Assembly: GCF_001742225.1 (NCBI RefSeq)
Contig: NZ_CP017076.1
Coordinates: 1,265,001-1,329,000, forward strand
Source: Novosphingobium resinovorum
GTDB taxonomy: Bacteria; Pseudomonadota; Alphaproteobacteria; Sphingomonadales; Sphingomonadaceae
DNA: 64,000 nt
Direction: 5' to 3'
Within the stretch, counting starts at the first letter, position 1. Each line of letters begins with the position of its first letter. Made by a program: the position numbers and the translations under genes. Below the pieces are notes generated by a model. The model made no database searches and was not told the origin of the DNA. It was given only the letters and a program-made list of their open reading frames with translations. Below, in pieces: positions 1 to 64,000 of this stretch.

Positions 1-1060
1 GCGCGTCGGTGTACATGCGGCTGATGCGGTACTCGTCCATGTAGCCCGCGCCGCCGTGGAGCTGGACCCCCAGGTCGGCGGCTTCGCCCTCCAGTTCGCT
101 GGCCACCAGCTTGGCGGCCGCCGCGTCCTCGGGCGTCAGGCGCGCGGCATTGGCGAGGAGCACCAGCTGGTCGATCCACGCCTGCGCCGCGTCGATACGG
201 CTGCGCAGCGCGGCAAGGCGGAAACGGTTGTGCTGGAACAGGCCGACGGGGCGTCCGAAAGCGGTGCGCGTCGCCGCGAAGTCCAGCGTCAGCGCCAGCG
301 CGGTCTGTGCCGCCGCGATGCTGGCGATGGCCGCGACCAGACGTTCGGTAGCAAGGAAGCGCATCAGCGCGGGCAGGCCCGCCTCGGGATCGCCCAGCAC
401 GTTGTCACCGGGCACTTGTACGTCGTTGAAGAACAACTCGGCGGTATCCTGCGCGGCGAGGCCCATCTTGCCCAGCTTCCCGCCCCGTTCGAAGCCTGCC
501 ATGCCGCGATCGACGACGAAGAGACCGAGCGTCCTTTCCCCAGTGCGCGCGGCGACGACCACCGCGTCGGCAAGAATCCCGTTGGAGATGTAGGTCTTTG
601 CGCCGGTCAGCCGCCAGCCGTCGCCCTCCCGGACGGCGCGGGTGCGGATCGCCCGCAAGTCGCTGCCGCCGCCCGCCTCGGTCATCGCGATGGCCAAGAT
701 CGTCTCGCCCGAGACCACGCGCGGCATCAACCGGCCCTGCAGGGCCGGCGTGCCCAGCGCGGCGATGTAGGGGGCGACGAGATTGCTGTGCAGGTGCAGG
801 TAGAACCCCGGTTCGCCGCCGCGCACGTTCTCCTCGATGACGATCTGGTCGAAGCGCAGGTCGGCCACGCCCGCGCCGCCGTGGGCGGGATCGGCCCAGA
901 GGCACAGCAGCCCGGCATCTCCGGCCTTGCGGTACACCTCGCGCTCAACGATGCCTTCGCGCCGCCAGCGTTCGGCGTGGGGAGCGACTTCGGCGGCCAT
1001 GAACCGCGCGGCCGAGGCGCGGAACTGGTCGTGTTCCTCCGCGAAGATCAGGCGCTCCAT
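1..1060 (-). CDS. Acyl-CoA dehydrogenase, C-terminus outside window
   Basis: FAD-dependent acyl-CoA dehydrogenase for alpha,beta-desaturation of an acyl-CoA. Reading the minus strand from the ATG at 1060 gives an uninterrupted frame to the window edge. It has an N-terminal helical domain, a middle beta domain with the flavin-contact segment AMTEAGGGSDLRA and the segment TGAKTYISNG, and a C-terminal part with QLHGGAGYMDEYRISRMY. The last residues, including the usual catalytic Glu region near the C-terminus, lie beyond base 1. It starts 2 bases after the stop of the upstream acyl-CoA synthetase, so the two are co-transcribed and probably work in sequence: activation, then desaturation. Family assignment is firm; the substrate is unknown. 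Confidence 0.9.
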   Translation of the reverse strand, partial: MERLIFAEEHDQFRASAARFMAAEVAPHAERWRREGIVEREVYRKAGDAGLLCLWADPAHGGAGVADLRFDQIVIEENVRGGEPGFYLHLHSNLVAPYIAALGTPALQGRLMPRVVSGETILAIAMTEAGGGSDLRAIRTRAVREGDGWRLTGAKTYISNGILADAVVVAARTGERTLGLFVVDRGMAGFERGGKLGKMGLAAQDTAELFFNDVQVPGDNVLGDPEAGLPALMRFLATERLVAAIASIAAAQTALALTLDFAATRTAFGRPVGLFQHNRFRLAALRSRIDAAQAWIDQLVLLANAARLTPEDAAAAKLVASELEGEAADLGVQLHGGAGYMDEYRISRMYTDA

Positions 1061-1062
1061 GA

Positions 1063-2562
1063 TCAGCGGGCCTTGAACTCGTCGATCAGCTTGCGCTTCA
1101 TGAGCTTTCCGGTGGGTTCGCGCGGAAGTTCGTCGCGGAATTCGAAAGCCTTGGGCGTCTTCACGCTGCCCAGCGCGGCGCGGGCGAAGGCGCCGAGTTC
1201 CTCCGCGAGCGCAGGGCCGGAGGCTACCCCCTCGGCGGGGCGGACGATGGCGAGCACGCATTCGCCCATCTCCTCGTGCGGGACGCCGATCACCGCCACG
1301 TCGGCGACCTTGGGGTGGGTGACGAGGTGGTTTTCGATCTCCTGCGGATAGATGTTCACCCCGCCCGAGATGATCATGAAGCTGCGCCGGTCGGTGAGAA
1401 ACAGGTAGCCGTCCGCATCGACGTGGCCGACGTCGCCCAGCGTCGCCCAGCCCCGGTCATTGTGCGCCGTGGCGGTCTTCTGTGGATCGTTGTGGTAGAC
1501 GAACGATGGCCCATCGGCGAAATAGACGTCGCCGGTCGCGCCGGGAGGCAGTTCGCGGCCCTCGGGATCGAGCACCTTCACCTTGCCGAGCACCGCCTTG
1601 CCGACCGAGCCGGGGCGCGCCAGCCACTCGGCCGAGGACAGCGCGGTGATCCCGCAGCATTCGGTGCCCGAGTAGTACTCGTGGACGATCGGCCCCCACC
1701 AGTCGATCATCGCCTGCTTGACCGGCACCGGGCAGGGCGCGGCGGCGTGGATCACCGCTCGCAGCGAGGAATGATCGCGCCGCGCGCGCGCTTCGGGCGG
1801 GAGTTTCAGCAACCGCACGAAGTGCGTGGGCACCCATGTCGCGTGGGTGATGCGGTGGCTCTCGATGAGCGCGAGCGCTTCCCCTGCATCGAAGCGCTCC
1901 ATGATGACCACGGTGCCGCCGAGCCGGTGGATCGTCATCGCCCAGCGCAGCGGCGCCGCGTGGTAGAGCGGCGAGGTGGAGAGGTACACGGTGTCCTCGC
2001 CCATGCCGTAAAGCGCAGTGCCCATCGTTTCCAGCGGCGTCGTCTCGTCCAAGGGGCCTTGCGGCAGCGGCGGCTTCACGCCCTTCGGGCGGCCCGTGGT
2101 GCCCGAGGAATAGAGCATGTCGGTGCCCGCGCTCTCGTCCTCCACCGGCGTTTCAGGCCAGGACGCGGCCGTGCTGCGCCAGCGGCCGGCATCGTAGCTC
2201 TCGACGCCGGGCGCATCGCGCAGGGCTTCGGCGGCGAGGGGGGCGAGGCGGTCGGAGTGGACCAGCAGGCGCGCGCCGGAATCGCGCAGGATATAGGCGA
2301 TGTCGGCCGCGCCCAGCTTGGTCGAGATGCTGGTGAGGTAGAGCCCGGTGCGCTGCGCGGCCCACGCGACGTCGAAGATCGCGCTCTCGTTGTCCATCAG
2401 CAGGGCCACCACGTCGCCGCGCTTCGCGCCGAGGTGGCGCAGCAGGTGGGCGCCGCGATTGGCGGCGGCTTCCAGTTCGCCGTAGCTGACCGTTTCTCCC
2501 GTCGCCGGAATGACGAGGGCGGGGCGCTGCGCATCGCTGAGGGCGAAGGGCCTGGGGTGCAT
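1063..2562 (-). CDS. Acyl-CoA synthetase (AMP-forming, ANL family)
   Basis: ATP-dependent CoA ligase that activates a carboxylic acid through an acyl-adenylate. The 499-aa product has the family motifs in order: P-loop-like SSGTTGRPKG, YYSGTE, the hinge region DRRSFMIISGGVNIYPQE, and the C-terminal catalytic Lys in PREPTGKLMKR. The frame is open further upstream, but the ATG at 2562 is preceded by a good ribosome site (GAGAGG) and gives the normal family N-terminus, so I chose it. It is first in a two-gene operon with the acyl-CoA dehydrogenase and divergent from the receptor/P450 operon. It may activate the acid produced by the neighbouring aldehyde dehydrogenase; that link is inference. Confidence 0.92.
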   Translation of the reverse strand: MHPRPFALSDAQRPALVIPATGETVSYGELEAAANRGAHLLRHLGAKRGDVVALLMDNESAIFDVAWAAQRTGLYLTSISTKLGAADIAYILRDSGARLLVHSDRLAPLAAEALRDAPGVESYDAGRWRSTAASWPETPVEDESAGTDMLYSSGTTGRPKGVKPPLPQGPLDETTPLETMGTALYGMGEDTVYLSTSPLYHAAPLRWAMTIHRLGGTVVIMERFDAGEALALIESHRITHATWVPTHFVRLLKLPPEARARRDHSSLRAVIHAAAPCPVPVKQAMIDWWGPIVHEYYSGTECCGITALSSAEWLARPGSVGKAVLGKVKVLDPEGRELPPGATGDVYFADGPSFVYHNDPQKTATAHNDRGWATLGDVGHVDADGYLFLTDRRSFMIISGGVNIYPQEIENHLVTHPKVADVAVIGVPHEEMGECVLAIVRPAEGVASGPALAEELGAFARAALGSVKTPKAFEFRDELPREPTGKLMKRKLIDEFKAR

Positions 2563-2780
2563 CGATGAAACCTCTCTCGGGCAAGTTCGGGCGCGGACTC
2601 TGTCGATCCGCCGTCGCCGCGACATTGGGGCGCAAGGGGGCGAGGGCTCAAGGCGAGCGCAAGAAATGACAAAAACGGGATCAAGCCCGGTTAAAGCCAT
2701 GGAGGCTCGCAGCGGCTAGTCATGGGGCAACCCGACGAAGCCCCTGAGATGAAAAACGGGGCGAGGGAGGAGAGGTAGAA

Positions 2781-5024
2781 ATGAACATCACCAAGGCTGG
2801 AATCGCGTCCGTCATCCTGAGCTGCGGCGTTTCCAACATCGCGCTGGCGCAAGAGGCGACGCAGGCTCCGCAGGCCAGCGAAGCGGTTGCCGGAGACATC
2901 ATCGTCACCGCGCAGCGCCGGTCGCAGTCGCTGCTCGACGTGCCGCTGGCGATCTCTGCGCTGGGCGGTGACGCACTGGAATCAAAGGGAATTACCAACT
3001 CCGCCTCGCTGGCGACGGCAGTGCCGAACCTGCAGGTCAGCAGCTCGTTCGGGCGCACCCAGCCCAACTTCTCGCTGCGCGGCATCAGCGTGGCGAACGA
3101 GTTCAATTCCAACCAGGCATCGCCGGTCGGCGTCTATATCGACGACGTCTACATCGCCGCGCGCACCAGCCATGGCATGGGCCTGTTCGACCTCGACCGC
3201 GTCGAGGTGCTGCGCGGGCCCCAAGGCACGCTGTTCGGCCGGAACACGACCGGCGGCGCGATCAATTTCATCACACGCCAACCCAAGCTGCAGGGCACCG
3301 AGGGCTACCTTCAGGCGGGCTACGGCAACTACAACACGTTCAAGGCGCAAGGCGCGGTCGAGACAACCATGGTCGAGGATGAACTCGGCCTGCGCATCGC
3401 CGCGAACTACGAAAAGGGCGACGGACAGATCCGCAACGTCTACCCCGGCGGCCGCGACGCCAACAGCGTGGACTCGCTGCAGGGCCGCGTCGCCCTGCGC
3501 GCCAAGCCCGGAAACGGCGCCGTCGACATCAAGATCCGCGCCTATGCCGGACGCGATCGCGGTACGCAGGCGACCCCGCTCGGCATCCCGAGCGAACGCG
3601 CCACATCGAACCTCGGCTTCTTCGAGATCAACGAGAACCGCGTCGGCCTCAGCCGCACCGACGCATGGGGCATCGCGGGCAACGTCTCGGTGGAGTTGAG
3701 TCCCACCGTCACCTTCACCTCGATCACCTCGTATGACGGCGGCAAGCTCGATCTCGATCAGGCGGCTGATGGATCGCCCAACGACGTGCTCGATATCACG
3801 TGGCAGTCCGGCTTCCGCCAGTTCAGCGAGGAAGCGCGGATCAACTACGAAGGCGATGCGCTGAAACTCGTCGGCGGCCTGTTCTATGGCTGGGACCGCA
3901 CCGTCACCGACAACCGCTTCAACATCGGCAGCGCGCTGGGCGTGGGCGTCGACGGCGGGTTCTTCCAGCACTACCGCCAGAGCCGCCGCTCCTACGCCGC
4001 GTTCCTGCAGGGCGACTATGACCTGACCGACAAGCTCGTCCTCACGCTGGGCGCGCGCTACACCTGGGATCGCGGCCAGTACCGCGACGGCTATGCCTTC
4101 CTCTTCGCGGGCGGCGTGGACGATGCGATGACGCCGATCGCCTCGACCGTGCCCTGCAGCGGGGCACCGGGCACTTGCGCCTACGACCCGAACGCGCGCT
4201 TCAACCTCGACGGCAAGAACAACGCGCTGACCGGCCGCGCGGCGCTGAGCTACACCTTCGACAACGGCCTTCTGGTCTATGCCAGCTACAGCCGCGGCTA
4301 TCGTTCGGGTGCGTTCAACGGCGGCAGCTACACGTCCTCGGCAGGCGTCAACTACGTTGAGCCGGAGCGCGTCAATGCCTACGAGGCGGGCGTGAAGGGT
4401 CGCCTGCTGGGCAACATGCTGACGCTTTCGGCGGCCGGGTTCTACTACGACTACACCAACCAGCAGGTGCAGGACTTGCGCGCCGGTCCGGTCAACTTCC
4501 TCGTCAATGCGCCCAAGGCCGAAGTCTACGGCGGCGAGATCGAGGCCACCCTGCGCCCCGCACCCGGCTTCACGATCAATGCCTCGGGCGGCTACCTCCA
4601 CGCCACGTACAAGGAACTGTCGCTGCAGGGCGTCGACCTGTCCGGCAACGCGCTGCCCTTCGCTCCGCGCTGGACCGCGCAGTTCGGAGTAGACTGGAAG
4701 GTGTTCGACACCGGGCGTGATAGCGTGACCTTCTCGCCCTCGGTCAACTACTTCAGCCGCCAGTACTTCTCGCCCTTCAACACGACCGACGTGGCGGGCA
4801 CGGGCCAAGTCAATTCCGAACTGCAGCAGGGCGCCTATGCCAAGGTCGATGCGGCGCTCGTCTGGCAGCATGACAACATCGAACTGCGCGGCTGGATCAA
4901 CAACGCCTTCAACCGCAAGGTTCTGGCCTATGGCCTCGACCTGCGCGGCGCTGGCTTCAACTACAACCTGCTCGTCCCCGCCGCGCCGCGTACCTACGGC
5001 GTGACCGCGCGCGTCAGCTTCTGA
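2781..5024 (+). CDS. TonB-dependent outer-membrane receptor
   Basis: 747-aa outer-membrane receptor for energy-dependent uptake. It starts with a Sec signal peptide ending near ALAQ (residues about 1-24), then the TonB-box/plug region GDIIVTAQRR with VEVLRGPQGTLFGRNTTGGA, and a long beta-barrel ending in aromatic Phe (YGVTARVSF), as expected for an outer-membrane beta-barrel. The start has a strong ribosome site (GGGAGGAGAGG). It is the first gene of an operon with P450, aldehyde dehydrogenase, GFA, SDR and alcohol dehydrogenase genes, so it probably imports an organic substrate rather than a siderophore. The sphingomonad habit of placing such receptors at the head of catabolic operons fits. 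Confidence 0.93.
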   Translation: MNITKAGIASVILSCGVSNIALAQEATQAPQASEAVAGDIIVTAQRRSQSLLDVPLAISALGGDALESKGITNSASLATAVPNLQVSSSFGRTQPNFSLRGISVANEFNSNQASPVGVYIDDVYIAARTSHGMGLFDLDRVEVLRGPQGTLFGRNTTGGAINFITRQPKLQGTEGYLQAGYGNYNTFKAQGAVETTMVEDELGLRIAANYEKGDGQIRNVYPGGRDANSVDSLQGRVALRAKPGNGAVDIKIRAYAGRDRGTQATPLGIPSERATSNLGFFEINENRVGLSRTDAWGIAGNVSVELSPTVTFTSITSYDGGKLDLDQAADGSPNDVLDITWQSGFRQFSEEARINYEGDALKLVGGLFYGWDRTVTDNRFNIGSALGVGVDGGFFQHYRQSRRSYAAFLQGDYDLTDKLVLTLGARYTWDRGQYRDGYAFLFAGGVDDAMTPIASTVPCSGAPGTCAYDPNARFNLDGKNNALTGRAALSYTFDNGLLVYASYSRGYRSGAFNGGSYTSSAGVNYVEPERVNAYEAGVKGRLLGNMLTLSAAGFYYDYTNQQVQDLRAGPVNFLVNAPKAEVYGGEIEATLRPAPGFTINASGGYLHATYKELSLQGVDLSGNALPFAPRWTAQFGVDWKVFDTGRDSVTFSPSVNYFSRQYFSPFNTTDVAGTGQVNSELQQGAYAKVDAALVWQHDNIELRGWINNAFNRKVLAYGLDLRGAGFNYNLLVPAAPRTYGVTARVSF

Positions 5025-5040
5025 GCGGGAGCCGCGCGTC

Positions 5041-6273
5041 ATGATCGAAGCTCTCACCACGCCGGACCTGAAGGACCCCGACCTCTATCTGGACCGGGCG
5101 CCGCATGACGTGTTCGACCGGCTGCGCACCGCGCAGCCGGTCTACTGGAACCCCGAAAAGGACGGGTCGGGCTTCTGGTCGCTAACCCGCTATGCCGATA
5201 TCGTCGAGGTATCGCGCAATCCGGCGCTGTTCTCGTCCGCCAGCGAGAACGGCGGCCACCGCATCTTCAACGAGAACGAGGTGGGCCTGACGGGCGCGGG
5301 GGAATCGGCGATCGGAACCCCGTTCATCTCGATCGACCCGCCCACGCATACCCAGTACCGCAAGTTCATCATGCCTGCCGTAGCCCCGGGTCGCCTTGCC
5401 GGGATCGAGGAACGCATCCGCGAACGCTGCCTTGCGCTGGTGGAAAAGATACCTCTCGGCGAGCCGGTCAACATCGTCCCGCTGCTCTCCGCGCCGCTAC
5501 CGCTGCTGACGCTGTGCGAACTGTTCGACCTGCCCGCCGAGATGTGGGTGAAGCTCTACGACTGGACCAACGCCTTCGTCGGCGAGGACGACCCGGACTT
5601 TCGCCAGAGCCCCGAGGCGATGGCGACGATCCTCGGCGAATTCATGGCCTTCTGCGCCCGGCTGTTCGAGGAACGCCGCGCCGCGCCGGGGCAGGACCTC
5701 GCCACGCTGCTGGCGACGATGGAGGTGAACGGTAGCCCCGTCACCTTGCGCGAATTCACCGGCAACATGATCCTCGCGCTTGTCGGCGCGAACGAGACGA
5801 CGCGCAATTCGCTGAGCCACAGTATCGTCGCCTTTGCCGAAAACCCCGAGCAGTGGGATCGCATCCGCGCCGAGCCGGACCTCATCAAGACCGCCGTGCG
5901 CGAGATGGTGCGCCATGCCAGCCCGGTCATGCATATGCGGCGCACCGCCATGGCCGATACCGAGATCGGCGGGCAGGCCATCGCCAAGGGCGACAAGGTG
6001 GTGATGTGGTACATCGCCGCCAACCGTGACGAGAGCGTATTCCCCGATCCGCATCGCTTCGACGTGGGGCGCGGCAATATCCAGCACCTCGGCTTCGGCA
6101 CCGGGCAGCATGTCTGCGTCGGCTCGCGGCTGGCGGAGATGCAGTTGCGCGTCGCCTTCGGCATCCTAGCGGAGCGCGTGGCCCGGTTCGAGGTGCTGTC
6201 GCCGCCGCGCCGGTTCCGCTCCAATTTCATCAACGGTTTGAAAAACCTTGACGTGGTGCTGATCCCGGGATGA
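5041..6273 (+). CDS. Cytochrome P450
   Basis: 410-aa soluble bacterial P450 monooxygenase. It has the I-helix oxygen-activation motif GANETT (about residues 249-254), the K-helix ExxR (E288/R291) and the haem loop GFGTGQHVCVG with the cysteine ligand at C359. Length is normal for class I bacterial P450s, which need a separate ferredoxin and reductase; neither is in the window. General look is that of the CYP111/CYP124/CYP125/CYP142 group that hydroxylates terpenoid or steroid side chains, but the subfamily cannot be fixed by eye. Its stop overlaps the start of the aldehyde dehydrogenase (ATGA), so translation is coupled. Likely role: first hydroxylation of the imported substrate. Confidence 0.93.
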   Translation: MIEALTTPDLKDPDLYLDRAPHDVFDRLRTAQPVYWNPEKDGSGFWSLTRYADIVEVSRNPALFSSASENGGHRIFNENEVGLTGAGESAIGTPFISIDPPTHTQYRKFIMPAVAPGRLAGIEERIRERCLALVEKIPLGEPVNIVPLLSAPLPLLTLCELFDLPAEMWVKLYDWTNAFVGEDDPDFRQSPEAMATILGEFMAFCARLFEERRAAPGQDLATLLATMEVNGSPVTLREFTGNMILALVGANETTRNSLSHSIVAFAENPEQWDRIRAEPDLIKTAVREMVRHASPVMHMRRTAMADTEIGGQAIAKGDKVVMWYIAANRDESVFPDPHRFDVGRGNIQHLGFGTGQHVCVGSRLAEMQLRVAFGILAERVARFEVLSPPRRFRSNFINGLKNLDVVLIPG

Positions 6274-7745
6274 CAGGAGACACGAATTTGCTTGGTTTCG
6301 ACGGTCTGGAACTGCCCGATCTGGCGCTGACGGCGGGTGGGGACCGGCTCGCCTCCGCCGCGACACTGCCTGATGTGGACCCGTGCTCGGAAACCGCTTT
6401 CGCGGATGTCCCGGTGGCCTCGGCCTCGCAGGTCGATCAGGTGGTGGAGGCGGCATGGCTGGCTTTCCGCGCGCCCGCATGGCGCGGCCTTGCCCCGCTG
6501 GCGCGCGAGCGACTGCTGCACAAGCTGGCCGATGCGATGGAAGCCGACCTGCCGCGCCTCGCCGCGCTGGAGGCGCTCGATACCGGCAAGCCCGTCGGTA
6601 TCGTCGAGGCGGTGGATATTCCCGCCGCGATCTCGTGGCTGCGTGTCTATGCAGGCTGGCCGTCGAAGCTGGCGGGCCGGGCGGGGACGCTGTCCGCAAC
6701 GCCGGGCGACTATCACGTCTATTCGCGGCGTGAGCCGATCGGCGTCGTCGCGGCGATCACGCCGTGGAATTTCCCGCTGGTGCTGGCGATGTGGAAGGTC
6801 GCCCCAGCGCTGGCGGCGGGCTGCACCGTCGTCCTGAAACCCGCGCCGGAAACCCCGCTGAGCGCATTGCGGCTGGTCGAACTGGCGCGCATCGCGGGGT
6901 TTCCCGAAGGCGTGCTCAGCGTCGTCACCGGCGACGGCGCGACCGGCGCGGCGCTGGCGGCGCATCCGCGCATCGCCAAGGTGGCCTTCACCGGTTCCAC
7001 CACGACCGGGCAGGCGATCCTCGCCGCCTCGGTGCCGGACCTCAAGCGCGTGACCCTGGAGCTGGGCGGCAAGTCGCCCTCGATCATCTGCGCCGATGCC
7101 GTCCTCGCCAGCGCCATACCGCAGGCGGCGATGGGGTGTTTCTTCAACTCAGGCCAGGTCTGCTACGCGGGCACGCGGCTCTACGTGCATCGCTCGGTCT
7201 ACGACGAAGTGCTCGAAGGCATCGCTGCCGTGGGCAGCGCGCAGAAGCTGGGGCCAAGCTCCGACCGCGCCAGCCAGCTCGGCCCACTCATCAGCGCCCG
7301 CCAGCACGAGCGGGTCACCGGCTTCGTCGAGCGGGCGAGGGCGGCCGGGATCGAGGCGATGCCCTCCGCCGCCGTGCTGCCCGAGCGCGGGTTCTACCAT
7401 GCGCCGACCGTGCTGCGGAATGTCCCCGCCGACGCCGAAGTCATGCGCGACGAAGTGTTCGGCCCGGTCCTCGCCACCGCGCCGTTCGACGATATCGAGG
7501 AAGCCATCGCGCGCGCCAACGACAGCGCCTTCGGCCTCGCCGCGCATGTCTTTAGCCGCGATCTGGCCACCGCGCACCGGGCCTCCGCCGCGCTGGAGGC
7601 GGGCACCGTCTTCGTCAATTGCGTGATGCTGGCCGACCCGGCCTTCCCCTTCGGCGGCATGAAGATGTCCGGCATCGGGCGCGAAAACGGCAGCGAAGTG
7701 CTCGACGCCTATCTGGAGCCCAAGTCGGTGGTGATGGCCCTATGA
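6270..7745 (+). CDS. Aldehyde dehydrogenase (NAD(P)+-dependent)
   Basis: 491-aa ALDH-superfamily enzyme oxidising an aldehyde to the acid. Catalytic elements are all present: Asn167 in TPWNFPL, the general base Glu264 in LELGGKSP, the nucleophile Cys298 in NSGQVCYAG, and EVFGPVL near residue 395. Cofactor-binding FTGSTTTG is normal. The ATG at 6270 overlaps the P450 stop by four bases, and its own stop overlaps the next start. In context it should take the aldehyde made by the P450/alcohol dehydrogenase and pass an acid to a CoA ligase. Confidence 0.93.
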   Translation: MTGDTNLLGFDGLELPDLALTAGGDRLASAATLPDVDPCSETAFADVPVASASQVDQVVEAAWLAFRAPAWRGLAPLARERLLHKLADAMEADLPRLAALEALDTGKPVGIVEAVDIPAAISWLRVYAGWPSKLAGRAGTLSATPGDYHVYSRREPIGVVAAITPWNFPLVLAMWKVAPALAAGCTVVLKPAPETPLSALRLVELARIAGFPEGVLSVVTGDGATGAALAAHPRIAKVAFTGSTTTGQAILAASVPDLKRVTLELGGKSPSIICADAVLASAIPQAAMGCFFNSGQVCYAGTRLYVHRSVYDEVLEGIAAVGSAQKLGPSSDRASQLGPLISARQHERVTGFVERARAAGIEAMPSAAVLPERGFYHAPTVLRNVPADAEVMRDEVFGPVLATAPFDDIEEAIARANDSAFGLAAHVFSRDLATAHRASAALEAGTVFVNCVMLADPAFPFGGMKMSGIGRENGSEVLDAYLEPKSVVMAL

Positions 7746-8158
7746 TAAACGCGACCCACTCCGGCGGCTGCCTCTGCGGGCAGGTGCGCTATGCTTTCGA
7801 GGGCGAGCCCTTGCTCGCCGCCGTGTGCCACTGCCGCCATTGCCAGCGCCAGTCCGGCAGCGCCTTTTCGCTGGTCATCGCGGTGACCGACGCGGCCTTC
7901 TCCCAGCAGGGCGAGACGCGGGTGTTCGAGGATATGGGCGACAGCGGCCAGCCCGTTTCGCGCCATTTCTGCCCCGCCTGCGGCTCGCCCATCGTCTCGA
8001 TCGCGGGGGCGCTGCCGGGGCTGACGCTCATCAAAGGCGGCACCCTCGACGAACCGGGGCGCTGGACGCCTGCCCTCGAGGCCTACTGCGATGGCAGCCT
8101 GCCATGGCTCCCCCCCGTGGCCGCCGAACGCCACGCCCGTTCCAATATCGGAGAATGA
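7742..8158 (+). CDS. GFA-family (glutathione-dependent formaldehyde-activating-like) zinc protein
   Basis: 138-aa CENP-V/GFA-fold protein. Zinc-binding cysteines are visible: GCLCG (C10, C12), CHCRHC (C29, C31, C34) and FCPACGSP further on. The founding member binds S-hydroxymethylglutathione, but most homologues have unknown function, so no formaldehyde role is claimed. The frame stays open upstream inside the aldehyde dehydrogenase gene; the ATG at 7742 (ATGA overlap) gives the normal family start. It sits between dehydrogenase genes in a tightly coupled operon, which suggests aldehyde or thiol-adduct handling. Confidence 0.85.
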   Translation: MINATHSGGCLCGQVRYAFEGEPLLAAVCHCRHCQRQSGSAFSLVIAVTDAAFSQQGETRVFEDMGDSGQPVSRHFCPACGSPIVSIAGALPGLTLIKGGTLDEPGRWTPALEAYCDGSLPWLPPVAAERHARSNIGE

Positions 8159-8160
8159 CC

Positions 8161-8958
8161 ATGCCGAGTGCCCTGTTCGACCTGACCGGCAAGACCTGCT
8201 GGGTTACCGGCGCCGCCTCGGGCATCGGCCGCGAGACGGCGCTGACGCTCGCCCGCCACGGCGCCAGCGTGATCGCCAGCGACCTCAACCTCGAAGGCGC
8301 TGAGGCGACGGCGCAGGAATGCGGCGATGCGCTGGCGCTGGCGCACGACGTCAGCGACGAGGCCGCCTGGGCGAGTTGCGCCGCCGCTGTGCAGGAGCGT
8401 TTCGGCAAGCTCGACGTGCTGGTGAACAATGCGGGCATCATGATGTCGCGCTCGTTCTCGGAAGCCCCGGTGGAGATCCTGCGCCGCCAGAACCGCATCA
8501 ACGTGGAGAGCGTCTACCTCGGCATGCAGACCGTCGAGCCGCTGATGAAGACGGCCATCGCGCAGGGTGCGGCAGGGGCATCGATCGTCAACCTGGCCTC
8601 GATTTACGGCAAGGTCGCGGGCGCGCAGTTTGCCGCCTACAGCGCCACCAAGGGTGCGGTGCGCGCGCTCAGCAAGGCGGTGGCCTACGAGTGGGCGAGC
8701 GCGGGCATCCGCGTGAACTGCGTGCTGCCTGGCCCGGTCCAGACCAACCTCGGCGCCGACTGGGAGCCGCCGCTCGATGCCGAGGGCAATCCGATCCCGC
8801 CCGAAGTCGCGCTGGCGGCCTGGGCGTCGCTGATCCCGATGAAGCGCCTCGGCGTGGCGAGCGACGTCGCGCCGATGATCGCATACCTTGCCAGCGACGC
8901 CGCCGCCTTCGTCACCGGCGCCGAATTCACCGCCGACGGTGGCTACACCGCAGCCTGA
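8161..8958 (+). CDS. Short-chain dehydrogenase/reductase
   Basis: 265-aa classical SDR. It carries the Rossmann motif TGAASGIG (residues 16-23), NNAG (89-92), the catalytic Ser147 and the Tyr160/Lys164 pair in YSATK. The ATG at 8161 starts two bases after the GFA stop; the longer open frame upstream is antisense-free shadow coding and is not used. The expected reaction is NAD(P)-dependent alcohol/ketone interconversion. In the operon it is one of three oxidoreductases acting on the hydroxylated substrate. Confidence 0.92.
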   Translation: MPSALFDLTGKTCWVTGAASGIGRETALTLARHGASVIASDLNLEGAEATAQECGDALALAHDVSDEAAWASCAAAVQERFGKLDVLVNNAGIMMSRSFSEAPVEILRRQNRINVESVYLGMQTVEPLMKTAIAQGAAGASIVNLASIYGKVAGAQFAAYSATKGAVRALSKAVAYEWASAGIRVNCVLPGPVQTNLGADWEPPLDAEGNPIPPEVALAAWASLIPMKRLGVASDVAPMIAYLASDAAAFVTGAEFTADGGYTAA

Positions 8959-8970
8959 GGGAGCCCGAGC

Positions 8971-10074
8971 ATGCACACCACCGCCGCCATCGCGCGTGAG
9001 GCCCACGGCGACTTCACCGTCGAGCCGGTCGACCTTGCCGAGCCCCGCGCGGGTGAGGTGCGGGTGCGGATCGCGGGCGTCGGCCTGTGCCACACCGACC
9101 TGATCGCGCGCGACCAGTTCATCCCGATCCCGCTGCCCGCCGTGCTCGGCCACGAAGGCGCCGGGTTCGTCGAGGCCGTGGGCGAAGGCGTGACCAAGGT
9201 CGCGGTCGGCGACCGGGTGGTGCTGGGCTTCTCCAGTTGCGGCCACTGCCCCCGCTGCGAAGAACACCTGCCCTCCTATTGCCGCGAGTTCCCGGTTCTG
9301 AACTACGCAGGCGCGCGGGGAGACGGCAGCACCGCGATCAGCATCGACGGCACGCCGGTCTCGGCCAACTTCTTCGGCCAGTCGTCCTTCGCCGCCCACG
9401 CCGTGACGCACGAACGCAACCTCGTTCGGATCGAGGCGCATGACGTGCCGCTCGAACTGCTGGGGCCATTGGGCTGCGGATTCCAGACTGGCGCGGGCGG
9501 GGTGATGCGCTCGCTGGCGTGCCCGGCGGGATCGAGCATCGCGATCTTCGGCGGCGGCCCGGTGGGGCTGGCGGCGGTCATGGGCGCAGTGGTTCAGGCG
9601 TGCGTGACGATCATCCTCGTCGAACCCTTCGCCGCCCGCCGCGCCATGGCGCTTGAGCTGGGCGCAACCCACGTCATCGATCCGGCTGAGGGCGATGTCG
9701 GCGCCGCTATCCGCGCGATCCTGCCGGACGGCGTGGAGTTCGCTTTCGAGACCAGCGGGCGCGAGGCCGTCGTCGAAACCGCTCTGGCATCGTTGTCCAG
9801 CCACGGCCTGCTGGGCCTTGTCGGCGTGCCCCCTCGGCCCGAGAGCAGCCTGTCGATCAACCTCGCCTCGCTCATCACTTACGGCCATCGCATCCACGGC
9901 ATCGTCGAGGGCGACAGCGACCTCCAGACCTTCATCCCGCAACTGGTGGGCCTCTACCGCGAAGGCCGCTTCCCGTTCGACAAGCTGATCCGCACCTACC
10001 CCCTCGCGCAGATCAACGAGGCGGTCGCCGCGCAACTGAGCGGTGAGTGCATCAAGGCCGTGCTGGTCCCCTAG
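8971..10074 (+). CDS. Zinc-dependent alcohol dehydrogenase (MDR, aryl/benzyl-type)
   Basis: 367-aa medium-chain zinc alcohol dehydrogenase. Catalytic zinc ligands are C40 and the GHE motif (H61, E62). The structural zinc loop has four cysteines at C90, C93, C96 and C104. The cofactor-binding GGGPVGLA follows near residue 185. The pattern resembles the benzyl/geraniol-type NAD+ alcohol dehydrogenases, which oxidise bulky primary or allylic alcohols; this subtype is a judgement by eye. It is the last gene of the receptor-P450 operon, followed by a long palindrome that could end the transcript. Confidence 0.9.
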   Translation: MHTTAAIAREAHGDFTVEPVDLAEPRAGEVRVRIAGVGLCHTDLIARDQFIPIPLPAVLGHEGAGFVEAVGEGVTKVAVGDRVVLGFSSCGHCPRCEEHLPSYCREFPVLNYAGARGDGSTAISIDGTPVSANFFGQSSFAAHAVTHERNLVRIEAHDVPLELLGPLGCGFQTGAGGVMRSLACPAGSSIAIFGGGPVGLAAVMGAVVQACVTIILVEPFAARRAMALELGATHVIDPAEGDVGAAIRAILPDGVEFAFETSGREAVVETALASLSSHGLLGLVGVPPRPESSLSINLASLITYGHRIHGIVEGDSDLQTFIPQLVGLYREGRFPFDKLIRTYPLAQINEAVAAQLSGECIKAVLVP

Positions 10075-10099
10075 AGAGCAGGATGTCTCTACACCCTTT

Positions 10100-10176
10100 C
10101 GTCATTGCGAGCGTAGCGAAGCAATCCAAGGGCGGTTTGCGCGGCCCTGGATTGCTTCGCTACGCTCGCAATGACG
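10100..10176. repeat. REP-like intergenic palindrome, copy 1
   Basis: A 77-base near-perfect inverted repeat. The arm begins CGTCATTGCGAGCGTAGCG, runs to the sequence GCAATCC, and is mirrored after a short loop. The same arm recurs at 26876-26951 and 43973-44048. It lies just after the alcohol dehydrogenase stop and before the TetR stop, so it may also act as a bidirectional mRNA end. Confidence 0.85.
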
Positions 10177-10199
10177 AGGGTGGGGCGATGCTCACCGCA

Positions 10200-10835
10200 T
10201 CACCCTCGCGGCGCGAGGCCCCGCACAAGCACATCGACCATCGTGGCGGCCAACGCCTCGGCGCTCTGTTCGCCTTGCGCCGCGTACCATTGCCCGGGCC
10301 AGTTGAGTGCGCCCGCCAGCGTGAAGGCGGTCATCCGCACGTCGAGCGGCGCGATCGAGGCGTCTTCAACACCCGCCGCCACCAGATCGCGCATGGCCTG
10401 GTCGATCCGCCGCTTGAGCGCCCGGAAATGCGCGCGGCCTTCCTCGGACAGCACGTTGTCGTCGGTGCGCACTACGCAGCGGCCGAAATCGTCCATGTTG
10501 ATCTCGGCATAGCGGCGCAGGAAATGCGTGAGGCGCGTCAGGCCGCTGCCCGGCTCGCGCTCCGCTTCCGCCGCCGCCTCCTGCAGCAGTTCGAGGCCGC
10601 GCGTGATGCATTCCAGCAGCACCTGCTCCTTGTTGCCGAGGTAGCGGTAGATCGTCGGCTTGCTGATGCGCAGGCTGGCCGCGACCTCGTCCAGCGAGGC
10701 GGCCTGGAAGCCGCGCGCGTTGAAGGCGCGCACGGCCGCAAGCAGCACGGCCTCGCGCTTCTGGTCCTTCTCGCGAAGGCGGTCCTCGGGCGAACGGAAC
10801 GGGGAATCGATGAAGTCTGGCTCAGGTGTCGTCAC
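10200..10835 (-). CDS. TetR-family transcriptional regulator
   Basis: 211-aa TetR repressor. The N-terminal helix-turn-helix spans roughly residues 20-65 (AFNARGFQAASLDEVAASL, then RISKPTIYRYLGNKE), followed by an all-helical ligand-binding domain. The frame is open up to an ATG at 10910, but the GTG at 10835 is preceded by AAGGAAAA at good spacing. Choosing it leaves an 8-2-8 palindrome at 10883-10900 in the promoter instead of in the coding region. It lies between two catabolic operons and is divergent from the SDR/acyl-CoA dehydrogenase operon, so it probably represses that operon and itself until a substrate or CoA ester binds. Confidence 0.9.
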   Translation of the reverse strand: MTTPEPDFIDSPFRSPEDRLREKDQKREAVLLAAVRAFNARGFQAASLDEVAASLRISKPTIYRYLGNKEQVLLECITRGLELLQEAAAEAEREPGSGLTRLTHFLRRYAEINMDDFGRCVVRTDDNVLSEEGRAHFRALKRRIDQAMRDLVAAGVEDASIAPLDVRMTAFTLAGALNWPGQWYAAQGEQSAEALAATMVDVLVRGLAPRG

Positions 10836-10882
10836 GGCTTTTCCTTGTCTGGCGACATTGACAAGAAACGCGTCGTTATGCA

Positions 10883-10900
10883 ACGTACTCAAGAGTACGT
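10883..10900. promoter_or_regulatory. Likely TetR operator
   Basis: A perfect inverted repeat, ACGTACTC-AA-GAGTACGT, with 8-base arms and a 2-base centre. It lies in the 144-base gap between the divergent TetR and SDR genes, 48 bases before the TetR start and 80 before the SDR start. TetR proteins bind such palindromes as dimers. A TTGACA hexamer at 10858-10863 is a candidate -35 nearby. Binding is inferred. Confidence 0.65.
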
Positions 10901-10979
10901 AAGAAACCAATGAGTTTCATGAGCCTCCCGGAGACGCGATTCGCGCTGGACCGGGGGCAGTTGCGGAAAGGGATTCCTG

Positions 10980-11741
10980 ATGAAGATCGAAGGCGTGGCG
11001 GCAATCGTGACCGGTGGCGCATCCGGCCTTGGCGCGGGCACCGCGCGGCGGCTGGCGGCGGCGGGGGCGAAAGTGACCCTGTTCGACCTCAACGCCGAAC
11101 TGGGTGCTGCGACCGCGCGCGAGATCGGCGGGCACTTCGTATCGGTCAACGTGACCGACGAGGGCGCCGTCGAGGCCGCGCTGGAAGAGGCCGAGGCGCT
11201 GAACGGCAAGGCCCGCATCCTCGTCAACTGCGCCGGGATCGGCCCGCCCGCCAAGGTGATCGGGCGCGACGGCAAGGCGATCCCGCTGGCGGATTTCTCC
11301 AAGATCGTGACGATCAACCTGATCGGCAGCTTCAACGTCCTGTCGAAGTTCGCCGCGCGGCTCCACGATGCAGACCCGATCGGCGAGGAGCGCGGGGTGA
11401 TCGTCAACACCGCCTCGGTCGCGGCCTATGACGGGCAGATCGGGCAGGCGGCCTACGCGGCGTCGAAGGGCGGCATCGTCGGCCTGACGTTGCCGGTGGC
11501 GCGTGAATTCGCCCGCTACGGCATCCGCGTGATGACGATCGCGCCGGGCATCTTCTGGACCCCGCTGCTGGCGACGCTGCCGCAGGAGGCGCAGGATTCG
11601 CTCGGCAAGCAGGTGCCGTTCCCCAGCCGTCTGGGCCAGCCGGACGAATACGCGCAGCTGGTCGAAAGCATCGTCACCAACCCGATGCTCAACGGCGAGA
11701 CGATCCGCCTCGACGGCGCGATCCGGATGGCGCCGAAGTGA
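10980..11741 (+). CDS. SDR, 3-hydroxyacyl-CoA dehydrogenase type 2 (HSD10)-like
   Basis: 253-aa SDR with TGGASGLG (residues 11-18), NCAG in place of NNAG, and a YAASK catalytic segment. The long insert after NCAGIGPP and the end of the protein resemble the HSD10/3-hydroxyacyl-CoA dehydrogenase type 2 group, which oxidises 2-methyl-3-hydroxyacyl-CoA and related esters. The ATG at 10980 has a ribosome site (GGAAAGGGA). It is the first gene of the TetR-facing operon, and the next gene starts inside its stop (GTGA). It probably performs the third step of a beta-oxidation-like cycle. Confidence 0.88.
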   Translation: MKIEGVAAIVTGGASGLGAGTARRLAAAGAKVTLFDLNAELGAATAREIGGHFVSVNVTDEGAVEAALEEAEALNGKARILVNCAGIGPPAKVIGRDGKAIPLADFSKIVTINLIGSFNVLSKFAARLHDADPIGEERGVIVNTASVAAYDGQIGQAAYAASKGGIVGLTLPVAREFARYGIRVMTIAPGIFWTPLLATLPQEAQDSLGKQVPFPSRLGQPDEYAQLVESIVTNPMLNGETIRLDGAIRMAPK

Positions 11742-12928
11742 GCGGCGTACCCGGTGCCGGTCCCGAATTGACCGCGCAGATCGCCGCAAAAGTCGAAGCC
11801 TTCGTGCGCGAAGTCGTCGCGCCTTACGAGAAGGACCCGCGCCGCGATCACCACGATTGCCCGAGCGAGGAACTGGTCGCCGAACTGAAGGCCAAGGCGC
11901 GCGCCGCCGGGGTGCTGACGCCGCATATCCTGCCGGACGGCCGCCACCTGACCCAGCGTGAGACGGCGGTGGTGCTGCGTGCCTCGGGCCTCTCGCCGCT
12001 CGGCCCGCTGGCGCTCAACACCGCTGCGCCGGACGAGGGCAACATGTACCTGCTCGGCAAGGTGGGCAGCGCGGCGATCAAGGAACGGTTCCTGAAGCCG
12101 CTGGTGGAAGGGCGCGCGCGCTCGGCCTTCTTCATGACCGAACCGGCGGACGAGAACGGCGCCGGGTCCGACCCTTCGATGATGCGGACGACCTGCCACC
12201 TCGACGGCAATCACTGGGTCATCAACGGGCGCAAGGCGTTCATCACCGGCGCGGAAGGCGCGCAGGTTGGCATCGTCATGGCGAAGTCCACGGACGGCGC
12301 CTGCATGTTTCTGGTCGACCTGCCCGATCCGGCGATCCGCATCGAGCATGTGCCCAACACCATCGATTCCTCGATGCCCGGCGGCCATGCCGTGGTCGCC
12401 ATCGAGAACCTGCGCGTGCCGGCCGACCAGATGCTTGGGCAATCGGGCGAGGGGTTCCGCTATGCGCAAGTGCGCCTCGCGCCCGCGCGGCTGTCGCACT
12501 GCATGCGCTGGCTGGGCGCCTGCATCCGCGCCAACGAGATTGCCACCGACTACGCCAATCGCCGCATGGCCTTCGGCAAGCCGCTGATCGACCACGAAGG
12601 CGTCGGCTTCATGCTGGCCGACAACCTGATCGACCTGAAGCAGAGCGAACTCATCATCGACTGGTGCGCGGACGTTCTCGACGTGGGCGAAGCGGGCGGC
12701 ACCGAAAGCTCGATGGCCAAGGTCGCGGTGTCCGAGGCGCTGATGCGGGTGGCGGATCGCTGCGTGCAGGTGATGGGCGGGCAGGGCGTGACCGCCAACA
12801 CCATCGTCGAGCAGGTGTTCCGCGAGATCCGCGCCTTCCGCATCTACGACGGTCCCACCGAAGTCCACAAGTGGAGCCTCGCCAAGAAGATCAAGCGCGA
12901 CTGGAAGACGTCACATGAGCAGCACTGA
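11738..12928 (+). CDS. Acyl-CoA dehydrogenase, ACAD10/ACAD11-like
   Basis: 396-aa acyl-CoA dehydrogenase starting at a GTG that overlaps the SDR stop. Visible features are FFMTEPADENGAGSDPS for substrate and flavin contact, NGRKAFITGA, VQVMGGQGV, and the C-terminal FRIYDGPTEVHKWSLAKKI. This C-terminus and the partner kinase gene directly downstream match the two halves of the animal ACAD10/ACAD11 proteins, in which a kinase domain is fused to an acyl-CoA dehydrogenase. The last 14 bases overlap the kinase gene. Likely role: desaturation, or elimination from a phosphorylated hydroxyacyl-CoA, together with the next gene. Confidence 0.88.
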   Translation: MSGVPGAGPELTAQIAAKVEAFVREVVAPYEKDPRRDHHDCPSEELVAELKAKARAAGVLTPHILPDGRHLTQRETAVVLRASGLSPLGPLALNTAAPDEGNMYLLGKVGSAAIKERFLKPLVEGRARSAFFMTEPADENGAGSDPSMMRTTCHLDGNHWVINGRKAFITGAEGAQVGIVMAKSTDGACMFLVDLPDPAIRIEHVPNTIDSSMPGGHAVVAIENLRVPADQMLGQSGEGFRYAQVRLAPARLSHCMRWLGACIRANEIATDYANRRMAFGKPLIDHEGVGFMLADNLIDLKQSELIIDWCADVLDVGEAGGTESSMAKVAVSEALMRVADRCVQVMGGQGVTANTIVEQVFREIRAFRIYDGPTEVHKWSLAKKIKRDWKTSHEQH

Positions 12929-13988
12929 CGCCGCCGCCAATGCCGGCACCGGCGCCGTGCGCGAGGGCTATCGCTTCGACGAGGCGCGGCTGGCGGCGTG
13001 GATGGACGCGCATGTCGAGGGCTTCGCCGGGCCGCTCACGGTCGAGCAGTTCAAGGGCGGGCAGTCCAACCCGACCTACAAGCTGGTCACGCCGGGGCGC
13101 GCCTATGTGCTGCGGCGCAAGCCGCCGGGGCAGGTGCTGAAAGGCGCCCACGCGGTCGAGCGCGAGGCGCGGGTGCTGTCGGCGCTAGGGGCGACGGGTT
13201 TCCCGGTGGCGCATGTCCATGGCCTGTGTCTGGACGAAAGCGTCATCGGCAGCTGGTTCTACGTGATGGAGATGGTCGAGGGCCGCATCTTCTGGGATGC
13301 GACGTTCCCCGACGTTCCGCACGGGGAGCGCGCCGCCTACTTCGCCGCGATGAACGCAACGATCGCCGCGCTGCACCGGATCGAGCCGGACGCGGTGGGG
13401 CTGGGCGACTACGGCAAGCCGGGCAATTACTTCGAGCGCCAGATCGCCCGCTGGTCGCGCCAGTATCTGGAGGACACCGAGGCGGGCCGCGATCCGGGCA
13501 TGGACCGGCTGATCGAATGGCTCCCCACGGCGATCCCGGCGGGCGACGAGACGCGCATCGTCCACGGCGACTTCCGCTGCGACAACATGATCTTTCATCC
13601 CACGCAGCCGCGCGTGCTGGCGGTGCTGGACTGGGAACTTTCGACGCTGGGGCATCCCCTGGCGGACTTCGCCTATCACGCGATGATGTTTCGCATGCCG
13701 CCCGACATCGTGGCGGGGCTGGGCGGCGCGGACATCGCGGCGCTGGGTATCCCGTCGGAGGCCGAATACCTCGCCGCTTATTGCCGCAACGTCGGGCGCC
13801 CGCCGATTTCGGAGCAGGACTATGCGTTCTGCATCGCGTTCAACTACTTCCGGCTGGCAGCGATCTTCCACGGCATCAAGGGGCGCGTGATCCGGGGCAC
13901 GGCCGCGTCCGAACACGCCCGCGAGCGTGCCGCCAGCCTGCCGCGCATCGTCGCGCTGGCAGTGGAAAGCATGGAGGCCTGCCTGTGA
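12915..13988 (+). CDS. APH-fold kinase, ACAD10/11 N-terminal type (hydroxyacyl-CoA kinase candidate)
   Basis: 357-aa aminoglycoside-phosphotransferase-fold kinase. It has a nucleotide loop FKGGQSNPTY, the catalytic loop HGDFRCDN (H217-N224) and the metal-binding Asp239 in VLDWE. Genes of this type beside acyl-CoA dehydrogenases correspond to the kinase half of ACAD10/11. In the levulinate (lva) pathway a related kinase phosphorylates 4-hydroxyacyl-CoA before an acyl-CoA dehydrogenase-family enzyme removes the phosphate. By analogy this kinase may phosphorylate a hydroxyacyl-CoA. Antibiotic resistance is unlikely in this context. Start overlaps the dehydrogenase; stop overlaps the next GTG start. 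Confidence 0.85.
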   Translation: MSSTDAAANAGTGAVREGYRFDEARLAAWMDAHVEGFAGPLTVEQFKGGQSNPTYKLVTPGRAYVLRRKPPGQVLKGAHAVEREARVLSALGATGFPVAHVHGLCLDESVIGSWFYVMEMVEGRIFWDATFPDVPHGERAAYFAAMNATIAALHRIEPDAVGLGDYGKPGNYFERQIARWSRQYLEDTEAGRDPGMDRLIEWLPTAIPAGDETRIVHGDFRCDNMIFHPTQPRVLAVLDWELSTLGHPLADFAYHAMMFRMPPDIVAGLGGADIAALGIPSEAEYLAAYCRNVGRPPISEQDYAFCIAFNYFRLAAIFHGIKGRVIRGTAASEHARERAASLPRIVALAVESMEACL

Positions 13989-14773
13989 GCGACACACCTG
14001 TACTGTTCGACCTTGCGGACGGCATCGCCCGCGTCACCCTCAACCGGCCCGAGGCGGGCAATGCCATCGACCTTGCGATGGCGCGCGCGCTGGCCGAGAT
14101 CGCCATCCGCTGTGAGACCGACACCGCGATCCGCTGCGTCGTCCTCACCGGCGCGGGGCGGCTGTTCTGCGCGGGCGGCGACGTGGGGCTGTTCAAGTCC
14201 TCGGGCGATCATGTCGATGCGCTGCTGAGCGAACTGGCGGGCACGCTGCACATGGCGCTCACCCGCTTCGCGCGCATGGCCAAGCCGCTCTTGGTGCTGG
14301 TCAACGGACCGGCTGCGGGTGCGGGCCTCAGCCTCGCGATCGGCGGCGACGTGGTGCTCTGCGCACGGTCGGCGCACTTCACAGCCGCTTACGGTACGCT
14401 CGGCCTGACGCCCGACGGCGGGATGAGCTGGTGGCTGCCGCGCCTCGTGGGCCTCCGCAAAGCGCAGGAGATCATCCTCACCAACCGCCGCATCAAGGCC
14501 GACGAGGCCGAGGCGATCGGCCTGGTCACCCGCACCGTCGATGACGAGGCGCTGGCCGCCGAGGGCGACGCGCTGGCCGCCCGCCTTGCCGATGCCGCCG
14601 TGGGTGCGCTCGGCGCGGCGCGGGGACTGCTGCGCCAGAGCCTTGAGACCAGCCTCGACGCACAACTGGAACGCGAAGTCGCGGCGATTACCCGGTCGGG
14701 CGCCGCACCCGAATGCCGTGAGGGCCTTGCCGCCTACTTCGAAAAGCGCACGCCGAACTTCAAGGGAATCTGA
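13985..14773 (+). CDS. Crotonase-superfamily isomerase, PaaG-like
   Basis: 262-aa enoyl-CoA hydratase/isomerase-fold protein, starting at GTG 13985 inside the kinase stop. The oxyanion-hole segments are present (FCAGGDV, GPAAGAGLSLA). The two hydratase glutamates are missing: the position in GAGLSL is Ser, and the second lies in AAYGTLGL. Instead it has GLTPDGGMSWWLPRLVG, the pattern of PaaG-type isomerases, in which the Asp of PDxG is catalytic. It is therefore more likely a double-bond isomerase than a hydratase. It is distinct from the true hydratase at the end of the same operon. Confidence 0.86.
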   Translation: MSDTPVLFDLADGIARVTLNRPEAGNAIDLAMARALAEIAIRCETDTAIRCVVLTGAGRLFCAGGDVGLFKSSGDHVDALLSELAGTLHMALTRFARMAKPLLVLVNGPAAGAGLSLAIGGDVVLCARSAHFTAAYGTLGLTPDGGMSWWLPRLVGLRKAQEIILTNRRIKADEAEAIGLVTRTVDDEALAAEGDALAARLADAAVGALGAARGLLRQSLETSLDAQLEREVAAITRSGAAPECREGLAAYFEKRTPNFKGI

Positions 14774-14776
14774 CAC

Positions 14777-17699
<2,923 letters not shown>

Positions 17700-17779
17700 T
17701 CCCCTTTAACGGTGGTGTCAATCCGCCGCGGTGTAAGGCCCACCCCGTTCAGCTAGTTCGCTGCGCTCCCAAGCCTTCC

Positions 17780-17837
17780 AGCCCTCCCGCAAGCGGGAGG
17801 GCTGATGCGGCGCCCCCCTCCCGCGAGCGGGAGGGGG
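17780..17837. repeat. Paired GC hairpins between convergent operons
   Basis: Two adjacent perfect hairpins. The first, 17780-17803, has arms AGCCCTCCCGC / GCGGGAGGGCT. The second, 17814-17837, has arms CCCCCTCCCGC / GCGGGAGGGGG. More mirrored sequence follows at about 17842-17870 (TTAGGCCGCAGGCCTTAG). They fill the 209-base gap between the convergent hydratase and bioB genes and probably end both transcripts. No T-run is present, so I class them as intergenic repeats. Confidence 0.7.
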
Positions 17838-17908
17838 AGCGAGACTTAGGCCGCAGGCCTTAGTCGCAGCGGGGTGGGCCTTGCGCTATGCCAGAAGCGC
17901 AGGCGGGA

Positions 17909-18967
17909 CTACTCCGCAGCCTCCAGCTTCGCGCAGCCCTTCGGCATGCGCTGGGCTTCAACTTGCGCGGGCGTCAGTTCGATCGCCATCGGCTTGAGGC
18001 CGAGCCGTGCAAACATCGCCAGATCGTTGTCGTCGCCCGCGTTGGGCGCGGTCAGCAGCTTGTCGCCGGTGAAGATCGAGTTCGCGCCGGCCATGAAGCA
18101 CATCGCCTGCGTCATCTCCGACATCGATTCGCGGCCGGCAGAGAGGCGAACCATCGAGCCCGGCATGGTGATGCGCGCGACCGCCACGGTGCGCACGAAC
18201 TCCACGTCGTCGATATTGGCGAGCGGTGTGTCGGCCAGCATGTCACCCAGCACGGTGCCCTTCACCGGCACCAGCGCGTTCACCGGCACCGACTGCGGGT
18301 GCTCCGGCAAGGTGGCGAGCGTGTGGACGAAGCCCACGCGATCGGCGCGGGTCTCGCCCATGCCGACGATGCCGCCCGAGCACACGTTGATCCCCGCCAT
18401 GCGCACGTTCGACAGCGTATCGAGGCGGTCTTCCATCGTGCGCGTGGTGATGACCTGATCGTAGCGTTCAGGGCTCGTGTCGATGTTGTGGTTGTAGTAG
18501 TCGAGGCCCGCGTCGCTCAGCATGTCGGCCTGATCGGGCGTCAGCATGCCCAGCGTCATGCAGGTTTCCATGCCCATCGCGCGCACGCCCTTCACCATCT
18601 CGATGATGGCGGGCATGTCACGGTCCTTGGGGTTGCGCCAGGCCGCGCCCATGCAGAAGCGGGTGGAGCCCTGATCCGCCGCCTGCGCCGCGCGCTGGAG
18701 CACGGCCTGCACCTCCATCAGCTTGGTCGCCTTGACGCCGCTGTTGGCGGACACCGACTGCGAGCAATAGCCGCAATCCTCCACGCAGCCGCCGGTCTTG
18801 ATCGAGAGCAGCGTGGAAAGCTGCACTTCGTCCGCCTTGTGGCTGGCGCGGTGAACTTCGGCGGCGCGGAAGACCAGTTCGGTGAACGGCAGGTCGAATA
18901 GCGCCGCGATTTCCTCGCGGGTCCAGTCAGTACGAGGGGTGGTGGAGAACGGCGATCCCTGCGGCAT
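17909..18967 (-). CDS. bioB: Biotin synthase
   Basis: 352-aa radical-SAM enzyme that inserts sulphur into dethiobiotin. The SAM iron-sulphur cluster motif CVEDCGYC is present, preceded by LLSIKTGG. Later segments [19 protein letters not shown], and the conserved [16 protein letters not shown] confirm BioB. I chose the ATG at 18967 (MPQGSP) because GGGAGAGT lies just before it; an earlier in-frame ATG at 19006 is possible. No other biotin genes are adjacent. It is divergent from a biotin-dependent carboxylase operon and shares a 123-base promoter region with it that contains a GntR-type operator, so biotin supply is probably induced together with the carboxylase. Confidence 0.95.
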
Positions 18968-19014
18968 TTCTGGTACTCTCCCGATGTGTCCGGCCGTCAA
19001 CGGCAAATTCTATC

Positions 19015-19041
19015 GATCAAAATCGTCGGACGATATTGACA
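19015..19041. promoter_or_regulatory. GntR-type operator 1 with flanking -35 elements
   Basis: The inverted repeat ATCGTCGGACGAT spans 19022-19034. One base to its right is TTGACA (19036-19041), facing the carboxylase operon. One base to its left, on the minus strand, is TTGATC (19020-19015), facing bioB. A repressor dimer here would block both promoters. GCAACAAAGA follows at 19070-19079, at the same distance from TTGACA as at operator 2. No good -10 hexamer is obvious. Confidence 0.75.
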
Positions 19042-19091
19042 GACCACGAAGCTGTAGTCCACAAGGTTCGCAACAAAGACAAGGGCAGGGG

Positions 19092-20642
19092 ATGATGACC
19101 GACTACGTTCGCTTGCTGGAGGCCAACAACGCTATCCAGACCATAGGTGATGATACCTATTGGCTCTGTGTGACGCGCACCGTGCAGGAATCGAAGCTGT
19201 TTCCCGTGCCGTCGTACATGCTGCTTTCGTACCTCTGCTGCTTCTACCGTTACCCGGAATTGCTGCGGAAGGTGGAGGCGGTGATGCCGGCCGAGGAAGT
19301 GGGCGACCGCTCGCGCCTGATCGGCGGCAAGCTGGGCAACCTGCCGGGCTGGGCGCTCCCCACCTTCTACCTGCTGGGCCGCGAGATCCTCATCAACTTC
19401 GGTATGCTCGCGCCCGAGGATGCGGCGGAGGACGTGGCCTATGTCATGGACTTCTGGCGCCGCTTCAAGCTGGCGCAGCAGCGCGAGGACGGGCACCTCA
19501 ACGCCCGCGAATTCGGCCAGCGCGTGCAGCACTTGCCCGAACGCCGGGTGCAGCGCTTCCACTCCGAACTGCTGCCTTGCAAGCCCGGCGACCGGCTCGG
19601 TCATGCGGCGCAGGCGTTCCTCGCCACGGTGTCGCAGTACGGCTTCCTCGTCTCGTGCGAGAGCCGCTGTGCGCTCAACAATTCCGGGCCCTATCGCCTT
19701 GCCGAAGACCGCGAGATGATCATCCGCGACTTCTCCGATCTGGCAGAGGGCGACTATCCCTGGCTCGACGGCGTGGCGGGCGACATCCCCTTCAGCAACC
19801 TGACGGTGACGATGGAGGCCACAGGCTGCCAGTTCTACCTGATGGACGACTGGGGCAGCTTCGAATCCCGCCCCGAATTCACCGCCGACAAGCTGACCGG
19901 CGTGGGCCTCTATACATCCGATGCGCTGTCGGGCGGCTACATCCCGGTCGGCATGGGTTCGGCCGAGGAACTGGCCGCCACTTTCGAGGATCTGACTGAC
20001 CGCATCCGCAAGGCCACCGTCGAACTGTGGAAGCGCACGGCCACCTGGTCGCGCGACGAGATGATGGATGCGGGCGCGCTCGTCTACTTCTCGCTCATCA
20101 AGGAGATCGCGCATATCGCGGGCGTTTACGACGTGAACGACTGGATGACGATCGACCCGCGCGCGGACCGGTTCCGCAGCCTGTTCAACGACGAGTTCGG
20201 CCGCGATTTCCTGGGCGAGATGGTGGGCCTCGTCTCGCTGCCGAGCCAGCAGCTCAATCGCTATGCGATGATGCAGCATAACAACAACCCGGTGCGCTAC
20301 ATCTCGCAGATCCCCTATTCGGTGCTGCAGCGAGAAGGTACGGGCGGCAAGCTGGCACCGATCGGGCCGGGCGTCTCGCACCTGCCGCCCAAGCAGGACC
20401 TTTACACCACCACCGCCGGACGCCTGCCGCTGGCCGAGTACAACGCCCGGGCAAGGGCGCTGCAACCCGCGCAGATGGCGCCCGAGTATCGTTTCATCTG
20501 CGACACCACGGCCAAATTCCACCCCGACGATGCACAGGTTCAGGCGCTCTACCGGCTTGAACAGGAAGGCTCGCCGCTGGCGGGCCGGGGCGTGGGCCTC
20601 AGCCGTGACGATGTCGAAGCCATTCGGAGTGCGCGCGCATGA
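19092..20642 (+). CDS. Unrecognised 516-aa protein of the carboxylase operon
   Basis: I do not recognise this protein. It is 516 aa, soluble-looking, without signal peptide or clear membrane segment, and rich in aromatic residues. N-terminal region: DDTYWLCVTRTVQESKLFPV; middle: SRCALNNSGPYRLAEDREMI; later: MMQHNNNPVRYISQIPY. A tandem start ATGATG follows AGGGCAGGGG; the frame extends upstream, but this start has the ribosome site. Its stop overlaps the biotin-carrier start, so it is probably a subunit or obligate partner of the carboxylase, for example a substrate-binding or activating enzyme. It could also be an independent enzyme acting just before or after carboxylation. Confidence 0.8.
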   Translation: MMTDYVRLLEANNAIQTIGDDTYWLCVTRTVQESKLFPVPSYMLLSYLCCFYRYPELLRKVEAVMPAEEVGDRSRLIGGKLGNLPGWALPTFYLLGREILINFGMLAPEDAAEDVAYVMDFWRRFKLAQQREDGHLNAREFGQRVQHLPERRVQRFHSELLPCKPGDRLGHAAQAFLATVSQYGFLVSCESRCALNNSGPYRLAEDREMIIRDFSDLAEGDYPWLDGVAGDIPFSNLTVTMEATGCQFYLMDDWGSFESRPEFTADKLTGVGLYTSDALSGGYIPVGMGSAEELAATFEDLTDRIRKATVELWKRTATWSRDEMMDAGALVYFSLIKEIAHIAGVYDVNDWMTIDPRADRFRSLFNDEFGRDFLGEMVGLVSLPSQQLNRYAMMQHNNNPVRYISQIPYSVLQREGTGGKLAPIGPGVSHLPPKQDLYTTTAGRLPLAEYNARARALQPAQMAPEYRFICDTTAKFHPDDAQVQALYRLEQEGSPLAGRGVGLSRDDVEAIRSARA

Positions 20643-21139
20643 GCGGCAAAGACCCTGACGAAACCTCGCTGCCCGAACTGGAACTGCTGATCGCCGAGTT
20701 CAAGCAGTCGGGCCTGCGCGAACTGCACGCCCGCTGCGGCGAACTGGAGGTCTATCTCTCGCAGGATGCGGATGCCTCCGGGCTTGATGCCCCGCGTGTC
20801 TCGGTCGCTGCGCCGGTTGCCAGCGCTGCACCTGCCTCCAAGGCCGCGCCTGCAGCTGCCGTGGCGGCACCGGCGGGAGCGCCTGCGGTGCCGGACGGCG
20901 CGGTCGTCGTGACGGCGCCTTACCTTGGCACCTTCTACCGCGCGCCCAAGCCCGGTGCGCCTAACTATGTCGAGGTGGGCGGGCGTGTTTCCGCCGAAAC
21001 CGAGGTCTGTCTGGTGGAGGTGATGAAGCTGTTCACCGCCGTGCGCGCAGGGGCCGCTGGCACCGTTCTGGAAGTGCTCGCCAGCGATGGCGATCTGGTT
21101 TCGGCCGGGCAGCCGCTTTTCGTGATCCGGCCGGAATAG
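20639..21139 (+). CDS. Biotin carboxyl carrier protein (AccB-like)
   Basis: 166-aa biotin carrier. N-terminal helical part (residues 11-45), an Ala/Pro-rich linker (about 51-86), then a biotinyl domain beginning TAPYLGTFYRAP. The acceptor is Lys130 in EVMKL, close to the canonical AMKM. Its start overlaps the stop of the 516-aa gene by four bases, and biotin carboxylase starts four bases after it. It should carry carboxybiotin between the next two gene products. A related protein lacking the lysine is encoded at 31053-31448. Confidence 0.92.
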   Translation: MSGKDPDETSLPELELLIAEFKQSGLRELHARCGELEVYLSQDADASGLDAPRVSVAAPVASAAPASKAAPAAAVAAPAGAPAVPDGAVVVTAPYLGTFYRAPKPGAPNYVEVGGRVSAETEVCLVEVMKLFTAVRAGAAGTVLEVLASDGDLVSAGQPLFVIRPE

Positions 21140-21143
21140 CGCC

Positions 21144-22511
21144 ATGGCCCTGTCCCGCCTCTTCATCGCCAACCGGGGGGAAATCGCCCTTCGCGTGCTT
21201 CGCGCCGCGCAAGGGCTGAACCTGGAAACCGTGATCGGCGTCTCCGATGCCGACCGTGACAGCGTGACCGCAAGGCTGGCCGACCGAGCGCTGGTGCTCG
21301 GCCCCGGACCTGCGGCGAAAAGCTATCTCGACGCGAAACTGGTGGTGCAGGCCGCCAAGGCCAGCGGGTGTGACGCGCTCCATCCCGGATACGGCTTCCT
21401 GTCCGAACGCGCCGAACTGGCACGGCTCTGCAAGGAGCACGGCATCACTTTCGTCGGCCCCGAAGCGGACATGATCGAAGCGCTGGGCGACAAATTGCGC
21501 GCGCGAGAGATGGCCGCTGCCGCAGGCGTACCGCTGGTGCCCGGCAGCGGCGAGATCGCCTCGGCAGCCGATGCCCGCCGGATCGCAGGCGACATCGGCT
21601 ATCCCGTGCTGCTGAAAGCGGCGGCGGGCGGCGGCGGGCGCGGCATGGTCATCGTCAACGGCCCGTCCGAAGTCGAAGCCGGATACCACCGCGCGAGCGC
21701 GGAGGCGCTGGCCGCTTTCAACGACGGCACCCTGTTCATGGAGCGTTTCGTGCCCGAGGCGCGCCACGTCGAAGTCCAGCTCATGGGCGACGGGCAGGGC
21801 GAAGTGATCCACTTCGGCGAGCGCGACTGCTCGGTCCAGCGCCGCTATCAGAAGGTGGTCGAGGAAGCGCCCTGTGTAGCGATGCCGGACGCTTTGCGCG
21901 CGCAGCTGCACGAGGCGGCGGTGAACCTTGCGAAAAGCGTCAACTACCGCAACGCGGGGACGTGCGAGTTCCTCTACGACGTGATGCGCGAGGAGATCTA
22001 CTTCATCGAGGTCAACGCCCGCATCCAGGTGGAGCACCCGGTCAGCGAGATGGTGACGGGTCGCGATCTGGTGCAGGAACAGTTGCGCGTTGCGGCGGGC
22101 AAGGGCCTTTCGGTGCGCCAGCAGGATGTCGTGCTCACCGGCCACGCCATCGAATGCCGCATCAATGCCGAGGACACCGCGCGCGATTTCGTGCCGGTGC
22201 CCGGCACCGTCACCCGCTGGCGCCCGCCCGAGGGCGAGGGCATCCGCCTCGACAGCCACATGCGTGAAGGCGCAAGCATCCCGCCATTCTACGACAGCAT
22301 GATCGGCAAGCTGATCGTCCACGCCGACACCCGCGACGCCGCGATCGACCGCATGATCGGCGCGCTCGACGCCTTCGAGGTCGAAGGCGTGCCCACGACC
22401 ATCCCGCTCCACCGCGAGATTCTTCGCGACGAGCACTTCCGGTCGAACACCATTCACACCCGCTGGCTGGAACAGGACCTGTTCACCGCGCAGCGCATGG
22501 CAGCGGAGTAA
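21144..22511 (+). CDS. Biotin carboxylase subunit (AccC-like)
   Basis: 455-aa ATP-grasp biotin carboxylase that carboxylates biotin using ATP and bicarbonate. Motifs are complete: FIANRGEIA at the N-terminus, HPGYGFLSE, Lys117, KAAAGGGGRGM (about residues 158-168), ARHVEVQ, FGERDCSVQRRYQK and EVNARIQVEHPVSE. Length matches AccC and the BC subunits of pyruvate and acyl-CoA carboxylases. It lies between the carrier and the carboxyltransferase. Housekeeping accC is usually paired only with accB, so this is a dedicated catabolic copy. Confidence 0.94.
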   Translation: MALSRLFIANRGEIALRVLRAAQGLNLETVIGVSDADRDSVTARLADRALVLGPGPAAKSYLDAKLVVQAAKASGCDALHPGYGFLSERAELARLCKEHGITFVGPEADMIEALGDKLRAREMAAAAGVPLVPGSGEIASAADARRIAGDIGYPVLLKAAAGGGGRGMVIVNGPSEVEAGYHRASAEALAAFNDGTLFMERFVPEARHVEVQLMGDGQGEVIHFGERDCSVQRRYQKVVEEAPCVAMPDALRAQLHEAAVNLAKSVNYRNAGTCEFLYDVMREEIYFIEVNARIQVEHPVSEMVTGRDLVQEQLRVAAGKGLSVRQQDVVLTGHAIECRINAEDTARDFVPVPGTVTRWRPPEGEGIRLDSHMREGASIPPFYDSMIGKLIVHADTRDAAIDRMIGALDAFEVEGVPTTIPLHREILRDEHFRSNTIHTRWLEQDLFTAQRMAAE

Positions 22512-22516
22512 TCCCC

Positions 22517-23974
22517 ATGGCGCATATCCAGTTCCTCGACGAAACCCTGCGCGACGGCCAGCAGAGCCTGTGGGGCATGCGCATGCAGGCGGGCATGGCC
22601 CTGCCGGTGGCGCCGCTGATCGACAGGACCGGCTATCAGATCATCAGCCTGGCCGGTTCCTCGCTGTTCGAAGTGCTGATCCGGCATTGCCAGGAAGACC
22701 CCTGGGCGGGCCTCGACCTGCTGGTGAAGGCGATGCCGGACACGCCCCTGCGCGCCGGGTGCCGCTCCAACGGGTCGGTGACTTTCGGCTTCACGCCCGA
22801 TGCGCTGATGGACATTTGGGTGGATCGCCTCTGCGCCCACGGCATCCGCAGCTTCTGGCTCTACGATGTGTTGTTCAACATCGACAAGATGCACCGTCTC
22901 GCCCGCATCGCCAAGCGGCACCAGTGCCAGGTGGCGGGCACGATGTTGTTCACGCTCTCCCCGGTCCACGACGATGCCTATTACGCGGACAAGGCGGACA
23001 AGCTTTCGGCGCTGGACGAGGTGGACAGCCTGCTGCTCTACGACACCGGCGGCGTGCTCGATCGAGACCGGATTTCCACGCTGGTCCCTGCGATCAAGGC
23101 CAAGGCGCGCGGCAAGCCGATCGAGATGCATGCCAACAACATGCTCGGCCAGTCGGCCAAGTCCTATATCGACGCGATCGAGTTCGGGGTGACGACGATC
23201 CACACCGCCGTGCGCCCGATGGCCAACGGTCCCTCGATCCCCTCGGTCGAGATCATGGCCCGCAATGTCGAGATGCTGGGCCACACCCACAACCTCGACA
23301 CGTCGCTGTTCAAGCCGGTGGCCGATCACTTCGAGAAGGTCGGCAAAGCGGCCGGGTTCCTGGTGAACCAGCATTTCGAGTACGACGTCACTTCGCTCAA
23401 GCACCAGATCCCGGGCGGCATGATGGGCACCCTGCGCGCACAGCTGGTACAGCAGAACATGCTGGATCGCCTGCCCGACGTGCTGGAGGAAGTCGCGCGC
23501 GTGCGCCGCGAACTGGGCTATCCCGGCATGGCGACGCCGTTCGCGCAGCTGGTCGGCACGCTGGCGGTGCTCAACATCGTGACGGGCAAGCGCTACTCGG
23601 TGGTGCCGGACGAAGTGATCCAGTACGCAGCCGGTTTCTATGGCGAGCCCGTCGCGCCGATCGACGCCGATGTGCTGGACCGCATCCTGTCGAAACCGCG
23701 CGCCAAGGAAATCCTCGCCAGCCCGCCCGAACAGCCCGACCGCGAGGAACTGCATCGCCGCCACGGCACCGGCGGGGATGACGACGAACTGCTTCTGCGC
23801 GCGCTAGTGCCGTCCGCCGACATCGACCGCATGCGCCTTTCGGGAGCGCCGCGCCGGGACTATCCGACGCTGTCCTCGCCCGAACTGGATCAGGTGGCCC
23901 GGCTGATGAAGGTGGCGAACCTGCCGCTGGTGCAGCTGCGCTCCAGCCAGCTCGAACTCTCGATGCGGCAGTAG
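22517..23974 (+). CDS. Carboxyltransferase subunit, DRE-TIM (pyruvate carboxylase B/oxaloacetate decarboxylase-like)
   Basis: 485-aa TIM-barrel carboxyltransferase. It opens with FLDETLRDGQQS (residues about 6-17), the signature of the HMGL/DRE-TIM group to which pyruvate and transcarboxylase 5S-type carboxyltransferases belong. Later: YDTGGVL, EMHANNMLGQSAKSYIDAIE with metal-binding His, and IHTAVRPMANG. The C-terminal third resembles the conserved domain of pyruvate carboxylase B. The usual acceptors are 2-keto acids. Acyl-CoA carboxylases use a crotonase-type enzyme instead, so this is not a geranyl- or methylcrotonyl-CoA carboxylase of the known type. The acceptor here is unknown. Confidence 0.9.
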   Translation: MAHIQFLDETLRDGQQSLWGMRMQAGMALPVAPLIDRTGYQIISLAGSSLFEVLIRHCQEDPWAGLDLLVKAMPDTPLRAGCRSNGSVTFGFTPDALMDIWVDRLCAHGIRSFWLYDVLFNIDKMHRLARIAKRHQCQVAGTMLFTLSPVHDDAYYADKADKLSALDEVDSLLLYDTGGVLDRDRISTLVPAIKAKARGKPIEMHANNMLGQSAKSYIDAIEFGVTTIHTAVRPMANGPSIPSVEIMARNVEMLGHTHNLDTSLFKPVADHFEKVGKAAGFLVNQHFEYDVTSLKHQIPGGMMGTLRAQLVQQNMLDRLPDVLEEVARVRRELGYPGMATPFAQLVGTLAVLNIVTGKRYSVVPDEVIQYAAGFYGEPVAPIDADVLDRILSKPRAKEILASPPEQPDREELHRRHGTGGDDDELLLRALVPSADIDRMRLSGAPRRDYPTLSSPELDQVARLMKVANLPLVQLRSSQLELSMRQ

Positions 23975-24020
23975 AGCAGTCGAGCCGACTGCGTCGGCCA
24001 AACTGCTCTACGTTTTTGTT
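23972..24020 (+). terminator. Terminator of the carboxylase operon
   Basis: Beginning at the stop codon, a nested hairpin: outer arms TAGAGCAGT (23972-23980) and ACTGCTCTA (24002-24010), inner arms GCCGAC (23984-23989) and GTCGGC (23993-23998). A T-rich run, CGTTTTTGTTTT, follows. This is a convincing Rho-independent terminator, so the following synthetase is probably transcribed separately. A second weaker inverted repeat (GCGTTTTC ... GAAAACGC) lies at about 24022-24067. Confidence 0.8.
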
Positions 24021-24091
24021 TTACGCGTTTTCCGAGTCATCAGGCCATTTGACCTGATTAGAAAACGCTTTGGCGGGGACTTTTCGCGCGG

Positions 24092-25642
24092 ATGCGGATG
24101 ATCGACTTCTTCGACCGCGGCGCGCGCATGGGCGCCGACCAAGCCTGCATGATCGAGGGCGAGCGCGTCAGCACGTATGGCGAGGTCAAGGCGCGCAGCG
24201 ATGCCATCGCCCGCGCTCTGATCGCCGACGGCTTTCCGGCGGGCGGCCACGCGGCGGTGCTGAGCGGCAACAGCGTCCGCGCTTTCGAGGCGATCCTGGG
24301 CATCCTGCGCGCCGACGGCGTCTGGGTGATGGCCAACAACCGCGCCTCGCTGGACGAGAACGCCTATCTGCTCGACCTGCTCGATGTGGACACGCTTTTC
24401 GTCCATTCCGAAGTGGCGGACCGGGTCGCGCATTTCCGCGAGGCCTGCCCCAACATCCGCCGCTTCGTCGCGCTCAATCGCGCGTTTGCGGAGGCCGACC
24501 GCTTTCTTGGCGACATGCTGGTGGAGAGCGACGAACCCGTGCCCCAGCGCCGTTCGGGCGCGGCGGAGGAGCTGGGCTTCCTCGCCAATACCGGCGGCAC
24601 CACCGGACGCTCCAAGGGGGTGATGCTGTCGAACGGCAACTGGCAGGCGCTGGTGTCCAGCCTCGTCGCCTCGATGCCGATGAAGCGTCCGCCGGTGAAC
24701 CTCGTTGCCGCGCCGATGACGCATGCGGCGGGGCCGCTCGCGCTTGCCAGCATGGCGCTGGGCGGGACGGTGGTGGTGCTGCCGCGCTTCGATGCGGCCG
24801 AAGTGGTAGCGGCTATCGCGCGCCACCGCGTCACCTACATGTTCCTGCCCCCGACCGCGATCTACATGCTGCTGGCGGAGCCGTCCGCGCAGACCGCCGA
24901 TTTCTCCAGCCTCGAATATATCTCCTACGCCGGGGCGCCGATGTCGCTCGACCGGCTGAAGGAGGCCATCGCGCTTTTCGGCCCGGTGATGAACGCCAGC
25001 TTCGGCCAGACCGAGGCGCCGATGTGCGTTACCGCCATGCCGCCGCACGAACATCTCGACGATGCCGGCAACCTCGCGCATCCCGGCTCCTGCGGGCGCG
25101 CGAACCTGCTGTCCATCGTCGAGATCATGGATGACGACGGTCGCATCCTCGGCCCCGGAGAGCGTGGCGAGATCGTCGTGCGCGGGCCGCTGGTGATGCA
25201 GGGCTACTACAAGAACCCTCAGGCGACCGCCGAAGTCTCCGCCCATGGCTGGCACCATACCGGAGACATTGGTGTGCGTGACGAGCAGGGCTGGTTCTAC
25301 GTGGTGGACCGCAAGAAGGACATGATCATCTCGGGCGGCTTCAACGTCTACCCCGCCGAAGTGGAGCAGGCGCTGATGGCCGATCCGCAAGTGCAGGACT
25401 GCGCCGTGATCGGCGTCCCCGACGACAAGTGGGGCGAGGCCGTCGTCGCCATCGTCGAACCGCGCGGCGGCTGCACCATCGATCTTGAGAGGCTGCTGGC
25501 GGAAGCACGCGAGCGGCTCGGCCCGGTCAAGACGCCCAAGCGGGTGGAAGTGATGGCCGCGCTGCCGCGCTCCAACGCGGGCAAGGTGCTGCGCGCCGAA
25601 CTGCGCAAGCGCCACTGGCAGCCGGTGGGAAGGACGATCTGA
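24092..25642 (+). CDS. Acyl-CoA synthetase (AMP-forming, ANL family)
   Basis: 516-aa CoA ligase. Adenylation motifs in order: TGGTTGRSKGVM, NASFGQTEAP, TGDIGVRDEQGWF, DRKKDMIISGGFNVYPAE and the C-terminal catalytic Lys in RSNAGKVLR. Two candidate starts, ATG 24092 and ATG 24098, both lack a strong ribosome site; I list the first. The stop overlaps the thiolase start (TGATG). It is separated from the carboxylase genes by a terminator-like hairpin but lies in the same direction. It may activate the carboxylated product or a later acid for the neighbouring thiolase. Confidence 0.92.
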   Translation: MRMIDFFDRGARMGADQACMIEGERVSTYGEVKARSDAIARALIADGFPAGGHAAVLSGNSVRAFEAILGILRADGVWVMANNRASLDENAYLLDLLDVDTLFVHSEVADRVAHFREACPNIRRFVALNRAFAEADRFLGDMLVESDEPVPQRRSGAAEELGFLANTGGTTGRSKGVMLSNGNWQALVSSLVASMPMKRPPVNLVAAPMTHAAGPLALASMALGGTVVVLPRFDAAEVVAAIARHRVTYMFLPPTAIYMLLAEPSAQTADFSSLEYISYAGAPMSLDRLKEAIALFGPVMNASFGQTEAPMCVTAMPPHEHLDDAGNLAHPGSCGRANLLSIVEIMDDDGRILGPGERGEIVVRGPLVMQGYYKNPQATAEVSAHGWHHTGDIGVRDEQGWFYVVDRKKDMIISGGFNVYPAEVEQALMADPQVQDCAVIGVPDDKWGEAVVAIVEPRGGCTIDLERLLAEARERLGPVKTPKRVEVMAALPRSNAGKVLRAELRKRHWQPVGRTI

Positions 25643-26865
25643 TGCGCGATGTGGTGATCCTCGGCGTCGGCATGACGCCCTTTGGCCGTCATCTGGACAA
25701 GAGCCACGAACAGCTCACGCAAGCCGCGGTGCGTCTGGCGCTGGAGGATGCCGGGCTGGACGGCGCGGCGATCGACATGGCGGTCTATGCCAACGTCATT
25801 CAGGGCTTCTTCGCGGGCGAAATGTCCATCCCCGGCGAGTATGCGCTGCGCCCGCTCGGCATTTCCGGCGTGCGCGGGTTCCATGTCGAACAGGCCTGCG
25901 CCAGTTCCACGGTTGGCCTGCACCTCGCGGTAGACTACGTGAAGGCGGGCCTTGCCGAAGTGGCGCTCGTCGTCGGTGTGGAGAAGCTCTACAGCGACGA
26001 TCGCGCCAAGCGCTTCGCCGTGTTCCAGCAGCCGCGCGACATGGTGGAGGCGGCCGCCTATATCGAGCGCATTCGCGATCTCCTCGCCCCCGTCCCGGCG
26101 GACAAGGTCGCGGCCAGTCCCAACGTGCTGATGGAAGCCTATGCCGCGCAGGCGCGCCTTCACATGGGCACTTACGGATCGACGCAGGCTCAGATCGCGG
26201 CGGTGGCGGCGAAGGATCACTGGCATTCGCAGTTCAACCCGCTGGCGCAGTACCGCGAGGCGATGAGCGTCGAGGAAATCCTCGCCGCGCCGCAAGTCGC
26301 CTGGCCGCTGACCAACCCGATGTGCGCGCCCATCAGCGACGGCGCGGCGGCGGCGATCGTCTGCTCGGCGGATTTCGCCAAGCGCTTCTCGGGCAGGCCG
26401 ATCTGCGTGCTGGCGGCGGAAAACCGCACCGGCAGCGACCGCGCGCCGGACGACTATGCGAACCACGTCACCCGCAAGGTCGCGGCGCTGGCTTACGAGC
26501 GCGCCGGGATCGGCCCGCAGGACGTCGATCTCGCCGAAGTCCACGACGCCAGTTCGATCGGCGAGATGATCCAGACCGAAGCGCTCGGCCTGTGTGCACC
26601 GGGCGAGGCCGGGCGCGCCGCCGAGCGCGGGGAGACGGCATTGGGCGGCCGCGTTCCGGTGAACGTCTCGGGCGGGCTGGTGTCGAAGGGGCATCCGCTG
26701 GCGGCGACGGGGCTGGGGCAGATCCACGAACTCGTCACGCAACTGCGCGGGCAGGCTGGCAAGCGACAGGTCGAAGGCGCGCGCGTGGCCGTGGCGGAGA
26801 ACTCGGGAGGGTTCTACGGTGTCGAGGATGGCATGTCGGCTGTGACGATCCTCGCGCGGGATTGA
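25642..26865 (+). CDS. SCP-x/lipid-transfer-type thiolase
   Basis: 407-aa non-decarboxylating thiolase-fold enzyme of the sterol-carrier-protein-x group. Nucleophile Cys in EQACASSTVG (about residue 88), catalytic His region GGLVSKGHPLAATGLGQ, and EVHDASS in place of the more common EVHDCFS. Such thiolases cleave bulky branched or steroid-side-chain 3-ketoacyl-CoAs, and related Ltp enzymes perform retro-aldol cleavage. The C-terminal segment ENSGGFYG lacks the usual second Cys motif of type I thiolases, as is normal in this group. Translationally coupled to the synthetase. Confidence 0.88.
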   Translation: MRDVVILGVGMTPFGRHLDKSHEQLTQAAVRLALEDAGLDGAAIDMAVYANVIQGFFAGEMSIPGEYALRPLGISGVRGFHVEQACASSTVGLHLAVDYVKAGLAEVALVVGVEKLYSDDRAKRFAVFQQPRDMVEAAAYIERIRDLLAPVPADKVAASPNVLMEAYAAQARLHMGTYGSTQAQIAAVAAKDHWHSQFNPLAQYREAMSVEEILAAPQVAWPLTNPMCAPISDGAAAAIVCSADFAKRFSGRPICVLAAENRTGSDRAPDDYANHVTRKVAALAYERAGIGPQDVDLAEVHDASSIGEMIQTEALGLCAPGEAGRAAERGETALGGRVPVNVSGGLVSKGHPLAATGLGQIHELVTQLRGQAGKRQVEGARVAVAENSGGFYGVEDGMSAVTILARD

Positions 26866-26875
26866 GCGATACCTC

Positions 26876-26951
26876 CGTCATTGCGAGCGTAGCGAAGCAA
26901 TCCAGACCAGCTTAAGCCGCTCTGGATTGCTTCGCTACGCTCGCAATGACG
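26876..26951. repeat. REP-like intergenic palindrome, copy 2
   Basis: Inverted repeat with the same arm as the 10.1-kb copy (starts CGTCATTGCGAGCGTAGCG) and a short loop near AGCTTAAGC. It lies between the convergent thiolase and surE genes. A variant half unit follows at 26990-27025. Confidence 0.85.
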
Positions 26952-26989
26952 AATGGGGAAGAGAACACACGAAGTTCCAACCCTGCCAT

Positions 26990-27025
26990 CGTCATTGTGA
27001 GGCCCGTAGGGCCGCAGCAATCCAG
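26990..27025. repeat. Half unit of the REP-like repeat, variant
   Basis: CGTCATTGTGAGGCCCGTAG followed by GGCCGCAGCAATCCAGG. It is a single arm of the repeat with a different middle (GGCCCGTAGGGCC, itself a small palindrome). No mirrored partner is adjacent. Confidence 0.6.
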
Positions 27026-27060
27026 GGCGTCGTAATACTGCCCGGACCGCCGCGTTCCCC

Positions 27061-27831
27061 TCACCCAAACAGCGCCTCCAGCCCCGCCTTGGCCGCATGC
27101 GCCGTCATGTCGAGCTGCATCGGCGTGATCGAAATCTCCCGGTCCAGCATCGCCTGCAGGTCGTTGCCCGGCGCATGGCCGCCCGCCGGAAGGGCGATCT
27201 TCACCCAGTAATACGGGAAGTGCCGCGCATCGACCCGCCGCTCCGGGATGAACGCGCCCGGCGGCCGCTGCCCTTGCGTGGTCACGCGCATGCCGGTCAC
27301 TTCGTCGGCCGGGCATTCCGGGAAGTTGACGTTCACGAACAGCCCCGGCTTCCAGTCGAAGCGCAGCAGCTTCTCGATCACGTCCCCGGCGAAACGCTCG
27401 GCATTGTCCCAGGGCACCGCGTTCGGCGGGCGGAAGCACTGGCTGAGCGCGATCGCCGGAATGCCCAGCAAGGCCCCCTCCATCGCTGCCGCTGCCGTGC
27501 CGGAATAGGTAATGTCCTCGGCCAGATTCGGGCCGCGATTGATGCCCGAGATCAGGATGTCTGGCCGCTTGCCCTCGATCAGTTCGTAGATCGCCAGAAG
27601 CGCGCAGTCGGTCGGCGTGCCCTTCACCGCGAAGTGTCGCTCGTCGCGCTGCTTCACGCGAATCGGCAGCGTGGTCGAGAACGAGTGCCCCGCGCCCGAA
27701 CGCTCGTCGTCCGGCGCCACGACCCATACGTCGTCGGTGAACCGGCGCACGATCTTTTCCAGCAGCACAAGGCCGGGCGCGTCGATGCCGTCGTCGTTGA
27801 CGAGCAATACGCGCGGTGGGGTTCCAGTCAT
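27061..27831 (-). CDS. surE: 5'/3'-nucleotidase SurE
   Basis: 256-aa SurE-family metal-dependent phosphatase. N-terminal VLLVNDDGIDAPG carries the metal-binding Asp pair (D13, D14), ERSGAGHS the conserved Ser, and SGINRGPNL the Asn. SurE removes phosphate from nucleoside monophosphates and other phosphoesters. ATG 27831 is preceded by GGGAGGAT. Housekeeping surE normally sits with pcm/nlpD or serS. This copy stands alone and faces a dikinase-like operon across a GntR-type operator, which suggests a dedicated phosphatase working with that system. The dedicated role is inference. Confidence 0.92.
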   Translation of the reverse strand: MTGTPPRVLLVNDDGIDAPGLVLLEKIVRRFTDDVWVVAPDDERSGAGHSFSTTLPIRVKQRDERHFAVKGTPTDCALLAIYELIEGKRPDILISGINRGPNLAEDITYSGTAAAAMEGALLGIPAIALSQCFRPPNAVPWDNAERFAGDVIEKLLRFDWKPGLFVNVNFPECPADEVTGMRVTTQGQRPPGAFIPERRVDARHFPYYWVKIALPAGGHAPGNDLQAMLDREISITPMQLDMTAHAAKAGLEALFG

Positions 27832-27882
27832 CCATATCCTCCCGATTATTCCCGAGCGAGGGCTACGACAGCCTGCGTGCGC

Positions 27883-27922
27883 GGTCAAGATCGTCCGACG
27901 ATTTCATCCAATCATGTTGACA
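27883..27922. promoter_or_regulatory. GntR-type operator 2 with flanking -35 elements
   Basis: The repeat ATCGTCCGACGAT spans 27890-27902. On the minus strand one base further is TTGACC (27888-27883), facing surE. On the plus strand TTGACA lies at 27917-27922, 14 bases from the repeat, facing the dikinase-like operon. GCAACAAAGA at 27951-27960 is exactly 34 bases from the start of TTGACA, as at operator 1. Confidence 0.75.
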
Positions 27923-27975
27923 GGGTGATCGGCATGCGGCATCCCTGTGCGCAACAAAGAGGATTGGGAGGGACC

Positions 27976-28725
27976 GTGGGCTCCGTTAAATTGCCTATCG
28001 ACGACGTGCTGCACGCAGGTCCGCCGGCGACGCCGCTGGTGGAAGCCGTGCTGGACCTTGTGCGCGAACGCATCCGCGCGCGTTTCGGCGAATCGGGACT
28101 GGACTGGGACGCCTTCGCGCTGACCGCCGCCGACGATCTCGTCACGCGTGAGGACATCGAGTCCGTCGAGGCCCGCATCCTCGCCAGCGGCCATCGCTTC
28201 GACTGGTCCGCGCGCGTCTCCGTCACCGAGCGGCCCGAAGCGCACAAGCCCGATGGCACCGCTTCGGAAGCCAGTACCGGTTTCACGCATCCCGAGGCGC
28301 CCAGCGGCGACGCGGACGGTGATGGCAAGGCCCTGCGCGGCCTTGGCGACAACGTCGTGCGTTATCCCACCGACATCGTCGGCCAGGCGCTTTACGTGCG
28401 TTCGAACGAGCGGGTCATGGAACTGCTGTCGAGCGGCGTCCCCACCGGTGCCATCGCCATCATCGACGATTCGGGCGGCACCCTGACCGCGCCGATCATC
28501 GACCAGTTCGCGGGCGTGGTCTGCGCCGGGGGCTCGGTCCGCTCGCACCTTGGCATCCTGACGCGCGAGTACAACATCCCCTGCCTGATGAACGCCAAGG
28601 TGGCCGGTATCCGCGAAGGCGATCGCATCTCGGTGGAAGTCTCCGCCCCGGCTAAGACGACGGAGGACTATCAAAAGGGCGTCGAGCGCGTCGCGCGGGT
28701 CTGGGTGATCGGGGAGGCGGCGTGA
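27976..28725 (+). CDS. Stand-alone PEP-utilising 'swivel' (phosphohistidine) domain protein
   Basis: 249-aa protein. The C-terminal half (about residues 135-225) is the mobile phosphohistidine domain of PEP synthase/PPDK-type enzymes: GVVCAGGSVRSHLGILTRE with the expected phospho-accepting His191, then IPCLMNAKVAGIREGDRISV. The N-terminal half has no recognised domain and includes an acidic, low-complexity linker near residues 95-117. No ATP-grasp or PEP-binding domain is present. A GTG start at 27976 has an ideal ribosome site (GGGAGGGA); the longer open frame upstream runs through the promoter. It is the first gene of a four-gene operon. Phenylphosphate synthase is a known case where the swivel domain is on its own polypeptide. 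Confidence 0.85.
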   Translation: MGSVKLPIDDVLHAGPPATPLVEAVLDLVRERIRARFGESGLDWDAFALTAADDLVTREDIESVEARILASGHRFDWSARVSVTERPEAHKPDGTASEASTGFTHPEAPSGDADGDGKALRGLGDNVVRYPTDIVGQALYVRSNERVMELLSSGVPTGAIAIIDDSGGTLTAPIIDQFAGVVCAGGSVRSHLGILTREYNIPCLMNAKVAGIREGDRISVEVSAPAKTTEDYQKGVERVARVWVIGEAA

Positions 28726-29339
28726 TGGCGACGACCATGACCGAGCGCGATCTGGTGCTCCATGCGACGGCGATCAAGCGCCATGCGCCGCTGCCCGCCA
28801 TCGCGCACCTTGCGGGGCTTCCCGAAGCGACGGCACAGGCGGTGATCGCCCAGGCCGTCGCCACCGGCCGCGTGATCGAGGCGCGCGGCGCCTATGCGCT
28901 GACGCCGCTTGCCGGCGTGGCGCTCACCGCCCGCTATGCGCGCCACTTCGCGGATGTGCGCGAGGACGCGGCGTTCGTGAGCGCCTACGAGGGTTTCGAG
29001 CGGATCAACCGCACGCTCAAGCAGATCATCACCGACTGGCAGACGCTCGACATCGGCGGTGCCAAAGTGGCCAACGACCACAGCGACAAGGCCCACGACG
29101 ACGCGGTGATAGACCGCCTCGGCGCCCTGCACGAACAGGCCGAGCCGATCCTCGCCAAGCTGGCGGGCCGCCTGCCGCGCCTGCAATACTACGCCGACAA
29201 GCTGCTCGCCGCGCTGGAAGCGGCCGAGGACGGCGACCCCGAATGGGTCAGTGATATCCGGCGCGACAGCTACCATACCGTCTGGTTCGAACTGCACGAG
29301 GAACTGCTGCGGACCATGGGTCGCGAGCGGGAGGAATGA
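28725..29339 (+). CDS. Unrecognised helical protein with winged-helix-like N-terminus
   Basis: 204-aa protein, mostly alpha-helical by composition. The first 60 residues look like a small winged-helix module (HAPLPAIAHLAGLPEATAQA, then GRVIEARGAYALTPLAG). The rest is charged helix with a cluster of His/Asp (ANDHSDKAHDDAVID). I do not recognise the family. ATG 28725 has GGGGAGG before it; a GTG three bases earlier is possible. It lies between two swivel-domain genes with overlapping starts and stops, so it is most likely a structural or regulatory subunit of the phosphotransferase and not a transcription factor. Confidence 0.75.
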   Translation: MATTMTERDLVLHATAIKRHAPLPAIAHLAGLPEATAQAVIAQAVATGRVIEARGAYALTPLAGVALTARYARHFADVREDAAFVSAYEGFERINRTLKQIITDWQTLDIGGAKVANDHSDKAHDDAVIDRLGALHEQAEPILAKLAGRLPRLQYYADKLLAALEAAEDGDPEWVSDIRRDSYHTVWFELHEELLRTMGREREE

Positions 29340-31048
29340 CGATGGCCGACTGGACTCTCCTGCTCGACGGGGCCGATCTGCCCGACCGCGCGCTGATCGG
29401 CGGCAAGGCATGGTCGGTGGCGCGCATGGCCGCGCTCGGCCTCGACGTGCCGCCCGCCTTCGTCATCACCACCCGGGCGTGCCTCGCCTATCTGGAGCGC
29501 GGCGAAATGCCCGAGGGGCTTGAGGCCGAGATCGCCGCCGGGCTCGACTGGCTGCAACGTCGTACCGGCCGCAGCTTCGGCGCGGGTGCCAAGCGGCTGC
29601 TGCTTTCTATCCGATCCGGCGCCGCGATCTCGATGCCCGGCATGATGGACACCGTGCTCAACCTCGGCATCGACGATGACGGCGAGGCGGCACTGGCGGC
29701 CGAGACGGGCCTGCCTGCCTTCGCCCGCGATACGCATCGGCGGTTCCTCGAACTCTACAGTTCGATCGTGCTCAGGCAGCCGGTCGAGTTGGAGGCTGCC
29801 GAAAGCCCGGCGCAGTGGCGCGCGGCGATCGGCGAGGTTCCGGGCGCGGTGCACGACCAGCTTCTCGGCGCGGTGCGGGCGGTGTTCGACAGCTGGAACA
29901 CCCGCCGCGCGCGGCGTTACCGCGAACATAACAACATCCCGCACGACATGGGTACGGCGGTGACGGTGCAGGCGATGGTCTTCGGCAACCTCGACGATCT
30001 GAGCGGCACCGGCGTCCTGTTCAGCCGCAATCCGCTGCAGGGCGACCCTGCGCCTTATGGCGAATACCTGCCGCGCGCGCAGGGCGAGGACGTGGTTTCG
30101 GGCAAATTCACCCCGCTCTCGCTGGGGGCCATGCAGGCGCATGTGCCCGACGCGCACGCCGCGCTCCTAGCCGCCAGCGACATGCTGGAGCGCGAGAACG
30201 GCGACGTGCAGGATATCGAGTTCACCGTGCAGTCGGGCAGGCTGTACCTGCTGCAATCCCGCTCGGCCAAGCGCGCCCCGGAGGCTGCGGTGCGGATCGC
30301 GGTGGACATGGTGGGCGAGGGGCGGATCGACGCCGCCACCGCGCTCTCCCGCGTCAGCGCCGAGCAGGTCTCGACACTACTGCTGCCGCGTCTCGCCCCC
30401 AACGCCGCCGAGGGCGCACAGGTGGTGGCGCAAGGCGAGGGCGCCTGCCCCGGCGTCGCCACCGGCGTGCTGGTGGCCGATTCCGACGAAGCCGAGCGCC
30501 GTGCCGCCGCTGGGGAAGCGGTGATCCTGGTGCGCGCCACCACCAGTCCCGACGACGTCCACGGCATGATCGCCGCACGCGCCGTCGTGACCGAGCAGGG
30601 CGGCTCCACCTCGCACGCCGCCGTCGTCAGCCGGGCGCTGGGGCGCCCTTGCGTGGTCGGCACCGGCAGCGGCGCCCTGGTGCTGGCGGGGCAGGTGGTC
30701 ACCGTGGACGGCGCCAGCGGCAAGGTCTTCGCAGGCGCACTCGCAACGCAGGTGCCGCGCGAGGACGAGGACGAGCGCCTCTCCCGCCTGATCGGCTGGG
30801 CGCGCGAGCGTTGCCCGATCGAAGTGCTGCGCCCTGAGGACGCCGCCTCCGCCGATGCGGTGGACGTCGATCTGCTGCTGGCCGAAGGCACCCACGAACA
30901 GTTGGCGAGCGCGCTGGCGGGCCACGCCGCGGCGCGCGGCAGCGGCCTCGCCAATGCCGAGATCGCGCGCATCGCCCGGCGGGCGGGGATTACGCGCATG
31001 ATAACCGAGCCGGTGCTGCCGGCCCTTCTGGTCGCGCTGGAGGATTGA
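29336..31048 (+). CDS. PPDK/PEP synthase-like protein: ATP-grasp plus swivel domain, no PEP/pyruvate barrel
   Basis: 570-aa protein equal to the N-terminal two thirds of pyruvate phosphate dikinase. Residues about 15-310 form the ATP-binding domain (LIGGKAWSVARMAALGLDVP, SIRSGAAISMPGMMDTV, GTGVLFSRNP, VQDIEFTVQSGRLYLLQSR). Residues about 355-470 form the swivel domain with phospho-accepting His427 in GGSTSHAAVVSRALGRPCVV. The C-terminal TIM barrel that binds PEP/pyruvate is absent, and the last 100 residues are different. The phosphate from ATP must therefore go to another acceptor, either a small molecule or a partner protein, as in phenylphosphate synthase or rifampicin phosphotransferase. 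It overlaps the previous gene (ATGA). Confidence 0.88.
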   Translation: MTMADWTLLLDGADLPDRALIGGKAWSVARMAALGLDVPPAFVITTRACLAYLERGEMPEGLEAEIAAGLDWLQRRTGRSFGAGAKRLLLSIRSGAAISMPGMMDTVLNLGIDDDGEAALAAETGLPAFARDTHRRFLELYSSIVLRQPVELEAAESPAQWRAAIGEVPGAVHDQLLGAVRAVFDSWNTRRARRYREHNNIPHDMGTAVTVQAMVFGNLDDLSGTGVLFSRNPLQGDPAPYGEYLPRAQGEDVVSGKFTPLSLGAMQAHVPDAHAALLAASDMLERENGDVQDIEFTVQSGRLYLLQSRSAKRAPEAAVRIAVDMVGEGRIDAATALSRVSAEQVSTLLLPRLAPNAAEGAQVVAQGEGACPGVATGVLVADSDEAERRAAAGEAVILVRATTSPDDVHGMIAARAVVTEQGGSTSHAAVVSRALGRPCVVGTGSGALVLAGQVVTVDGASGKVFAGALATQVPREDEDERLSRLIGWARERCPIEVLRPEDAASADAVDVDLLLAEGTHEQLASALAGHAAARGSGLANAEIARIARRAGITRMITEPVLPALLVALED

Positions 31049-31052
31049 GCCG

Positions 31053-31448
31053 ATGACCTCGCCCATTCACGATATCCGCGCTATGCTGCTGCAGTTCGAG
31101 CGCTCGCCGCTGAAGGACTTGTACTTCCGCTCGGCCGACTGGTCGCTGTTCCTCGCCCGGCCGGAGGGCGGCGCGAACCCGCTGCTGGCGCTGGAGGCCG
31201 GCGCGGCGGAGGCCGTCACTGCGGCCACGATCGCGGGCGTCGCGCAGGCACCGCACCTCGGCCTGTTCGAGCCGTGCTGCGCGGCCGGAGACGCGGTGCA
31301 GGTCGGCGACGTGCTCGCCCGCCTCGACGTGCTGGGACGCAAGACCGAGGTGGTCAGCACTGCCGCCGGCGTGGTCAGCGCGGTGCACGCGGCGGCCAAC
31401 GACCTCGTCGAATATGGCGCCGATCTGGTGGAGATCGCGGCCGCCTGA
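31053..31448 (+). CDS. Biotinyl/lipoyl-domain protein lacking the acceptor lysine
   Basis: 131-aa protein resembling the biotin carrier at 20639-21139 along its whole length. The N-terminal helix (ERSPLKDLYFRSADW) aligns with the carrier's (KQSGLRELHARCGEL), and the domain start APHLGLFEP aligns with APYLGTFYR. At the hairpin where the carrier has EVMK, this protein has DVLG: Gly95 replaces the biotinyl Lys. Arg96 and Lys97 follow. It therefore either uses the displaced Lys97 or is an unmodified scaffold. It is the last gene of the dikinase-like operon. Confidence 0.8.
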   Translation: MTSPIHDIRAMLLQFERSPLKDLYFRSADWSLFLARPEGGANPLLALEAGAAEAVTAATIAGVAQAPHLGLFEPCCAAGDAVQVGDVLARLDVLGRKTEVVSTAAGVVSAVHAAANDLVEYGADLVEIAAA

Positions 31449-31699
31449 GGGCTGCATCGAAAGATCGCATAATTCACCACCGGGCGCCGTTTTCTGCGGT
31501 GCCGGGTGGATTTTCATGTCCGTGACAAAAAGGTGGCCGGAGCGAGCAAGGCAAGGAGCCGCTCCGGCCAAGGGTCACAGGATGAGAGGAATGCCCCATG
31601 ACAAGCATTCCTCCGGGCTTGAGGCTTGACGAGAGAGGCAAGCCGCGAAATAAAAGCTAATGCGAAGCAGTCGCATATGCAAGTGAAAAAGGAAGCCCT

Positions 31700-32182
31700 G
31701 TGTATCAGCCCGGCGATCGGCCCCTGGACGACCGGCATTGGAAGCGGCTGAACCGCTTTGCCAACATGGCATTCGCCAAACGCCGCTGGGATGAAGCGGA
31801 TCGCCTGTACGGAGCGGCGCTTTACGAAGCGAACCGCCTGTTCGAGATTGCGCAGGCGGGCGGTGTGATGCGCTGCGATCCGGCGCCGATGCTGGTAGTC
31901 GCGACCACCAATGCTGCCGAAAACTGGATCGTCCTGGGCCGGTGCGAGGATGCGGGCAAAGCGATCGCCGGGCTGTCGCGGCGACTCGTGGAAGTGGTCG
32001 ACGACATGGAAAGTCCGCCGGATTTCCGCCGACAGTGCCTTGTTCACCTGAAAGGCGCAGTACGGAGCCTGACGTCCGTATTGCCCCGCGCCGGTTGGTC
32101 GAGCGATGCAGTTGTCGCTCAGGTGATGGAGGTGCGCAGCGCTGCGCTTCGCGCCATGGACCCGTCATCTCCCCGGTATTGA
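31700..32182 (+). CDS. Conserved hypothetical protein, TPR-like
   Basis: 160-aa soluble protein of unknown function. It starts at GTG 31700 with AAAAAGGAAG before it. The helical pattern (FANMAFAKRRWDEADRLYGA, then AAENWIVLGRCEDAGKA) looks like degenerate TPR-type repeats of the kind found in small adaptor proteins. There is no signal peptide or catalytic motif. It is flanked by a 251-base gap upstream with no gene and a hairpin downstream, so it is a single-gene unit. Confidence 0.65.
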   Translation: MYQPGDRPLDDRHWKRLNRFANMAFAKRRWDEADRLYGAALYEANRLFEIAQAGGVMRCDPAPMLVVATTNAAENWIVLGRCEDAGKAIAGLSRRLVEVVDDMESPPDFRRQCLVHLKGAVRSLTSVLPRAGWSSDAVVAQVMEVRSAALRAMDPSSPRY

Positions 32183-32216
32183 GAACGGGGTGAAGGCACG
32201 GTCGCTTCAATGGACC

Positions 32217-32252
32217 GATACCGATCCGACGCCTGGGCGCCGGATCGGTATC
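32217..32252. terminator. Bidirectional hairpin between convergent genes
   Basis: A perfect 12-bp stem, GATACCGATCCG (32217-32228) and CGGATCGGTATC (32241-32252), with a 12-base loop. It lies in the 78-base gap between the convergent hypothetical and PPOX genes. There is no T-run, so termination is only probable. Confidence 0.55.
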
Positions 32253-32260
32253 CAGCCGTA

Positions 32261-32662
32261 TCAGGCCGCCAGTCTGGTTCCCGCGGTCGGGCCGGAGCGG
32301 AGCGTGAAGATGTCCTCGATATGGATGAGCACGGCGAATTTCGGCGTCTTCATCCCGGCCGTGTCGGCGAAAGCGACGGCGTTATCGAAGGCATCGCCCT
32401 CGGAAAAGACTTCGGGCCGTCCGATGAAACGATAGCCGTCGAGCGCATCGCGATCGATCACCGCGACGGCCATCTTCGATCCGTCGAGGATGTTCTGCAG
32501 CGTCTGGCCACCGGTGTTTTCGTTATAGATAAGCGTCTTGTCGTCATAAACGCGAAGCGAGCGCTTGGGGCCGATGTCAGGGAGGCCTTCCTTGCTCACC
32601 GTGGACTGGATCGGCAGCTGGACGGCAAGGAATTGCTTCATGGTTTCGTCGAGAAAGCTCAT
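32261..32662 (-). CDS. Pyridoxamine 5'-phosphate oxidase-fold (PPOX) FMN protein
   Basis: 133-aa split-barrel flavin-binding protein. Family features are the N-terminal helix, the strand LPDIGPKRSLRVYDDKTLIY, the Ile/Leu-rich middle KMAVAVIDRDALDGYRFIG, and FAVLIHIEDIFTLRSG. Small PPOX-fold proteins include F420/FMN reductases and haem-degrading HugZ-like enzymes; the exact role cannot be told. A half Fur-type box lies at 32771-32782, upstream of its start, and a FecI/TonB system follows within 8 kb, so a link with iron is possible. Confidence 0.8.
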   Translation of the reverse strand: MSFLDETMKQFLAVQLPIQSTVSKEGLPDIGPKRSLRVYDDKTLIYNENTGGQTLQNILDGSKMAVAVIDRDALDGYRFIGRPEVFSEGDAFDNAVAFADTAGMKTPKFAVLIHIEDIFTLRSGPTAGTRLAA

Positions 32663-33004
32663 GGCGGGTCATTTCTTTCCGGTTCGAGCGGGATGGCCGA
32701 CGGCGTGCCGGCGCGTAGGCTCGTAGGGGCTGAGATCGCGCGGATACCGCGCACGTAAACCGTTATATATAATGATTCGCAAATGCAATAATTTGGCAGA
32801 ATGCGTGTTCGATCCTGATGTCATGACTGCCCTCAGCGCCATTGACGATAGGATATGCAAATCCGGACAAGGACCTCGTACTGTCCGGGCATCGCTTGGA
32901 AGAGGCTAGTGAGAATCACTTGCAGTGCCGTTTTCCAGATGCGACTGCTTGTCCGTTCGCCGCGTCCGCAGCGACGTGTGCTCGATATCGTGGGGCGAGA
33001 CGGA
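32663..33004. other. 342-base gene-free region between divergent genes
   Basis: This stretch separates the PPOX gene (minus) and the MFS gene (plus). It holds an AT-rich segment at about 32757-32795 with AATGATTCGCAA (32771-32782), which matches one arm of the Fur-type box at 40388. It also holds a small palindrome AGTGA-GAA-TCACT at 32908-32920. I see no supported gene; open frames here lack ribosome sites and family features. Confidence 0.5.
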
Positions 33005-34318
33005 ATGGCGCTGGCACTGCCGGAGTACGAGGCCGATAGCGCCGATGGACCGGCGACATGGACTTCCGGCGGCTTGTTCACCGTCGCCTTTCTCGGCGTG
33101 ACGGCGGGTGTCCAGATGAGCGACCGGGGCCTTCAGTCGATCCTGCTCTCGGCGATCCAGGACAGTTTTCGGGTCGGGGATGCGACGATCGGGGCGCTTC
33201 AGGGCCTTGCCGGTGTCCTTGTCGGCAGCGCGGTCGCCGTACCGCTGGCCAGGCTCGCGGATCGCCTGTCGCGCAAGAAAGTGCTGCTCGGCCTGATCGC
33301 GGGCTGGACGTGCCTCATGGCCCTGAGCGCACTGGCGCCCGATTTTCCGCTGTTCTTCGTAGGCCGCGCGGCTTCGGGCGTAACCGAGTTCGCGATGATA
33401 CCGATCGTGTACTCGATGATCCCCGACATCGCGCCGGATCGGCATCGCGTGACGGCCAATCTGTGCTTCGCTGCGCTGATGGCTGCCGGAGCGAGCGCCG
33501 GCTTCTACTTCGGCGACGTGATCGTCCAGATGGCCCGACAAACGATACCCCTGGCCATGGAGCCGTGGCGCAAGGCGCTGCTGCTGTTGTCTTTCGCCGG
33601 TGCCCCGCTCTTTGCCCTCGGCCTCCTGACTCACGACCCGGCGCGCCAGATCGCGCCGTCGGACCCAGGAGGGAGGTCGGCCGCGCTCGGACCCTTTCTG
33701 CGTGAGCGGTGGCAGGCCGTGGGTTTGTTCGTCGGCGTTGCGGGAAGCCTGATGATCGCGGTGCAAGCGCTCAATCCGCTGATTGCGCTGGCGCTGGAGC
33801 GACGCTTCGATGCGGACCTCGGCAAGGTCGGCCATGCCATGGGGGTGGTCACGCTCGTGACCTCGATCGGTTGCCTGCCGGTGGCGGGTGTGCTCGACCG
33901 GACGCTGCGGAGCCGTTTCGGTCTGGCGGCACGTCCGTTGATCATGGGCGCGGGTGCCTTGTGCGCGGTGCCGTGCTCCGCTTTGTTGATCGTGATAGAC
34001 AGCGTGGGCGCGGCGCTGTGGGTGGTGGCGTTTTTCCTGTTCGTCACCTGCACCGCGAACGCCCTGGTTCCGACCATGTTGCAGGATCTGACCCCGGCCA
34101 CGCTACGCGCGCGCAGCTTTGCCATCTGGAGCTTCGTGGTATCGGTGTTCTGCGCGATCGGTCCCCTGGCTGCGGGCGCGTTGTCGGACCTGCTGCTTGG
34201 TGGACGTCTGCTGACCGCGATCGCCGTCACGGCGATTCCTGCATTGTTGCTTTCGACTGCCTGCGCTGCGCGCTCGATAGCGACTGCGCGTCGCTTTTTG
34301 AAGTCTCAGCCGACATGA
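33005..34318 (+). CDS. MFS transporter (spinster-like)
   Basis: 437-aa major facilitator with about 12 hydrophobic segments. Recognisable parts are GVQMSDRGLQSILLSAIQ in helix 1, the cytoplasmic loop ARLADRLSRKKVLL between helices 2 and 3, and FFVGRAASGVTEFAMIP in helices 4-5. It resembles the spinster-type branch common in sphingomonads, which often export organic compounds. I chose ATG 33005 because the longer upstream reading is Arg/Cys-rich and not membrane-like; the ribosome site is weak. Substrate unknown. Confidence 0.85.
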   Translation: MALALPEYEADSADGPATWTSGGLFTVAFLGVTAGVQMSDRGLQSILLSAIQDSFRVGDATIGALQGLAGVLVGSAVAVPLARLADRLSRKKVLLGLIAGWTCLMALSALAPDFPLFFVGRAASGVTEFAMIPIVYSMIPDIAPDRHRVTANLCFAALMAAGASAGFYFGDVIVQMARQTIPLAMEPWRKALLLLSFAGAPLFALGLLTHDPARQIAPSDPGGRSAALGPFLRERWQAVGLFVGVAGSLMIAVQALNPLIALALERRFDADLGKVGHAMGVVTLVTSIGCLPVAGVLDRTLRSRFGLAARPLIMGAGALCAVPCSALLIVIDSVGAALWVVAFFLFVTCTANALVPTMLQDLTPATLRARSFAIWSFVVSVFCAIGPLAAGALSDLLLGGRLLTAIAVTAIPALLLSTACAARSIATARRFLKSQPT

Positions 34319-34345
34319 AAAAACCGGGGCGCCCATTCGTCTTCG

Positions 34346-35464
34346 ATGAACTGTTCATCGCGAGAGTGCTCCGTGACTTCCCCAATTGGTTCCTTGATGC
34401 TTGCGATGTCAGCGATTGCCCTGGCCCTTGCTTCGCCATCGCCCGGATCGCGGGCCGACCCGGGCGATGGCGAAGTGGCAACATTGCGGGCGCTCTATGC
34501 CGGGCAGCCCGATAGCTGGCCGCGGCCCTGGCTTGAGCCGGGAGCGCATTTCGCCGAGTTCGGTCCGGTCCCATCCCTGCCTACGCCTCAGGTCCCCGAA
34601 GAAATAGCGCTTGGGCAGAGACTGTTCGAAGAGCCGAGGCTTTCCGGATCGCGGCAGATCGCCTGCGCATCCTGCCACAATGCAGAGCTTGGTTTCACCG
34701 ATGGCCTGCGCACCTCATTCGGGCATGATCGCAAGCGCGGGCGGAGGAACGCATCATCGCTCATTGCCGCTGCATGGACTCATGGACTGTTCTGGGACGG
34801 GAGGGAGGCGACCCTTGAAGGCCAGGTCCTGGGACCGCTCTCCGATCCTCTCGAAATGGCTGGAAGCCGCAAGCGGATCGAGCGATGGATCAATCGCGAG
34901 GCCAGCTATCGCGACGCTTTTGCCGAACGGATCGGCGCGCGCCGCATCAGGCTCGGCGACATTGCCGGAATGATCGCCGCCTACGAACGCAGCCTGACCC
35001 CGCCGCGCAATCGCTGGGACCGCGTGTTCACCCAAGGGGTTTCGGCGTTCAGCGACCAGCAGTTGCGGGGGCTTCACCTGTTCCGCACCAAGGCGGGCTG
35101 CGCGAACTGCCACAGCGGCCCGCTGCTGACTGACAACCGGTTCCATAATCTGGGGCTGAGCTTCTACGGCACCGAGCGCCAGGACCTGGGGCGCTGGAAT
35201 GTCACAGGGCGTCCCGAGGACGTCGGCGCGTTCCGCACGCCGACGCTGCGCGGACTGATCCATACGCGGCCCTACATGCACAACGGCTTCTTCCCGTTTC
35301 TCGAGCCGGTCGTGATGTTCTATTCCGGCGGCGGCGGTCCTAACGACGCGGTGCAGGCGCCCGGCGAGGCCGCGCCGCCGCCACAGGCCGACCCCCTGCT
35401 CAAACCCCGCGATCTTACGCGCGAGGAGCGTGAGGCGCTGGTCGCATTCCTGCAGGCGCTGTAA
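34346..35464 (+). CDS. Di-haem cytochrome c peroxidase family protein
   Basis: 372-aa periplasmic protein of the CcpA/MauG family. It has two c-type haem sites, CASCH (residues 107-111) and CANCH (252-256), and the spacing is typical of the family. Segments RNASSLIAAAWTHGLFWDGR and GAFRTPTLRGLIHTRPYMHNG are strongly conserved in di-haem peroxidases. A hydrophobic stretch SLMLAMSAIALALA near the N-terminus serves as signal peptide; a start at ATG 34400 is an alternative. It may reduce hydrogen peroxide or modify a partner as MauG does. It follows the MFS gene in the same direction after 27 bases. Confidence 0.88.
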   Translation: MNCSSRECSVTSPIGSLMLAMSAIALALASPSPGSRADPGDGEVATLRALYAGQPDSWPRPWLEPGAHFAEFGPVPSLPTPQVPEEIALGQRLFEEPRLSGSRQIACASCHNAELGFTDGLRTSFGHDRKRGRRNASSLIAAAWTHGLFWDGREATLEGQVLGPLSDPLEMAGSRKRIERWINREASYRDAFAERIGARRIRLGDIAGMIAAYERSLTPPRNRWDRVFTQGVSAFSDQQLRGLHLFRTKAGCANCHSGPLLTDNRFHNLGLSFYGTERQDLGRWNVTGRPEDVGAFRTPTLRGLIHTRPYMHNGFFPFLEPVVMFYSGGGGPNDAVQAPGEAAPPPQADPLLKPRDLTREEREALVAFLQAL

Positions 35465-35467
35465 GCT

Positions 35468-36154
35468 TCAACGCGGCAGCATGAACTCGACGGGGACCAC
35501 GAGGTCCAGGGTTTCTCCGCCGCGCTCCTTCGGCGGTTCGGGCAGCGGGTCCGCACGGTGCGGCAGCGCAAGGGCCTCGCGGTCGAGCGCCGAACTGCCC
35601 GATACTTGTGCCAATGCCACCGCAAGCACACGGCCCCGGCGGTCCATGGTGATGCGCACCCACGCAACGCCCTGCTCGCGCCGCGCGCGGGCTGTCGCCG
35701 GGTAGCGCTTGCGGCTGGCAAGCCGGGCGAGGACGCGGCCCTCCCAGCTGTCGGGTGCGTTGGAGGATACGGTGACGGCGGGCGGCACCTCGATCGCCTT
35801 GGGCGCTGCGGCCTCCGCCTGTGCGGGGCGGGGTTGCGGTGCATCGACGGGGCGCGCCGCTGGCAAGGATGGCGCCAGGGCGATCGCCGCCTGCGGCACT
35901 TCGATCCGCTGGGGCACCGGCGGCACCGGGTCCTGCTGCTCCACTGGCTCCGGGGCATCCTTGGGTGTTTCCTGCTCGGGCTGCGGCGGGGATGCAGGCG
36001 CGGCAAGATCGATCACCGTCAGCGGAGCACGCAGCGGCGGCGGGGCCGCCGCGAAAGACCAGCCGACGAGCAACGCTCCCCCCGCACAAACGTGCAGGAG
36101 GAGCGTGATCGACAGGCCGCGCAGGCGGTCAGCCGGGGATTGGCGATAGGCCAT
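35468..36154 (-). CDS. tonB: TonB energy transducer
   Basis: 228-aa TonB-type protein. One N-terminal membrane helix (GLSITLLLHVCAGGALLVG), a Pro-rich periplasmic spacer (about residues 45-135), and a C-terminal TonB domain with KRYPATARARREQGVAWVRI. It links the ExbB/ExbD proton motor, not encoded here, to outer-membrane receptors. The ATG at 36154 lies 8 bases after the stop of the FecA-like receptor, so it is probably a dedicated TonB for that receptor. It converges with the peroxidase gene with 3 bases between. Confidence 0.9.
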   Translation of the reverse strand: MAYRQSPADRLRGLSITLLLHVCAGGALLVGWSFAAAPPPLRAPLTVIDLAAPASPPQPEQETPKDAPEPVEQQDPVPPVPQRIEVPQAAIALAPSLPAARPVDAPQPRPAQAEAAAPKAIEVPPAVTVSSNAPDSWEGRVLARLASRKRYPATARARREQGVAWVRITMDRRGRVLAVALAQVSGSSALDREALALPHRADPLPEPPKERGGETLDLVVPVEFMLPR

Positions 36155-36162
36155 CGCCCCGA

Positions 36163-38646
36163 TCAGAAATCGATGGCGAGCGACGCGCGGATCGAGCGCG
36201 GCGCACCCATCGTCAGCACCCCGCGCGACGCCGCCGCCCAGTAATTGCGATCGAACAGGTTGTCTGCGGTCAGGCGGACCTGCATCGGCCGTCCTGCCGC
36301 CTCGAAGGCATAGCGGATACCGGCATCTACGCGGGTCCAGGCCGGGATGCTGCGCGCGTTGGTGGTCGTGAGGTCGATGTACTCGCGGCTGGTGTAGACG
36401 ACGCGGCCGGTCACGGTCAGGCCCGGCACCATCGCCACGTCCCATTCGGCGCCGAGGTTGGCGTTGAACTCCGGCGAACCGCGTGCGCGGCGTCCGTCGT
36501 TGAGCCCGCCCTCGGTCTTCGTCATCTCCGCGTCGAGGTACATCACGCCGCCGAGCAGCCGCAGGTGGTCGAAGGGCTGGCCGAACAGGTTCAGCTCGAT
36601 GCCGCGATTGCGCTGCAGGCCGTCGTATTCGAGCGTTGGCGAACCGCCGGTGGTGCTGGCCACTTCGACCGCGCTCGGCACCGCGATCTGGAACACGTCG
36701 GCGGTGACGGTGAACGTGCCGAGATCATACTTCACACCGGCTTCGTACTGGTCGGTGACGAAGGGCATGAAGATGTCGCCGGCATTGGCGTAGTAGCTGC
36801 TGGCGATGCCGCCCGGATTGAGCGATTCGATGTAGCTGGCGTAGACCGAGAGGTTCTCCACCGGCTTCACCACCAGCCCGACCGAAGGCGACACCCGGTT
36901 GCGATTATAGCGCCGGGTCAGGTCACCGGCGGTCGAGAAGGTCTTCTGCCCCACCTTCTGCCGCCGCGCGCCGACCATCAGCACGACACGGTCATCGGCC
37001 ATGCTCATGATGTCGGCGACGGCCTGCCCCTCGTAGTCGTACTGGGACGTCAGGCGCCCGGCATCCTTGCTCAAGGCGCTGGTATCGGGCGCCGGGTAAT
37101 AGATCGGGGTGTAGATGTTCGAGGCCGCGCAACCGGTGGTGCAGTTCGCGATGTAGTAGTTCAGCTGGCCGCGCTTTGCATTGTTGGCCGAGGCGATCAC
37201 CGAAAGGCTGTGCGAGACCGGCCCGGTATCGAACTTGCCCTTGATCGAGCCCTCATAGCTCTCGTTTCGGCTGCGCGCCGGGATCCAGTAGGGAAAGCCG
37301 CTCTTGGTGCCGTCCACGTTGGTGATGCTGTCGATCACCTGGATGTAGAGTTCATCCGACTGGTTGCGGCTATAGGCGGCAGCGGCCGTCCAGCCGGGCG
37401 CGAAGTCGTATTCGATGCGGCCGATGGCGTAGTCGTTCTGGCCGTCCCAGAACTCCCACTTCTGCTTGGAGTTGGTCCGCGCATCGGGCGCCTTGGGCAC
37501 GGCCACGCGCGAGCCGATACGGGTGCTGCTCCAGCCGCCCTTGAGCAGGCGGTCCTGATGGCCGAGGTCGATCGTCACGCGCAAGTCGTCGCTGCGGTAG
37601 TCGAGCCCGGCGGCGAGCATGGCCGAGCGGTTGTTCGTGTAGTCGACGTCGGTGGCACCGTCGCGGTAGACCGCGTTGACGCGCACGCCGAAGCCCTTGT
37701 TCACGCCGAACCGACGCGACACGTCGAGATTGGCGCCGAACTGGCTTTCCGAGGCATATGTCGCCGTCACGCGGTTGAGCGGCGCATCACCGGCCCGCTT
37801 GAGTACGTAGTTGATCGAGCCGCCATAGGACGAGCCCCAGGGGCTGACGCCGTTGAGCATCGCGCTCGGCCCCTTGTGGACTTCGACCCGCTCGACCGCC
37901 TCGATCATCGTCCCGCGCGTGTCGGAAGCGCCGAACATGCCGTTGACGAGCACTTCGCGCCCCGTCAGCTCGAAACCGCGCATGATGACCGTGGTGGTCT
38001 CGCCGTCGCGCGCGCCGCTTGCGCGGATCGAGGGATCGTTGTCGAGCACGTCGAGCAGGCTGCGGCTGTTCTGGTTCTCGATCAGTTGGCTGGTGTAGTT
38101 GGTGACGTTGAACGGCGTGTCCATCACGCTGACATTGCCCAGCAGGGCAAGCTGTCCGCCCGTTGCGACTTGGCCGCCTGCATAGGCTGGGGGAAGATCA
38201 GGTGATCCCGCGTAAGTACCTGCGCCGTCCATGGAGGCGGCCTCGACACGCACCGATCCCAGTTGGACGGCGCCGTCCGCGCCCCTCGGCGCCGCGATGA
38301 GCACGACGGCATTGCCCGCCATGCGCCAGGTGATACCGGTGCCGTACAGCATGTGGCTGAGCGCCGTGAGCGCGGGCATCTCGCTCTGGATCGCCTGGCT
38401 GCGCACGCCGTTTACGAGCGTGGCGTCCGCCGTGACCTGCAGCCCCGATTGCCGCCCGAACATGTTGATCGCGCTCGCAAGCGGCTGCGCGGGAATATCG
38501 AAGCGTGTGCCTGCCGACTGCGATGCTTCCTGTGCCTGCACCGGCGCGGCGAGCGCGATCATGCTCGTCCCTAACGCAGCCGCCAACAGCGCAAGGCGCA
38601 GGCCATCACGGCGGGGACGCAGCCCGCCACGCGATTTGATTGTCAT
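36163..38646 (-). CDS. FecA-type TonB-dependent siderophore receptor with STN signalling domain
   Basis: 827-aa receptor. After a signal peptide ending near VQAQ it has the N-terminal STN domain (FDIPAQPLASAINMFGRQSG) used to signal to a FecR protein. The plug follows (SVMDTPFNVTNYTSQLIENQ, VEVHKGPSAMLNG), then a barrel ending in IRASLAIDF. Start at 38646 gives a normal signal peptide; an earlier in-frame start at 38688 is less likely. It is the target gene of the adjacent FecI/FecR pair, for uptake of a ferric siderophore or chelate. Confidence 0.92.
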   Translation of the reverse strand: MTIKSRGGLRPRRDGLRLALLAAALGTSMIALAAPVQAQEASQSAGTRFDIPAQPLASAINMFGRQSGLQVTADATLVNGVRSQAIQSEMPALTALSHMLYGTGITWRMAGNAVVLIAAPRGADGAVQLGSVRVEAASMDGAGTYAGSPDLPPAYAGGQVATGGQLALLGNVSVMDTPFNVTNYTSQLIENQNSRSLLDVLDNDPSIRASGARDGETTTVIMRGFELTGREVLVNGMFGASDTRGTMIEAVERVEVHKGPSAMLNGVSPWGSSYGGSINYVLKRAGDAPLNRVTATYASESQFGANLDVSRRFGVNKGFGVRVNAVYRDGATDVDYTNNRSAMLAAGLDYRSDDLRVTIDLGHQDRLLKGGWSSTRIGSRVAVPKAPDARTNSKQKWEFWDGQNDYAIGRIEYDFAPGWTAAAAYSRNQSDELYIQVIDSITNVDGTKSGFPYWIPARSRNESYEGSIKGKFDTGPVSHSLSVIASANNAKRGQLNYYIANCTTGCAASNIYTPIYYPAPDTSALSKDAGRLTSQYDYEGQAVADIMSMADDRVVLMVGARRQKVGQKTFSTAGDLTRRYNRNRVSPSVGLVVKPVENLSVYASYIESLNPGGIASSYYANAGDIFMPFVTDQYEAGVKYDLGTFTVTADVFQIAVPSAVEVASTTGGSPTLEYDGLQRNRGIELNLFGQPFDHLRLLGGVMYLDAEMTKTEGGLNDGRRARGSPEFNANLGAEWDVAMVPGLTVTGRVVYTSREYIDLTTTNARSIPAWTRVDAGIRYAFEAAGRPMQVRLTADNLFDRNYWAAASRGVLTMGAPRSIRASLAIDF

Positions 38647-38767
38647 AGGATACCCCCAGATTGATCCGAACTTGCAATTGCGTTGCAATCGCGAAGTAGA
38701 CGGAGGGGGCGCCGGAATTTTTCACGCCGTTCGAGAATTTTTTCGCACATCATGCGAAAAGGCGCAG

Positions 38768-39742
38768 TCAGCGCGCCCGAATGATCGTCAGGTAGGGGGT
38801 GACGCGGGTGATCGAACCACCGGCAGGCTCGACGATCGCGGCAAGCGCTGCTGCCGGTCTGCGAGCATCATACAGACCCGTGATGCGGCGGGCGGCCAGC
38901 GCCTTGTCGGCAAGGACGATCCAGCCTTTGTCATAGCGCCGCATTTCCTCGACGACCTCTCCGACCGTCGCATTTTCGGCGAAGAGATAGCCATCGCGCC
39001 ATCCCGCGAGCGAAGCGACCGGCACCTTGTCCTCGCGCATCGCGCCGCTTGCATTGTCGACAAGGACGCGGTCGCCGGGAAGCAGGTCCTCGCTGTTGCC
39101 GCTCGCGCTGACGCGCACATGCCCTCTGGCGACACCGACCTGCGTTTGCTCCCGGCTGGAGCGGACCTCGAATGCCGTGCCCAGCACACGTGTTTCGGTG
39201 CGTCCGCTGGCGACGACGAAGGGATGGGCGGGATCGCGCGCCACATCGAACCATGCCTCGCCCGCGACCAGTCGGACACGCCGCTCATTGCCGGTCAGGT
39301 CCACGTCTATCGCGCTGCGTGCGCCAAGCGTCACCCGCGTCCCGTCCGGCAATTGCACGTCGCGCAGTTGGCCGGTGCCGGTGGCATAGTCGGCGCTCAG
39401 CCTGAGCAGCAGCGACGGCGAGATCGCAAGCGCCAGTGCGACCGAGGCCGCCAGTGCGCCGAGCGAGGCCATGACCCGGCGATAAGTCGGTTGCGATCGC
39501 GCCCGCGGGGTAAAGGGCAGTACCGTCGCCGTAGAAGACGGCGCCCGCTGCGCCCGCTCCACATCGCCAAGCACGGCCCAGGCCTTGCGCGCCTGCGTCC
39601 ATGCCTGCCGATGCTCGGGCGTTTCATCCAGCCACGCCTCGATGCGCTCGCGCAGCGCCGTGTCTTCCGGCGCGGCTTGCGCGTCGAGGAGATAGCCGAC
39701 GGCAGCGTCCATCGTCTCCTTCGAAAGCGGGGCGGGGTTCAT
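38768..39742 (-). CDS. FecR-family anti-sigma/signal transducer
   Basis: 324-aa FecR-type inner-membrane regulator. The N-terminal cytoplasmic domain has the family WLDETPEHRQAW signature; one membrane helix follows (MASLGALAASVALALAIS), then the periplasmic FecR domain (YATGTGQLRDVQLPDG, AGEAWFDVARD, GHVRVSA). The C-terminal region contacts the STN domain of the receptor. ATG 39742 has an AAGG site and matches the family start. It lies between the sigma gene and the receptor in the usual fecI-fecR-fecA order. Confidence 0.92.
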   Translation of the reverse strand: MNPAPLSKETMDAAVGYLLDAQAAPEDTALRERIEAWLDETPEHRQAWTQARKAWAVLGDVERAQRAPSSTATVLPFTPRARSQPTYRRVMASLGALAASVALALAISPSLLLRLSADYATGTGQLRDVQLPDGTRVTLGARSAIDVDLTGNERRVRLVAGEAWFDVARDPAHPFVVASGRTETRVLGTAFEVRSSREQTQVGVARGHVRVSASGNSEDLLPGDRVLVDNASGAMREDKVPVASLAGWRDGYLFAENATVGEVVEEMRRYDKGWIVLADKALAARRITGLYDARRPAAALAAIVEPAGGSITRVTPYLTIIRAR

Positions 39743-39848
39743 GGTGTCTGCCTTGCTGCTGCGCCGATGCTCCGGCAACCTGCATGACGGTCGAGGCTCA
39801 CGCATTTTTCACGCGTGCCGCATTTTTTTCGGCATGAAGGAGCATGGC

Positions 39849-40343
39849 TCATGCCTCGTGCTCCCCGATCGCCATGGCTATCCGGCTGAGCGCCTCCCTG
39901 ACGAGGCGATGCACGGTCGCGACCGAGACCGATAATCTGTCGGCGATCTCCTGAAGCGTGTATCCTTCGAACCTGTTCATCTCGAGAGCGAGGCGCATGC
40001 GCGGCTCCATGTCCCTAAGGACCTTCTCGATCCTGTCGATCAGTTGTCCTCTGGCGGCCTCGTCTTCGGGGCTGGCGGTTTCCGTGGGCAGCATCCACCA
40101 CTGCGGGACTTCCTCTTCGCGCCGTTCGATCTTCTCGCGCCGCACCTTGTCGAGCGCGATGTTGCGTACGATGCGGTAGAGATAGGACAGCGGGCTGCGG
40201 ATATTCTGCCGAGCGGCATTGCCGTCGGCCGCCGCAAGCCTGAGAAATGCCTCCTGCACGACATCCTCCGCCTCGGACCGATCGCGCACGATCGGCCGCG
40301 CATAGCTCACGAGAGCAACGCGGTGGCGGATCAGGTCGTCCAA
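39849..40343 (-). CDS. ECF sigma factor, FecI family
   Basis: 164-aa extracytoplasmic-function sigma factor. Region 2: RDRSEAEDVVQEAFLRLAAA and YRIVRNIALDKVRREK. Region 4: MEMNRFEGYTLQEIADRL-like helix-turn-helix with SVSVATVHRLVREAL. The listed start is a TTG at 40343 because no ATG fits the family N-terminus; the true start is uncertain. It should direct transcription of the receptor/TonB genes when FecR relays a signal. A palindromic Fur-type box lies 45-63 bases upstream, so iron starvation probably turns it on. Confidence 0.9.
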   Translation of the reverse strand: MDDLIRHRVALVSYARPIVRDRSEAEDVVQEAFLRLAAADGNAARQNIRSPLSYLYRIVRNIALDKVRREKIERREEEVPQWWMLPTETASPEDEAARGQLIDRIEKVLRDMEPRMRLALEMNRFEGYTLQEIADRLSVSVATVHRLVREALSRIAMAIGEHEA

Positions 40344-40387
40344 GCAGGGTCTCGGGTGAAGTTGACGGAATGAGGGCCGCTAACATG

Positions 40388-40406
40388 ATTGCGAATCATT
40401 CGCAAT
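40388..40406. promoter_or_regulatory. Fur-type iron box upstream of the FecI gene
   Basis: A perfect 9-1-9 inverted repeat, ATTGCGAAT-C-ATTCGCAAT. It contains the 7-1-7 layout of Fur sites (TGnnAAT-n-ATTnnCA). It is between the FecI gene and the OsmC stop and probably represses the FecI gene when iron is plentiful. Related but weaker sequences are at 32771 and 49867. Confidence 0.75.
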
Positions 40407-40453
40407 TATTTGTCGCGCGGCCCGGTATCCCGTCCACAGGCACGGCAATGGTT

Positions 40454-40837
40454 TCAGGCGAGCGTCGTCTCGATCGGCAATCCGCCCTTGAGGGTGAGCG
40501 TTACCGGCGTACGCTCGGCGATGTCGGCGAGACGGGCTTTCTGGTTCTCGTCCAGCCCGATGATCGCCAGCCGGCGCTCGATATGCATGCCGTCCTTGCC
40601 GCCTCCCAGATGCAGTTCGACGTCGAGCGACTGCAACGGCCAGCCCTTGCGCGCCGCGTACATCTTTAGCGTGATCGCGGTGCACGCGCCCAGACTGGCA
40701 AGCAGCAGGTCGTAGGGGGCCGGGCCTGCGCCTTGTCCGCCCAGAGCCTCAGGCTCGTCCGCCGTGATCGCGTGGCCGCCGACGACGATCTCGGTGCGCC
40801 AAGGGGTATCGCCGATATGTGCGGTTCCATGTGCCAT
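40454..40837 (-). CDS. OsmC-family peroxiredoxin-like protein
   Basis: 127-aa OsmC/Ohr-superfamily protein. It has the N-terminal HAITADEPEALGGQGAGPAP, the helix DLLLASLGACTAITLKMYAA with the conserved peroxidatic Cys (GACT), and VELHLGGGKDG. Only the first family Cys is obvious; the second is not seen, as in many OsmC-like proteins. ATG 40837 is preceded by AGGAGAAC. It follows the pirin gene after 11 bases. A role in organic-peroxide or electrophile defence is likely. Confidence 0.87.
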   Translation of the reverse strand: MAHGTAHIGDTPWRTEIVVGGHAITADEPEALGGQGAGPAPYDLLLASLGACTAITLKMYAARKGWPLQSLDVELHLGGGKDGMHIERRLAIIGLDENQKARLADIAERTPVTLTLKGGLPIETTLA

Positions 40838-40848
40838 CGTTGTTCTCC

Positions 40849-41760
40849 TCAAGCCGGAAGCGGGATGAATTCGTGCTCGCCGGGCACCGGGGCAAACCGC
40901 TGTTCGCGCCAGTCCTCCTTGGCCTGCTCGATGCGATCGGCGGAGGACGAGACGAAATTCCAGAAGATATGGCGCTTTTCGGGAAGGGGCTCGCCGCCCA
41001 GCAGCATCAGTCGGGCAGGGCCGCTGGCGCGCAGCACGAGTTCGGCATCGGGCTTGAACACGACCAATTGGCCCGCCGCGAAAGTGCCGGTCTGGCCTTC
41101 GACTTCGACCGCGCCTGAAACGACGTAGATCGCGCGCTCGATATGCTCGGCCTTGACGCGGTAGCGTGCTCCGTCCTGCATGGCGATGTCGGCATAGACC
41201 ATGTCGGACCAGGTCTTCAACGGCGAGGTCATACCGTCCGAACTGCCCGCGATCAGGGTCAGGCGGGTTCCCGCATCTTCCGTGAACGGGATTTCGTGCG
41301 CCTTGTGGTGCGAGAAGGCGGGAGCCGTCTCCTCCGCTTCCTTCGGCAGGGCCACCCAGGTCTGCAGGCCGAACAGCTTGCCGCCGCTGGCGCGGTTTTC
41401 CGCGGACGTGCGCTCGGAGTGAACGATACCGCTGCCCGCGGTCATCCAGTTCACCTCGCCGGGGCGGATCGCCTGCAGCGAGCCGACCGAGTCGCGATGT
41501 AGGATTTCGCCTTCGATCAGGTACGTCACGGTCGAAAGACCGATGTGCGGGTGCGGACGGACATCCAGACCCTCACCGCTGCGGAACACCGCCTCGCCCA
41601 TCTGGTCGAAGAAGATGAACGGGCCGACCATCCGGCGCTGCGCGCTGGGCAAAGCGCGGCGGACCTGGAAACCGTCACCCAGGTCGCGCACCGGCGGCAG
41701 GATGACTTGCTCGACGCCTTCGATATCGAGTTCCGGCGCGAGTGAAGTCTGAATCGTCAT
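40849..41760 (-). CDS. Pirin-family cupin protein
   Basis: 303-aa bicupin of the pirin family. The metal-binding motif is RPHPHIGLSTVTYLIEGE (two His), continued by HRDSVGSLQAIRPGEVNWMT and GSGIVHSER. The C-terminal cupin carries AIYVVSGAVEVEGQ. Some bacterial pirins act as quercetinases and others as redox-responsive regulators, so the function is open. It forms an operon with the OsmC gene and is probably a stress unit. A 12-bp palindrome lies upstream. Confidence 0.9.
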   Translation of the reverse strand: MTIQTSLAPELDIEGVEQVILPPVRDLGDGFQVRRALPSAQRRMVGPFIFFDQMGEAVFRSGEGLDVRPHPHIGLSTVTYLIEGEILHRDSVGSLQAIRPGEVNWMTAGSGIVHSERTSAENRASGGKLFGLQTWVALPKEAEETAPAFSHHKAHEIPFTEDAGTRLTLIAGSSDGMTSPLKTWSDMVYADIAMQDGARYRVKAEHIERAIYVVSGAVEVEGQTGTFAAGQLVVFKPDAELVLRASGPARLMLLGGEPLPEKRHIFWNFVSSSADRIEQAKEDWREQRFAPVPGEHEFIPLPA

Positions 41761-41817
41761 GGGGTCGGTCCTTGATCGCGGTTGGGGGGCGGGGGGCTGC
41801 CCTTTCCACTTCAGATA

Positions 41818-41829
41818 CCCTGATCAGGG
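41818..41829. promoter_or_regulatory. Palindrome upstream of the pirin/OsmC operon
   Basis: CCCTGATCAGGG, a perfect 12-bp palindrome, 58-69 bases before the pirin start. It could bind a dimeric regulator of the pirin/OsmC pair, but no candidate regulator is adjacent. Confidence 0.35.
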
Positions 41830-41983
41830 AATTCCATTCAGGCGAAAAATATAGCACGGAACGTTCGAATATCTCGAAAAGCCTGTGCCTATAACCAAAT
41901 GCTATGAATGACGGCTCCGCAGGTGCTTAAAGTCGCCCTTCGCTGCGCAGATATGGGATGGACCCTATCCAGCGGAGCCTTCG

Positions 41984-43861
41984 ATGCATAACGCCATTGC
42001 CACCGTGTCGCTGCGCGGCACTCTCGAGGAAAAGCTGGCCGCCGCCGCGCAGGCCGGTTTCCAGAGCGTCGAGATATTCGAGAACGACCTGATCGGTTCG
42101 GCGCTGCGGCCCCAGCAAGTGCGCAGGCTGATGGAAGACGCGGGGCTTTCCTGCTCGCTCTACCAGCCGTTCCGCGATTTCGAAGGCATGCCCGGAGACT
42201 TGCGGCAGCGCGCGCTCGACCGGGCGGAGCGCAAGTTCGACGTGATGGAAGCGCTGGGCACGGACCGCATCCTGGTATGCTCGAACTGTTCGCCCGCATC
42301 GCTGGGCGACCGCCAGCGCATCGTCGACGACTTCCGTGACCTTGGCGAGCGCGCCGCGAAGCGCGGCATCCGCGTCGGCTACGAGGCGCTGGCCTGGGGG
42401 CGGCACGTCAACGATCACCGCGACGTCTGGTCGATCGTCAAGGCGGTGGACCACCCGGCGATCGGCATCATCCTCGACAGCTTCCACTCGCTGTCGCGCG
42501 GGATTCCCAGCGAAAGCATCCGTGAGATCGCAGGCGACAAGATCGTCTACGTCCAGCTTGCCGATGCGCCGCTGCTGGATATGGACCTGCTGTACTGGAG
42601 CCGCCATTTCCGCAACCTGCCCGGACAGGGCGGCTTCGATCTGGCGCGCTACGTGGCCGAGATCCTGCGCACCGGCTACGACGGCCCGCTGTCGCTGGAG
42701 ATCTTCAACGACCGCTTCCGTTCGATCTCCACGAAACTGATCGCCGAGGACGGGCACCGCTCGCTCGAATACGTCCGCGACGCCGCGCTGCGCGTGCTGG
42801 GCGAGCCGACCGCGATGCCCGCCCCGCAGGCGCCGCTGCGTGCGGAGTTCGTCGAGTTCACCGCAGGTACGAACGACGTGGCGCGGCTGGGCGATACGCT
42901 CGAGACGCTCGGCTTCGCGCGGACCGCCACGCATCGCACCAAGAAGGTCACGCGCTGGCGGCAGGGCGAAGTCAACTTGGTGGTCAATGCGGAGCCGCGC
43001 GGTTTTGCGCAGTCGTACCGGATCGTTCACGGTACTTCGATCTGCGCGATCGGGGTGCGGGTGAACGATGCGCAGGCGGTGATGGACCGCGCCGCCGCGC
43101 TCGGCATTCGCGCCTATCGGCCCGAGGGTCGTCCTGGTCGCATGGCGATGCCCGCACTGCGCGGCGTCGGCGGTAGCCTGGTCTATCTCGTCGAGGATGC
43201 CGGCGCTGAAGCGCTGTGGGCGCGCGAGTTCGAGCCGGTCGAAAACACCGAGGTGTCCGGCGATGCGGGGGTGCGCGGCATCGACCATCTCGCCGCCGTC
43301 GTCCACAACGACGAATTCCTGTCGTGGCAACTCTACTGGCGCGCGCTGTTCGGGCTGGAGGGGCGCGACGCGCAGGACGTGATCGACCCGGCGGGCCTCG
43401 TGCACAGTCAGGCGCTGCAGTCGCCCGACGGCGCCTTCCGCCTCACGCTCAACGCATCGGACGCGCGCGAGACCCTGTCCTCGCGGTTCCTCGCGCAGGG
43501 CTTGGGAGGCGGTTTCCAGCATGTCGCACTGACCAGCGAGGACATGGTCGCCACGGCGCGGGCGCTTCAGGCACGCGGTGCCGCGATGCTCGACGTGCCC
43601 GCCAACTACTATGACGATCTGGCCGCCCGCTTCGGGCTGGCGGACGATGTGGTCGCGGCGATGGCGGAGGCGCATATGCTTTACGACGAGGATTTCGAGG
43701 GCAATTCCTATCGGCAGCTTTACAGCCGCGCGTTCGACAAGCTGTTCTTCTTCGAATTCGTGGAACGGGCGGCGGCCTATGTCGGTTACGGCGCTGCGAA
43801 TGCCGGGGTGCGGCTGGCCGCGCAGAACCGCTATCGCGGGGCGACGGTCGGGGCGGAGTGA
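41984..43861 (+). CDS. quiC: 3-dehydroshikimate dehydratase, QuiC-type fusion with HPPD-like domain
   Basis: 625-aa two-part protein. Residues about 1-285 form a sugar-phosphate-isomerase-like TIM barrel (FQSVEIFENDLIG, YEALAWGRHVNDHRDVW, ILDSFHSLSRG, YVQLADAP) with metal-binding Glu/Asp/His, the fold of bacterial 3-dehydroshikimate dehydratase. Residues about 290-610 form a VOC-type barrel related to 4-hydroxyphenylpyruvate dioxygenase (GIDHLAAVVHNDEF, GFQHVALTSEDM). The fusion matches Pseudomonas QuiC1, which makes protocatechuate from dehydroshikimate. Start ATG 41984 has GGAG before it. An AAHS transporter, LysR regulator and dehydroquinate dehydratase nearby support quinate/shikimate catabolism. 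Confidence 0.9.
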   Translation: MHNAIATVSLRGTLEEKLAAAAQAGFQSVEIFENDLIGSALRPQQVRRLMEDAGLSCSLYQPFRDFEGMPGDLRQRALDRAERKFDVMEALGTDRILVCSNCSPASLGDRQRIVDDFRDLGERAAKRGIRVGYEALAWGRHVNDHRDVWSIVKAVDHPAIGIILDSFHSLSRGIPSESIREIAGDKIVYVQLADAPLLDMDLLYWSRHFRNLPGQGGFDLARYVAEILRTGYDGPLSLEIFNDRFRSISTKLIAEDGHRSLEYVRDAALRVLGEPTAMPAPQAPLRAEFVEFTAGTNDVARLGDTLETLGFARTATHRTKKVTRWRQGEVNLVVNAEPRGFAQSYRIVHGTSICAIGVRVNDAQAVMDRAAALGIRAYRPEGRPGRMAMPALRGVGGSLVYLVEDAGAEALWAREFEPVENTEVSGDAGVRGIDHLAAVVHNDEFLSWQLYWRALFGLEGRDAQDVIDPAGLVHSQALQSPDGAFRLTLNASDARETLSSRFLAQGLGGGFQHVALTSEDMVATARALQARGAAMLDVPANYYDDLAARFGLADDVVAAMAEAHMLYDEDFEGNSYRQLYSRAFDKLFFFEFVERAAAYVGYGAANAGVRLAAQNRYRGATVGAE

Positions 43862-43878
43862 GCCTTCTGCACTGACAC

Positions 43879-43926
43879 AGCAAAACCCCGGGGCAGCGTC
43901 AGGCTGCTCCGGGGTTTTGCTTTTTC
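43879..43926 (+). terminator. Rho-independent terminator after the quiC-like gene
   Basis: A strong hairpin with arms AGCAAAACCCCGGGGCAGC and GCTGCTCCGGGGTTTTGCT around a 5-base loop, followed by TTTTTC. It starts 17 bases after the stop codon. This is the clearest terminator in the window. Confidence 0.93.
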
Positions 43927-43972
43927 GTCTCCGGTTGGCGAACCTGGAGTACGATGACATCAGATTGTTGCT

Positions 43973-44048
43973 CGTCATTGCGAGCGCAGCGAAGCAATCC
44001 AGGGCCGCTCGAACCGCCCTGGATTGCTTCGCTGCGCTCGCAATGACG
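43973..44048. repeat. REP-like intergenic palindrome, copy 3
   Basis: The same inverted repeat as at 10.1 and 26.9 kb, with a compensating change (GAGCGCAGCG instead of GAGCGTAGCG) on both arms, which shows that pairing is conserved. It lies directly before the stop of the AAHS transporter gene. Confidence 0.87.
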
Positions 44049-44049
44049 G

Positions 44050-45408
44050 CTATTTTGGCATGCGGATCAGTGAGACGCACAGGCCCGCGAGCACCACCGG
44101 CACCGCGAAGATCGCGAAGATGACGGGCAGCGAAACCTTCTCGGCCAGCAGGAAGCCGCCCAGCATCGGGCCGATCACCGCGCCGATGCGGCCCACGCCC
44201 ATCGCCCAGCCGAGCCCGGTGCTGCGCGCTTCGGCGGGGTAAAGGCTGGTCGCCAGAGGATAGCAGCCATTGAAGCCGCCCTGCACGAAGACGCCGATGA
44301 GGAAGGCGGTCAGAAGCGTTGCCGCCAGCGGCATGGCGACGGAACCGAATACCACCAGCGCACCTGCCGCCAGCACCATGTAGCCCAGGATCAGGCGGCG
44401 CAGATCGACGCGCATGGCCACATAGCTGAGCGAGGAGATGCCGATGAAGGCGCCGATGTTGTAGATCGCTCCGGCATAGATCGCATCCTTGGCCGGAAGG
44501 CCGGCCTCGACGGCGAGCTTGGGAATCCAGCTGATGACGAAGTAGAGCGTCATGAAGCTGAAGGTGATCGCCAGCCACAGCAGCATCGTGCTGGCCGCGC
44601 GGCCCTCGCCGAGCAGGCCGCGCAGGCCGACACGCTCGGCCTGGGCCTCGGCTCGCTCGGGAAGGCGCTCGAGCGGGGCGCGGCCGATGGCGACGAGCAG
44701 GCGATTGGCCCGCTGCAGCGCGTTGGCGGGCTGGCGGGTGAGCAGGAAGTCCACCGATTCGGGCAGGAAGGCGAAGACCAGCGGGATCGAGATCAGGCAC
44801 AGCGTCGCCGCGCCCAGCAGCATCGCCTGCCAGCCGTGCGCCTCGATGTGCTGCGCGACGAGGAACCCCGTCAGGGTCGCGCCGACCGGGTAGCCTGCCT
44901 GCAGGAAGCCGACCGCGAAGGTGCGATGGCGCGCGGGTGCATACTCGGCGGTCAGCGCCGCCATGCTGGCGAGGACGGTGCCGATGCCGATGCCGACGAT
45001 GAAGCGGGTGATGAGCAGTTCGGTCACCGATGTCGCGAGGCCAGAGCCGAACATCGCCGTCGCCATCATGATCAGCGAGGCGAGGATCAGCTTGCGGCGT
45101 CCGAACCTGTCGGCAAGCGGGGCGACCAGCAGGCCGCCGGCGGCCATTCCCGCAAGGCTGGCACTGAAGACGACGCCGAGGTTTTCCGGGCTGATGCGCC
45201 AGTCCGCCGACAGTGCCGGGGCGATGTAGGACAGGATCAGCACGTCCATCCCGTCGAGCATATTCAGCAGGAAGCAGATCGCCACGATCAGCACCTGACG
45301 GGCCGACCAGTTGTCTTCCCCATGCGTTACCTTGGCGTCGGCGGGCTGGCCGTTCACGGTGACGTAGGGACGCACGGACACCGATCCTGCGGCGGAATAA
45401 CTGGCCAT
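44050..45408 (-). CDS. Aromatic acid:H+ symporter-family MFS transporter
   Basis: 452-aa transporter with about 12 membrane helices. Helix 1 contains FLLNMLDGMDVLILSYIAPA with the acidic DGMD motif of the AAHS family (PcaK/4-hydroxybenzoate type). The conserved loop LADRFGRRKLILAS follows helix 2, and ITRFIVGIGIGTVLASM is helix 4. ATG 45408 has GAGAAGGG at proper spacing; upstream Met codons give an unlikely long N-terminus. Downstream of the LysR gene in the same direction. The likely cargo is quinate, shikimate, dehydroshikimate or protocatechuate. Confidence 0.88.
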   Translation of the reverse strand: MASYSAAGSVSVRPYVTVNGQPADAKVTHGEDNWSARQVLIVAICFLLNMLDGMDVLILSYIAPALSADWRISPENLGVVFSASLAGMAAGGLLVAPLADRFGRRKLILASLIMMATAMFGSGLATSVTELLITRFIVGIGIGTVLASMAALTAEYAPARHRTFAVGFLQAGYPVGATLTGFLVAQHIEAHGWQAMLLGAATLCLISIPLVFAFLPESVDFLLTRQPANALQRANRLLVAIGRAPLERLPERAEAQAERVGLRGLLGEGRAASTMLLWLAITFSFMTLYFVISWIPKLAVEAGLPAKDAIYAGAIYNIGAFIGISSLSYVAMRVDLRRLILGYMVLAAGALVVFGSVAMPLAATLLTAFLIGVFVQGGFNGCYPLATSLYPAEARSTGLGWAMGVGRIGAVIGPMLGGFLLAEKVSLPVIFAIFAVPVVLAGLCVSLIRMPK

Positions 45409-45570
45409 GGTAACGCCCTTCTCCATCCTCTTCGCGGCGCTTGCTTTGCGCCTGTGCCCGCCCGGTCTTGGAATACGTCCGGCTGTCGTGGCGGTCCTTA
45501 ACGGATCATGTCGTAACGGCAACGGCGCAATTCTCGCAGTGCACGCAATGATGTTCGGCATGCCGTTATG

Positions 45571-46485
45571 TTATGGATGAGAATGCGCTGCCGATCGCGG
45601 AAGGGCTATGAGAATGTTGCGCGCGATCTCCTCGAACGTCTCCCCTACCAGCGTTCGCGCGATTTCTAGGTTGCGGCTGACGTAGACGGGCAGGGTGCCC
45701 GGTTGCTCGAATTCCAGGAAGCGCACGGAATCGGCATGGGCCTGCATCGCCGTGAAGCTGTCCACCAGCGCGACGCCCATGCCGTTGGCGACGAAGGCCA
45801 CCGCGGTCTCCGCAAAGCGCACGTAAGTCGCGACGTCCAGTTCCTCGCCCGCTTCCTCGTACATGCGGGCGATGATCTGCCCGTGCGGCGTTTCCTTGCG
45901 GAAGGACTGGATTCGCTCTCCCTGGATATCGGCGAGGGTGATGCGGGGGCGGTCCGCGAGGTGGTGCCCGGCGGGCACCGCGCAGACCATGCGGCCGGTG
46001 CCGATCCGGCTCGACAGCACGTTGGGATGATCGATCGGAAACACCGTCAGTGCATAGTCGCCGCGCTGCAGGGCCAGCCAGTCCACCGCCTGCTCCACCG
46101 AAAGGATATCGAACTGGATGGTGACTTCGGGATAATTCCCGGTCAGCCGCGAGAGCATCTGGGGCACCACCGAATGGCCCAGCGACGGCGATGCGCCGAC
46201 CCGGAACGTGCGATCGACGCCCTTGGCCAGTCGCTGCACCACGTATTCGAGATCGCTGAAGCCCTTGAAAACGTGTTCCACTTCCTGAAACAGAGCCTGC
46301 GCCTCGGGCGTCGGCAGAAGGCGGCCGCGCGTGCGGTCGAACAGGCGAAAGCGCAGCTTGTCTTCCATGTGCCCGATCATGCGGCTGAGGCCGGGCTGCG
46401 ACGTGCCCAGCATGCGCGCCGCGCCGCTCACCGTCTTGGTGATCATGACGGCGTGAAATATCTCGATCTGCCGGATCGTCAACAT
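45571..46485 (-). CDS. LysR-family transcriptional regulator
   Basis: 304-aa LysR regulator. The N-terminal helix-turn-helix is at residues about 1-60 (FHAVMITKTVSGAARMLGTS, then QPGLSRMIGHME), and the rest is the periplasmic-binding-type effector domain. ATG 46485 (MLTIRQIEIF) gives the canonical family start; the longer open frame upstream is not used. It is divergent from the exported dehydroquinate dehydratase and upstream of the transporter, so it probably activates both in response to quinate or a pathway intermediate. Confidence 0.91.
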   Translation of the reverse strand: MLTIRQIEIFHAVMITKTVSGAARMLGTSQPGLSRMIGHMEDKLRFRLFDRTRGRLLPTPEAQALFQEVEHVFKGFSDLEYVVQRLAKGVDRTFRVGASPSLGHSVVPQMLSRLTGNYPEVTIQFDILSVEQAVDWLALQRGDYALTVFPIDHPNVLSSRIGTGRMVCAVPAGHHLADRPRITLADIQGERIQSFRKETPHGQIIARMYEEAGEELDVATYVRFAETAVAFVANGMGVALVDSFTAMQAHADSVRFLEFEQPGTLPVYVSRNLEIARTLVGETFEEIARNILIALPRSAAHSHP

Positions 46486-46692
46486 GCGCCAGCCTAGCCG
46501 ATCGCAGGACGAGGCGACAAGCGATCTTGCCGCGCGCCGGGGCAGGTCAGGTTCATGGGCAAAGCACTCCTCGCGGCCTGCCCGGCCACACAAAAAAACG
46601 ATGGCCGGGAGACTTCCATTATGAACGTGTACCATTTAGTACACAGCTATCCCGACCACAAGATCGGGCCGAAACACTCGCGGAGAATGAAT

Positions 46693-47592
46693 ATGCCTTT
46701 GATGCAGCGCCGACAGGCTCTCGCCCTCGGGGCCGTGGCGGGTATCCTGCCGACTATCGGTGCCAGTGCTGTGGCCGCCACGCCCGCCTCCACTTCCGGG
46801 ACGAAGGTGCCGGTTCGCACCCGTCCCATCGTGATTCGCGATGTCGAGATCGGCGCGGGGCGGACGAAGACGATCGTGTCGCTGATCGAGATGACGCCGG
46901 ATGCGGTGCTCTCCCGCGCGCGCCTGCTGGGCAGCATGGGCGAAGTCGATGTCGTCGAATACCGTATCGACTTCCTGGATCGGGCGCTCGACCCGCAGGT
47001 GGTCGCCGCGACCATGCGACCCGTGGCCGACGCTATCAAGGGCAAGCCGCTGGTAGTGACGTTCCGGACCAAGGCGGAAGGCGGCCAGAAGGCCATCGCG
47101 CCCGCGCAATACGCGGCGGTCTATCAGGCGATCCTGCAGACCGGCGCGGGCGATCTGTTCGATATCGAAGCGGCGCTGCTATCCGATCCGGCCGTCGCCG
47201 CGCTCAGGACGAGCGTGCAGGCGGCGGGGCGAAAAGTGATCCTCTCCCACCACGATTTCGCGGTGACCCCCTCGGTGGAGTTGATGGTCGGGCTCCTGCG
47301 CCAACAGCAGGCGCTGGGCGCGGATATCTGCAAGCTCGCAGTGATGCCGCACGATACCGGCGACCTGCTTCGCCTGCTGGAAGCGACCTGGATCATGCGC
47401 CGCGATCATGGCGACCGTCCGCTGGTGACGATGGCGATGGGCGGCATCGGCGCGGTGTCCCGTCTGGCGGGCGAAGCCTTTGGTTCCGCGCTCAGCTTCG
47501 GGGCGCTTGGTGATCCCTCGGCGCCGGGTCAGGTCAAGGTCGCCCAGTTGCGCGATACCCTGGCGATCGTGCACGACGCTATCGCGGGATAA
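46693..47592 (+). CDS. Exported type I 3-dehydroquinate dehydratase
   Basis: 299-aa protein. Residues about 1-30 form a twin-arginine-like export signal (MPLMQRRQALALGAVAGILP, then ASAVAATPAS). The mature part is a type I dehydroquinate dehydratase: EYRIDF (E89, R91), SHHDF (H187) and the Schiff-base Lys214 in DICKLAVMPHD, with GALGDPSAPGQ at the C-terminus. Biosynthetic type I enzymes are cytosolic, so this is a catabolic periplasmic form that would convert dehydroquinate to dehydroshikimate outside the inner membrane. ATG 46693 has GGAGA before it; ATG 46687 and 46621 are alternatives. Its 3' end overlaps the kinase gene by 14 bases. Confidence 0.88.
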   Translation: MPLMQRRQALALGAVAGILPTIGASAVAATPASTSGTKVPVRTRPIVIRDVEIGAGRTKTIVSLIEMTPDAVLSRARLLGSMGEVDVVEYRIDFLDRALDPQVVAATMRPVADAIKGKPLVVTFRTKAEGGQKAIAPAQYAAVYQAILQTGAGDLFDIEAALLSDPAVAALRTSVQAAGRKVILSHHDFAVTPSVELMVGLLRQQQALGADICKLAVMPHDTGDLLRLLEATWIMRRDHGDRPLVTMAMGGIGAVSRLAGEAFGSALSFGALGDPSAPGQVKVAQLRDTLAIVHDAIAG

Positions 47593-48973
47593 AGATGCGT
47601 GCCTTGATGCCGCCCTCGTTCCGGTTGGTAATCTGCACGAAGCCGCCGTGCGCAGCAGCGATGGCGTTGGCGATGCTCAGGCCCAGCCCGAAGCCTCCGG
47701 TGACCGAACTGCGGGAGTGTTCGAGCCGATAGAATGGTTCGAACACCTGGGCAATTTCGGCTTCCGGGATGCCAGGCCCATCGTCGGTCACGATGATCTC
47801 CAGGGCCTTGTCGGAATCCGAAATCGCGATATCGGCCCGCCCGCCGTAACGTACCGCATTCTCGACTATGTTCTGGATGCAGCGCTGAAGGCTCAACCGG
47901 AAGCAGGACAGCGGCGCGGCCGCCTTGCCGGTAACGGTGACGGTGGCGCCGGTCTCCCGCATGTTCTGGGCCAGAACCATCACGAGGCTGTTCACGTCGA
48001 CCGTCGATCTGATCCCTTCGGGTTCACCGCTTTGCATGAACGTCAGCGTGTCGTCGATCATGGCTTCCATGTCTGCCAGTTCGGAGCGGAATTTCTCGCG
48101 TTGAGATTCGTCTGCCAGCATCTCCGTGCGCAGGCGCAGGCGCGTTATCGGCGAGCGCAGGTCATGGGACACCGCCGCCAGAAAGCGCGAGCGTTCCGCC
48201 AGCATCTCCACGAGCCGGGACTGCATCCGGTTGAACGCTTCTGCCGCGCGGCGCACCTCGACCGGTCCCTGGGTGTCGAGCGGCGGGCTGTTGATGTTCT
48301 TGCCCAGAGCTTCGGCGGCGAGCGTCATGCGGGCGAGGGGCTGCATCGCGATGCGCACCGCGAACAGCGCGATCAGTACGACGATCAGGATACGCACCAG
48401 GTAGATGCGCAGGAAATAGTCCGCGATCGTGCCGAGGCGATGCGTGTCGGCGCCGTTTTCTCCTTCGACGCCGCGTACTTGCAGCCACACCGGCCTGCCG
48501 GGGACGTGAACGACTATGCTGTAGCGCACCGATGGCGCCCGCGCATCGAGCATCGACCATGTCCCCGCGGTCTGCCCCTCATCGCCGAGCAGTTCCATTT
48601 CCTGTACCCAGACGTAGAGGGGGCGACCGTAACGGGCCTGCGCGACGTTTTGGATCAGGCGCTCGGTCTGGGAACGCTGGTGCGGCGGGGGCAAGTCGGC
48701 GGGCGGCGCGGTCAGCACCGTGGGCTGGAAAGCGGGACCGGCGATGCGCGCGGCCGTCCTCACGCGCTCCGCCTCGGGCTGCGCCTCGAACAGCTTCATC
48801 GTATCCGCCACTTGTACGCCGAGGACCCGCAAGGGTAGGTCGATCAGTTCGCTGTGCCGCCGATCGAACCAGATCGTGCTGGTCAGCGCCTGCGCCGCCA
48901 ACAGTCCGGCGATCAGGATGCAGGCCATGCGGCCCGACAGCGAGTGCGGCCAGCGCCATGGAGCCCAGCGCAT
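47579..48973 (-). CDS. Sensor histidine kinase (EnvZ/PfeS-like)
   Basis: 464-aa membrane histidine kinase. Two membrane helices (ACILIAGLLAAQALTSTIW near residue 20, and VRILIVVLIALFAVRIAM near residue 190) bracket a periplasmic sensor domain. HAMP, the H-box FLAAVSHDLRSPITRLR, N-box IQNIVENAVRYG and G-box VTDDGPGIPEAE follow. ATG 48973 overlaps the stop of the response-regulator gene (TGATG). Together they face the catecholate-type receptor gene, an arrangement like pfeR-pfeS-pfeA. The signal it senses is not known. Confidence 0.92.
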   Translation of the reverse strand: MRWAPWRWPHSLSGRMACILIAGLLAAQALTSTIWFDRRHSELIDLPLRVLGVQVADTMKLFEAQPEAERVRTAARIAGPAFQPTVLTAPPADLPPPHQRSQTERLIQNVAQARYGRPLYVWVQEMELLGDEGQTAGTWSMLDARAPSVRYSIVVHVPGRPVWLQVRGVEGENGADTHRLGTIADYFLRIYLVRILIVVLIALFAVRIAMQPLARMTLAAEALGKNINSPPLDTQGPVEVRRAAEAFNRMQSRLVEMLAERSRFLAAVSHDLRSPITRLRLRTEMLADESQREKFRSELADMEAMIDDTLTFMQSGEPEGIRSTVDVNSLVMVLAQNMRETGATVTVTGKAAAPLSCFRLSLQRCIQNIVENAVRYGGRADIAISDSDKALEIIVTDDGPGIPEAEIAQVFEPFYRLEHSRSSVTGGFGLGLSIANAIAAAHGGFVQITNRNEGGIKARIFIPR

Positions 48974-49689
48974 CACCCCTCGACGACCACATCGACCGCC
49001 AGTGCATAACCACCGTTGCGCACGGTCCGGATGATGCGGGGGCTGCGCACGTCCTCTCCCAGCATCTGGCGCAGGCGGCTGATGCACACGTCGACCGAAC
49101 GGTCCAGCGGATCGCGCTCCTTGCCGTAGACCTGCGCCGCCAGATAATCGCGGCTGAGGGTGCGGTGCGGGTGGCTGAGCAGCAAGCGAAGCATCAGGTA
49201 ATCCGATCCGCCCAGTTGCGCGGCATCGCCATCGGGTGCAGTCAGCCGATTGCGCCGGGTATCGAGCCGCCATCCGGCGAACTGCAGCAGGCCGACTTCG
49301 TCCACCTGGTTGTCCGGCGGGAACTGGCGGGTGCGGCGCAGCACGACTTTGATGCGCGCCAGCAGTTCGCGCGGGTCGAAGGGCTTGGGCATGTAATCGT
49401 CCGCGCCCATCTCCAGCCCGATGATCCGGTCGATCAGCGCGCCGCGCGCGGTCAGCATGATGACGGGCACGCGGGCGCGGTCGCCGATCATCCTGCATAG
49501 GGCCAGCCCGTCCACGCCCGGCATCATCAGGTCGAGGACGATCAGGTCGGCGCGGTTGTGCTCAAGCCAATGCCACATCGCTGCACCGTCCTGCGCCGCA
49601 TGGGCCACCATGCCCGCGCCGTTGAGATACTCGCACAGCAACTCGCGAATGCCGGGATCGTCATCGACTACGAGGATTCTGTCGCTCAT
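48973..49689 (-). CDS. OmpR/PhoB-family response regulator
   Basis: 238-aa response regulator. The receiver domain (residues 1-120) has the acidic pocket VVDDDPGIRE, the phospho-accepting Asp53 in IVLDLMMPG and Lys in MPKPFDPRELLARI. A winged-helix DNA-binding domain follows (RDYLAAQVYGKERDPLDRSV, CISRLRQMLGED, IIRTVRNGGYAL). ATG 49689 (MSDRIL) gives the normal start; the frame is open 54 bases further. It probably regulates the divergent receptor gene and its own operon. Confidence 0.92.
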   Translation of the reverse strand: MSDRILVVDDDPGIRELLCEYLNGAGMVAHAAQDGAAMWHWLEHNRADLIVLDLMMPGVDGLALCRMIGDRARVPVIMLTARGALIDRIIGLEMGADDYMPKPFDPRELLARIKVVLRRTRQFPPDNQVDEVGLLQFAGWRLDTRRNRLTAPDGDAAQLGGSDYLMLRLLLSHPHRTLSRDYLAAQVYGKERDPLDRSVDVCISRLRQMLGEDVRSPRIIRTVRNGGYALAVDVVVEG

Positions 49690-49901
49690 CGGCTGTCTGC
49701 CCGATCCGCCGGGCCGGCGCTCGCCGATATCCACGTCCTGCAATTATGTAACGAAATGAAATAGGCCTTCATTGATTACATTCCATGACATAACATTATG
49801 AAATAATACAAAAATATACCCGTGTCGCAGTATACCTGCTGTTGCCACCTGATAGGGGCGCTGTCGATTGCGAATGCATCGCATTATATCAGGGGTGAGC
49901 C
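49690..49901. promoter_or_regulatory. AT-rich divergent promoter region with Fur-like box
   Basis: The 212 bases between the response regulator and the receptor are far richer in AT than the surroundings, notably 49744-49830 (CATGACATAACATTATGAAA and the like). ATTGCGAATGCATCGCAT at 49867-49884 is an imperfect inverted repeat like the Fur-type box at 40388. It lies 17 bases before the receptor start, so the receptor is probably iron-repressed. Confidence 0.55.
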
Positions 49902-52244
49902 ATGAAGAAAGTTTCGTCCGGCACCGTCCGCCGGATTTCCACCACGCACATCGCATCGCTGGGCATGCTCGGCATGTTGAGTGTTCCGGCCGAGGCGCAG
50001 ACTGCGGAAGAGCCGGTTTCGCTGGGCTCGGTGCGGGTGGAAGCGCCGATGATCGTCAACGGGCGCAAGCCGGAGAAGGTGCAGTCTCCCAAGATGACGC
50101 AGCCGCTGCGCGATACGCCGCAGAGCGTGAGCGTCATCACCGGCGAGACCATGAAGGAGCAAAACGCGCTCAGCCTGCAGGACGTGCTCAAGAACGTCGC
50201 CGGCATCACCTTTACCTCGGGCGAGGGCAATCTGGGCTGGGGCGACTTCTTCACGATCCGGGGCTTCTCCTCCGAGCAGAGCGTGACGGTGGACGGCGTG
50301 CGCGACGGGGGCATGTCGAGCCGTACCGACATCTTCAACATGCAGCAGGCCGAAGTCTTCAAGGGCACCGGCTCGGTCGAATCCGGGGTCTCGGCGGTCG
50401 GCGGCAGCGTCAACCTGGTGAGCAAGGAAGCACAGGCGGAGGATTTCTATCGCGGATCGTTCGGCCTCGGCAGCCAGAACTATCGCCGCGCCACGGTGGA
50501 CGTGAACCAGAAGCTGACCGATACGACGGCGGTGCGCGTCAACCTCATGTCGCATTACAACCAGGTCGCGCGTCGCAACGAGGTGGACTACGAGCGCTAC
50601 GGCGCCGCCGTGTCGCTGGCGACGGGCCTCGGCACGTCCACTCGCCTGTACCTCGACGGCCTACACCAGCGTGACGACAATACCCCCGATGGCGGCCTGC
50701 CGATTCAGCGCGGCACCGGCGGCCAGCGGATGCCGGGCGTGCCCAAGGATGCTTGGTACGGCGCGTCGAATTCCTACGCGCAGCATACCCAGGTCGACAG
50801 CCTGACCGGCAAGTTCGAGCACGATTTCTCCGATGCGACCACGATCCGCACCCAGGCGCGCTACGAACGCTCGGACAACTGGGGCGTCTATTCGCCCGCC
50901 CGCTTCACCGCGGCTGATGCCAACGGCAACAAGACCTGCACCGGCACCCGATGCGCGACGCTGGGTTATGCGGGGCTCGGCGGGCTGACTTCGGTTGCGG
51001 GCGTCAGTTCCTACACCGATTACACCACGCTCGACACCGGCGCTTACGGCTACCTGCGCGGCAACGATTTCGGTACGTCCAAGCGCTACGAGATCTACGA
51101 CAGCCAGACCGACATCAAGACCCATTTCCACACCGGCGGCATCAAGCATGACCTGACGGCGGGTATCGAACTGTTCCGCGAATACTACGGCGACCACGAG
51201 CGCACCATGCTCGCACCGGCAGGCGACATGTTCTTCGACCTCGCCAACCCGCAGACGGTCTTCGCCACCACCACGGTGACAAAGGGCGCGGGCAACGCGC
51301 GCGCCAAGGTGGAAAGCGCGGGAATCTACATCAACGACACGATCACCCTGGCCGATCGCTGGGAAGTCCAGGCCGCGATCCGGGCCGACCGTTTCAAGGC
51401 GCAATCGGTCACCGCCAGTCGCAGTGACACCGCGATCGGCGGCCGCCTCGGCCTCGTCTACAAGCCGGTCGAGGCGGGCGCGATCTACTTGTCCTACAGC
51501 CAGGCGGCGCAGCCTTCGGCGGTGGGCCTGACCACTAACAACACCATCTACGGCGCGGCGGCCACTTCTGCGCTCAAGCCCGCCAAGTCGCGGACCTGGG
51601 AAGCCGGCAGCAAGTGGGACCTGATGGGCGGCGCCTTGTCCCTCACCGGCGCGGTGTTCCGCACTGAACTGTCGGATTCGTGGGAATACAACGCCGACGA
51701 TACTTCTCCCGTGCGCGCGCTGCCTTCCAAGCGGGTGGACGGCTTCGAGCTGGAAGCGCACGGCGAGATCACGCCGCGCTGGTCTATCATCGCCAGTTTC
51801 TCGCGCCTCAAGAGCGAGATCACCAAGGGCGTGAACAAGGGCGTGGAAGCTGCCAACGTGCCAGACTGGAGCGGCAGCCTGTGGACGTCCTACAAGCTGG
51901 GCTCAGCAGTCGAACTGAGCTACGGCGCGCAGTACGTCGGCCATCGGCGCTATTCCAACAACAAGTACGTCGGCGGCCTCAACAACAGCGCCAGCTATGC
52001 GATGGGTCCTTCGGGCGTCTATGCGATCTACACGCTCGACGAGGAACGTGCGCCTTCCTACATCGTCCAGAATGCGGCCGTTCGCTGGCATGTCAGCGAC
52101 AACGTCACCGCCAACCTCAACGTGCAGAACCTGACCAACCGGTTCTACTGGTCGCGCATCGGTGCCTCGCTGGATGGCTTCCAGCTCTACGGCATCCCCG
52201 GCGCCGGCCGCACGGTGACGGGCAGCGTGGACTTCGCGTTCTGA
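49902..52244 (+). CDS. TonB-dependent catecholate siderophore receptor (Fiu/PiuA-like)
   Basis: 780-aa outer-membrane receptor. Signal peptide to about residue 32 (LSVPAEAQ), plug with RDTPQSVSVITGETMKEQNA, FFTIRGFSSEQSVTVDGVRD and AEVFKGTGSVESG, and a 22-strand-type barrel ending in Phe (GSVDFAF). The RDTPQSVSVI signature marks ferric-siderophore receptors of the Fiu/CirA-like group. A PiuC-type dioxygenase gene follows directly, a pairing known for catecholate receptors in Pseudomonas. ATG 49902 is preceded by AGGGGTGAGC. Confidence 0.93.
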   Translation: MKKVSSGTVRRISTTHIASLGMLGMLSVPAEAQTAEEPVSLGSVRVEAPMIVNGRKPEKVQSPKMTQPLRDTPQSVSVITGETMKEQNALSLQDVLKNVAGITFTSGEGNLGWGDFFTIRGFSSEQSVTVDGVRDGGMSSRTDIFNMQQAEVFKGTGSVESGVSAVGGSVNLVSKEAQAEDFYRGSFGLGSQNYRRATVDVNQKLTDTTAVRVNLMSHYNQVARRNEVDYERYGAAVSLATGLGTSTRLYLDGLHQRDDNTPDGGLPIQRGTGGQRMPGVPKDAWYGASNSYAQHTQVDSLTGKFEHDFSDATTIRTQARYERSDNWGVYSPARFTAADANGNKTCTGTRCATLGYAGLGGLTSVAGVSSYTDYTTLDTGAYGYLRGNDFGTSKRYEIYDSQTDIKTHFHTGGIKHDLTAGIELFREYYGDHERTMLAPAGDMFFDLANPQTVFATTTVTKGAGNARAKVESAGIYINDTITLADRWEVQAAIRADRFKAQSVTASRSDTAIGGRLGLVYKPVEAGAIYLSYSQAAQPSAVGLTTNNTIYGAAATSALKPAKSRTWEAGSKWDLMGGALSLTGAVFRTELSDSWEYNADDTSPVRALPSKRVDGFELEAHGEITPRWSIIASFSRLKSEITKGVNKGVEAANVPDWSGSLWTSYKLGSAVELSYGAQYVGHRRYSNNKYVGGLNNSASYAMGPSGVYAIYTLDEERAPSYIVQNAAVRWHVSDNVTANLNVQNLTNRFYWSRIGASLDGFQLYGIPGAGRTVTGSVDFAF

Positions 52245-52265
52245 TCATACCTGCTGCCGGAGTGC

Positions 52266-52949
52266 ATGATGCTGCTTGAAATCCCAGACGTCCTGACCCC
52301 GGACGAAGTCGGCACCATGCGCCGCGCGCTGGAACAGGCCGACTGGCTCGACGGCAAGGTGACCGCCGGTGCCCAGTCGGCCAAGGCCAAGCGCAACGAG
52401 CAGCTATCCGAGACCCACCCGCTGGCCGAACGTTTCGGCCAGCGGATTCTCGAGGCGCTGGCGGGCAACGCCGTCTTCATGTCGGCGGCGCTGCCGCAGC
52501 GGATTTATCCGCCACTGTTCAACCGCTATGCGCCGGGCCACGATTTCGGGTATCACGTCGACAACGCTATCCGCCCGATCAACGGAACGCGCGAGCGGGT
52601 CCGCACCGATGTGTCCGCGACGCTCTTCCTCGCCGATCCCGACAGCTACGATGGCGGCGAACTCGTGGTGCGCGGGGCGTTCGGCACCCATGCGGTGAAG
52701 CTGCCCGCCGGTTCGCTGCTGCTTTATCCCGGCACCAGCATCCACCGCGTCGAGCCGGTGACGCGCGGGGTGCGGCTGGCGTCGTTCTTCTGGGTGCAGA
52801 GCGTCGTCCGCGAGGATGCGCGCCGCGAGATGCTGCTGGACATGGACGTGGCGATCCAGCGCCTGACCCAGACCGGCGGCGATGCCGATGCGCTGGTGCA
52901 ACTAACCGGCGTATACCACAACCTGCTGCGGCAGTGGGCCGAGGTCTGA
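52266..52949 (+). CDS. piuC: Fe(II)/2-oxoglutarate-dependent dioxygenase, PiuC/YbiX family
   Basis: 227-aa PKHD-type hydroxylase. The iron ligands are the HxD pair (H97, D99 in YHVDN) and H160 in [11 protein letters not shown]170 in TRGVR binds 2-oxoglutarate. It has the [17 protein letters not shown] and [11 protein letters not shown] segments that mark the PiuC/YbiX group. These genes accompany catecholate siderophore receptors and are iron-regulated, but their substrate is not firmly known. Tandem start codons (ATGATG) follow GGAG. It converges with the kinase gene with 9 bases between. Confidence 0.92.
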
Positions 52950-52958
52950 TCAAAAGGC

Positions 52959-53942
52959 TCAGCCCGCAACCATCGCCCGTTTCTCCAGCAGCGCCACGTA
53001 GGACGGGATCAGCGCCGCGAAGGCCTTGAAGCGCGGGTCGGCGATGCGGCCCGTCTCGAACAGGAACGCGCCGACCGAGATGATCGCCGCCACCTTGGCC
53101 TGACCCAGCACCGCATAACGATCGACGTCGACGGCGGTGCGGCCGGTGCCTTTCTCCCATTCCTCGACCATGCGCCCGGCGGACCACCAGCCGGGCAGCT
53201 CGAACCCGGCGTTGGCCAGCGACGCCTCGCCCTGATCGTGGAACATCAGCACGTAGCCAAGGTCCAGCAGCGGTTCTGAGACTTGCGCCATCTCCCAGTC
53301 GAGCAGCCCGGTGATGCGCCCCCGGTGCCACATGCAGTTGCCGTGCTTGGGGTCGCCGTGGACCGGCGTGGGCGTGCCGGAGGTGCGCGGCGGGCGGGCC
53401 ACCAGATCCTCCAGCACCGCGACCAGACCGGGCGTGGAATCGGCCCCGCGCGCCACGTCCAGCCAGTGCTGCGCTTCCTCCGGCACGGTGCGGCCACCCG
53501 GCGGCATCGCCGATACCGGCATCCGGTGCAGCGCCAGGATCGCGTCGAACCACTGGCGGCAGACGCTTTCGGCGCCCTCGACCGGGTCGGCGGTGAGCCA
53601 GTCGGGCACGGCATATTCGAACGCCTCGCCCTCGATGCGGCCCATCAGGAAGAACGGGTCGCCCAGCACCTGCGGATCGTCGCACAGTTCCAGCACCGGG
53701 GGCAGGGGCACCCCCGGCGCGGCCTTGGACACGGTGCTCAGCACCGCGTGCTGGCGCACCATGTCGTAAGGCGGCAACAGGCCCTCCTCGGACGGGGGCA
53801 TGCGCAGGATCTCGTCGATTCCCTCGACCAGATAAGTCTCGTTGGAATGGCCGGCGGAAAGGGTCTTCACCCCCGTCACCCGGTTTCCGCGCGGCAGCCA
53901 GGCGCGAAGCCCGGCTGCCAGCTTGTCGGTATCGCGCGCCAT
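52959..53942 (-). CDS. APH-fold kinase of the EthD operon
   Basis: 327-aa aminoglycoside-phosphotransferase-fold kinase. Nucleotide loop SAGHSNETYLVEG, catalytic loop HGDPKHGNCMW (H195, D197, N202) and metal-binding Asp215 in LLDWEMA. It belongs to the broad group of small-molecule kinases that also contains the kinase half of ACAD10/11, but no acyl-CoA dehydrogenase is adjacent. It is the last gene of an operon with the DHSWG-motif and EthD genes, controlled by a GntR-type operator. It may phosphorylate an alcohol group of the pathway substrate. Confidence 0.85.
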   Translation of the reverse strand: MARDTDKLAAGLRAWLPRGNRVTGVKTLSAGHSNETYLVEGIDEILRMPPSEEGLLPPYDMVRQHAVLSTVSKAAPGVPLPPVLELCDDPQVLGDPFFLMGRIEGEAFEYAVPDWLTADPVEGAESVCRQWFDAILALHRMPVSAMPPGGRTVPEEAQHWLDVARGADSTPGLVAVLEDLVARPPRTSGTPTPVHGDPKHGNCMWHRGRITGLLDWEMAQVSEPLLDLGYVLMFHDQGEASLANAGFELPGWWSAGRMVEEWEKGTGRTAVDVDRYAVLGQAKVAAIISVGAFLFETGRIADPRFKAFAALIPSYVALLEKRAMVAG

Positions 53943-53948
53943 GGCGGC

Positions 53949-55157
53949 TCAGACCAGCGAGTTTTCGGCGGTCAGCCCAAGCTCGGGATGCGCGCCGTGG
54001 ATGATGGTTTCCATGATTCCGTAGCCGGTCCAGTCGCCCTCGGTCACCTTGATCGGGCAGTCGCGCAACTGGCGGATGCGCTCCAGCGTCTTGCGGTCGA
54101 GCGTGTCGTCGAACTTCTCGCCCTCGACCGTCAGCGGGCCGTGCCACGAACCGTGCTTGCGCCCGTCGAAGCCGAGGTAGAGGCCCGGGCCGAGGTGGAC
54201 GCCCGAGGTGCCCACCACTTCCACCTCGATGGTGTGCGATCCGCCCTGCAGCATGTCGAAGTGGAGGCGGCCGCCGAGCAGGCGCCGGGTGCGGTCGTCG
54301 AAGCGCAGTTCGGGGCGCACGCGGGCGATCTTCTCCTGCGTGCCGTCCGGGTTGTTGCGGTAGCCCGAGGAGTAGAAGATCCGCCCCTGCTTCGACTGGA
54401 AGTACATGTGATAGGCGACTTTCTCGCCGCTGGGCGAGACGAGCATGAACGGGCTCCAGATCAGCACGAACTCGCCCTGGCCGAACTTCACGTCGCCGAA
54501 GTCGGAGGTGGGGCGCACGTCGGCATTGTGCGCGCCCACGTCGAGGCGGGTGCCCCAGGAGTGGTCGCGGTACTGGGTCCATTCCTCGGGGTTGATCTCG
54601 ATGCGCTCGCCCTCGACCTCGATCCAGCCGGAGGGGGTGCCGATCTGGTGGTAGCGGATCACATCGGAGCCGATGCGGAAACCGTCCTTCTCGCGTTGCT
54701 TGTGGCGGTCCTCGAAGAACGGGGGCATTTCCGAGGTGAAGGTGATGTCGTAGGCGATCGGCTGCTGGTCGTTGGCGGCGCAGGCAAAGCGGACCTGGCG
54801 CAGCGGTTCGATGACCTCGTAGCTCAGCGGCCCGGCTTCGGTGACGAGCGGGTCGTCGCGCAATTCGCGGTTGGCGCGCACGGTCCACTGCTCGCTCCCG
54901 CGCGAGATCGCGGCCCAGCCGTCAAGCACGCCGCGGTTATGGTAGCGGCCGAGCCCGAAATCGACGCCCATGGTGCCGTCCTTGCGCACGATCGCGGTCC
55001 AGATCTTCTCGGTCCAGCTCTGTTCGGAGGTGCTGACGGAGGCGAACGTATCGACGATCTGGTGGTTGAGATGCTCGTCGAGCGCCGTGATCATGCCGAT
55101 GTCTTCCATCGCGTTGCGCACGTAGCGCACCGGCGTGTTCAGCAGTGTCGAATTCAT
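53949..55157 (-). CDS. DHSWG-motif lipocalin-like protein (AttH/CrtC-like hydratase fold candidate)
   Basis: 402-aa protein, cytosolic by sequence, with mainly beta character. It contains the motif RDHSWGTR near residue 200, found in the AttH/carotenoid-1,2-hydratase-like (CrtC) calycin superfamily and related DUFs. It also has YHMYFQSKQGRIFYSSGYR and a C-terminal YGIMETIIHGAHPE. CrtC adds water to an isoprenoid double bond to make a tertiary alcohol. Whether this protein is an enzyme is not known, and the assignment is by motif only. It starts one base after the EthD stop. The frame is open further upstream inside the EthD gene. Confidence 0.7.
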   Translation of the reverse strand: MNSTLLNTPVRYVRNAMEDIGMITALDEHLNHQIVDTFASVSTSEQSWTEKIWTAIVRKDGTMGVDFGLGRYHNRGVLDGWAAISRGSEQWTVRANRELRDDPLVTEAGPLSYEVIEPLRQVRFACAANDQQPIAYDITFTSEMPPFFEDRHKQREKDGFRIGSDVIRYHQIGTPSGWIEVEGERIEINPEEWTQYRDHSWGTRLDVGAHNADVRPTSDFGDVKFGQGEFVLIWSPFMLVSPSGEKVAYHMYFQSKQGRIFYSSGYRNNPDGTQEKIARVRPELRFDDRTRRLLGGRLHFDMLQGGSHTIEVEVVGTSGVHLGPGLYLGFDGRKHGSWHGPLTVEGEKFDDTLDRKTLERIRQLRDCPIKVTEGDWTGYGIMETIIHGAHPELGLTAENSLV

Positions 55158-55158
55158 T

Positions 55159-55491
55159 TCAGGCTCCCTCTTTGATGTCTTCTTCCGCCAGCGTGCCGAC
55201 CTGCAGGACGGGGGTGACGGTGGTGTAGTTGGGAAGGTCGGCGAACAGCGCCGCGCCGCATTGCGCCATGGCCTCGTCGAAGGCCGCGCGCGTGGCGAAC
55301 AGCATTTCCGAGACGGCCCAGTAAGCCGGAGACGTACCGTCGAGCGCGGCTCCGCCCAGCACCGTGCGCACGCTGTCCAGCCCGAACGGCGCCAGCAGAC
55401 GGTGCGCGAAAGGCGCGTGGCAGTGCCGGTAATAGTCACCGTCGAAACGGCTGCCAGCGTCGTTCGGATAGACCGCGAGAATGCGAATCAT
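55159..55491 (-). CDS. EthD-domain protein
   Basis: 110-aa ferredoxin-like (dimeric alpha/beta barrel) protein of the EthD family. The signature is in the first 30 residues: AVYPNDAGSRFDGDYYRHCH, then APFAHRLL. EthD was named from the Rhodococcus ETBE-degradation locus beside a P450. Family members accompany many catabolic clusters with an unclear accessory or isomerase role. First gene of a three-gene operon, 35 bases after a GntR-type operator. AAAGG lies before the ATG. Confidence 0.85.
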   Translation of the reverse strand: MIRILAVYPNDAGSRFDGDYYRHCHAPFAHRLLAPFGLDSVRTVLGGAALDGTSPAYWAVSEMLFATRAAFDEAMAQCGAALFADLPNYTTVTPVLQVGTLAEEDIKEGA

Positions 55492-55525
55492 CGCGCTTCG
55501 CCTTTCTGTTCCTGTCCCGCTGATC

Positions 55526-55545
55526 TGTTTAAATCGTCCGACGAT
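55526..55545. promoter_or_regulatory. GntR-type operator 3 (EthD operon)
   Basis: The perfect repeat ATCGTCCGACGAT at 55533-55545, extended by AA/TT to AAATCGTCCGACGATTT (55531-55547). On the minus strand, one base from the core, is TAAACA (55531-55526) followed by G. This aligns with TTGACAG beside operators 1 and 4, in the direction of the EthD operon. Confidence 0.75.
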
Positions 55546-55578
55546 TTAGTCTATAGAAAATCGTGCCTGCTTTTCGCT

Positions 55579-55691
55579 GTCCCTGACTTGATCCGGGACC
55601 GGTAGCTGTCTTCGGGCAAGCGCCATCGCGCCGGGCGCCTCGGCGTCAGGTGGGTTGGTCACCGCCAGCGGTCCCGGATCAGGTCCGGGAC
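55579..55691. repeat. Inverted intergenic repeat between the EthD operon and gntR
   Basis: TGATCCGGGACCG at about 55589-55601 and its mirror CGGTCCCGGATCA at 55669-55681 flank a 67-base centre. The right copy continues into a palindrome (GTCCCGGATCAGGTCCGGGAC). It lies after the gntR stop and may end that transcript. Confidence 0.6.
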
Positions 55692-55716
55692 TACGGGGTT
55701 TCGGTGTGTTAGCTGC

Positions 55717-56442
55717 TCAGGACGCGAAGCTGGCGAAGGCCGCTGCGGGCAGTTCCTCGATCGTGCTGCGCGTGCCGGCGAAGTGGCGCTGGACGGCGCG
55801 GTCGGCGGCGCCGACGGCGTTCTCCGCGACGGCCTTGGCGATTTTGCTGTAGCCCGAGGCATGGCGCACGCGCTGCTTTTCCGACTGGATCGATTCGATC
55901 TGGGCGCGGAACAGGTCGGTGCGGGTGAGCGGCATCGCGCGCTCAAGCTCTCCGTTGCCGCCGATCGCGACGAGCACCGAATAGAACTGGCGGCGCTGCT
56001 CCAGATAAAGCGCGCGGTTGTGGTTTCGGTTGGCCTCGTCGATGGCGTTGGCGGCCTCGACGATCTGGCGGCGCTTCTCGTCGGTGTCGCAATGCTCGGC
56101 CGCGAGTCGCGCGGCGAGGCAGGCGAGCGGCTCCAGCGTCTGCAGCAGATCGAGCACCGCCTTGCGGTCCAGCGTGGCGATGTAGGCGCCGCGATAGCGG
56201 TTGAGCGTGACGATGCCGTCCGCCGCAAGATGCTTGAGCGCTTCGCGCAGCGAGCCCCGGCTGATCCCCAGCCGCTGCGTCAGGTCAGGTTCGACGAGGT
56301 GCTGGCCAGGCACGAACACGCCCGCGCGGATGCCCCGGATTATGGCTTCGGAGACTTTGTCGGCCGCGCTTCCGGCGTCGACCTTGATGGCCTCCGCATC
56401 GAGGGTGGTTTCGTCTGCCATGTCCTTCAACCGCGTAGCCAT
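55717..56442 (-). CDS. GntR-family regulator, FadR/FCD subfamily
   Basis: 241-aa regulator. The N-terminal winged helix spans about residues 27-90 (VSEAIIRGIRAGVFVPGQHL, LTQRLGISRGSLREALKHLA). The C-terminal FCD ligand-binding domain is helical (LLQTLEPLACLAARLAAEH onward). FCD regulators usually sense carboxylic acids or related metabolites. ATG 56442 has AGGAC before it; a GTG at 56454 is an alternative. It is divergent from a receptor gene, with operator 4 between them. It is the only GntR gene in the window and therefore the best candidate for binding all five ATCGT-N3-ACGAT sites. Confidence 0.92.
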   Translation of the reverse strand: MATRLKDMADETTLDAEAIKVDAGSAADKVSEAIIRGIRAGVFVPGQHLVEPDLTQRLGISRGSLREALKHLAADGIVTLNRYRGAYIATLDRKAVLDLLQTLEPLACLAARLAAEHCDTDEKRRQIVEAANAIDEANRNHNRALYLEQRRQFYSVLVAIGGNGELERAMPLTRTDLFRAQIESIQSEKQRVRHASGYSKIAKAVAENAVGAADRAVQRHFAGTRSTIEELPAAAFASFAS

Positions 56443-56553
56443 TGTCCTGCTCACTCGTGCCGCCGGGTCTCTCCCGGACTTCCAATCCGTACTGCTCTAC
56501 AAGCGTTTCGTCCATCATCAATACAAAATGATCGATCGGTCTCATATCACGAA

Positions 56554-56573
56554 ATCGTCGAACGATATTGACA
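56554..56573. promoter_or_regulatory. GntR-type operator 4 (gntR/receptor)
   Basis: ATCGTCGAACGAT at 56554-56566, followed after one base by TTGACA (56568-56573), facing the receptor gene. The run ACGATATTGACAG is identical to that at operator 1. It sits 111 bases before the gntR start on the other side, which allows autoregulation. Confidence 0.75.
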
Positions 56574-56666
56574 GATGGTGTGAGGGCGGCAATACCTCCA
56601 ATCCACGACGGACGGCAGGGAAGCAAATTCCCGCGCCTCGTGGCTCCAAGGAGGGAGGAAACTGAA

Positions 56667-59057
56667 ATGGCGACAGGCAATCCAATTACAGTTGGGCGAA
56701 TCGCAGTTGGGCGGATGTTGCTGGGGGCAGTATCGCTCACGGTCCTGGCCAGCGCGGATGCGGCATGGGCGCAGGATGCGGCCAGCACTGCAAGCACCCC
56801 GAATGCCCCGAGCGCATCGGCGAACGAGATCATCGTGACCGCGAACAAGCGCGAGCAGTCGATCAACGACGTCGGGCTTTCCATCACCGCGCAGTCGGGC
56901 GAGGCGCTGATGGAGCGCGGGATCAGCTCGCCCACCGACCTCGGCAAAATCGTGCCGGGCCTGACGGTCCAGCCCTCGCCGTTCAACACCCCGGTCTATA
57001 CCCTGCGCGGCATCGGATTCTACGAGACGACGCTGTCCGCTTCGCCGACCGTCGCGGTCTATACCGACGAAGTGGCGTTGCCGTTCAGCGCCACCACGCG
57101 CGGCGCCGCGTTCGACATCCAGCGCGTCGAGGTGCTGAAAGGTCCGCAGGGCACGCTGTTCGGCCAGAACACCACCGGCGGTGCGATCAACTACGTGGTC
57201 AACAAGCCGACCGAAGTGTTCGATGCCGGTCTTGATCTCAGCTACGGCCGCTTCAACGAGATCGACACCACCGCCTTCATCAGCGGCCCGATCACCGACG
57301 GCGTCAAGGCGCGCCTCGCGGTGCGCGGCGTTCATAGCGACGACTGGCAGTACAGCTACACCCGCGACGACAGTCTCGGCCGCAAGCGCCAGCTGCAGGG
57401 CCGCTTCCAGTTGGCGATCGAGCCGACCAGCAACTTCCGCCTGCTGCTCAATGCCAATGGCTGGATCGACAAGGGCGATACCCAGGCCGCGCAGCTGGTC
57501 GAGGATACTTGCGCGGAATCCACCGCAGGCACCTGCGGCAGCCCGCAGGCCGCGGCATTCCGCGACTATCCGCGCGCGCCGGACAAGGCCCGCGCGGCCG
57601 ACTGGGGCTACGGCATCTTCGGCCGCCGTCCCAAGCGCGACGACCGCTTCTGGCAACTCAGCGCCCGCGCCGACCTCGACCTGAACGAGAACCTGACGCT
57701 GACTTCGGTGACCGCCTATTCCGATTACAAGACGGATTCGGTGCAGGACTTCGACGGCGCCACGATGTTCTCGGTGGACACCAACACCACCGGCTTCATC
57801 AAGGACTTCGCGCAGGAACTGCGCCTGTCCGGCAAGTATGGTGCGCTCAACGTCATCGTCGGCGGCAATTACAACCGTTCGCGCACGTTCGATCGCCTGT
57901 TCTACAACTTCAGCGAAGGCCCATCGGCCAACCCGCTCTACATGATCCCCGGCGCGCCGCATGGTGAGCTGACGTTCAACTACTCACGCCAGAACGTGAA
58001 GTCCTACGCCGCCTTCGGTAACGTGGAGTTCGAACTGTCCCCGCAGCTCACCCTGATCGGCGGCGCGCGCTACACCAACACCAAGCGCAGCTTCGAGGGC
58101 TGCACCAACGACTTCGGTGGCGGCACGGCGACATGGTGGAACGCGATCTTCGGCACCAATGTCCAGCCCGGCGGCTGCCTGACCTTCACGCCGACGTTCC
58201 CGGTGATCTTCGATCCGGCCGACTTCGACCAGCTCAACGAAGACAACATCTCGTGGAACGCGGGCGTCAACTACAAGACCGACAGCGACATGCTGCTCTA
58301 TGCCCGTGTCAGCCGGGGCTACAAGTCGGGCAGCTTCCCGACCGCCTCGGTCGCCAGCTACAGCGGTTATACCCCGGTCAAGCAGGAGTCCGTCACCGCC
58401 TATGAAGCGGGCGTGAAGGCCCCGTTCGGCAACGGTTTGGCCGAAATTTCCGCCGCTGCGTTCTACTATGACTACAAGGACAAGCAGCTGCGCGGCCGCA
58501 AGCCCGATCCGGTGTTCGGCACCCTCGACGGGCTGGTGCAGATCCCCAAGAGCCGCGTCTACGGCTTCGAGACGCAGATCGACGTGCGCCCCACCGACGG
58601 CCTGCGCATCTCCGCCGGCATGACCTACATCGACACCAAGATCACCGAGTTCACCGGCTACGACGCGCTGGGCGAACTGCACGATTTTGCGGGTCAGAAG
58701 TTCCCTTATGCCCCGGCGATCACCGCGATCGGCGATGCGCAGTACGACTGGGCGGTGGGCAGCGCCAACGCCTATATCGGAGCTTCGGTCACTTACAACA
58801 GCCAGACCAGCAGCGCGCTGGCGAACAGCAACACGCAGTACGTCGATCGCGACAGCCGCTTCCAGATCAAGGAATACGCGCTGCTCGACCTGCGGGCGGG
58901 TGTGAAGCTGCACGACGACAAGATCCGCATCGGTGCCTGGGTGCGCAACGTGACCAACACGTTCTACTGGACCAACATCCAGGACAACCTCGCCTCGATC
59001 TCGCGCTTCACCGGCATGCCGCGCACTTACGGCATCCAGCTCGGCTGGCGCTACTGA
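56667..59057 (+). CDS. TonB-dependent outer-membrane receptor of the GntR cluster
   Basis: 796-aa receptor. Signal peptide ends near AAWAQ, then the plug NEIIVTANKREQSINDVGLS, YTLRGIGFYE and VEVLKGPQGTLFGQNTTGGA, and a barrel ending in YGIQLGWRY with terminal aromatic residue. The start ATG 56667 has AAGGAGGGAGG before it; the frame is open 99 bases further upstream. It is related in plan to the receptor at 2781, both with IIVTAxKR/QR plugs of catabolic type. It is controlled by operator 4 and likely imports the substrate of the GntR-controlled pathway. A terminator follows. Confidence 0.93.
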   Translation: MATGNPITVGRIAVGRMLLGAVSLTVLASADAAWAQDAASTASTPNAPSASANEIIVTANKREQSINDVGLSITAQSGEALMERGISSPTDLGKIVPGLTVQPSPFNTPVYTLRGIGFYETTLSASPTVAVYTDEVALPFSATTRGAAFDIQRVEVLKGPQGTLFGQNTTGGAINYVVNKPTEVFDAGLDLSYGRFNEIDTTAFISGPITDGVKARLAVRGVHSDDWQYSYTRDDSLGRKRQLQGRFQLAIEPTSNFRLLLNANGWIDKGDTQAAQLVEDTCAESTAGTCGSPQAAAFRDYPRAPDKARAADWGYGIFGRRPKRDDRFWQLSARADLDLNENLTLTSVTAYSDYKTDSVQDFDGATMFSVDTNTTGFIKDFAQELRLSGKYGALNVIVGGNYNRSRTFDRLFYNFSEGPSANPLYMIPGAPHGELTFNYSRQNVKSYAAFGNVEFELSPQLTLIGGARYTNTKRSFEGCTNDFGGGTATWWNAIFGTNVQPGGCLTFTPTFPVIFDPADFDQLNEDNISWNAGVNYKTDSDMLLYARVSRGYKSGSFPTASVASYSGYTPVKQESVTAYEAGVKAPFGNGLAEISAAAFYYDYKDKQLRGRKPDPVFGTLDGLVQIPKSRVYGFETQIDVRPTDGLRISAGMTYIDTKITEFTGYDALGELHDFAGQKFPYAPAITAIGDAQYDWAVGSANAYIGASVTYNSQTSSALANSNTQYVDRDSRFQIKEYALLDLRAGVKLHDDKIRIGAWVRNVTNTFYWTNIQDNLASISRFTGMPRTYGIQLGWRY

Positions 59058-59068
59058 CCTCTCCGTTG

Positions 59069-59105
59069 CCCCGCGGCCCTTGCTTCAGGGCCGCGGGGTC
59101 TTTTT
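59069..59105 (+). terminator. Terminator after the receptor gene
   Basis: A 12-bp stem, CCCCGCGGCCCT (59069-59080) and AGGGCCGCGGGG (59087-59098), with a 6-base loop, followed by TCTTTTT. It separates the receptor from the dehydratase-like operon, which has its own operator. Confidence 0.9.
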
Positions 59106-59116
59106 GGATAGGCAAG

Positions 59117-59136
59117 ATCGTATTACGATAACGACA
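59117..59136. promoter_or_regulatory. GntR-type operator 5 (dehydratase-like operon)
   Basis: ATCGTATTACGAT at 59117-59129, with perfect 6-base arms. One base on is ACGACAG (59131-59137), which aligns with TTGACAG beside operators 1 and 4. It lies between the receptor terminator and the dehydratase-like gene. The centre differs from the other copies, which shows that the ATCGT/ACGAT arms are the conserved part. Confidence 0.7.
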
Positions 59137-59195
59137 GGCGATTCGTCGCAAATCCGGCAACCGGATCGAACGAGACGCCGCAATGGAGAGCACCG

Positions 59196-61106
59196 ATGGC
59201 CACGCAGCCCTACGAGCAGCCGCATGTCGCCAGCCCGACGCCCATCGTGGCGCGGATCCCGCTGATCCCGCCGCGTGACCGCGCGCACGGCCCGTTGACG
59301 GCGCGGCGGCTGCGGCGCTTCTATCTTGGCCTTGCGGTGGTCTTCGCGCTGGCGGTAATGCCAGTGGTGCTGCGCATGAGCGCGCAGTGGAAGGCCTTCG
59401 GGCTGGGGCTGATCTTCCCCGGCGGCGGGTTCCTCTATGCGGGCGGGGTGGTCGGCGTGCTGGGCGCGCTGGCCTCGATCGCGGCCTTCGCGGTGATCCT
59501 GTTCATCTGGTGGGCGCGCGGCCCGATCATCGCGCCGCCCGGCGTGCTGATCGGCACCGCGCTGCTCTCCGCCGCGTGGATCGAGGGGCGGGGCGGCGTC
59601 GCCTTCGTCGAATATGCGCTCCCCGTTGGCGTGCTGGCGGCGTTCTGCGTCATGGCGCTGAGACGCCGCACGCACTTCGCTCGCCAGCAGGCGCGGGGCG
59701 AGGAACTCAACCGGGTTCTCGCAAAGGCCGAGCCGATCCTGCGCGAAACCCCGGTGGAGGCCGGGCCCGAGATGCCCGAGGGCCAGATCGGCGAGTACCG
59801 CCGCATGCTCGACCTCGCGCTGCAGCCGGTGGACAGCTGGACCGGCTTCTCGACGGGCGACACCTGGCAGGACGGCGCGCTGCGCTACCAGATCTGCACG
59901 ATGTCGTGGAACCTCGCCTTCGGGCAGTACACGCAGCTTCCGGCGTTCCACGGCTACCTGAGCACCGCGCAGGAAAACCTGATCCGCAAGCACGTGGACC
60001 GCAAGACGTGGAACTACTGGTTCTGGGAAAGCCTGTGGGGCAACCTGAAGCTGGAGAAGAACCCGGTCGCCACTGACAACATCATGCTGTCGGGTTTCAT
60101 GGGCGTCTCGCTCGGCCTGTTCGAGACGGCCAGCGGCACCTCGCCCTTCGCGGGCAAGGACGCGCTGACCTTCCGCTGGGACGAGAAGACCGCGTTCCCC
60201 TACAGCCACGAAACGCTGATGGACGAAGTGGTGAAGAACTTCCGCCGCTACGACATCGGCTGGTTCCCGTGCGAGCCGCGCTGGATCTATTCGATGTGCA
60301 ACCTCGTGGGCCGCACCGCGCTGGCACTGCACGATGCGCGCCACGGCACCGACATGATCGGCAAGGTCGGCGACCGCTTCGAGCAGACGATGGAGCAGGA
60401 AATGATGATGGCCGACGGGCGGGTGAAGGTCTGCACCTCGTCGCCCTTCGGCTTCACCGTGCCCAGCCTCTCGGGCCTGTTCGGCGAGACATGGGGTATC
60501 CGCTTCCTCACCCCCCACGCGCCCGATCAGGCGGAGCGGCTGTGGCAGGTGCTCAAGCAGGACTTCATCGCCCGGCGCCCTGACGGCACGCTCGATTTCA
60601 AGCTGCTGCCACTGGGCTGGGACACGCGCAAGCCCGCCAACTTCTCGTTCGCGCAGTGGCCCGAACTGAACCCGCTGACGATGGTGCTGTGGGCCGCGCT
60701 GGAGATGGGCGACGAGGAGATCATCTGCGCCACCCGCGAGAGCATCGACGCGCAGTACAACCCCGGCATGGCCGACGCACTGACCTGGACCCGCCGCAAC
60801 ACCGTACGCGACATGGTCAACAAGGGCCTACCCGAAGCGTGGAAGACCGGCCCGCTGCTGGCCGAGGCGCGCTATCCCGAAACGATCGTCACCCGTGCGG
60901 TCAGCGACGGGCGCGACCTGTCGCTGGTGCTGCGGGCAGGGCAGGGCCCGGCGCGCGTCGATCTCGGCTTCGCGCGGCTGGCGCCGGGCGCGCGCTACCG
61001 CGTGGTGCAGACCGGGCAGGAACTGCAGGCCGGTCCGGACGGCAAGGCGGCGCTGGCGTTCGACCTCGACATGCGCAGCGAACTGCATCTGGTTCCGGTA
61101 AGCTGA
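59196..61106 (+). CDS. Linalool dehydratase/isomerase-like protein with N-terminal membrane domain
   Basis: 636-aa protein. Residues about 40-155 hold four hydrophobic segments. Residues about 195-500 resemble linalool dehydratase/isomerase (Ldi) of Castellaniella: DNIMLSGFMGVSLGLFETA (294-312) corresponds to ENIMYKGHLNLMYGLYQLV, and PCEPRWIYSMCN corresponds to VCEPDNYFVQCN. The two active-site cysteines are conserved at the same 9-residue spacing (C359, C368). The His of NIMYKGH is Phe301 here, so chemistry may differ. HDARHGTD matches YDRLHGTD. Ldi interconverts linalool, myrcene and geraniol; the reaction here is unknown. Comparison is from memory of the family. First gene after operator 5. 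Confidence 0.8.
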   Translation: MATQPYEQPHVASPTPIVARIPLIPPRDRAHGPLTARRLRRFYLGLAVVFALAVMPVVLRMSAQWKAFGLGLIFPGGGFLYAGGVVGVLGALASIAAFAVILFIWWARGPIIAPPGVLIGTALLSAAWIEGRGGVAFVEYALPVGVLAAFCVMALRRRTHFARQQARGEELNRVLAKAEPILRETPVEAGPEMPEGQIGEYRRMLDLALQPVDSWTGFSTGDTWQDGALRYQICTMSWNLAFGQYTQLPAFHGYLSTAQENLIRKHVDRKTWNYWFWESLWGNLKLEKNPVATDNIMLSGFMGVSLGLFETASGTSPFAGKDALTFRWDEKTAFPYSHETLMDEVVKNFRRYDIGWFPCEPRWIYSMCNLVGRTALALHDARHGTDMIGKVGDRFEQTMEQEMMMADGRVKVCTSSPFGFTVPSLSGLFGETWGIRFLTPHAPDQAERLWQVLKQDFIARRPDGTLDFKLLPLGWDTRKPANFSFAQWPELNPLTMVLWAALEMGDEEIICATRESIDAQYNPGMADALTWTRRNTVRDMVNKGLPEAWKTGPLLAEARYPETIVTRAVSDGRDLSLVLRAGQGPARVDLGFARLAPGARYRVVQTGQELQAGPDGKAALAFDLDMRSELHLVPVS

Positions 61107-61112
61107 CGCGCC

Positions 61113-61505
61113 ATGTCCTGCTGCATCCTCGCCGCCTTGCTGATCGCCCATATCATGGCGGTGCTGCGGCGCTGGGCGGTGTTCCTAGGGCTGGTCCCGC
61201 CCCGCGAGTACGACGATGCCGACACGCTGCCCAGCCGGATGCGGGCGTGGTCGGCAAGGCCCAAGGTGCGGGCGACATTGGGCGCGCTCGTGGCGGTGGA
61301 GCTTCTGGCGGGCGGCACCTGGGTCTACGCGGAGCACGGCACGCACCTCTATCGCCTCGGCGACCAGGCCTACTCGGCGATCCGCGGAGAGCGGGTCATC
61401 TATAGCGAGGACTGCGGCAAGCCCGGAGAGCGCTATGCCTTGCGCATGGTGATCGACGAAAGCGGCAGGGTAATCCGGAACGAGCGGGTGTCGGCGCAGT
61501 CATGA
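61113..61505 (+). CDS. Small membrane-anchored hypothetical protein
   Basis: 130-aa protein of unknown function. It has an N-terminal hydrophobic helix (ILAALLIAHIMAVLRRWAVF), a second one near residue 60 (ATLGALVAVELLAGGTWVY), and a short soluble tail with two Cys in the interval SEDCGKPGERY. It lies 6 bases after the dehydratase-like gene and overlaps the SDR start, so it belongs to that operon. It may be a membrane partner of the dehydratase-like protein. No family is recognised. Confidence 0.75.
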   Translation: MSCCILAALLIAHIMAVLRRWAVFLGLVPPREYDDADTLPSRMRAWSARPKVRATLGALVAVELLAGGTWVYAEHGTHLYRLGDQAYSAIRGERVIYSEDCGKPGERYALRMVIDESGRVIRNERVSAQS

Positions 61506-62257
61506 CCGGGGAATTCGCTGGCCGCGTGGCCATCGTCACCGGCGCTTCGCGCGGGATCGGCGCGGTGCTGGCCGAGGCGCTCGCCGCACGCGGCGGCGAC
61601 GTGGTGCTGGTGGCGCGCGACGAGGCACGGCTGGAGGACGTCGCCCGCCGCATCGCCGCAGCGCATGGCGTGAACGTCCGGGTCGTCGCGGGCGATGCCG
61701 CCGACGCGCAAGTCGCGGCGCGGGCCGTCGCGGCGGCGATCGAACTGGGTGGGCTCGACCTGCTGGCCAACGTCGCGGGCTGGTATCCGACCGCACTGGT
61801 GGAGGACACCGGGGACGAGGACTACGCCCGCACCCTTGCCAGCAATCTCGGCGCGACATTCGCGATGTGCCGCGCGGCGCTGCCCGAACTGCGGGCGCGG
61901 GGCGGCGCGATCGTCAACATGTCGTCCACCGCCGCGCGCTTTCCCACCCCGGGGCTGGCCCTCTACGGCGCGTCTAAATGCGCGATCGAGGGGCTGACCC
62001 GCGCGATGGCGGTGGAGGCCGCGCCGCTGGTGCGCGTCAATGCGGTCTCGGCCGGGCCGACGATGACGGAAACGGTGAAGGCGCTGATGGCAACCGACAA
62101 GACCGGCGCGGTGGCCGCCGTCACCTCGGCCCTGCCGCTGGGCCGCCTCGCGAAACCTGAGGAAATCGCCGAAGTATTCCTGTTTCTGGCCTCCGCGCGA
62201 TCCTCGGTGATCACCGGGCAGGTCATCCACGCGAATTGCGGTGGCCATATGGCGTGA
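61502..62257 (+). CDS. Short-chain dehydrogenase/reductase of the GntR cluster
   Basis: 251-aa classical SDR with TGASRGIG (residues about 14-21), NVAG in place of NNAG, catalytic Ser in VNMSSTAARF and YGASK. The ATG overlaps the previous stop (ATGA). The C-terminus ends in HANCGGHMA. In context it could oxidise the alcohol released by the dehydratase/isomerase-like enzyme, comparable to geraniol oxidation after Ldi. Substrate and direction are unknown. Confidence 0.91.
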   Translation: MTGEFAGRVAIVTGASRGIGAVLAEALAARGGDVVLVARDEARLEDVARRIAAAHGVNVRVVAGDAADAQVAARAVAAAIELGGLDLLANVAGWYPTALVEDTGDEDYARTLASNLGATFAMCRAALPELRARGGAIVNMSSTAARFPTPGLALYGASKCAIEGLTRAMAVEAAPLVRVNAVSAGPTMTETVKALMATDKTGAVAAVTSALPLGRLAKPEEIAEVFLFLASARSSVITGQVIHANCGGHMA

Positions 62258-62319
62258 ATGTGGTTCCAATTCTCGGTGGGATGCACCAAAAAGTAACCAT
62301 GCCGTCCTAGCTTCCGGCC

Positions 62320-64000
62320 ATGCGTATCGCGACGATCACCAACTGGGCCTACGGCGCGACCGTCTGCCTCACCATCGTGGCCGGTGTCACGATGGTCATG
62401 GCCTCAAGCGCCGACCGGGTCGAGCGCGCCGCGGTGCGCCAGCGCGACCTGTTCGACCAGCTTACCTTCGAGATCGAGAACGATTTGTCGGAGCTGACCG
62501 ACCAGGCGCGGCTGGCGGCGGTGACCGACGATCCCAGCCACGCCATTGCCTATCAGCGCACGCTGGCCTCGCTCGGCACGGTCGAGCAGCGCGTCGCGAA
62601 GCTCAAGGACGGGGGCGCCAACGAACAGGAATTGCGCTCGCTGGAAGAGGGCCTGCGCTGGGCCAAAACGCTGGAAGACGAACAGCAGGCGGCGATCGCC
62701 GCCACCCGGCGCGGAGACGACGCCACGGCACGGGCCATCGTCTTCGGACCGGAATACGAGCGCGAACTGGAGCGCGTTCGCTTCCTGATCGGCCGATTCC
62801 GCTACATGCTCGACCAACGCTCGGACGATTCCATCGAGCAGGCGAGCCAGGCGTCGCAGCGGCTGCGCTCGGTATCCGAAGCCATGGTCGCGATCACGGC
62901 GGCGCTGTTCCTGCTGGTGCTGGGCTTCATCCTGAAGCGGCGTATCCTGCGTCCGGTCATGACCCTGAGCGACGTCGTCAACCGACTGGCCGACCAGGAC
63001 TATACCGTGGAAACCCCGGCCTTCTCGCAAGTCGATGAGATCGGCGACATGGCGCATGCCATCCGCATTTTCCGCGAGAACGGACTGGAACGCCAGCGGC
63101 TGGAGCGCGAGCGCGACGCCGACTGGGCGGTGCGTGACCTGTTGGCGCGGATGACCCAGCGCCTGCAGGGCTGCGAGAGCGTGAGCGACCTGTTTGCTGT
63201 CGTCCGCCTGTTCGCCCCCGAGATCGCGCCGAGGCTTGCCGGGCGGCTCTATACCCTGGACAACCGCATGGACCTGATGGTCTGCGCGGCCGAGTGGCGC
63301 GGGTCGCATGGCGACGGCGCGGAAGGGCGCGGGCCGCGGGGCACCGATGCCGCGTTCGGCCCGGACGACTGCTGGGCGCTGCGCCGCGGACAGATCCATG
63401 CGCCCGGCGGGGAGATGCTCGACGTGCCGTGCCGCCACGTGGCCCCGTCAGCGGCCCGGGCGACGATCTGCGTACCGCTGACCGCGCAGGGCGAGACGAT
63501 CGGCCTGCTGGTGCTGGAGAACCTGGCGGCCGACCACGGGCCGGACGAGTCCACCGGCGTCTACATCGAACTGATGTCCGAGACGGTCGGGCTCGCGCTC
63601 GCCAACCTGAACTTGCGCGAGGTGCTTCACGAAAAGGCGCTGTTCGATCCGCTGACCGGCCTACGCAACCGGCATGAACTGGACGATACCCTGCGCCGTC
63701 TGGTCGCCACGGCGGATGCATCAGGCACGCCGATCGCCTGCCTGATGATGGACATCGACCATTTCAAGCGGCTCAACGACCGCTTCGGCCACGATGCCGG
63801 GGACCTCGTCATCCGCACCGTCGCCGCCGTGTTCGCGGGCGGCGCGCGCGAGGACGATCTGGCGCTGCGCTACGGTGGCGAGGAATTCCTGATGCTGATG
63901 CCCGGCGCGGACGAGGCGCTGGCGCTGGAACGGGCCGAGCGCATCCGCGAGCGCGTGGCTGGGCTCGACCTCACGCACGAGGGGCAGCCCATCGGGCCGG
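62320..64000 (+). CDS. Membrane-bound GGDEF protein with HAMP and GAF domains, C-terminus cut by window
   Basis: The first 560 residues of a probable diguanylate cyclase. A membrane helix near residues 10-30, a helical periplasmic sensor, a second helix near residue 190-205 (AMVAITAALFLLVLGFIL), then HAMP (RRILRPVMTLSDVVNRL), a coiled linker, a GAF-like domain (about 275-430) and a GGDEF domain starting near KALFDPLTGLRNRHELDD. The active-site motif is GGEEF (residues 519-523) and MDIDHFKRLNDRFGHDAGD is intact, so it should be active. ATG 62320 has no strong ribosome site. The last residues are beyond the window. Confidence 0.9.
   Translation, partial: MRIATITNWAYGATVCLTIVAGVTMVMASSADRVERAAVRQRDLFDQLTFEIENDLSELTDQARLAAVTDDPSHAIAYQRTLASLGTVEQRVAKLKDGGANEQELRSLEEGLRWAKTLEDEQQAAIAATRRGDDATARAIVFGPEYERELERVRFLIGRFRYMLDQRSDDSIEQASQASQRLRSVSEAMVAITAALFLLVLGFILKRRILRPVMTLSDVVNRLADQDYTVETPAFSQVDEIGDMAHAIRIFRENGLERQRLERERDADWAVRDLLARMTQRLQGCESVSDLFAVVRLFAPEIAPRLAGRLYTLDNRMDLMVCAAEWRGSHGDGAEGRGPRGTDAAFGPDDCWALRRGQIHAPGGEMLDVPCRHVAPSAARATICVPLTAQGETIGLLVLENLAADHGPDESTGVYIELMSETVGLALANLNLREVLHEKALFDPLTGLRNRHELDDTLRRLVATADASGTPIACLMMDIDHFKRLNDRFGHDAGDLVIRTVAAVFAGGAREDDLALRYGGEEFLMLMPGADEALALERAERIRERVAGLDLTHEGQPIGP

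Follow-up and report, generated by a model that had tools for sequence, protein, structure and literature searches.

A short palindrome that recurs before scattered operons raises the question of whether these operons form a regulon, which protein would bind them and what pathway they would serve. The case considered here comes from Novosphingobium resinovorum, where an initial annotation of a 64-kb stretch of DNA (hereafter the window, meaning the whole stretch analysed) had described five 13-bp inverted repeats and attributed them to a GntR protein encoded in the same stretch. Comparison with related genomes suggests that the regulon looks real and that its regulator is of a known kind, whereas no description of either the regulon or the pathway that it would control was found among the open-licence papers listed in literature searches, judged by title and abstract opening. 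With this comparative definition of a catabolic regulon, two unannotated protein families (516 and 204 aa) become linked to a pathway of the ketone-carboxylation type, and the operator together with its GntR protein constitutes a simple handle on the inducer, and thus on the substrate.

The predicted operator in the window and in the genome

All five repeats are exact matches to ATCGT-N3-ACGAT (Table 1), where dinucleotide frequencies predict 0.059 copies per window. The Poisson probability of at least five copies is 5e-9 on this expectation and 2e-9 on the rate of the rest of the genome, both values being uncorrected because the motif was picked after inspection; the independent test is footprinting in other genomes. 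A pattern scan of the window gave zero copies with one mismatch and 13 with two. According to heuristic gene calls, which leave a non-coding share of 8%, none of the five sites lies within a gene, in agreement with the earlier statement that they all precede operons. The -35-like hexamers that had been reported next to the operators were read in the sequence at their positions, and one more had been overlooked, a full TTGACA on the dikinase side of operator 2, 14 bases beyond it.

Table 1. Predicted operators and genes of the window
Feature	Position	Strand	Context, hexamers or domains
Operator 1	19022..19034		between bioB (-) and 516-aa/carboxylase operon (+); TTGACA 19036 (+), TTGATC 19020 (-)
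Operator 2	27890..27902		between surE (-) and dikinase operon (+); TTGACC 27888 (-), TTGACA 27917 (+)
Operator 3	55533..55545		before EthD-like/Rv3169-like/APH operon (-)
Operator 4	56554..56566		between gntR (-) and TonB-dependent receptor (+); TTGACA 56568
Operator 5	59117..59129		before Ldi-like operon (+)
bioB, biotin synthase	17909..18967	-	Radical_SAM + BATS
516-aa protein, core of module	19092..20642	+
Biotin carboxyl carrier protein	20639..21139	+	VEVMKLF
Biotin carboxylase	21144..22511	+
Carboxyltransferase	22517..23974	+	PYC_OADA
Acyl-CoA ligase	24098..25642	+
Thiolase	25642..26865	+	Thiolase_C_1 domain
SurE-type phosphatase	27061..27831	-	PF01975 2e-59; LLVNDDG present
249-aa protein, PEP-utiliser swivelling His domain	27976..28725	+	PF00391 6e-9; RSHLG His
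204-aa protein	28725..29339	+
PPDK-like dikinase without C-terminal barrel	29342..31048	+	PF01326, PF00391; NF004531 674 bits; TSHAA His
Biotin_lipoyl-like protein without MK biotinylation motif	31053..31448	+
APH-family kinase	52959..53942	-	PF01636 4e-31
Rv3169-family protein	53949..55157	-	NF053593 348 bits
EthD-like protein, 110 aa	55159..55491	-
GntR/FCD transcription factor, proposed regulator	55717..56442	-	PF00392 4e-13, PF07729 1e-12
TonB-dependent receptor	56667..59057	+
Linalool dehydratase/isomerase-like (Ldi-like) protein	59196..61106	+	N-terminal hydrophobic part; PF18566 1e-73, 249 bits
130-aa protein	61113..61505	+	zero Pfam matches
SDR oxidoreductase	61502..62257	+

The whole genome (6.9 Mb) holds 10 exact sites, half of them in the window, versus one for the reversed control pattern, the highest number in a sample of 195 genus genomes. 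Exact copies average 4.4 in those nine whose GntR is at least 54% identical and 1.9 in the other 186 (one-sided Mann-Whitney P 5e-4, with counts copied by hand and N. resinovorum itself included). At least one exact copy is found in 159 of the 195 genomes, and the median is 2 where a close GntR is absent. The initial annotation had also proposed a genome scan with up to one mismatch, which we rejected as a regulon finder because its 103 sites, versus 33 for the control pattern, are mostly noise. Among the five exact sites outside the window, three fall in coding-like ORFs and two outside such ORFs; sites L006, L007 and L009, being inside ORFs, were taken as chance copies and discarded as regulon members, and no recognisable genes were found near L010, an exact site without a coding-like ORF.

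Conservation of the predicted operators in related bacteria

Relatives of the GntR protein occur in 12 of the 195 genus genomes (E ≤ 1e-30) and in 14 of 397 genomes of the family (E ≤ 1e-40), and 19 loci around the close ones, 618,095 bases altogether, made up the footprinting sample. Despite a reshuffled gene order, 27 of the 30 exact sites in these loci lie 20-200 bp upstream of one of eight lead genes and none lies within a matched gene, versus a single upstream match in total for 59 permuted half-sites. When one mismatch is allowed, 52 of 66 sites occupy the same upstream interval, 3 are in genes and 11 elsewhere. The remaining three exact sites are found before a gene with a 40% SDR match in G591 (two sites) and, in G537, 171 bp before the orthologue of an ACAD gene from the left part of the window. 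In N. resinovorum this left part (2781-17699; P450/ALDH/SDR/ACAD/APH/ECH/thiolase) has zero sites with up to one mismatch and was rejected as a portion of the regulon.

Counted per gene, and with N. resinovorum itself (G000) included, the site is present at bioB in 4 of 4 loci holding the gene, at the Ldi-like gene in 12/13, and at the 516-aa, surE and dikinase genes in 12/15 each. Conservation is narrower for the EthD-like promoter (5/10), gntR (13/19) and the TonB-dependent receptor (7/12), the receptor sites of G537, G591 and L049 lying at 277-342 bp. These counts are not independent events, since several of the genomes are closely related (for example G253 and G393). Two genomes with GntR proteins of 54-55% identity (G096 and G509) have zero exact sites and zero one-mismatch sites near matched genes, and G030 lacks sites at the genes for the carboxylase, SurE and the dikinase, near which it encodes a second GntR. 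It is the recurrence of the sites at the same places in related bacteria that makes the regulon look real.

Across ten genomes with the GntR protein, 28 of 47 exact genome-wide sites are located within regulon clusters or fragments of them, which leaves 19, or roughly two per genome, the level of the genus background. Six of these 19 were inspected (one in G030, two in G537, two in G143 and one in G033): all overlap open frames of 120 codons or more and none precedes a recognisable pathway gene, the sole window homologue being a 26% P450 match some 2.4 kb off. Of the five exact sites in the fragmented genome G036, four precede regulon genes spread over three contigs, and the remaining one covers the probable start codon of bioB.

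On another replicon of N. resinovorum, an exact site (C3:473186) is located some 157 bp upstream of the gene for a TonB receptor and divergent to a TauD-type gene. This receptor shares 63% identity with its in-cluster counterpart in G030, and its site is probably an unlinked sixth member of the regulon, putatively bound by the same GntR. A search of the surrounding 20 kb for GntR relatives found none. Homologues of the receptor in G029, G112, G124 and G165, all devoid of the GntR protein, have zero exact or one-mismatch sites within 1.5 kb upstream, and the same holds for a second, 57% paralogue in N. resinovorum and for a second copy in G033. In G006 the receptor within the cluster has a two-mismatch site only. 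A search of plasmid records for relatives, which may exclude records near the N. resinovorum genome, returned nothing close.

The distribution of the regulator follows that of the genes. Among the 195 genus genomes, the same nine encode a GntR with 54% identity or more and the 516-aa protein (E ≤ 1e-60). Of the 397 family genomes, the same ten carry this GntR together with a 516-aa protein of 65% identity or more, counting G369 despite its split at contig ends. A more distant GntR (40-45%) accompanies 516-aa proteins of 54-57% in four genomes, and three further ones have the 516-aa protein (51-60%) with GntR absent at E ≤ 1e-40. Within the close-GntR genomes the site precedes the 516-aa gene in 13 of 17 cases with up to one mismatch and in 16 of 17 with up to two, versus none of 8 loci with a distant GntR form or without one, a contrast weaker than it looks because in some of the distant clusters other genes precede the 516-aa gene in its run. 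G369, cut at a contig end, stands outside the 17 and has a one-mismatch site. As regulator and pathway always come together, co-occurrence alone cannot tell which regulator binds.

The proposed regulator and its probable mode of action

The proposed regulator combines an N-terminal GntR winged helix with an FCD domain, both above cut-off, as expected for the FadR subfamily. The earlier view of the repeats as FadR/FCD-type palindromes agrees with the subfamily consensus TNGTNNNACNA, given in the available text of PMC2230225, which all five predicted operators match. From the accessible part of PMC4494728 we know that a Ser at position 40 of the helix-turn-helix goes with G/C in the site, and that a Pro avoids G/C. 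In our loci the helix SRGSLRE pairs with TCGT, and SRGPVRE or SRGPLRE with TTGT at L054, L056 and L063, most Pro-type loci being without a site. SRGSLRE and the wing R[YF]RGA[YF] are common to the close GntR relatives. One GntR (Saro_0164) appears in the available portion of a DAP-seq study of N. aromaticivorans, where no motif is given for it. The start codon of the N. resinovorum gene may be at 56442, 56454 or 56421.

Regulators of the FCD GntR type usually occlude the promoter and are released by an acid of the pathway. By analogy, the dimeric GntR/FCD protein would bind ATCGTNNNACGAT at the five promoters of the window, and probably at one on another replicon, touching or sitting near the -35 element and blocking RNA polymerase, with release brought about by an intermediate of the pathway, probably a carboxylate or a CoA ester; the protein would control its own gene too. 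A TTGA[CT] at an offset of one base is found at 4/4 bioB, 11/12 surE, 9/9 receptor and 7/14 516-aa sites (G000 included). At 10 of 12 dikinase promoter sites the TTGACA is 14-16 bases away from the operator, which is too far for simple occlusion of a -35 element. Moreover, base preferences extend beyond the operator (CRAW...WTYG, pooling both strands of 57 sites), even where a TTGAC hexamer is absent, as on the side facing gntR, so the hexamer one base away may partly be operator rather than promoter.

How do other readings fare with these data? A chance origin, or a general genomic palindrome, would fit with such palindromes being somewhat common, as seen in the excess over the control pattern and in their occurrence in most genomes of the genus, but the sites cluster in the window and keep their positions across 19 loci, and the permuted half-sites together with footprinting lead us to dismiss it. 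Somewhat better placed, yet improbable, is the notion that a regulator encoded elsewhere binds the motif while the neighbouring GntR has a different role: there are 13 further GntR matches in G000 (E ≤ 1e-3), and the two genomes that have GntR but no clear sites would be accommodated. Against it speak the site before gntR itself in most of the loci, the agreement of the motif with the FadR subfamily and the 516-aa genes devoid of a site where GntR is distant or not found. An unlikely but more serious competitor keeps the same regulon and the same GntR, which would activate some or all of the promoters, as the centre of the site at about -44 is near a class II activator position. The constant one-base spacing at the bioB, surE and receptor sites and at half of those before the 516-aa gene, the -10 elements, weak by eye, and the GntR1/2 proteins of Corynebacterium glutamicum, which belong to the same subfamily and activate ptsG according to the available text of PMC2230225, would all suit activation. 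However, a TTGACA near consensus leaves an activator unneeded, a spacing of 14-16 bases across the orthologous dikinase promoters would be unusual for an activator face, and in the divergent pairs one site serves both sides.

Altogether, we assign a probability of roughly 0.85 to the reading in which the five operators form one regulon with the GntR protein of the window as its predicted regulator. One regulator and one pathway are supported by footprinting, co-occurrence, the autoregulatory site, the fit to the FadR consensus and the merged gene order of Sphingobium estronivorans discussed below. Of the claim of the initial annotation that GntR represses all of the named operons, a single regulator and pathway find support; binding by this protein is predicted, and repression is its likely mode of action.

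The regulated genes as probably one pathway

Searches of Pfam, NCBIfam and PDB with the 516-aa protein gave zero matches, although 868 homologues were recovered among 8000 candidates scored, and family profile searches with the 204-aa protein gave zero matches as well. The PPDK-like dikinase has 568 aa, and the EthD-like protein, with zero Pfam matches at 1e-3, owes its label to inspection by eye. In a locus of S. estronivorans (L209), a 44% GntR is followed by a one-strand run that starts with a 24% ADH match and continues with genes for a PEP-utiliser, the 516-aa protein, a ligase (37% to the 24098 gene), the 204-aa protein, the PPDK-like protein, the carrier, biotin carboxylase, carboxyltransferase, a thiolase (closest to the window gene at 14777 rather than to the one at 25642) and bioB (70%). 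The run joins most genes of two window operons with bioB, and therefore the regulated genes probably form one catabolic pathway. In a motif search around L209 and L055 there were no TNGTNNNACNA sites, only TCTGTAGGACAGA behind the gntR of L209.

A plausible sequence of reactions, to which we would give even odds, can be drawn from the gene content. TonB receptors would import the substrate, and the Ldi-like enzyme would carry out a dehydratase/isomerase step of the tertiary-alcohol type. The split dikinase would then phosphorylate a ketone for biotin-dependent carboxylation, SurE would remove the phosphate, and CoA ligation and thiolysis would follow, with biotin supplied by the pathway's own bioB. 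For the Ldi-like protein, Cys359 and Cys368 are invariant in 12 sequences and align with cysteines of 5hlr, which we take to be catalytic. As a tentative overall picture, somewhat less probable than the order of steps, this could be an undescribed aerobic pathway for a tertiary alcohol or ketone that is hydrophobic and probably of plant origin, with TonB uptake, Ldi-like dehydration and carboxylation through a phosphorylated intermediate. It would employ a new split dikinase (PPDK-like chain, second swivelling His protein and 204-aa helper) along with the 516-aa protein, bioB being co-regulated for the cofactor.

Comparison with known systems

The closest enzymatic parallel, as described in the available parts of PMC9618137, PMC12167813 and PMC13101465, is the Hpe system of Rhodococcus rhodochrous GD02, which likewise has a dikinase, a three-subunit biotin carboxylase, a phosphatase and a CoA ligase. 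The Hpe carboxylase takes only phosphorylated ketones (PMC9618137), and the beta-keto cleavage has its counterpart here in a thiolase instead of HpeF. A PPDK-like dikinase with the 249- and 204-aa proteins stands in place of HpeH/HpeI, SurE in place of the NagD-like HpeD, and the 516-aa protein, bioB and the Ldi-like enzyme are extra. We infer that the same logic of phosphorylation followed by carboxylation may operate here with other parts. The Acv system of Sphingobium lignivorans SYK-6, a six-gene operon compared by description only (available text of PMC13101465, PMC12167813 and PMC9618137), also comes from a sphingomonad and has a kinase, a three-component carboxylase and a phosphatase.

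Would the regulated genes then serve the catabolism of hydroxyphenyl ketones of the acetovanillone type, as Hpe and Acv do? At an A. macra locus presumed from its contig and homology fit to be an hpe operon, the carboxyltransferase is 35% identical, the biotin carboxylase 47% and the carrier protein 47% (45% covered), and the activities come in parallel order, all of which would favour such a substrate. Yet the PPDK-like protein matches that locus with 36% identity over 21% of its length, presumably the swivel domain, the 516-, 204- and 249-aa proteins and SurE have zero matches at E ≤ 1e-6 in its 18 kb, and the Ldi-like enzyme would be left unexplained, so that we regard this substrate as unlikely. 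The three-subunit biotin carboxylase of Hpe and Acv is present, whereas a two-component HpeHI-type phenol dikinase and a NagD-like phosphatase are not; the pathway thus resembles Hpe/Acv but lies outside that family, because it has a different dikinase and two core proteins that gave no match to described families. Linalool dehydratase/isomerase (PDB 5hlr/5g1u) shares PF18566 and the aligned cysteine pair CEP...C with the Ldi-like protein, although the relationship is very remote (profile E 2.6e-4) and the protein of the window has an N-terminal hydrophobic part.

On the regulatory side, the nearest relatives are the FCD regulons of the FadR subfamily, such as those of C. glutamicum GntR1/2 (PMC2230225) and the ones compiled by Suvorova et al. 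2015 (PMC4494728). As far as the available text of both sources goes, they have in common with the present case the GntR+FCD architecture, the palindrome and a single divergon site that serves both operons, but the core is TKGT/ACMA there and TCGT/ACGA here, and the targets here, a ketone-carboxylation type pathway, TonB receptors and an Ldi-like enzyme, are unlike theirs. PheR of Sphingobium sp. SHPJ-2, in the accessible part of PMC13273656, resembles the predicted repressor in joining TonB-receptor uptake with catabolism in a sphingomonad, although it belongs to the IclR family, recognises another motif and governs the use of phenanthrene.

The GntR regulator and its sites

In the FCD domain of the window GntR (55717-56442, minus strand), RRxFY stands at the position of D..FH, the metal-binding motif expected in this domain, and its sequence suggests that it may be a metal-free effector domain. 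A second GntR paralogue occurs in some loci (see table). Among the genomes that carry it, the operator sites are degenerate in one (G030), and the site at the 516-aa gene is doubled in another (G393); one regulon could possibly be divided between the two paralogues.

In Sphingobium estronivorans, the palindrome TCTGTAGGACAGA, which has a GT-N3-AC core, lies directly behind a 44% gntR (L209:6765) and is a possible operator of this distant GntR form. In the fragmented genome G036, an exact site (L237:6130-6142) covers the whole probable start codon of bioB (ATG at 6135). The exact site at L189:10366, on replicon C3 of the source genome, is embedded in a longer palindrome, and no recognisable genes were found near it.

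Gene products and neighbouring clusters

Features of the window and of compared loci
Feature	Coordinates	Remarks
Biotin_lipoyl-like protein	31053-31448	in dikinase operon; VLGRKTEV in place of MK motif
Second GntR paralogue	L043:11545-12231, L048:18787-19419, L050:15219-15839	adjoins surE; 47-56% to window GntR
AP_endonuc_2/HPPD-like fusion, MFS transporter, LysR regulator, type I dehydroquinase	41984-47592	
Siderophore-type TonB receptor, PKHD hydroxylase	49902-52949	two-component system precedes
SDR, acyl-CoA dehydrogenase, APH kinase, ECH, thiolase, NMO-type, ECH	10980-17699	

Since it lacks the MK motif, the Biotin_lipoyl-like protein is probably not biotinylated. Copies of the 516-aa gene at L248, L255, L260 and L262 were reported by the homologue search with one TGA within the open frame.

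The operator scan of the window found no operator at the dehydroquinase cluster, which looks like a quinate/shikimate catabolic cluster, nor at the TonB receptor and hydroxylase genes, which probably serve iron uptake unrelated to the regulon. Parts of the SDR-to-ECH run adjoin regulon genes in two loci (L042 and L050), and its pair of kinase and acyl-CoA dehydrogenase is reminiscent of 4-hydroxy-acid (lva/ACAD11-type) catabolism.
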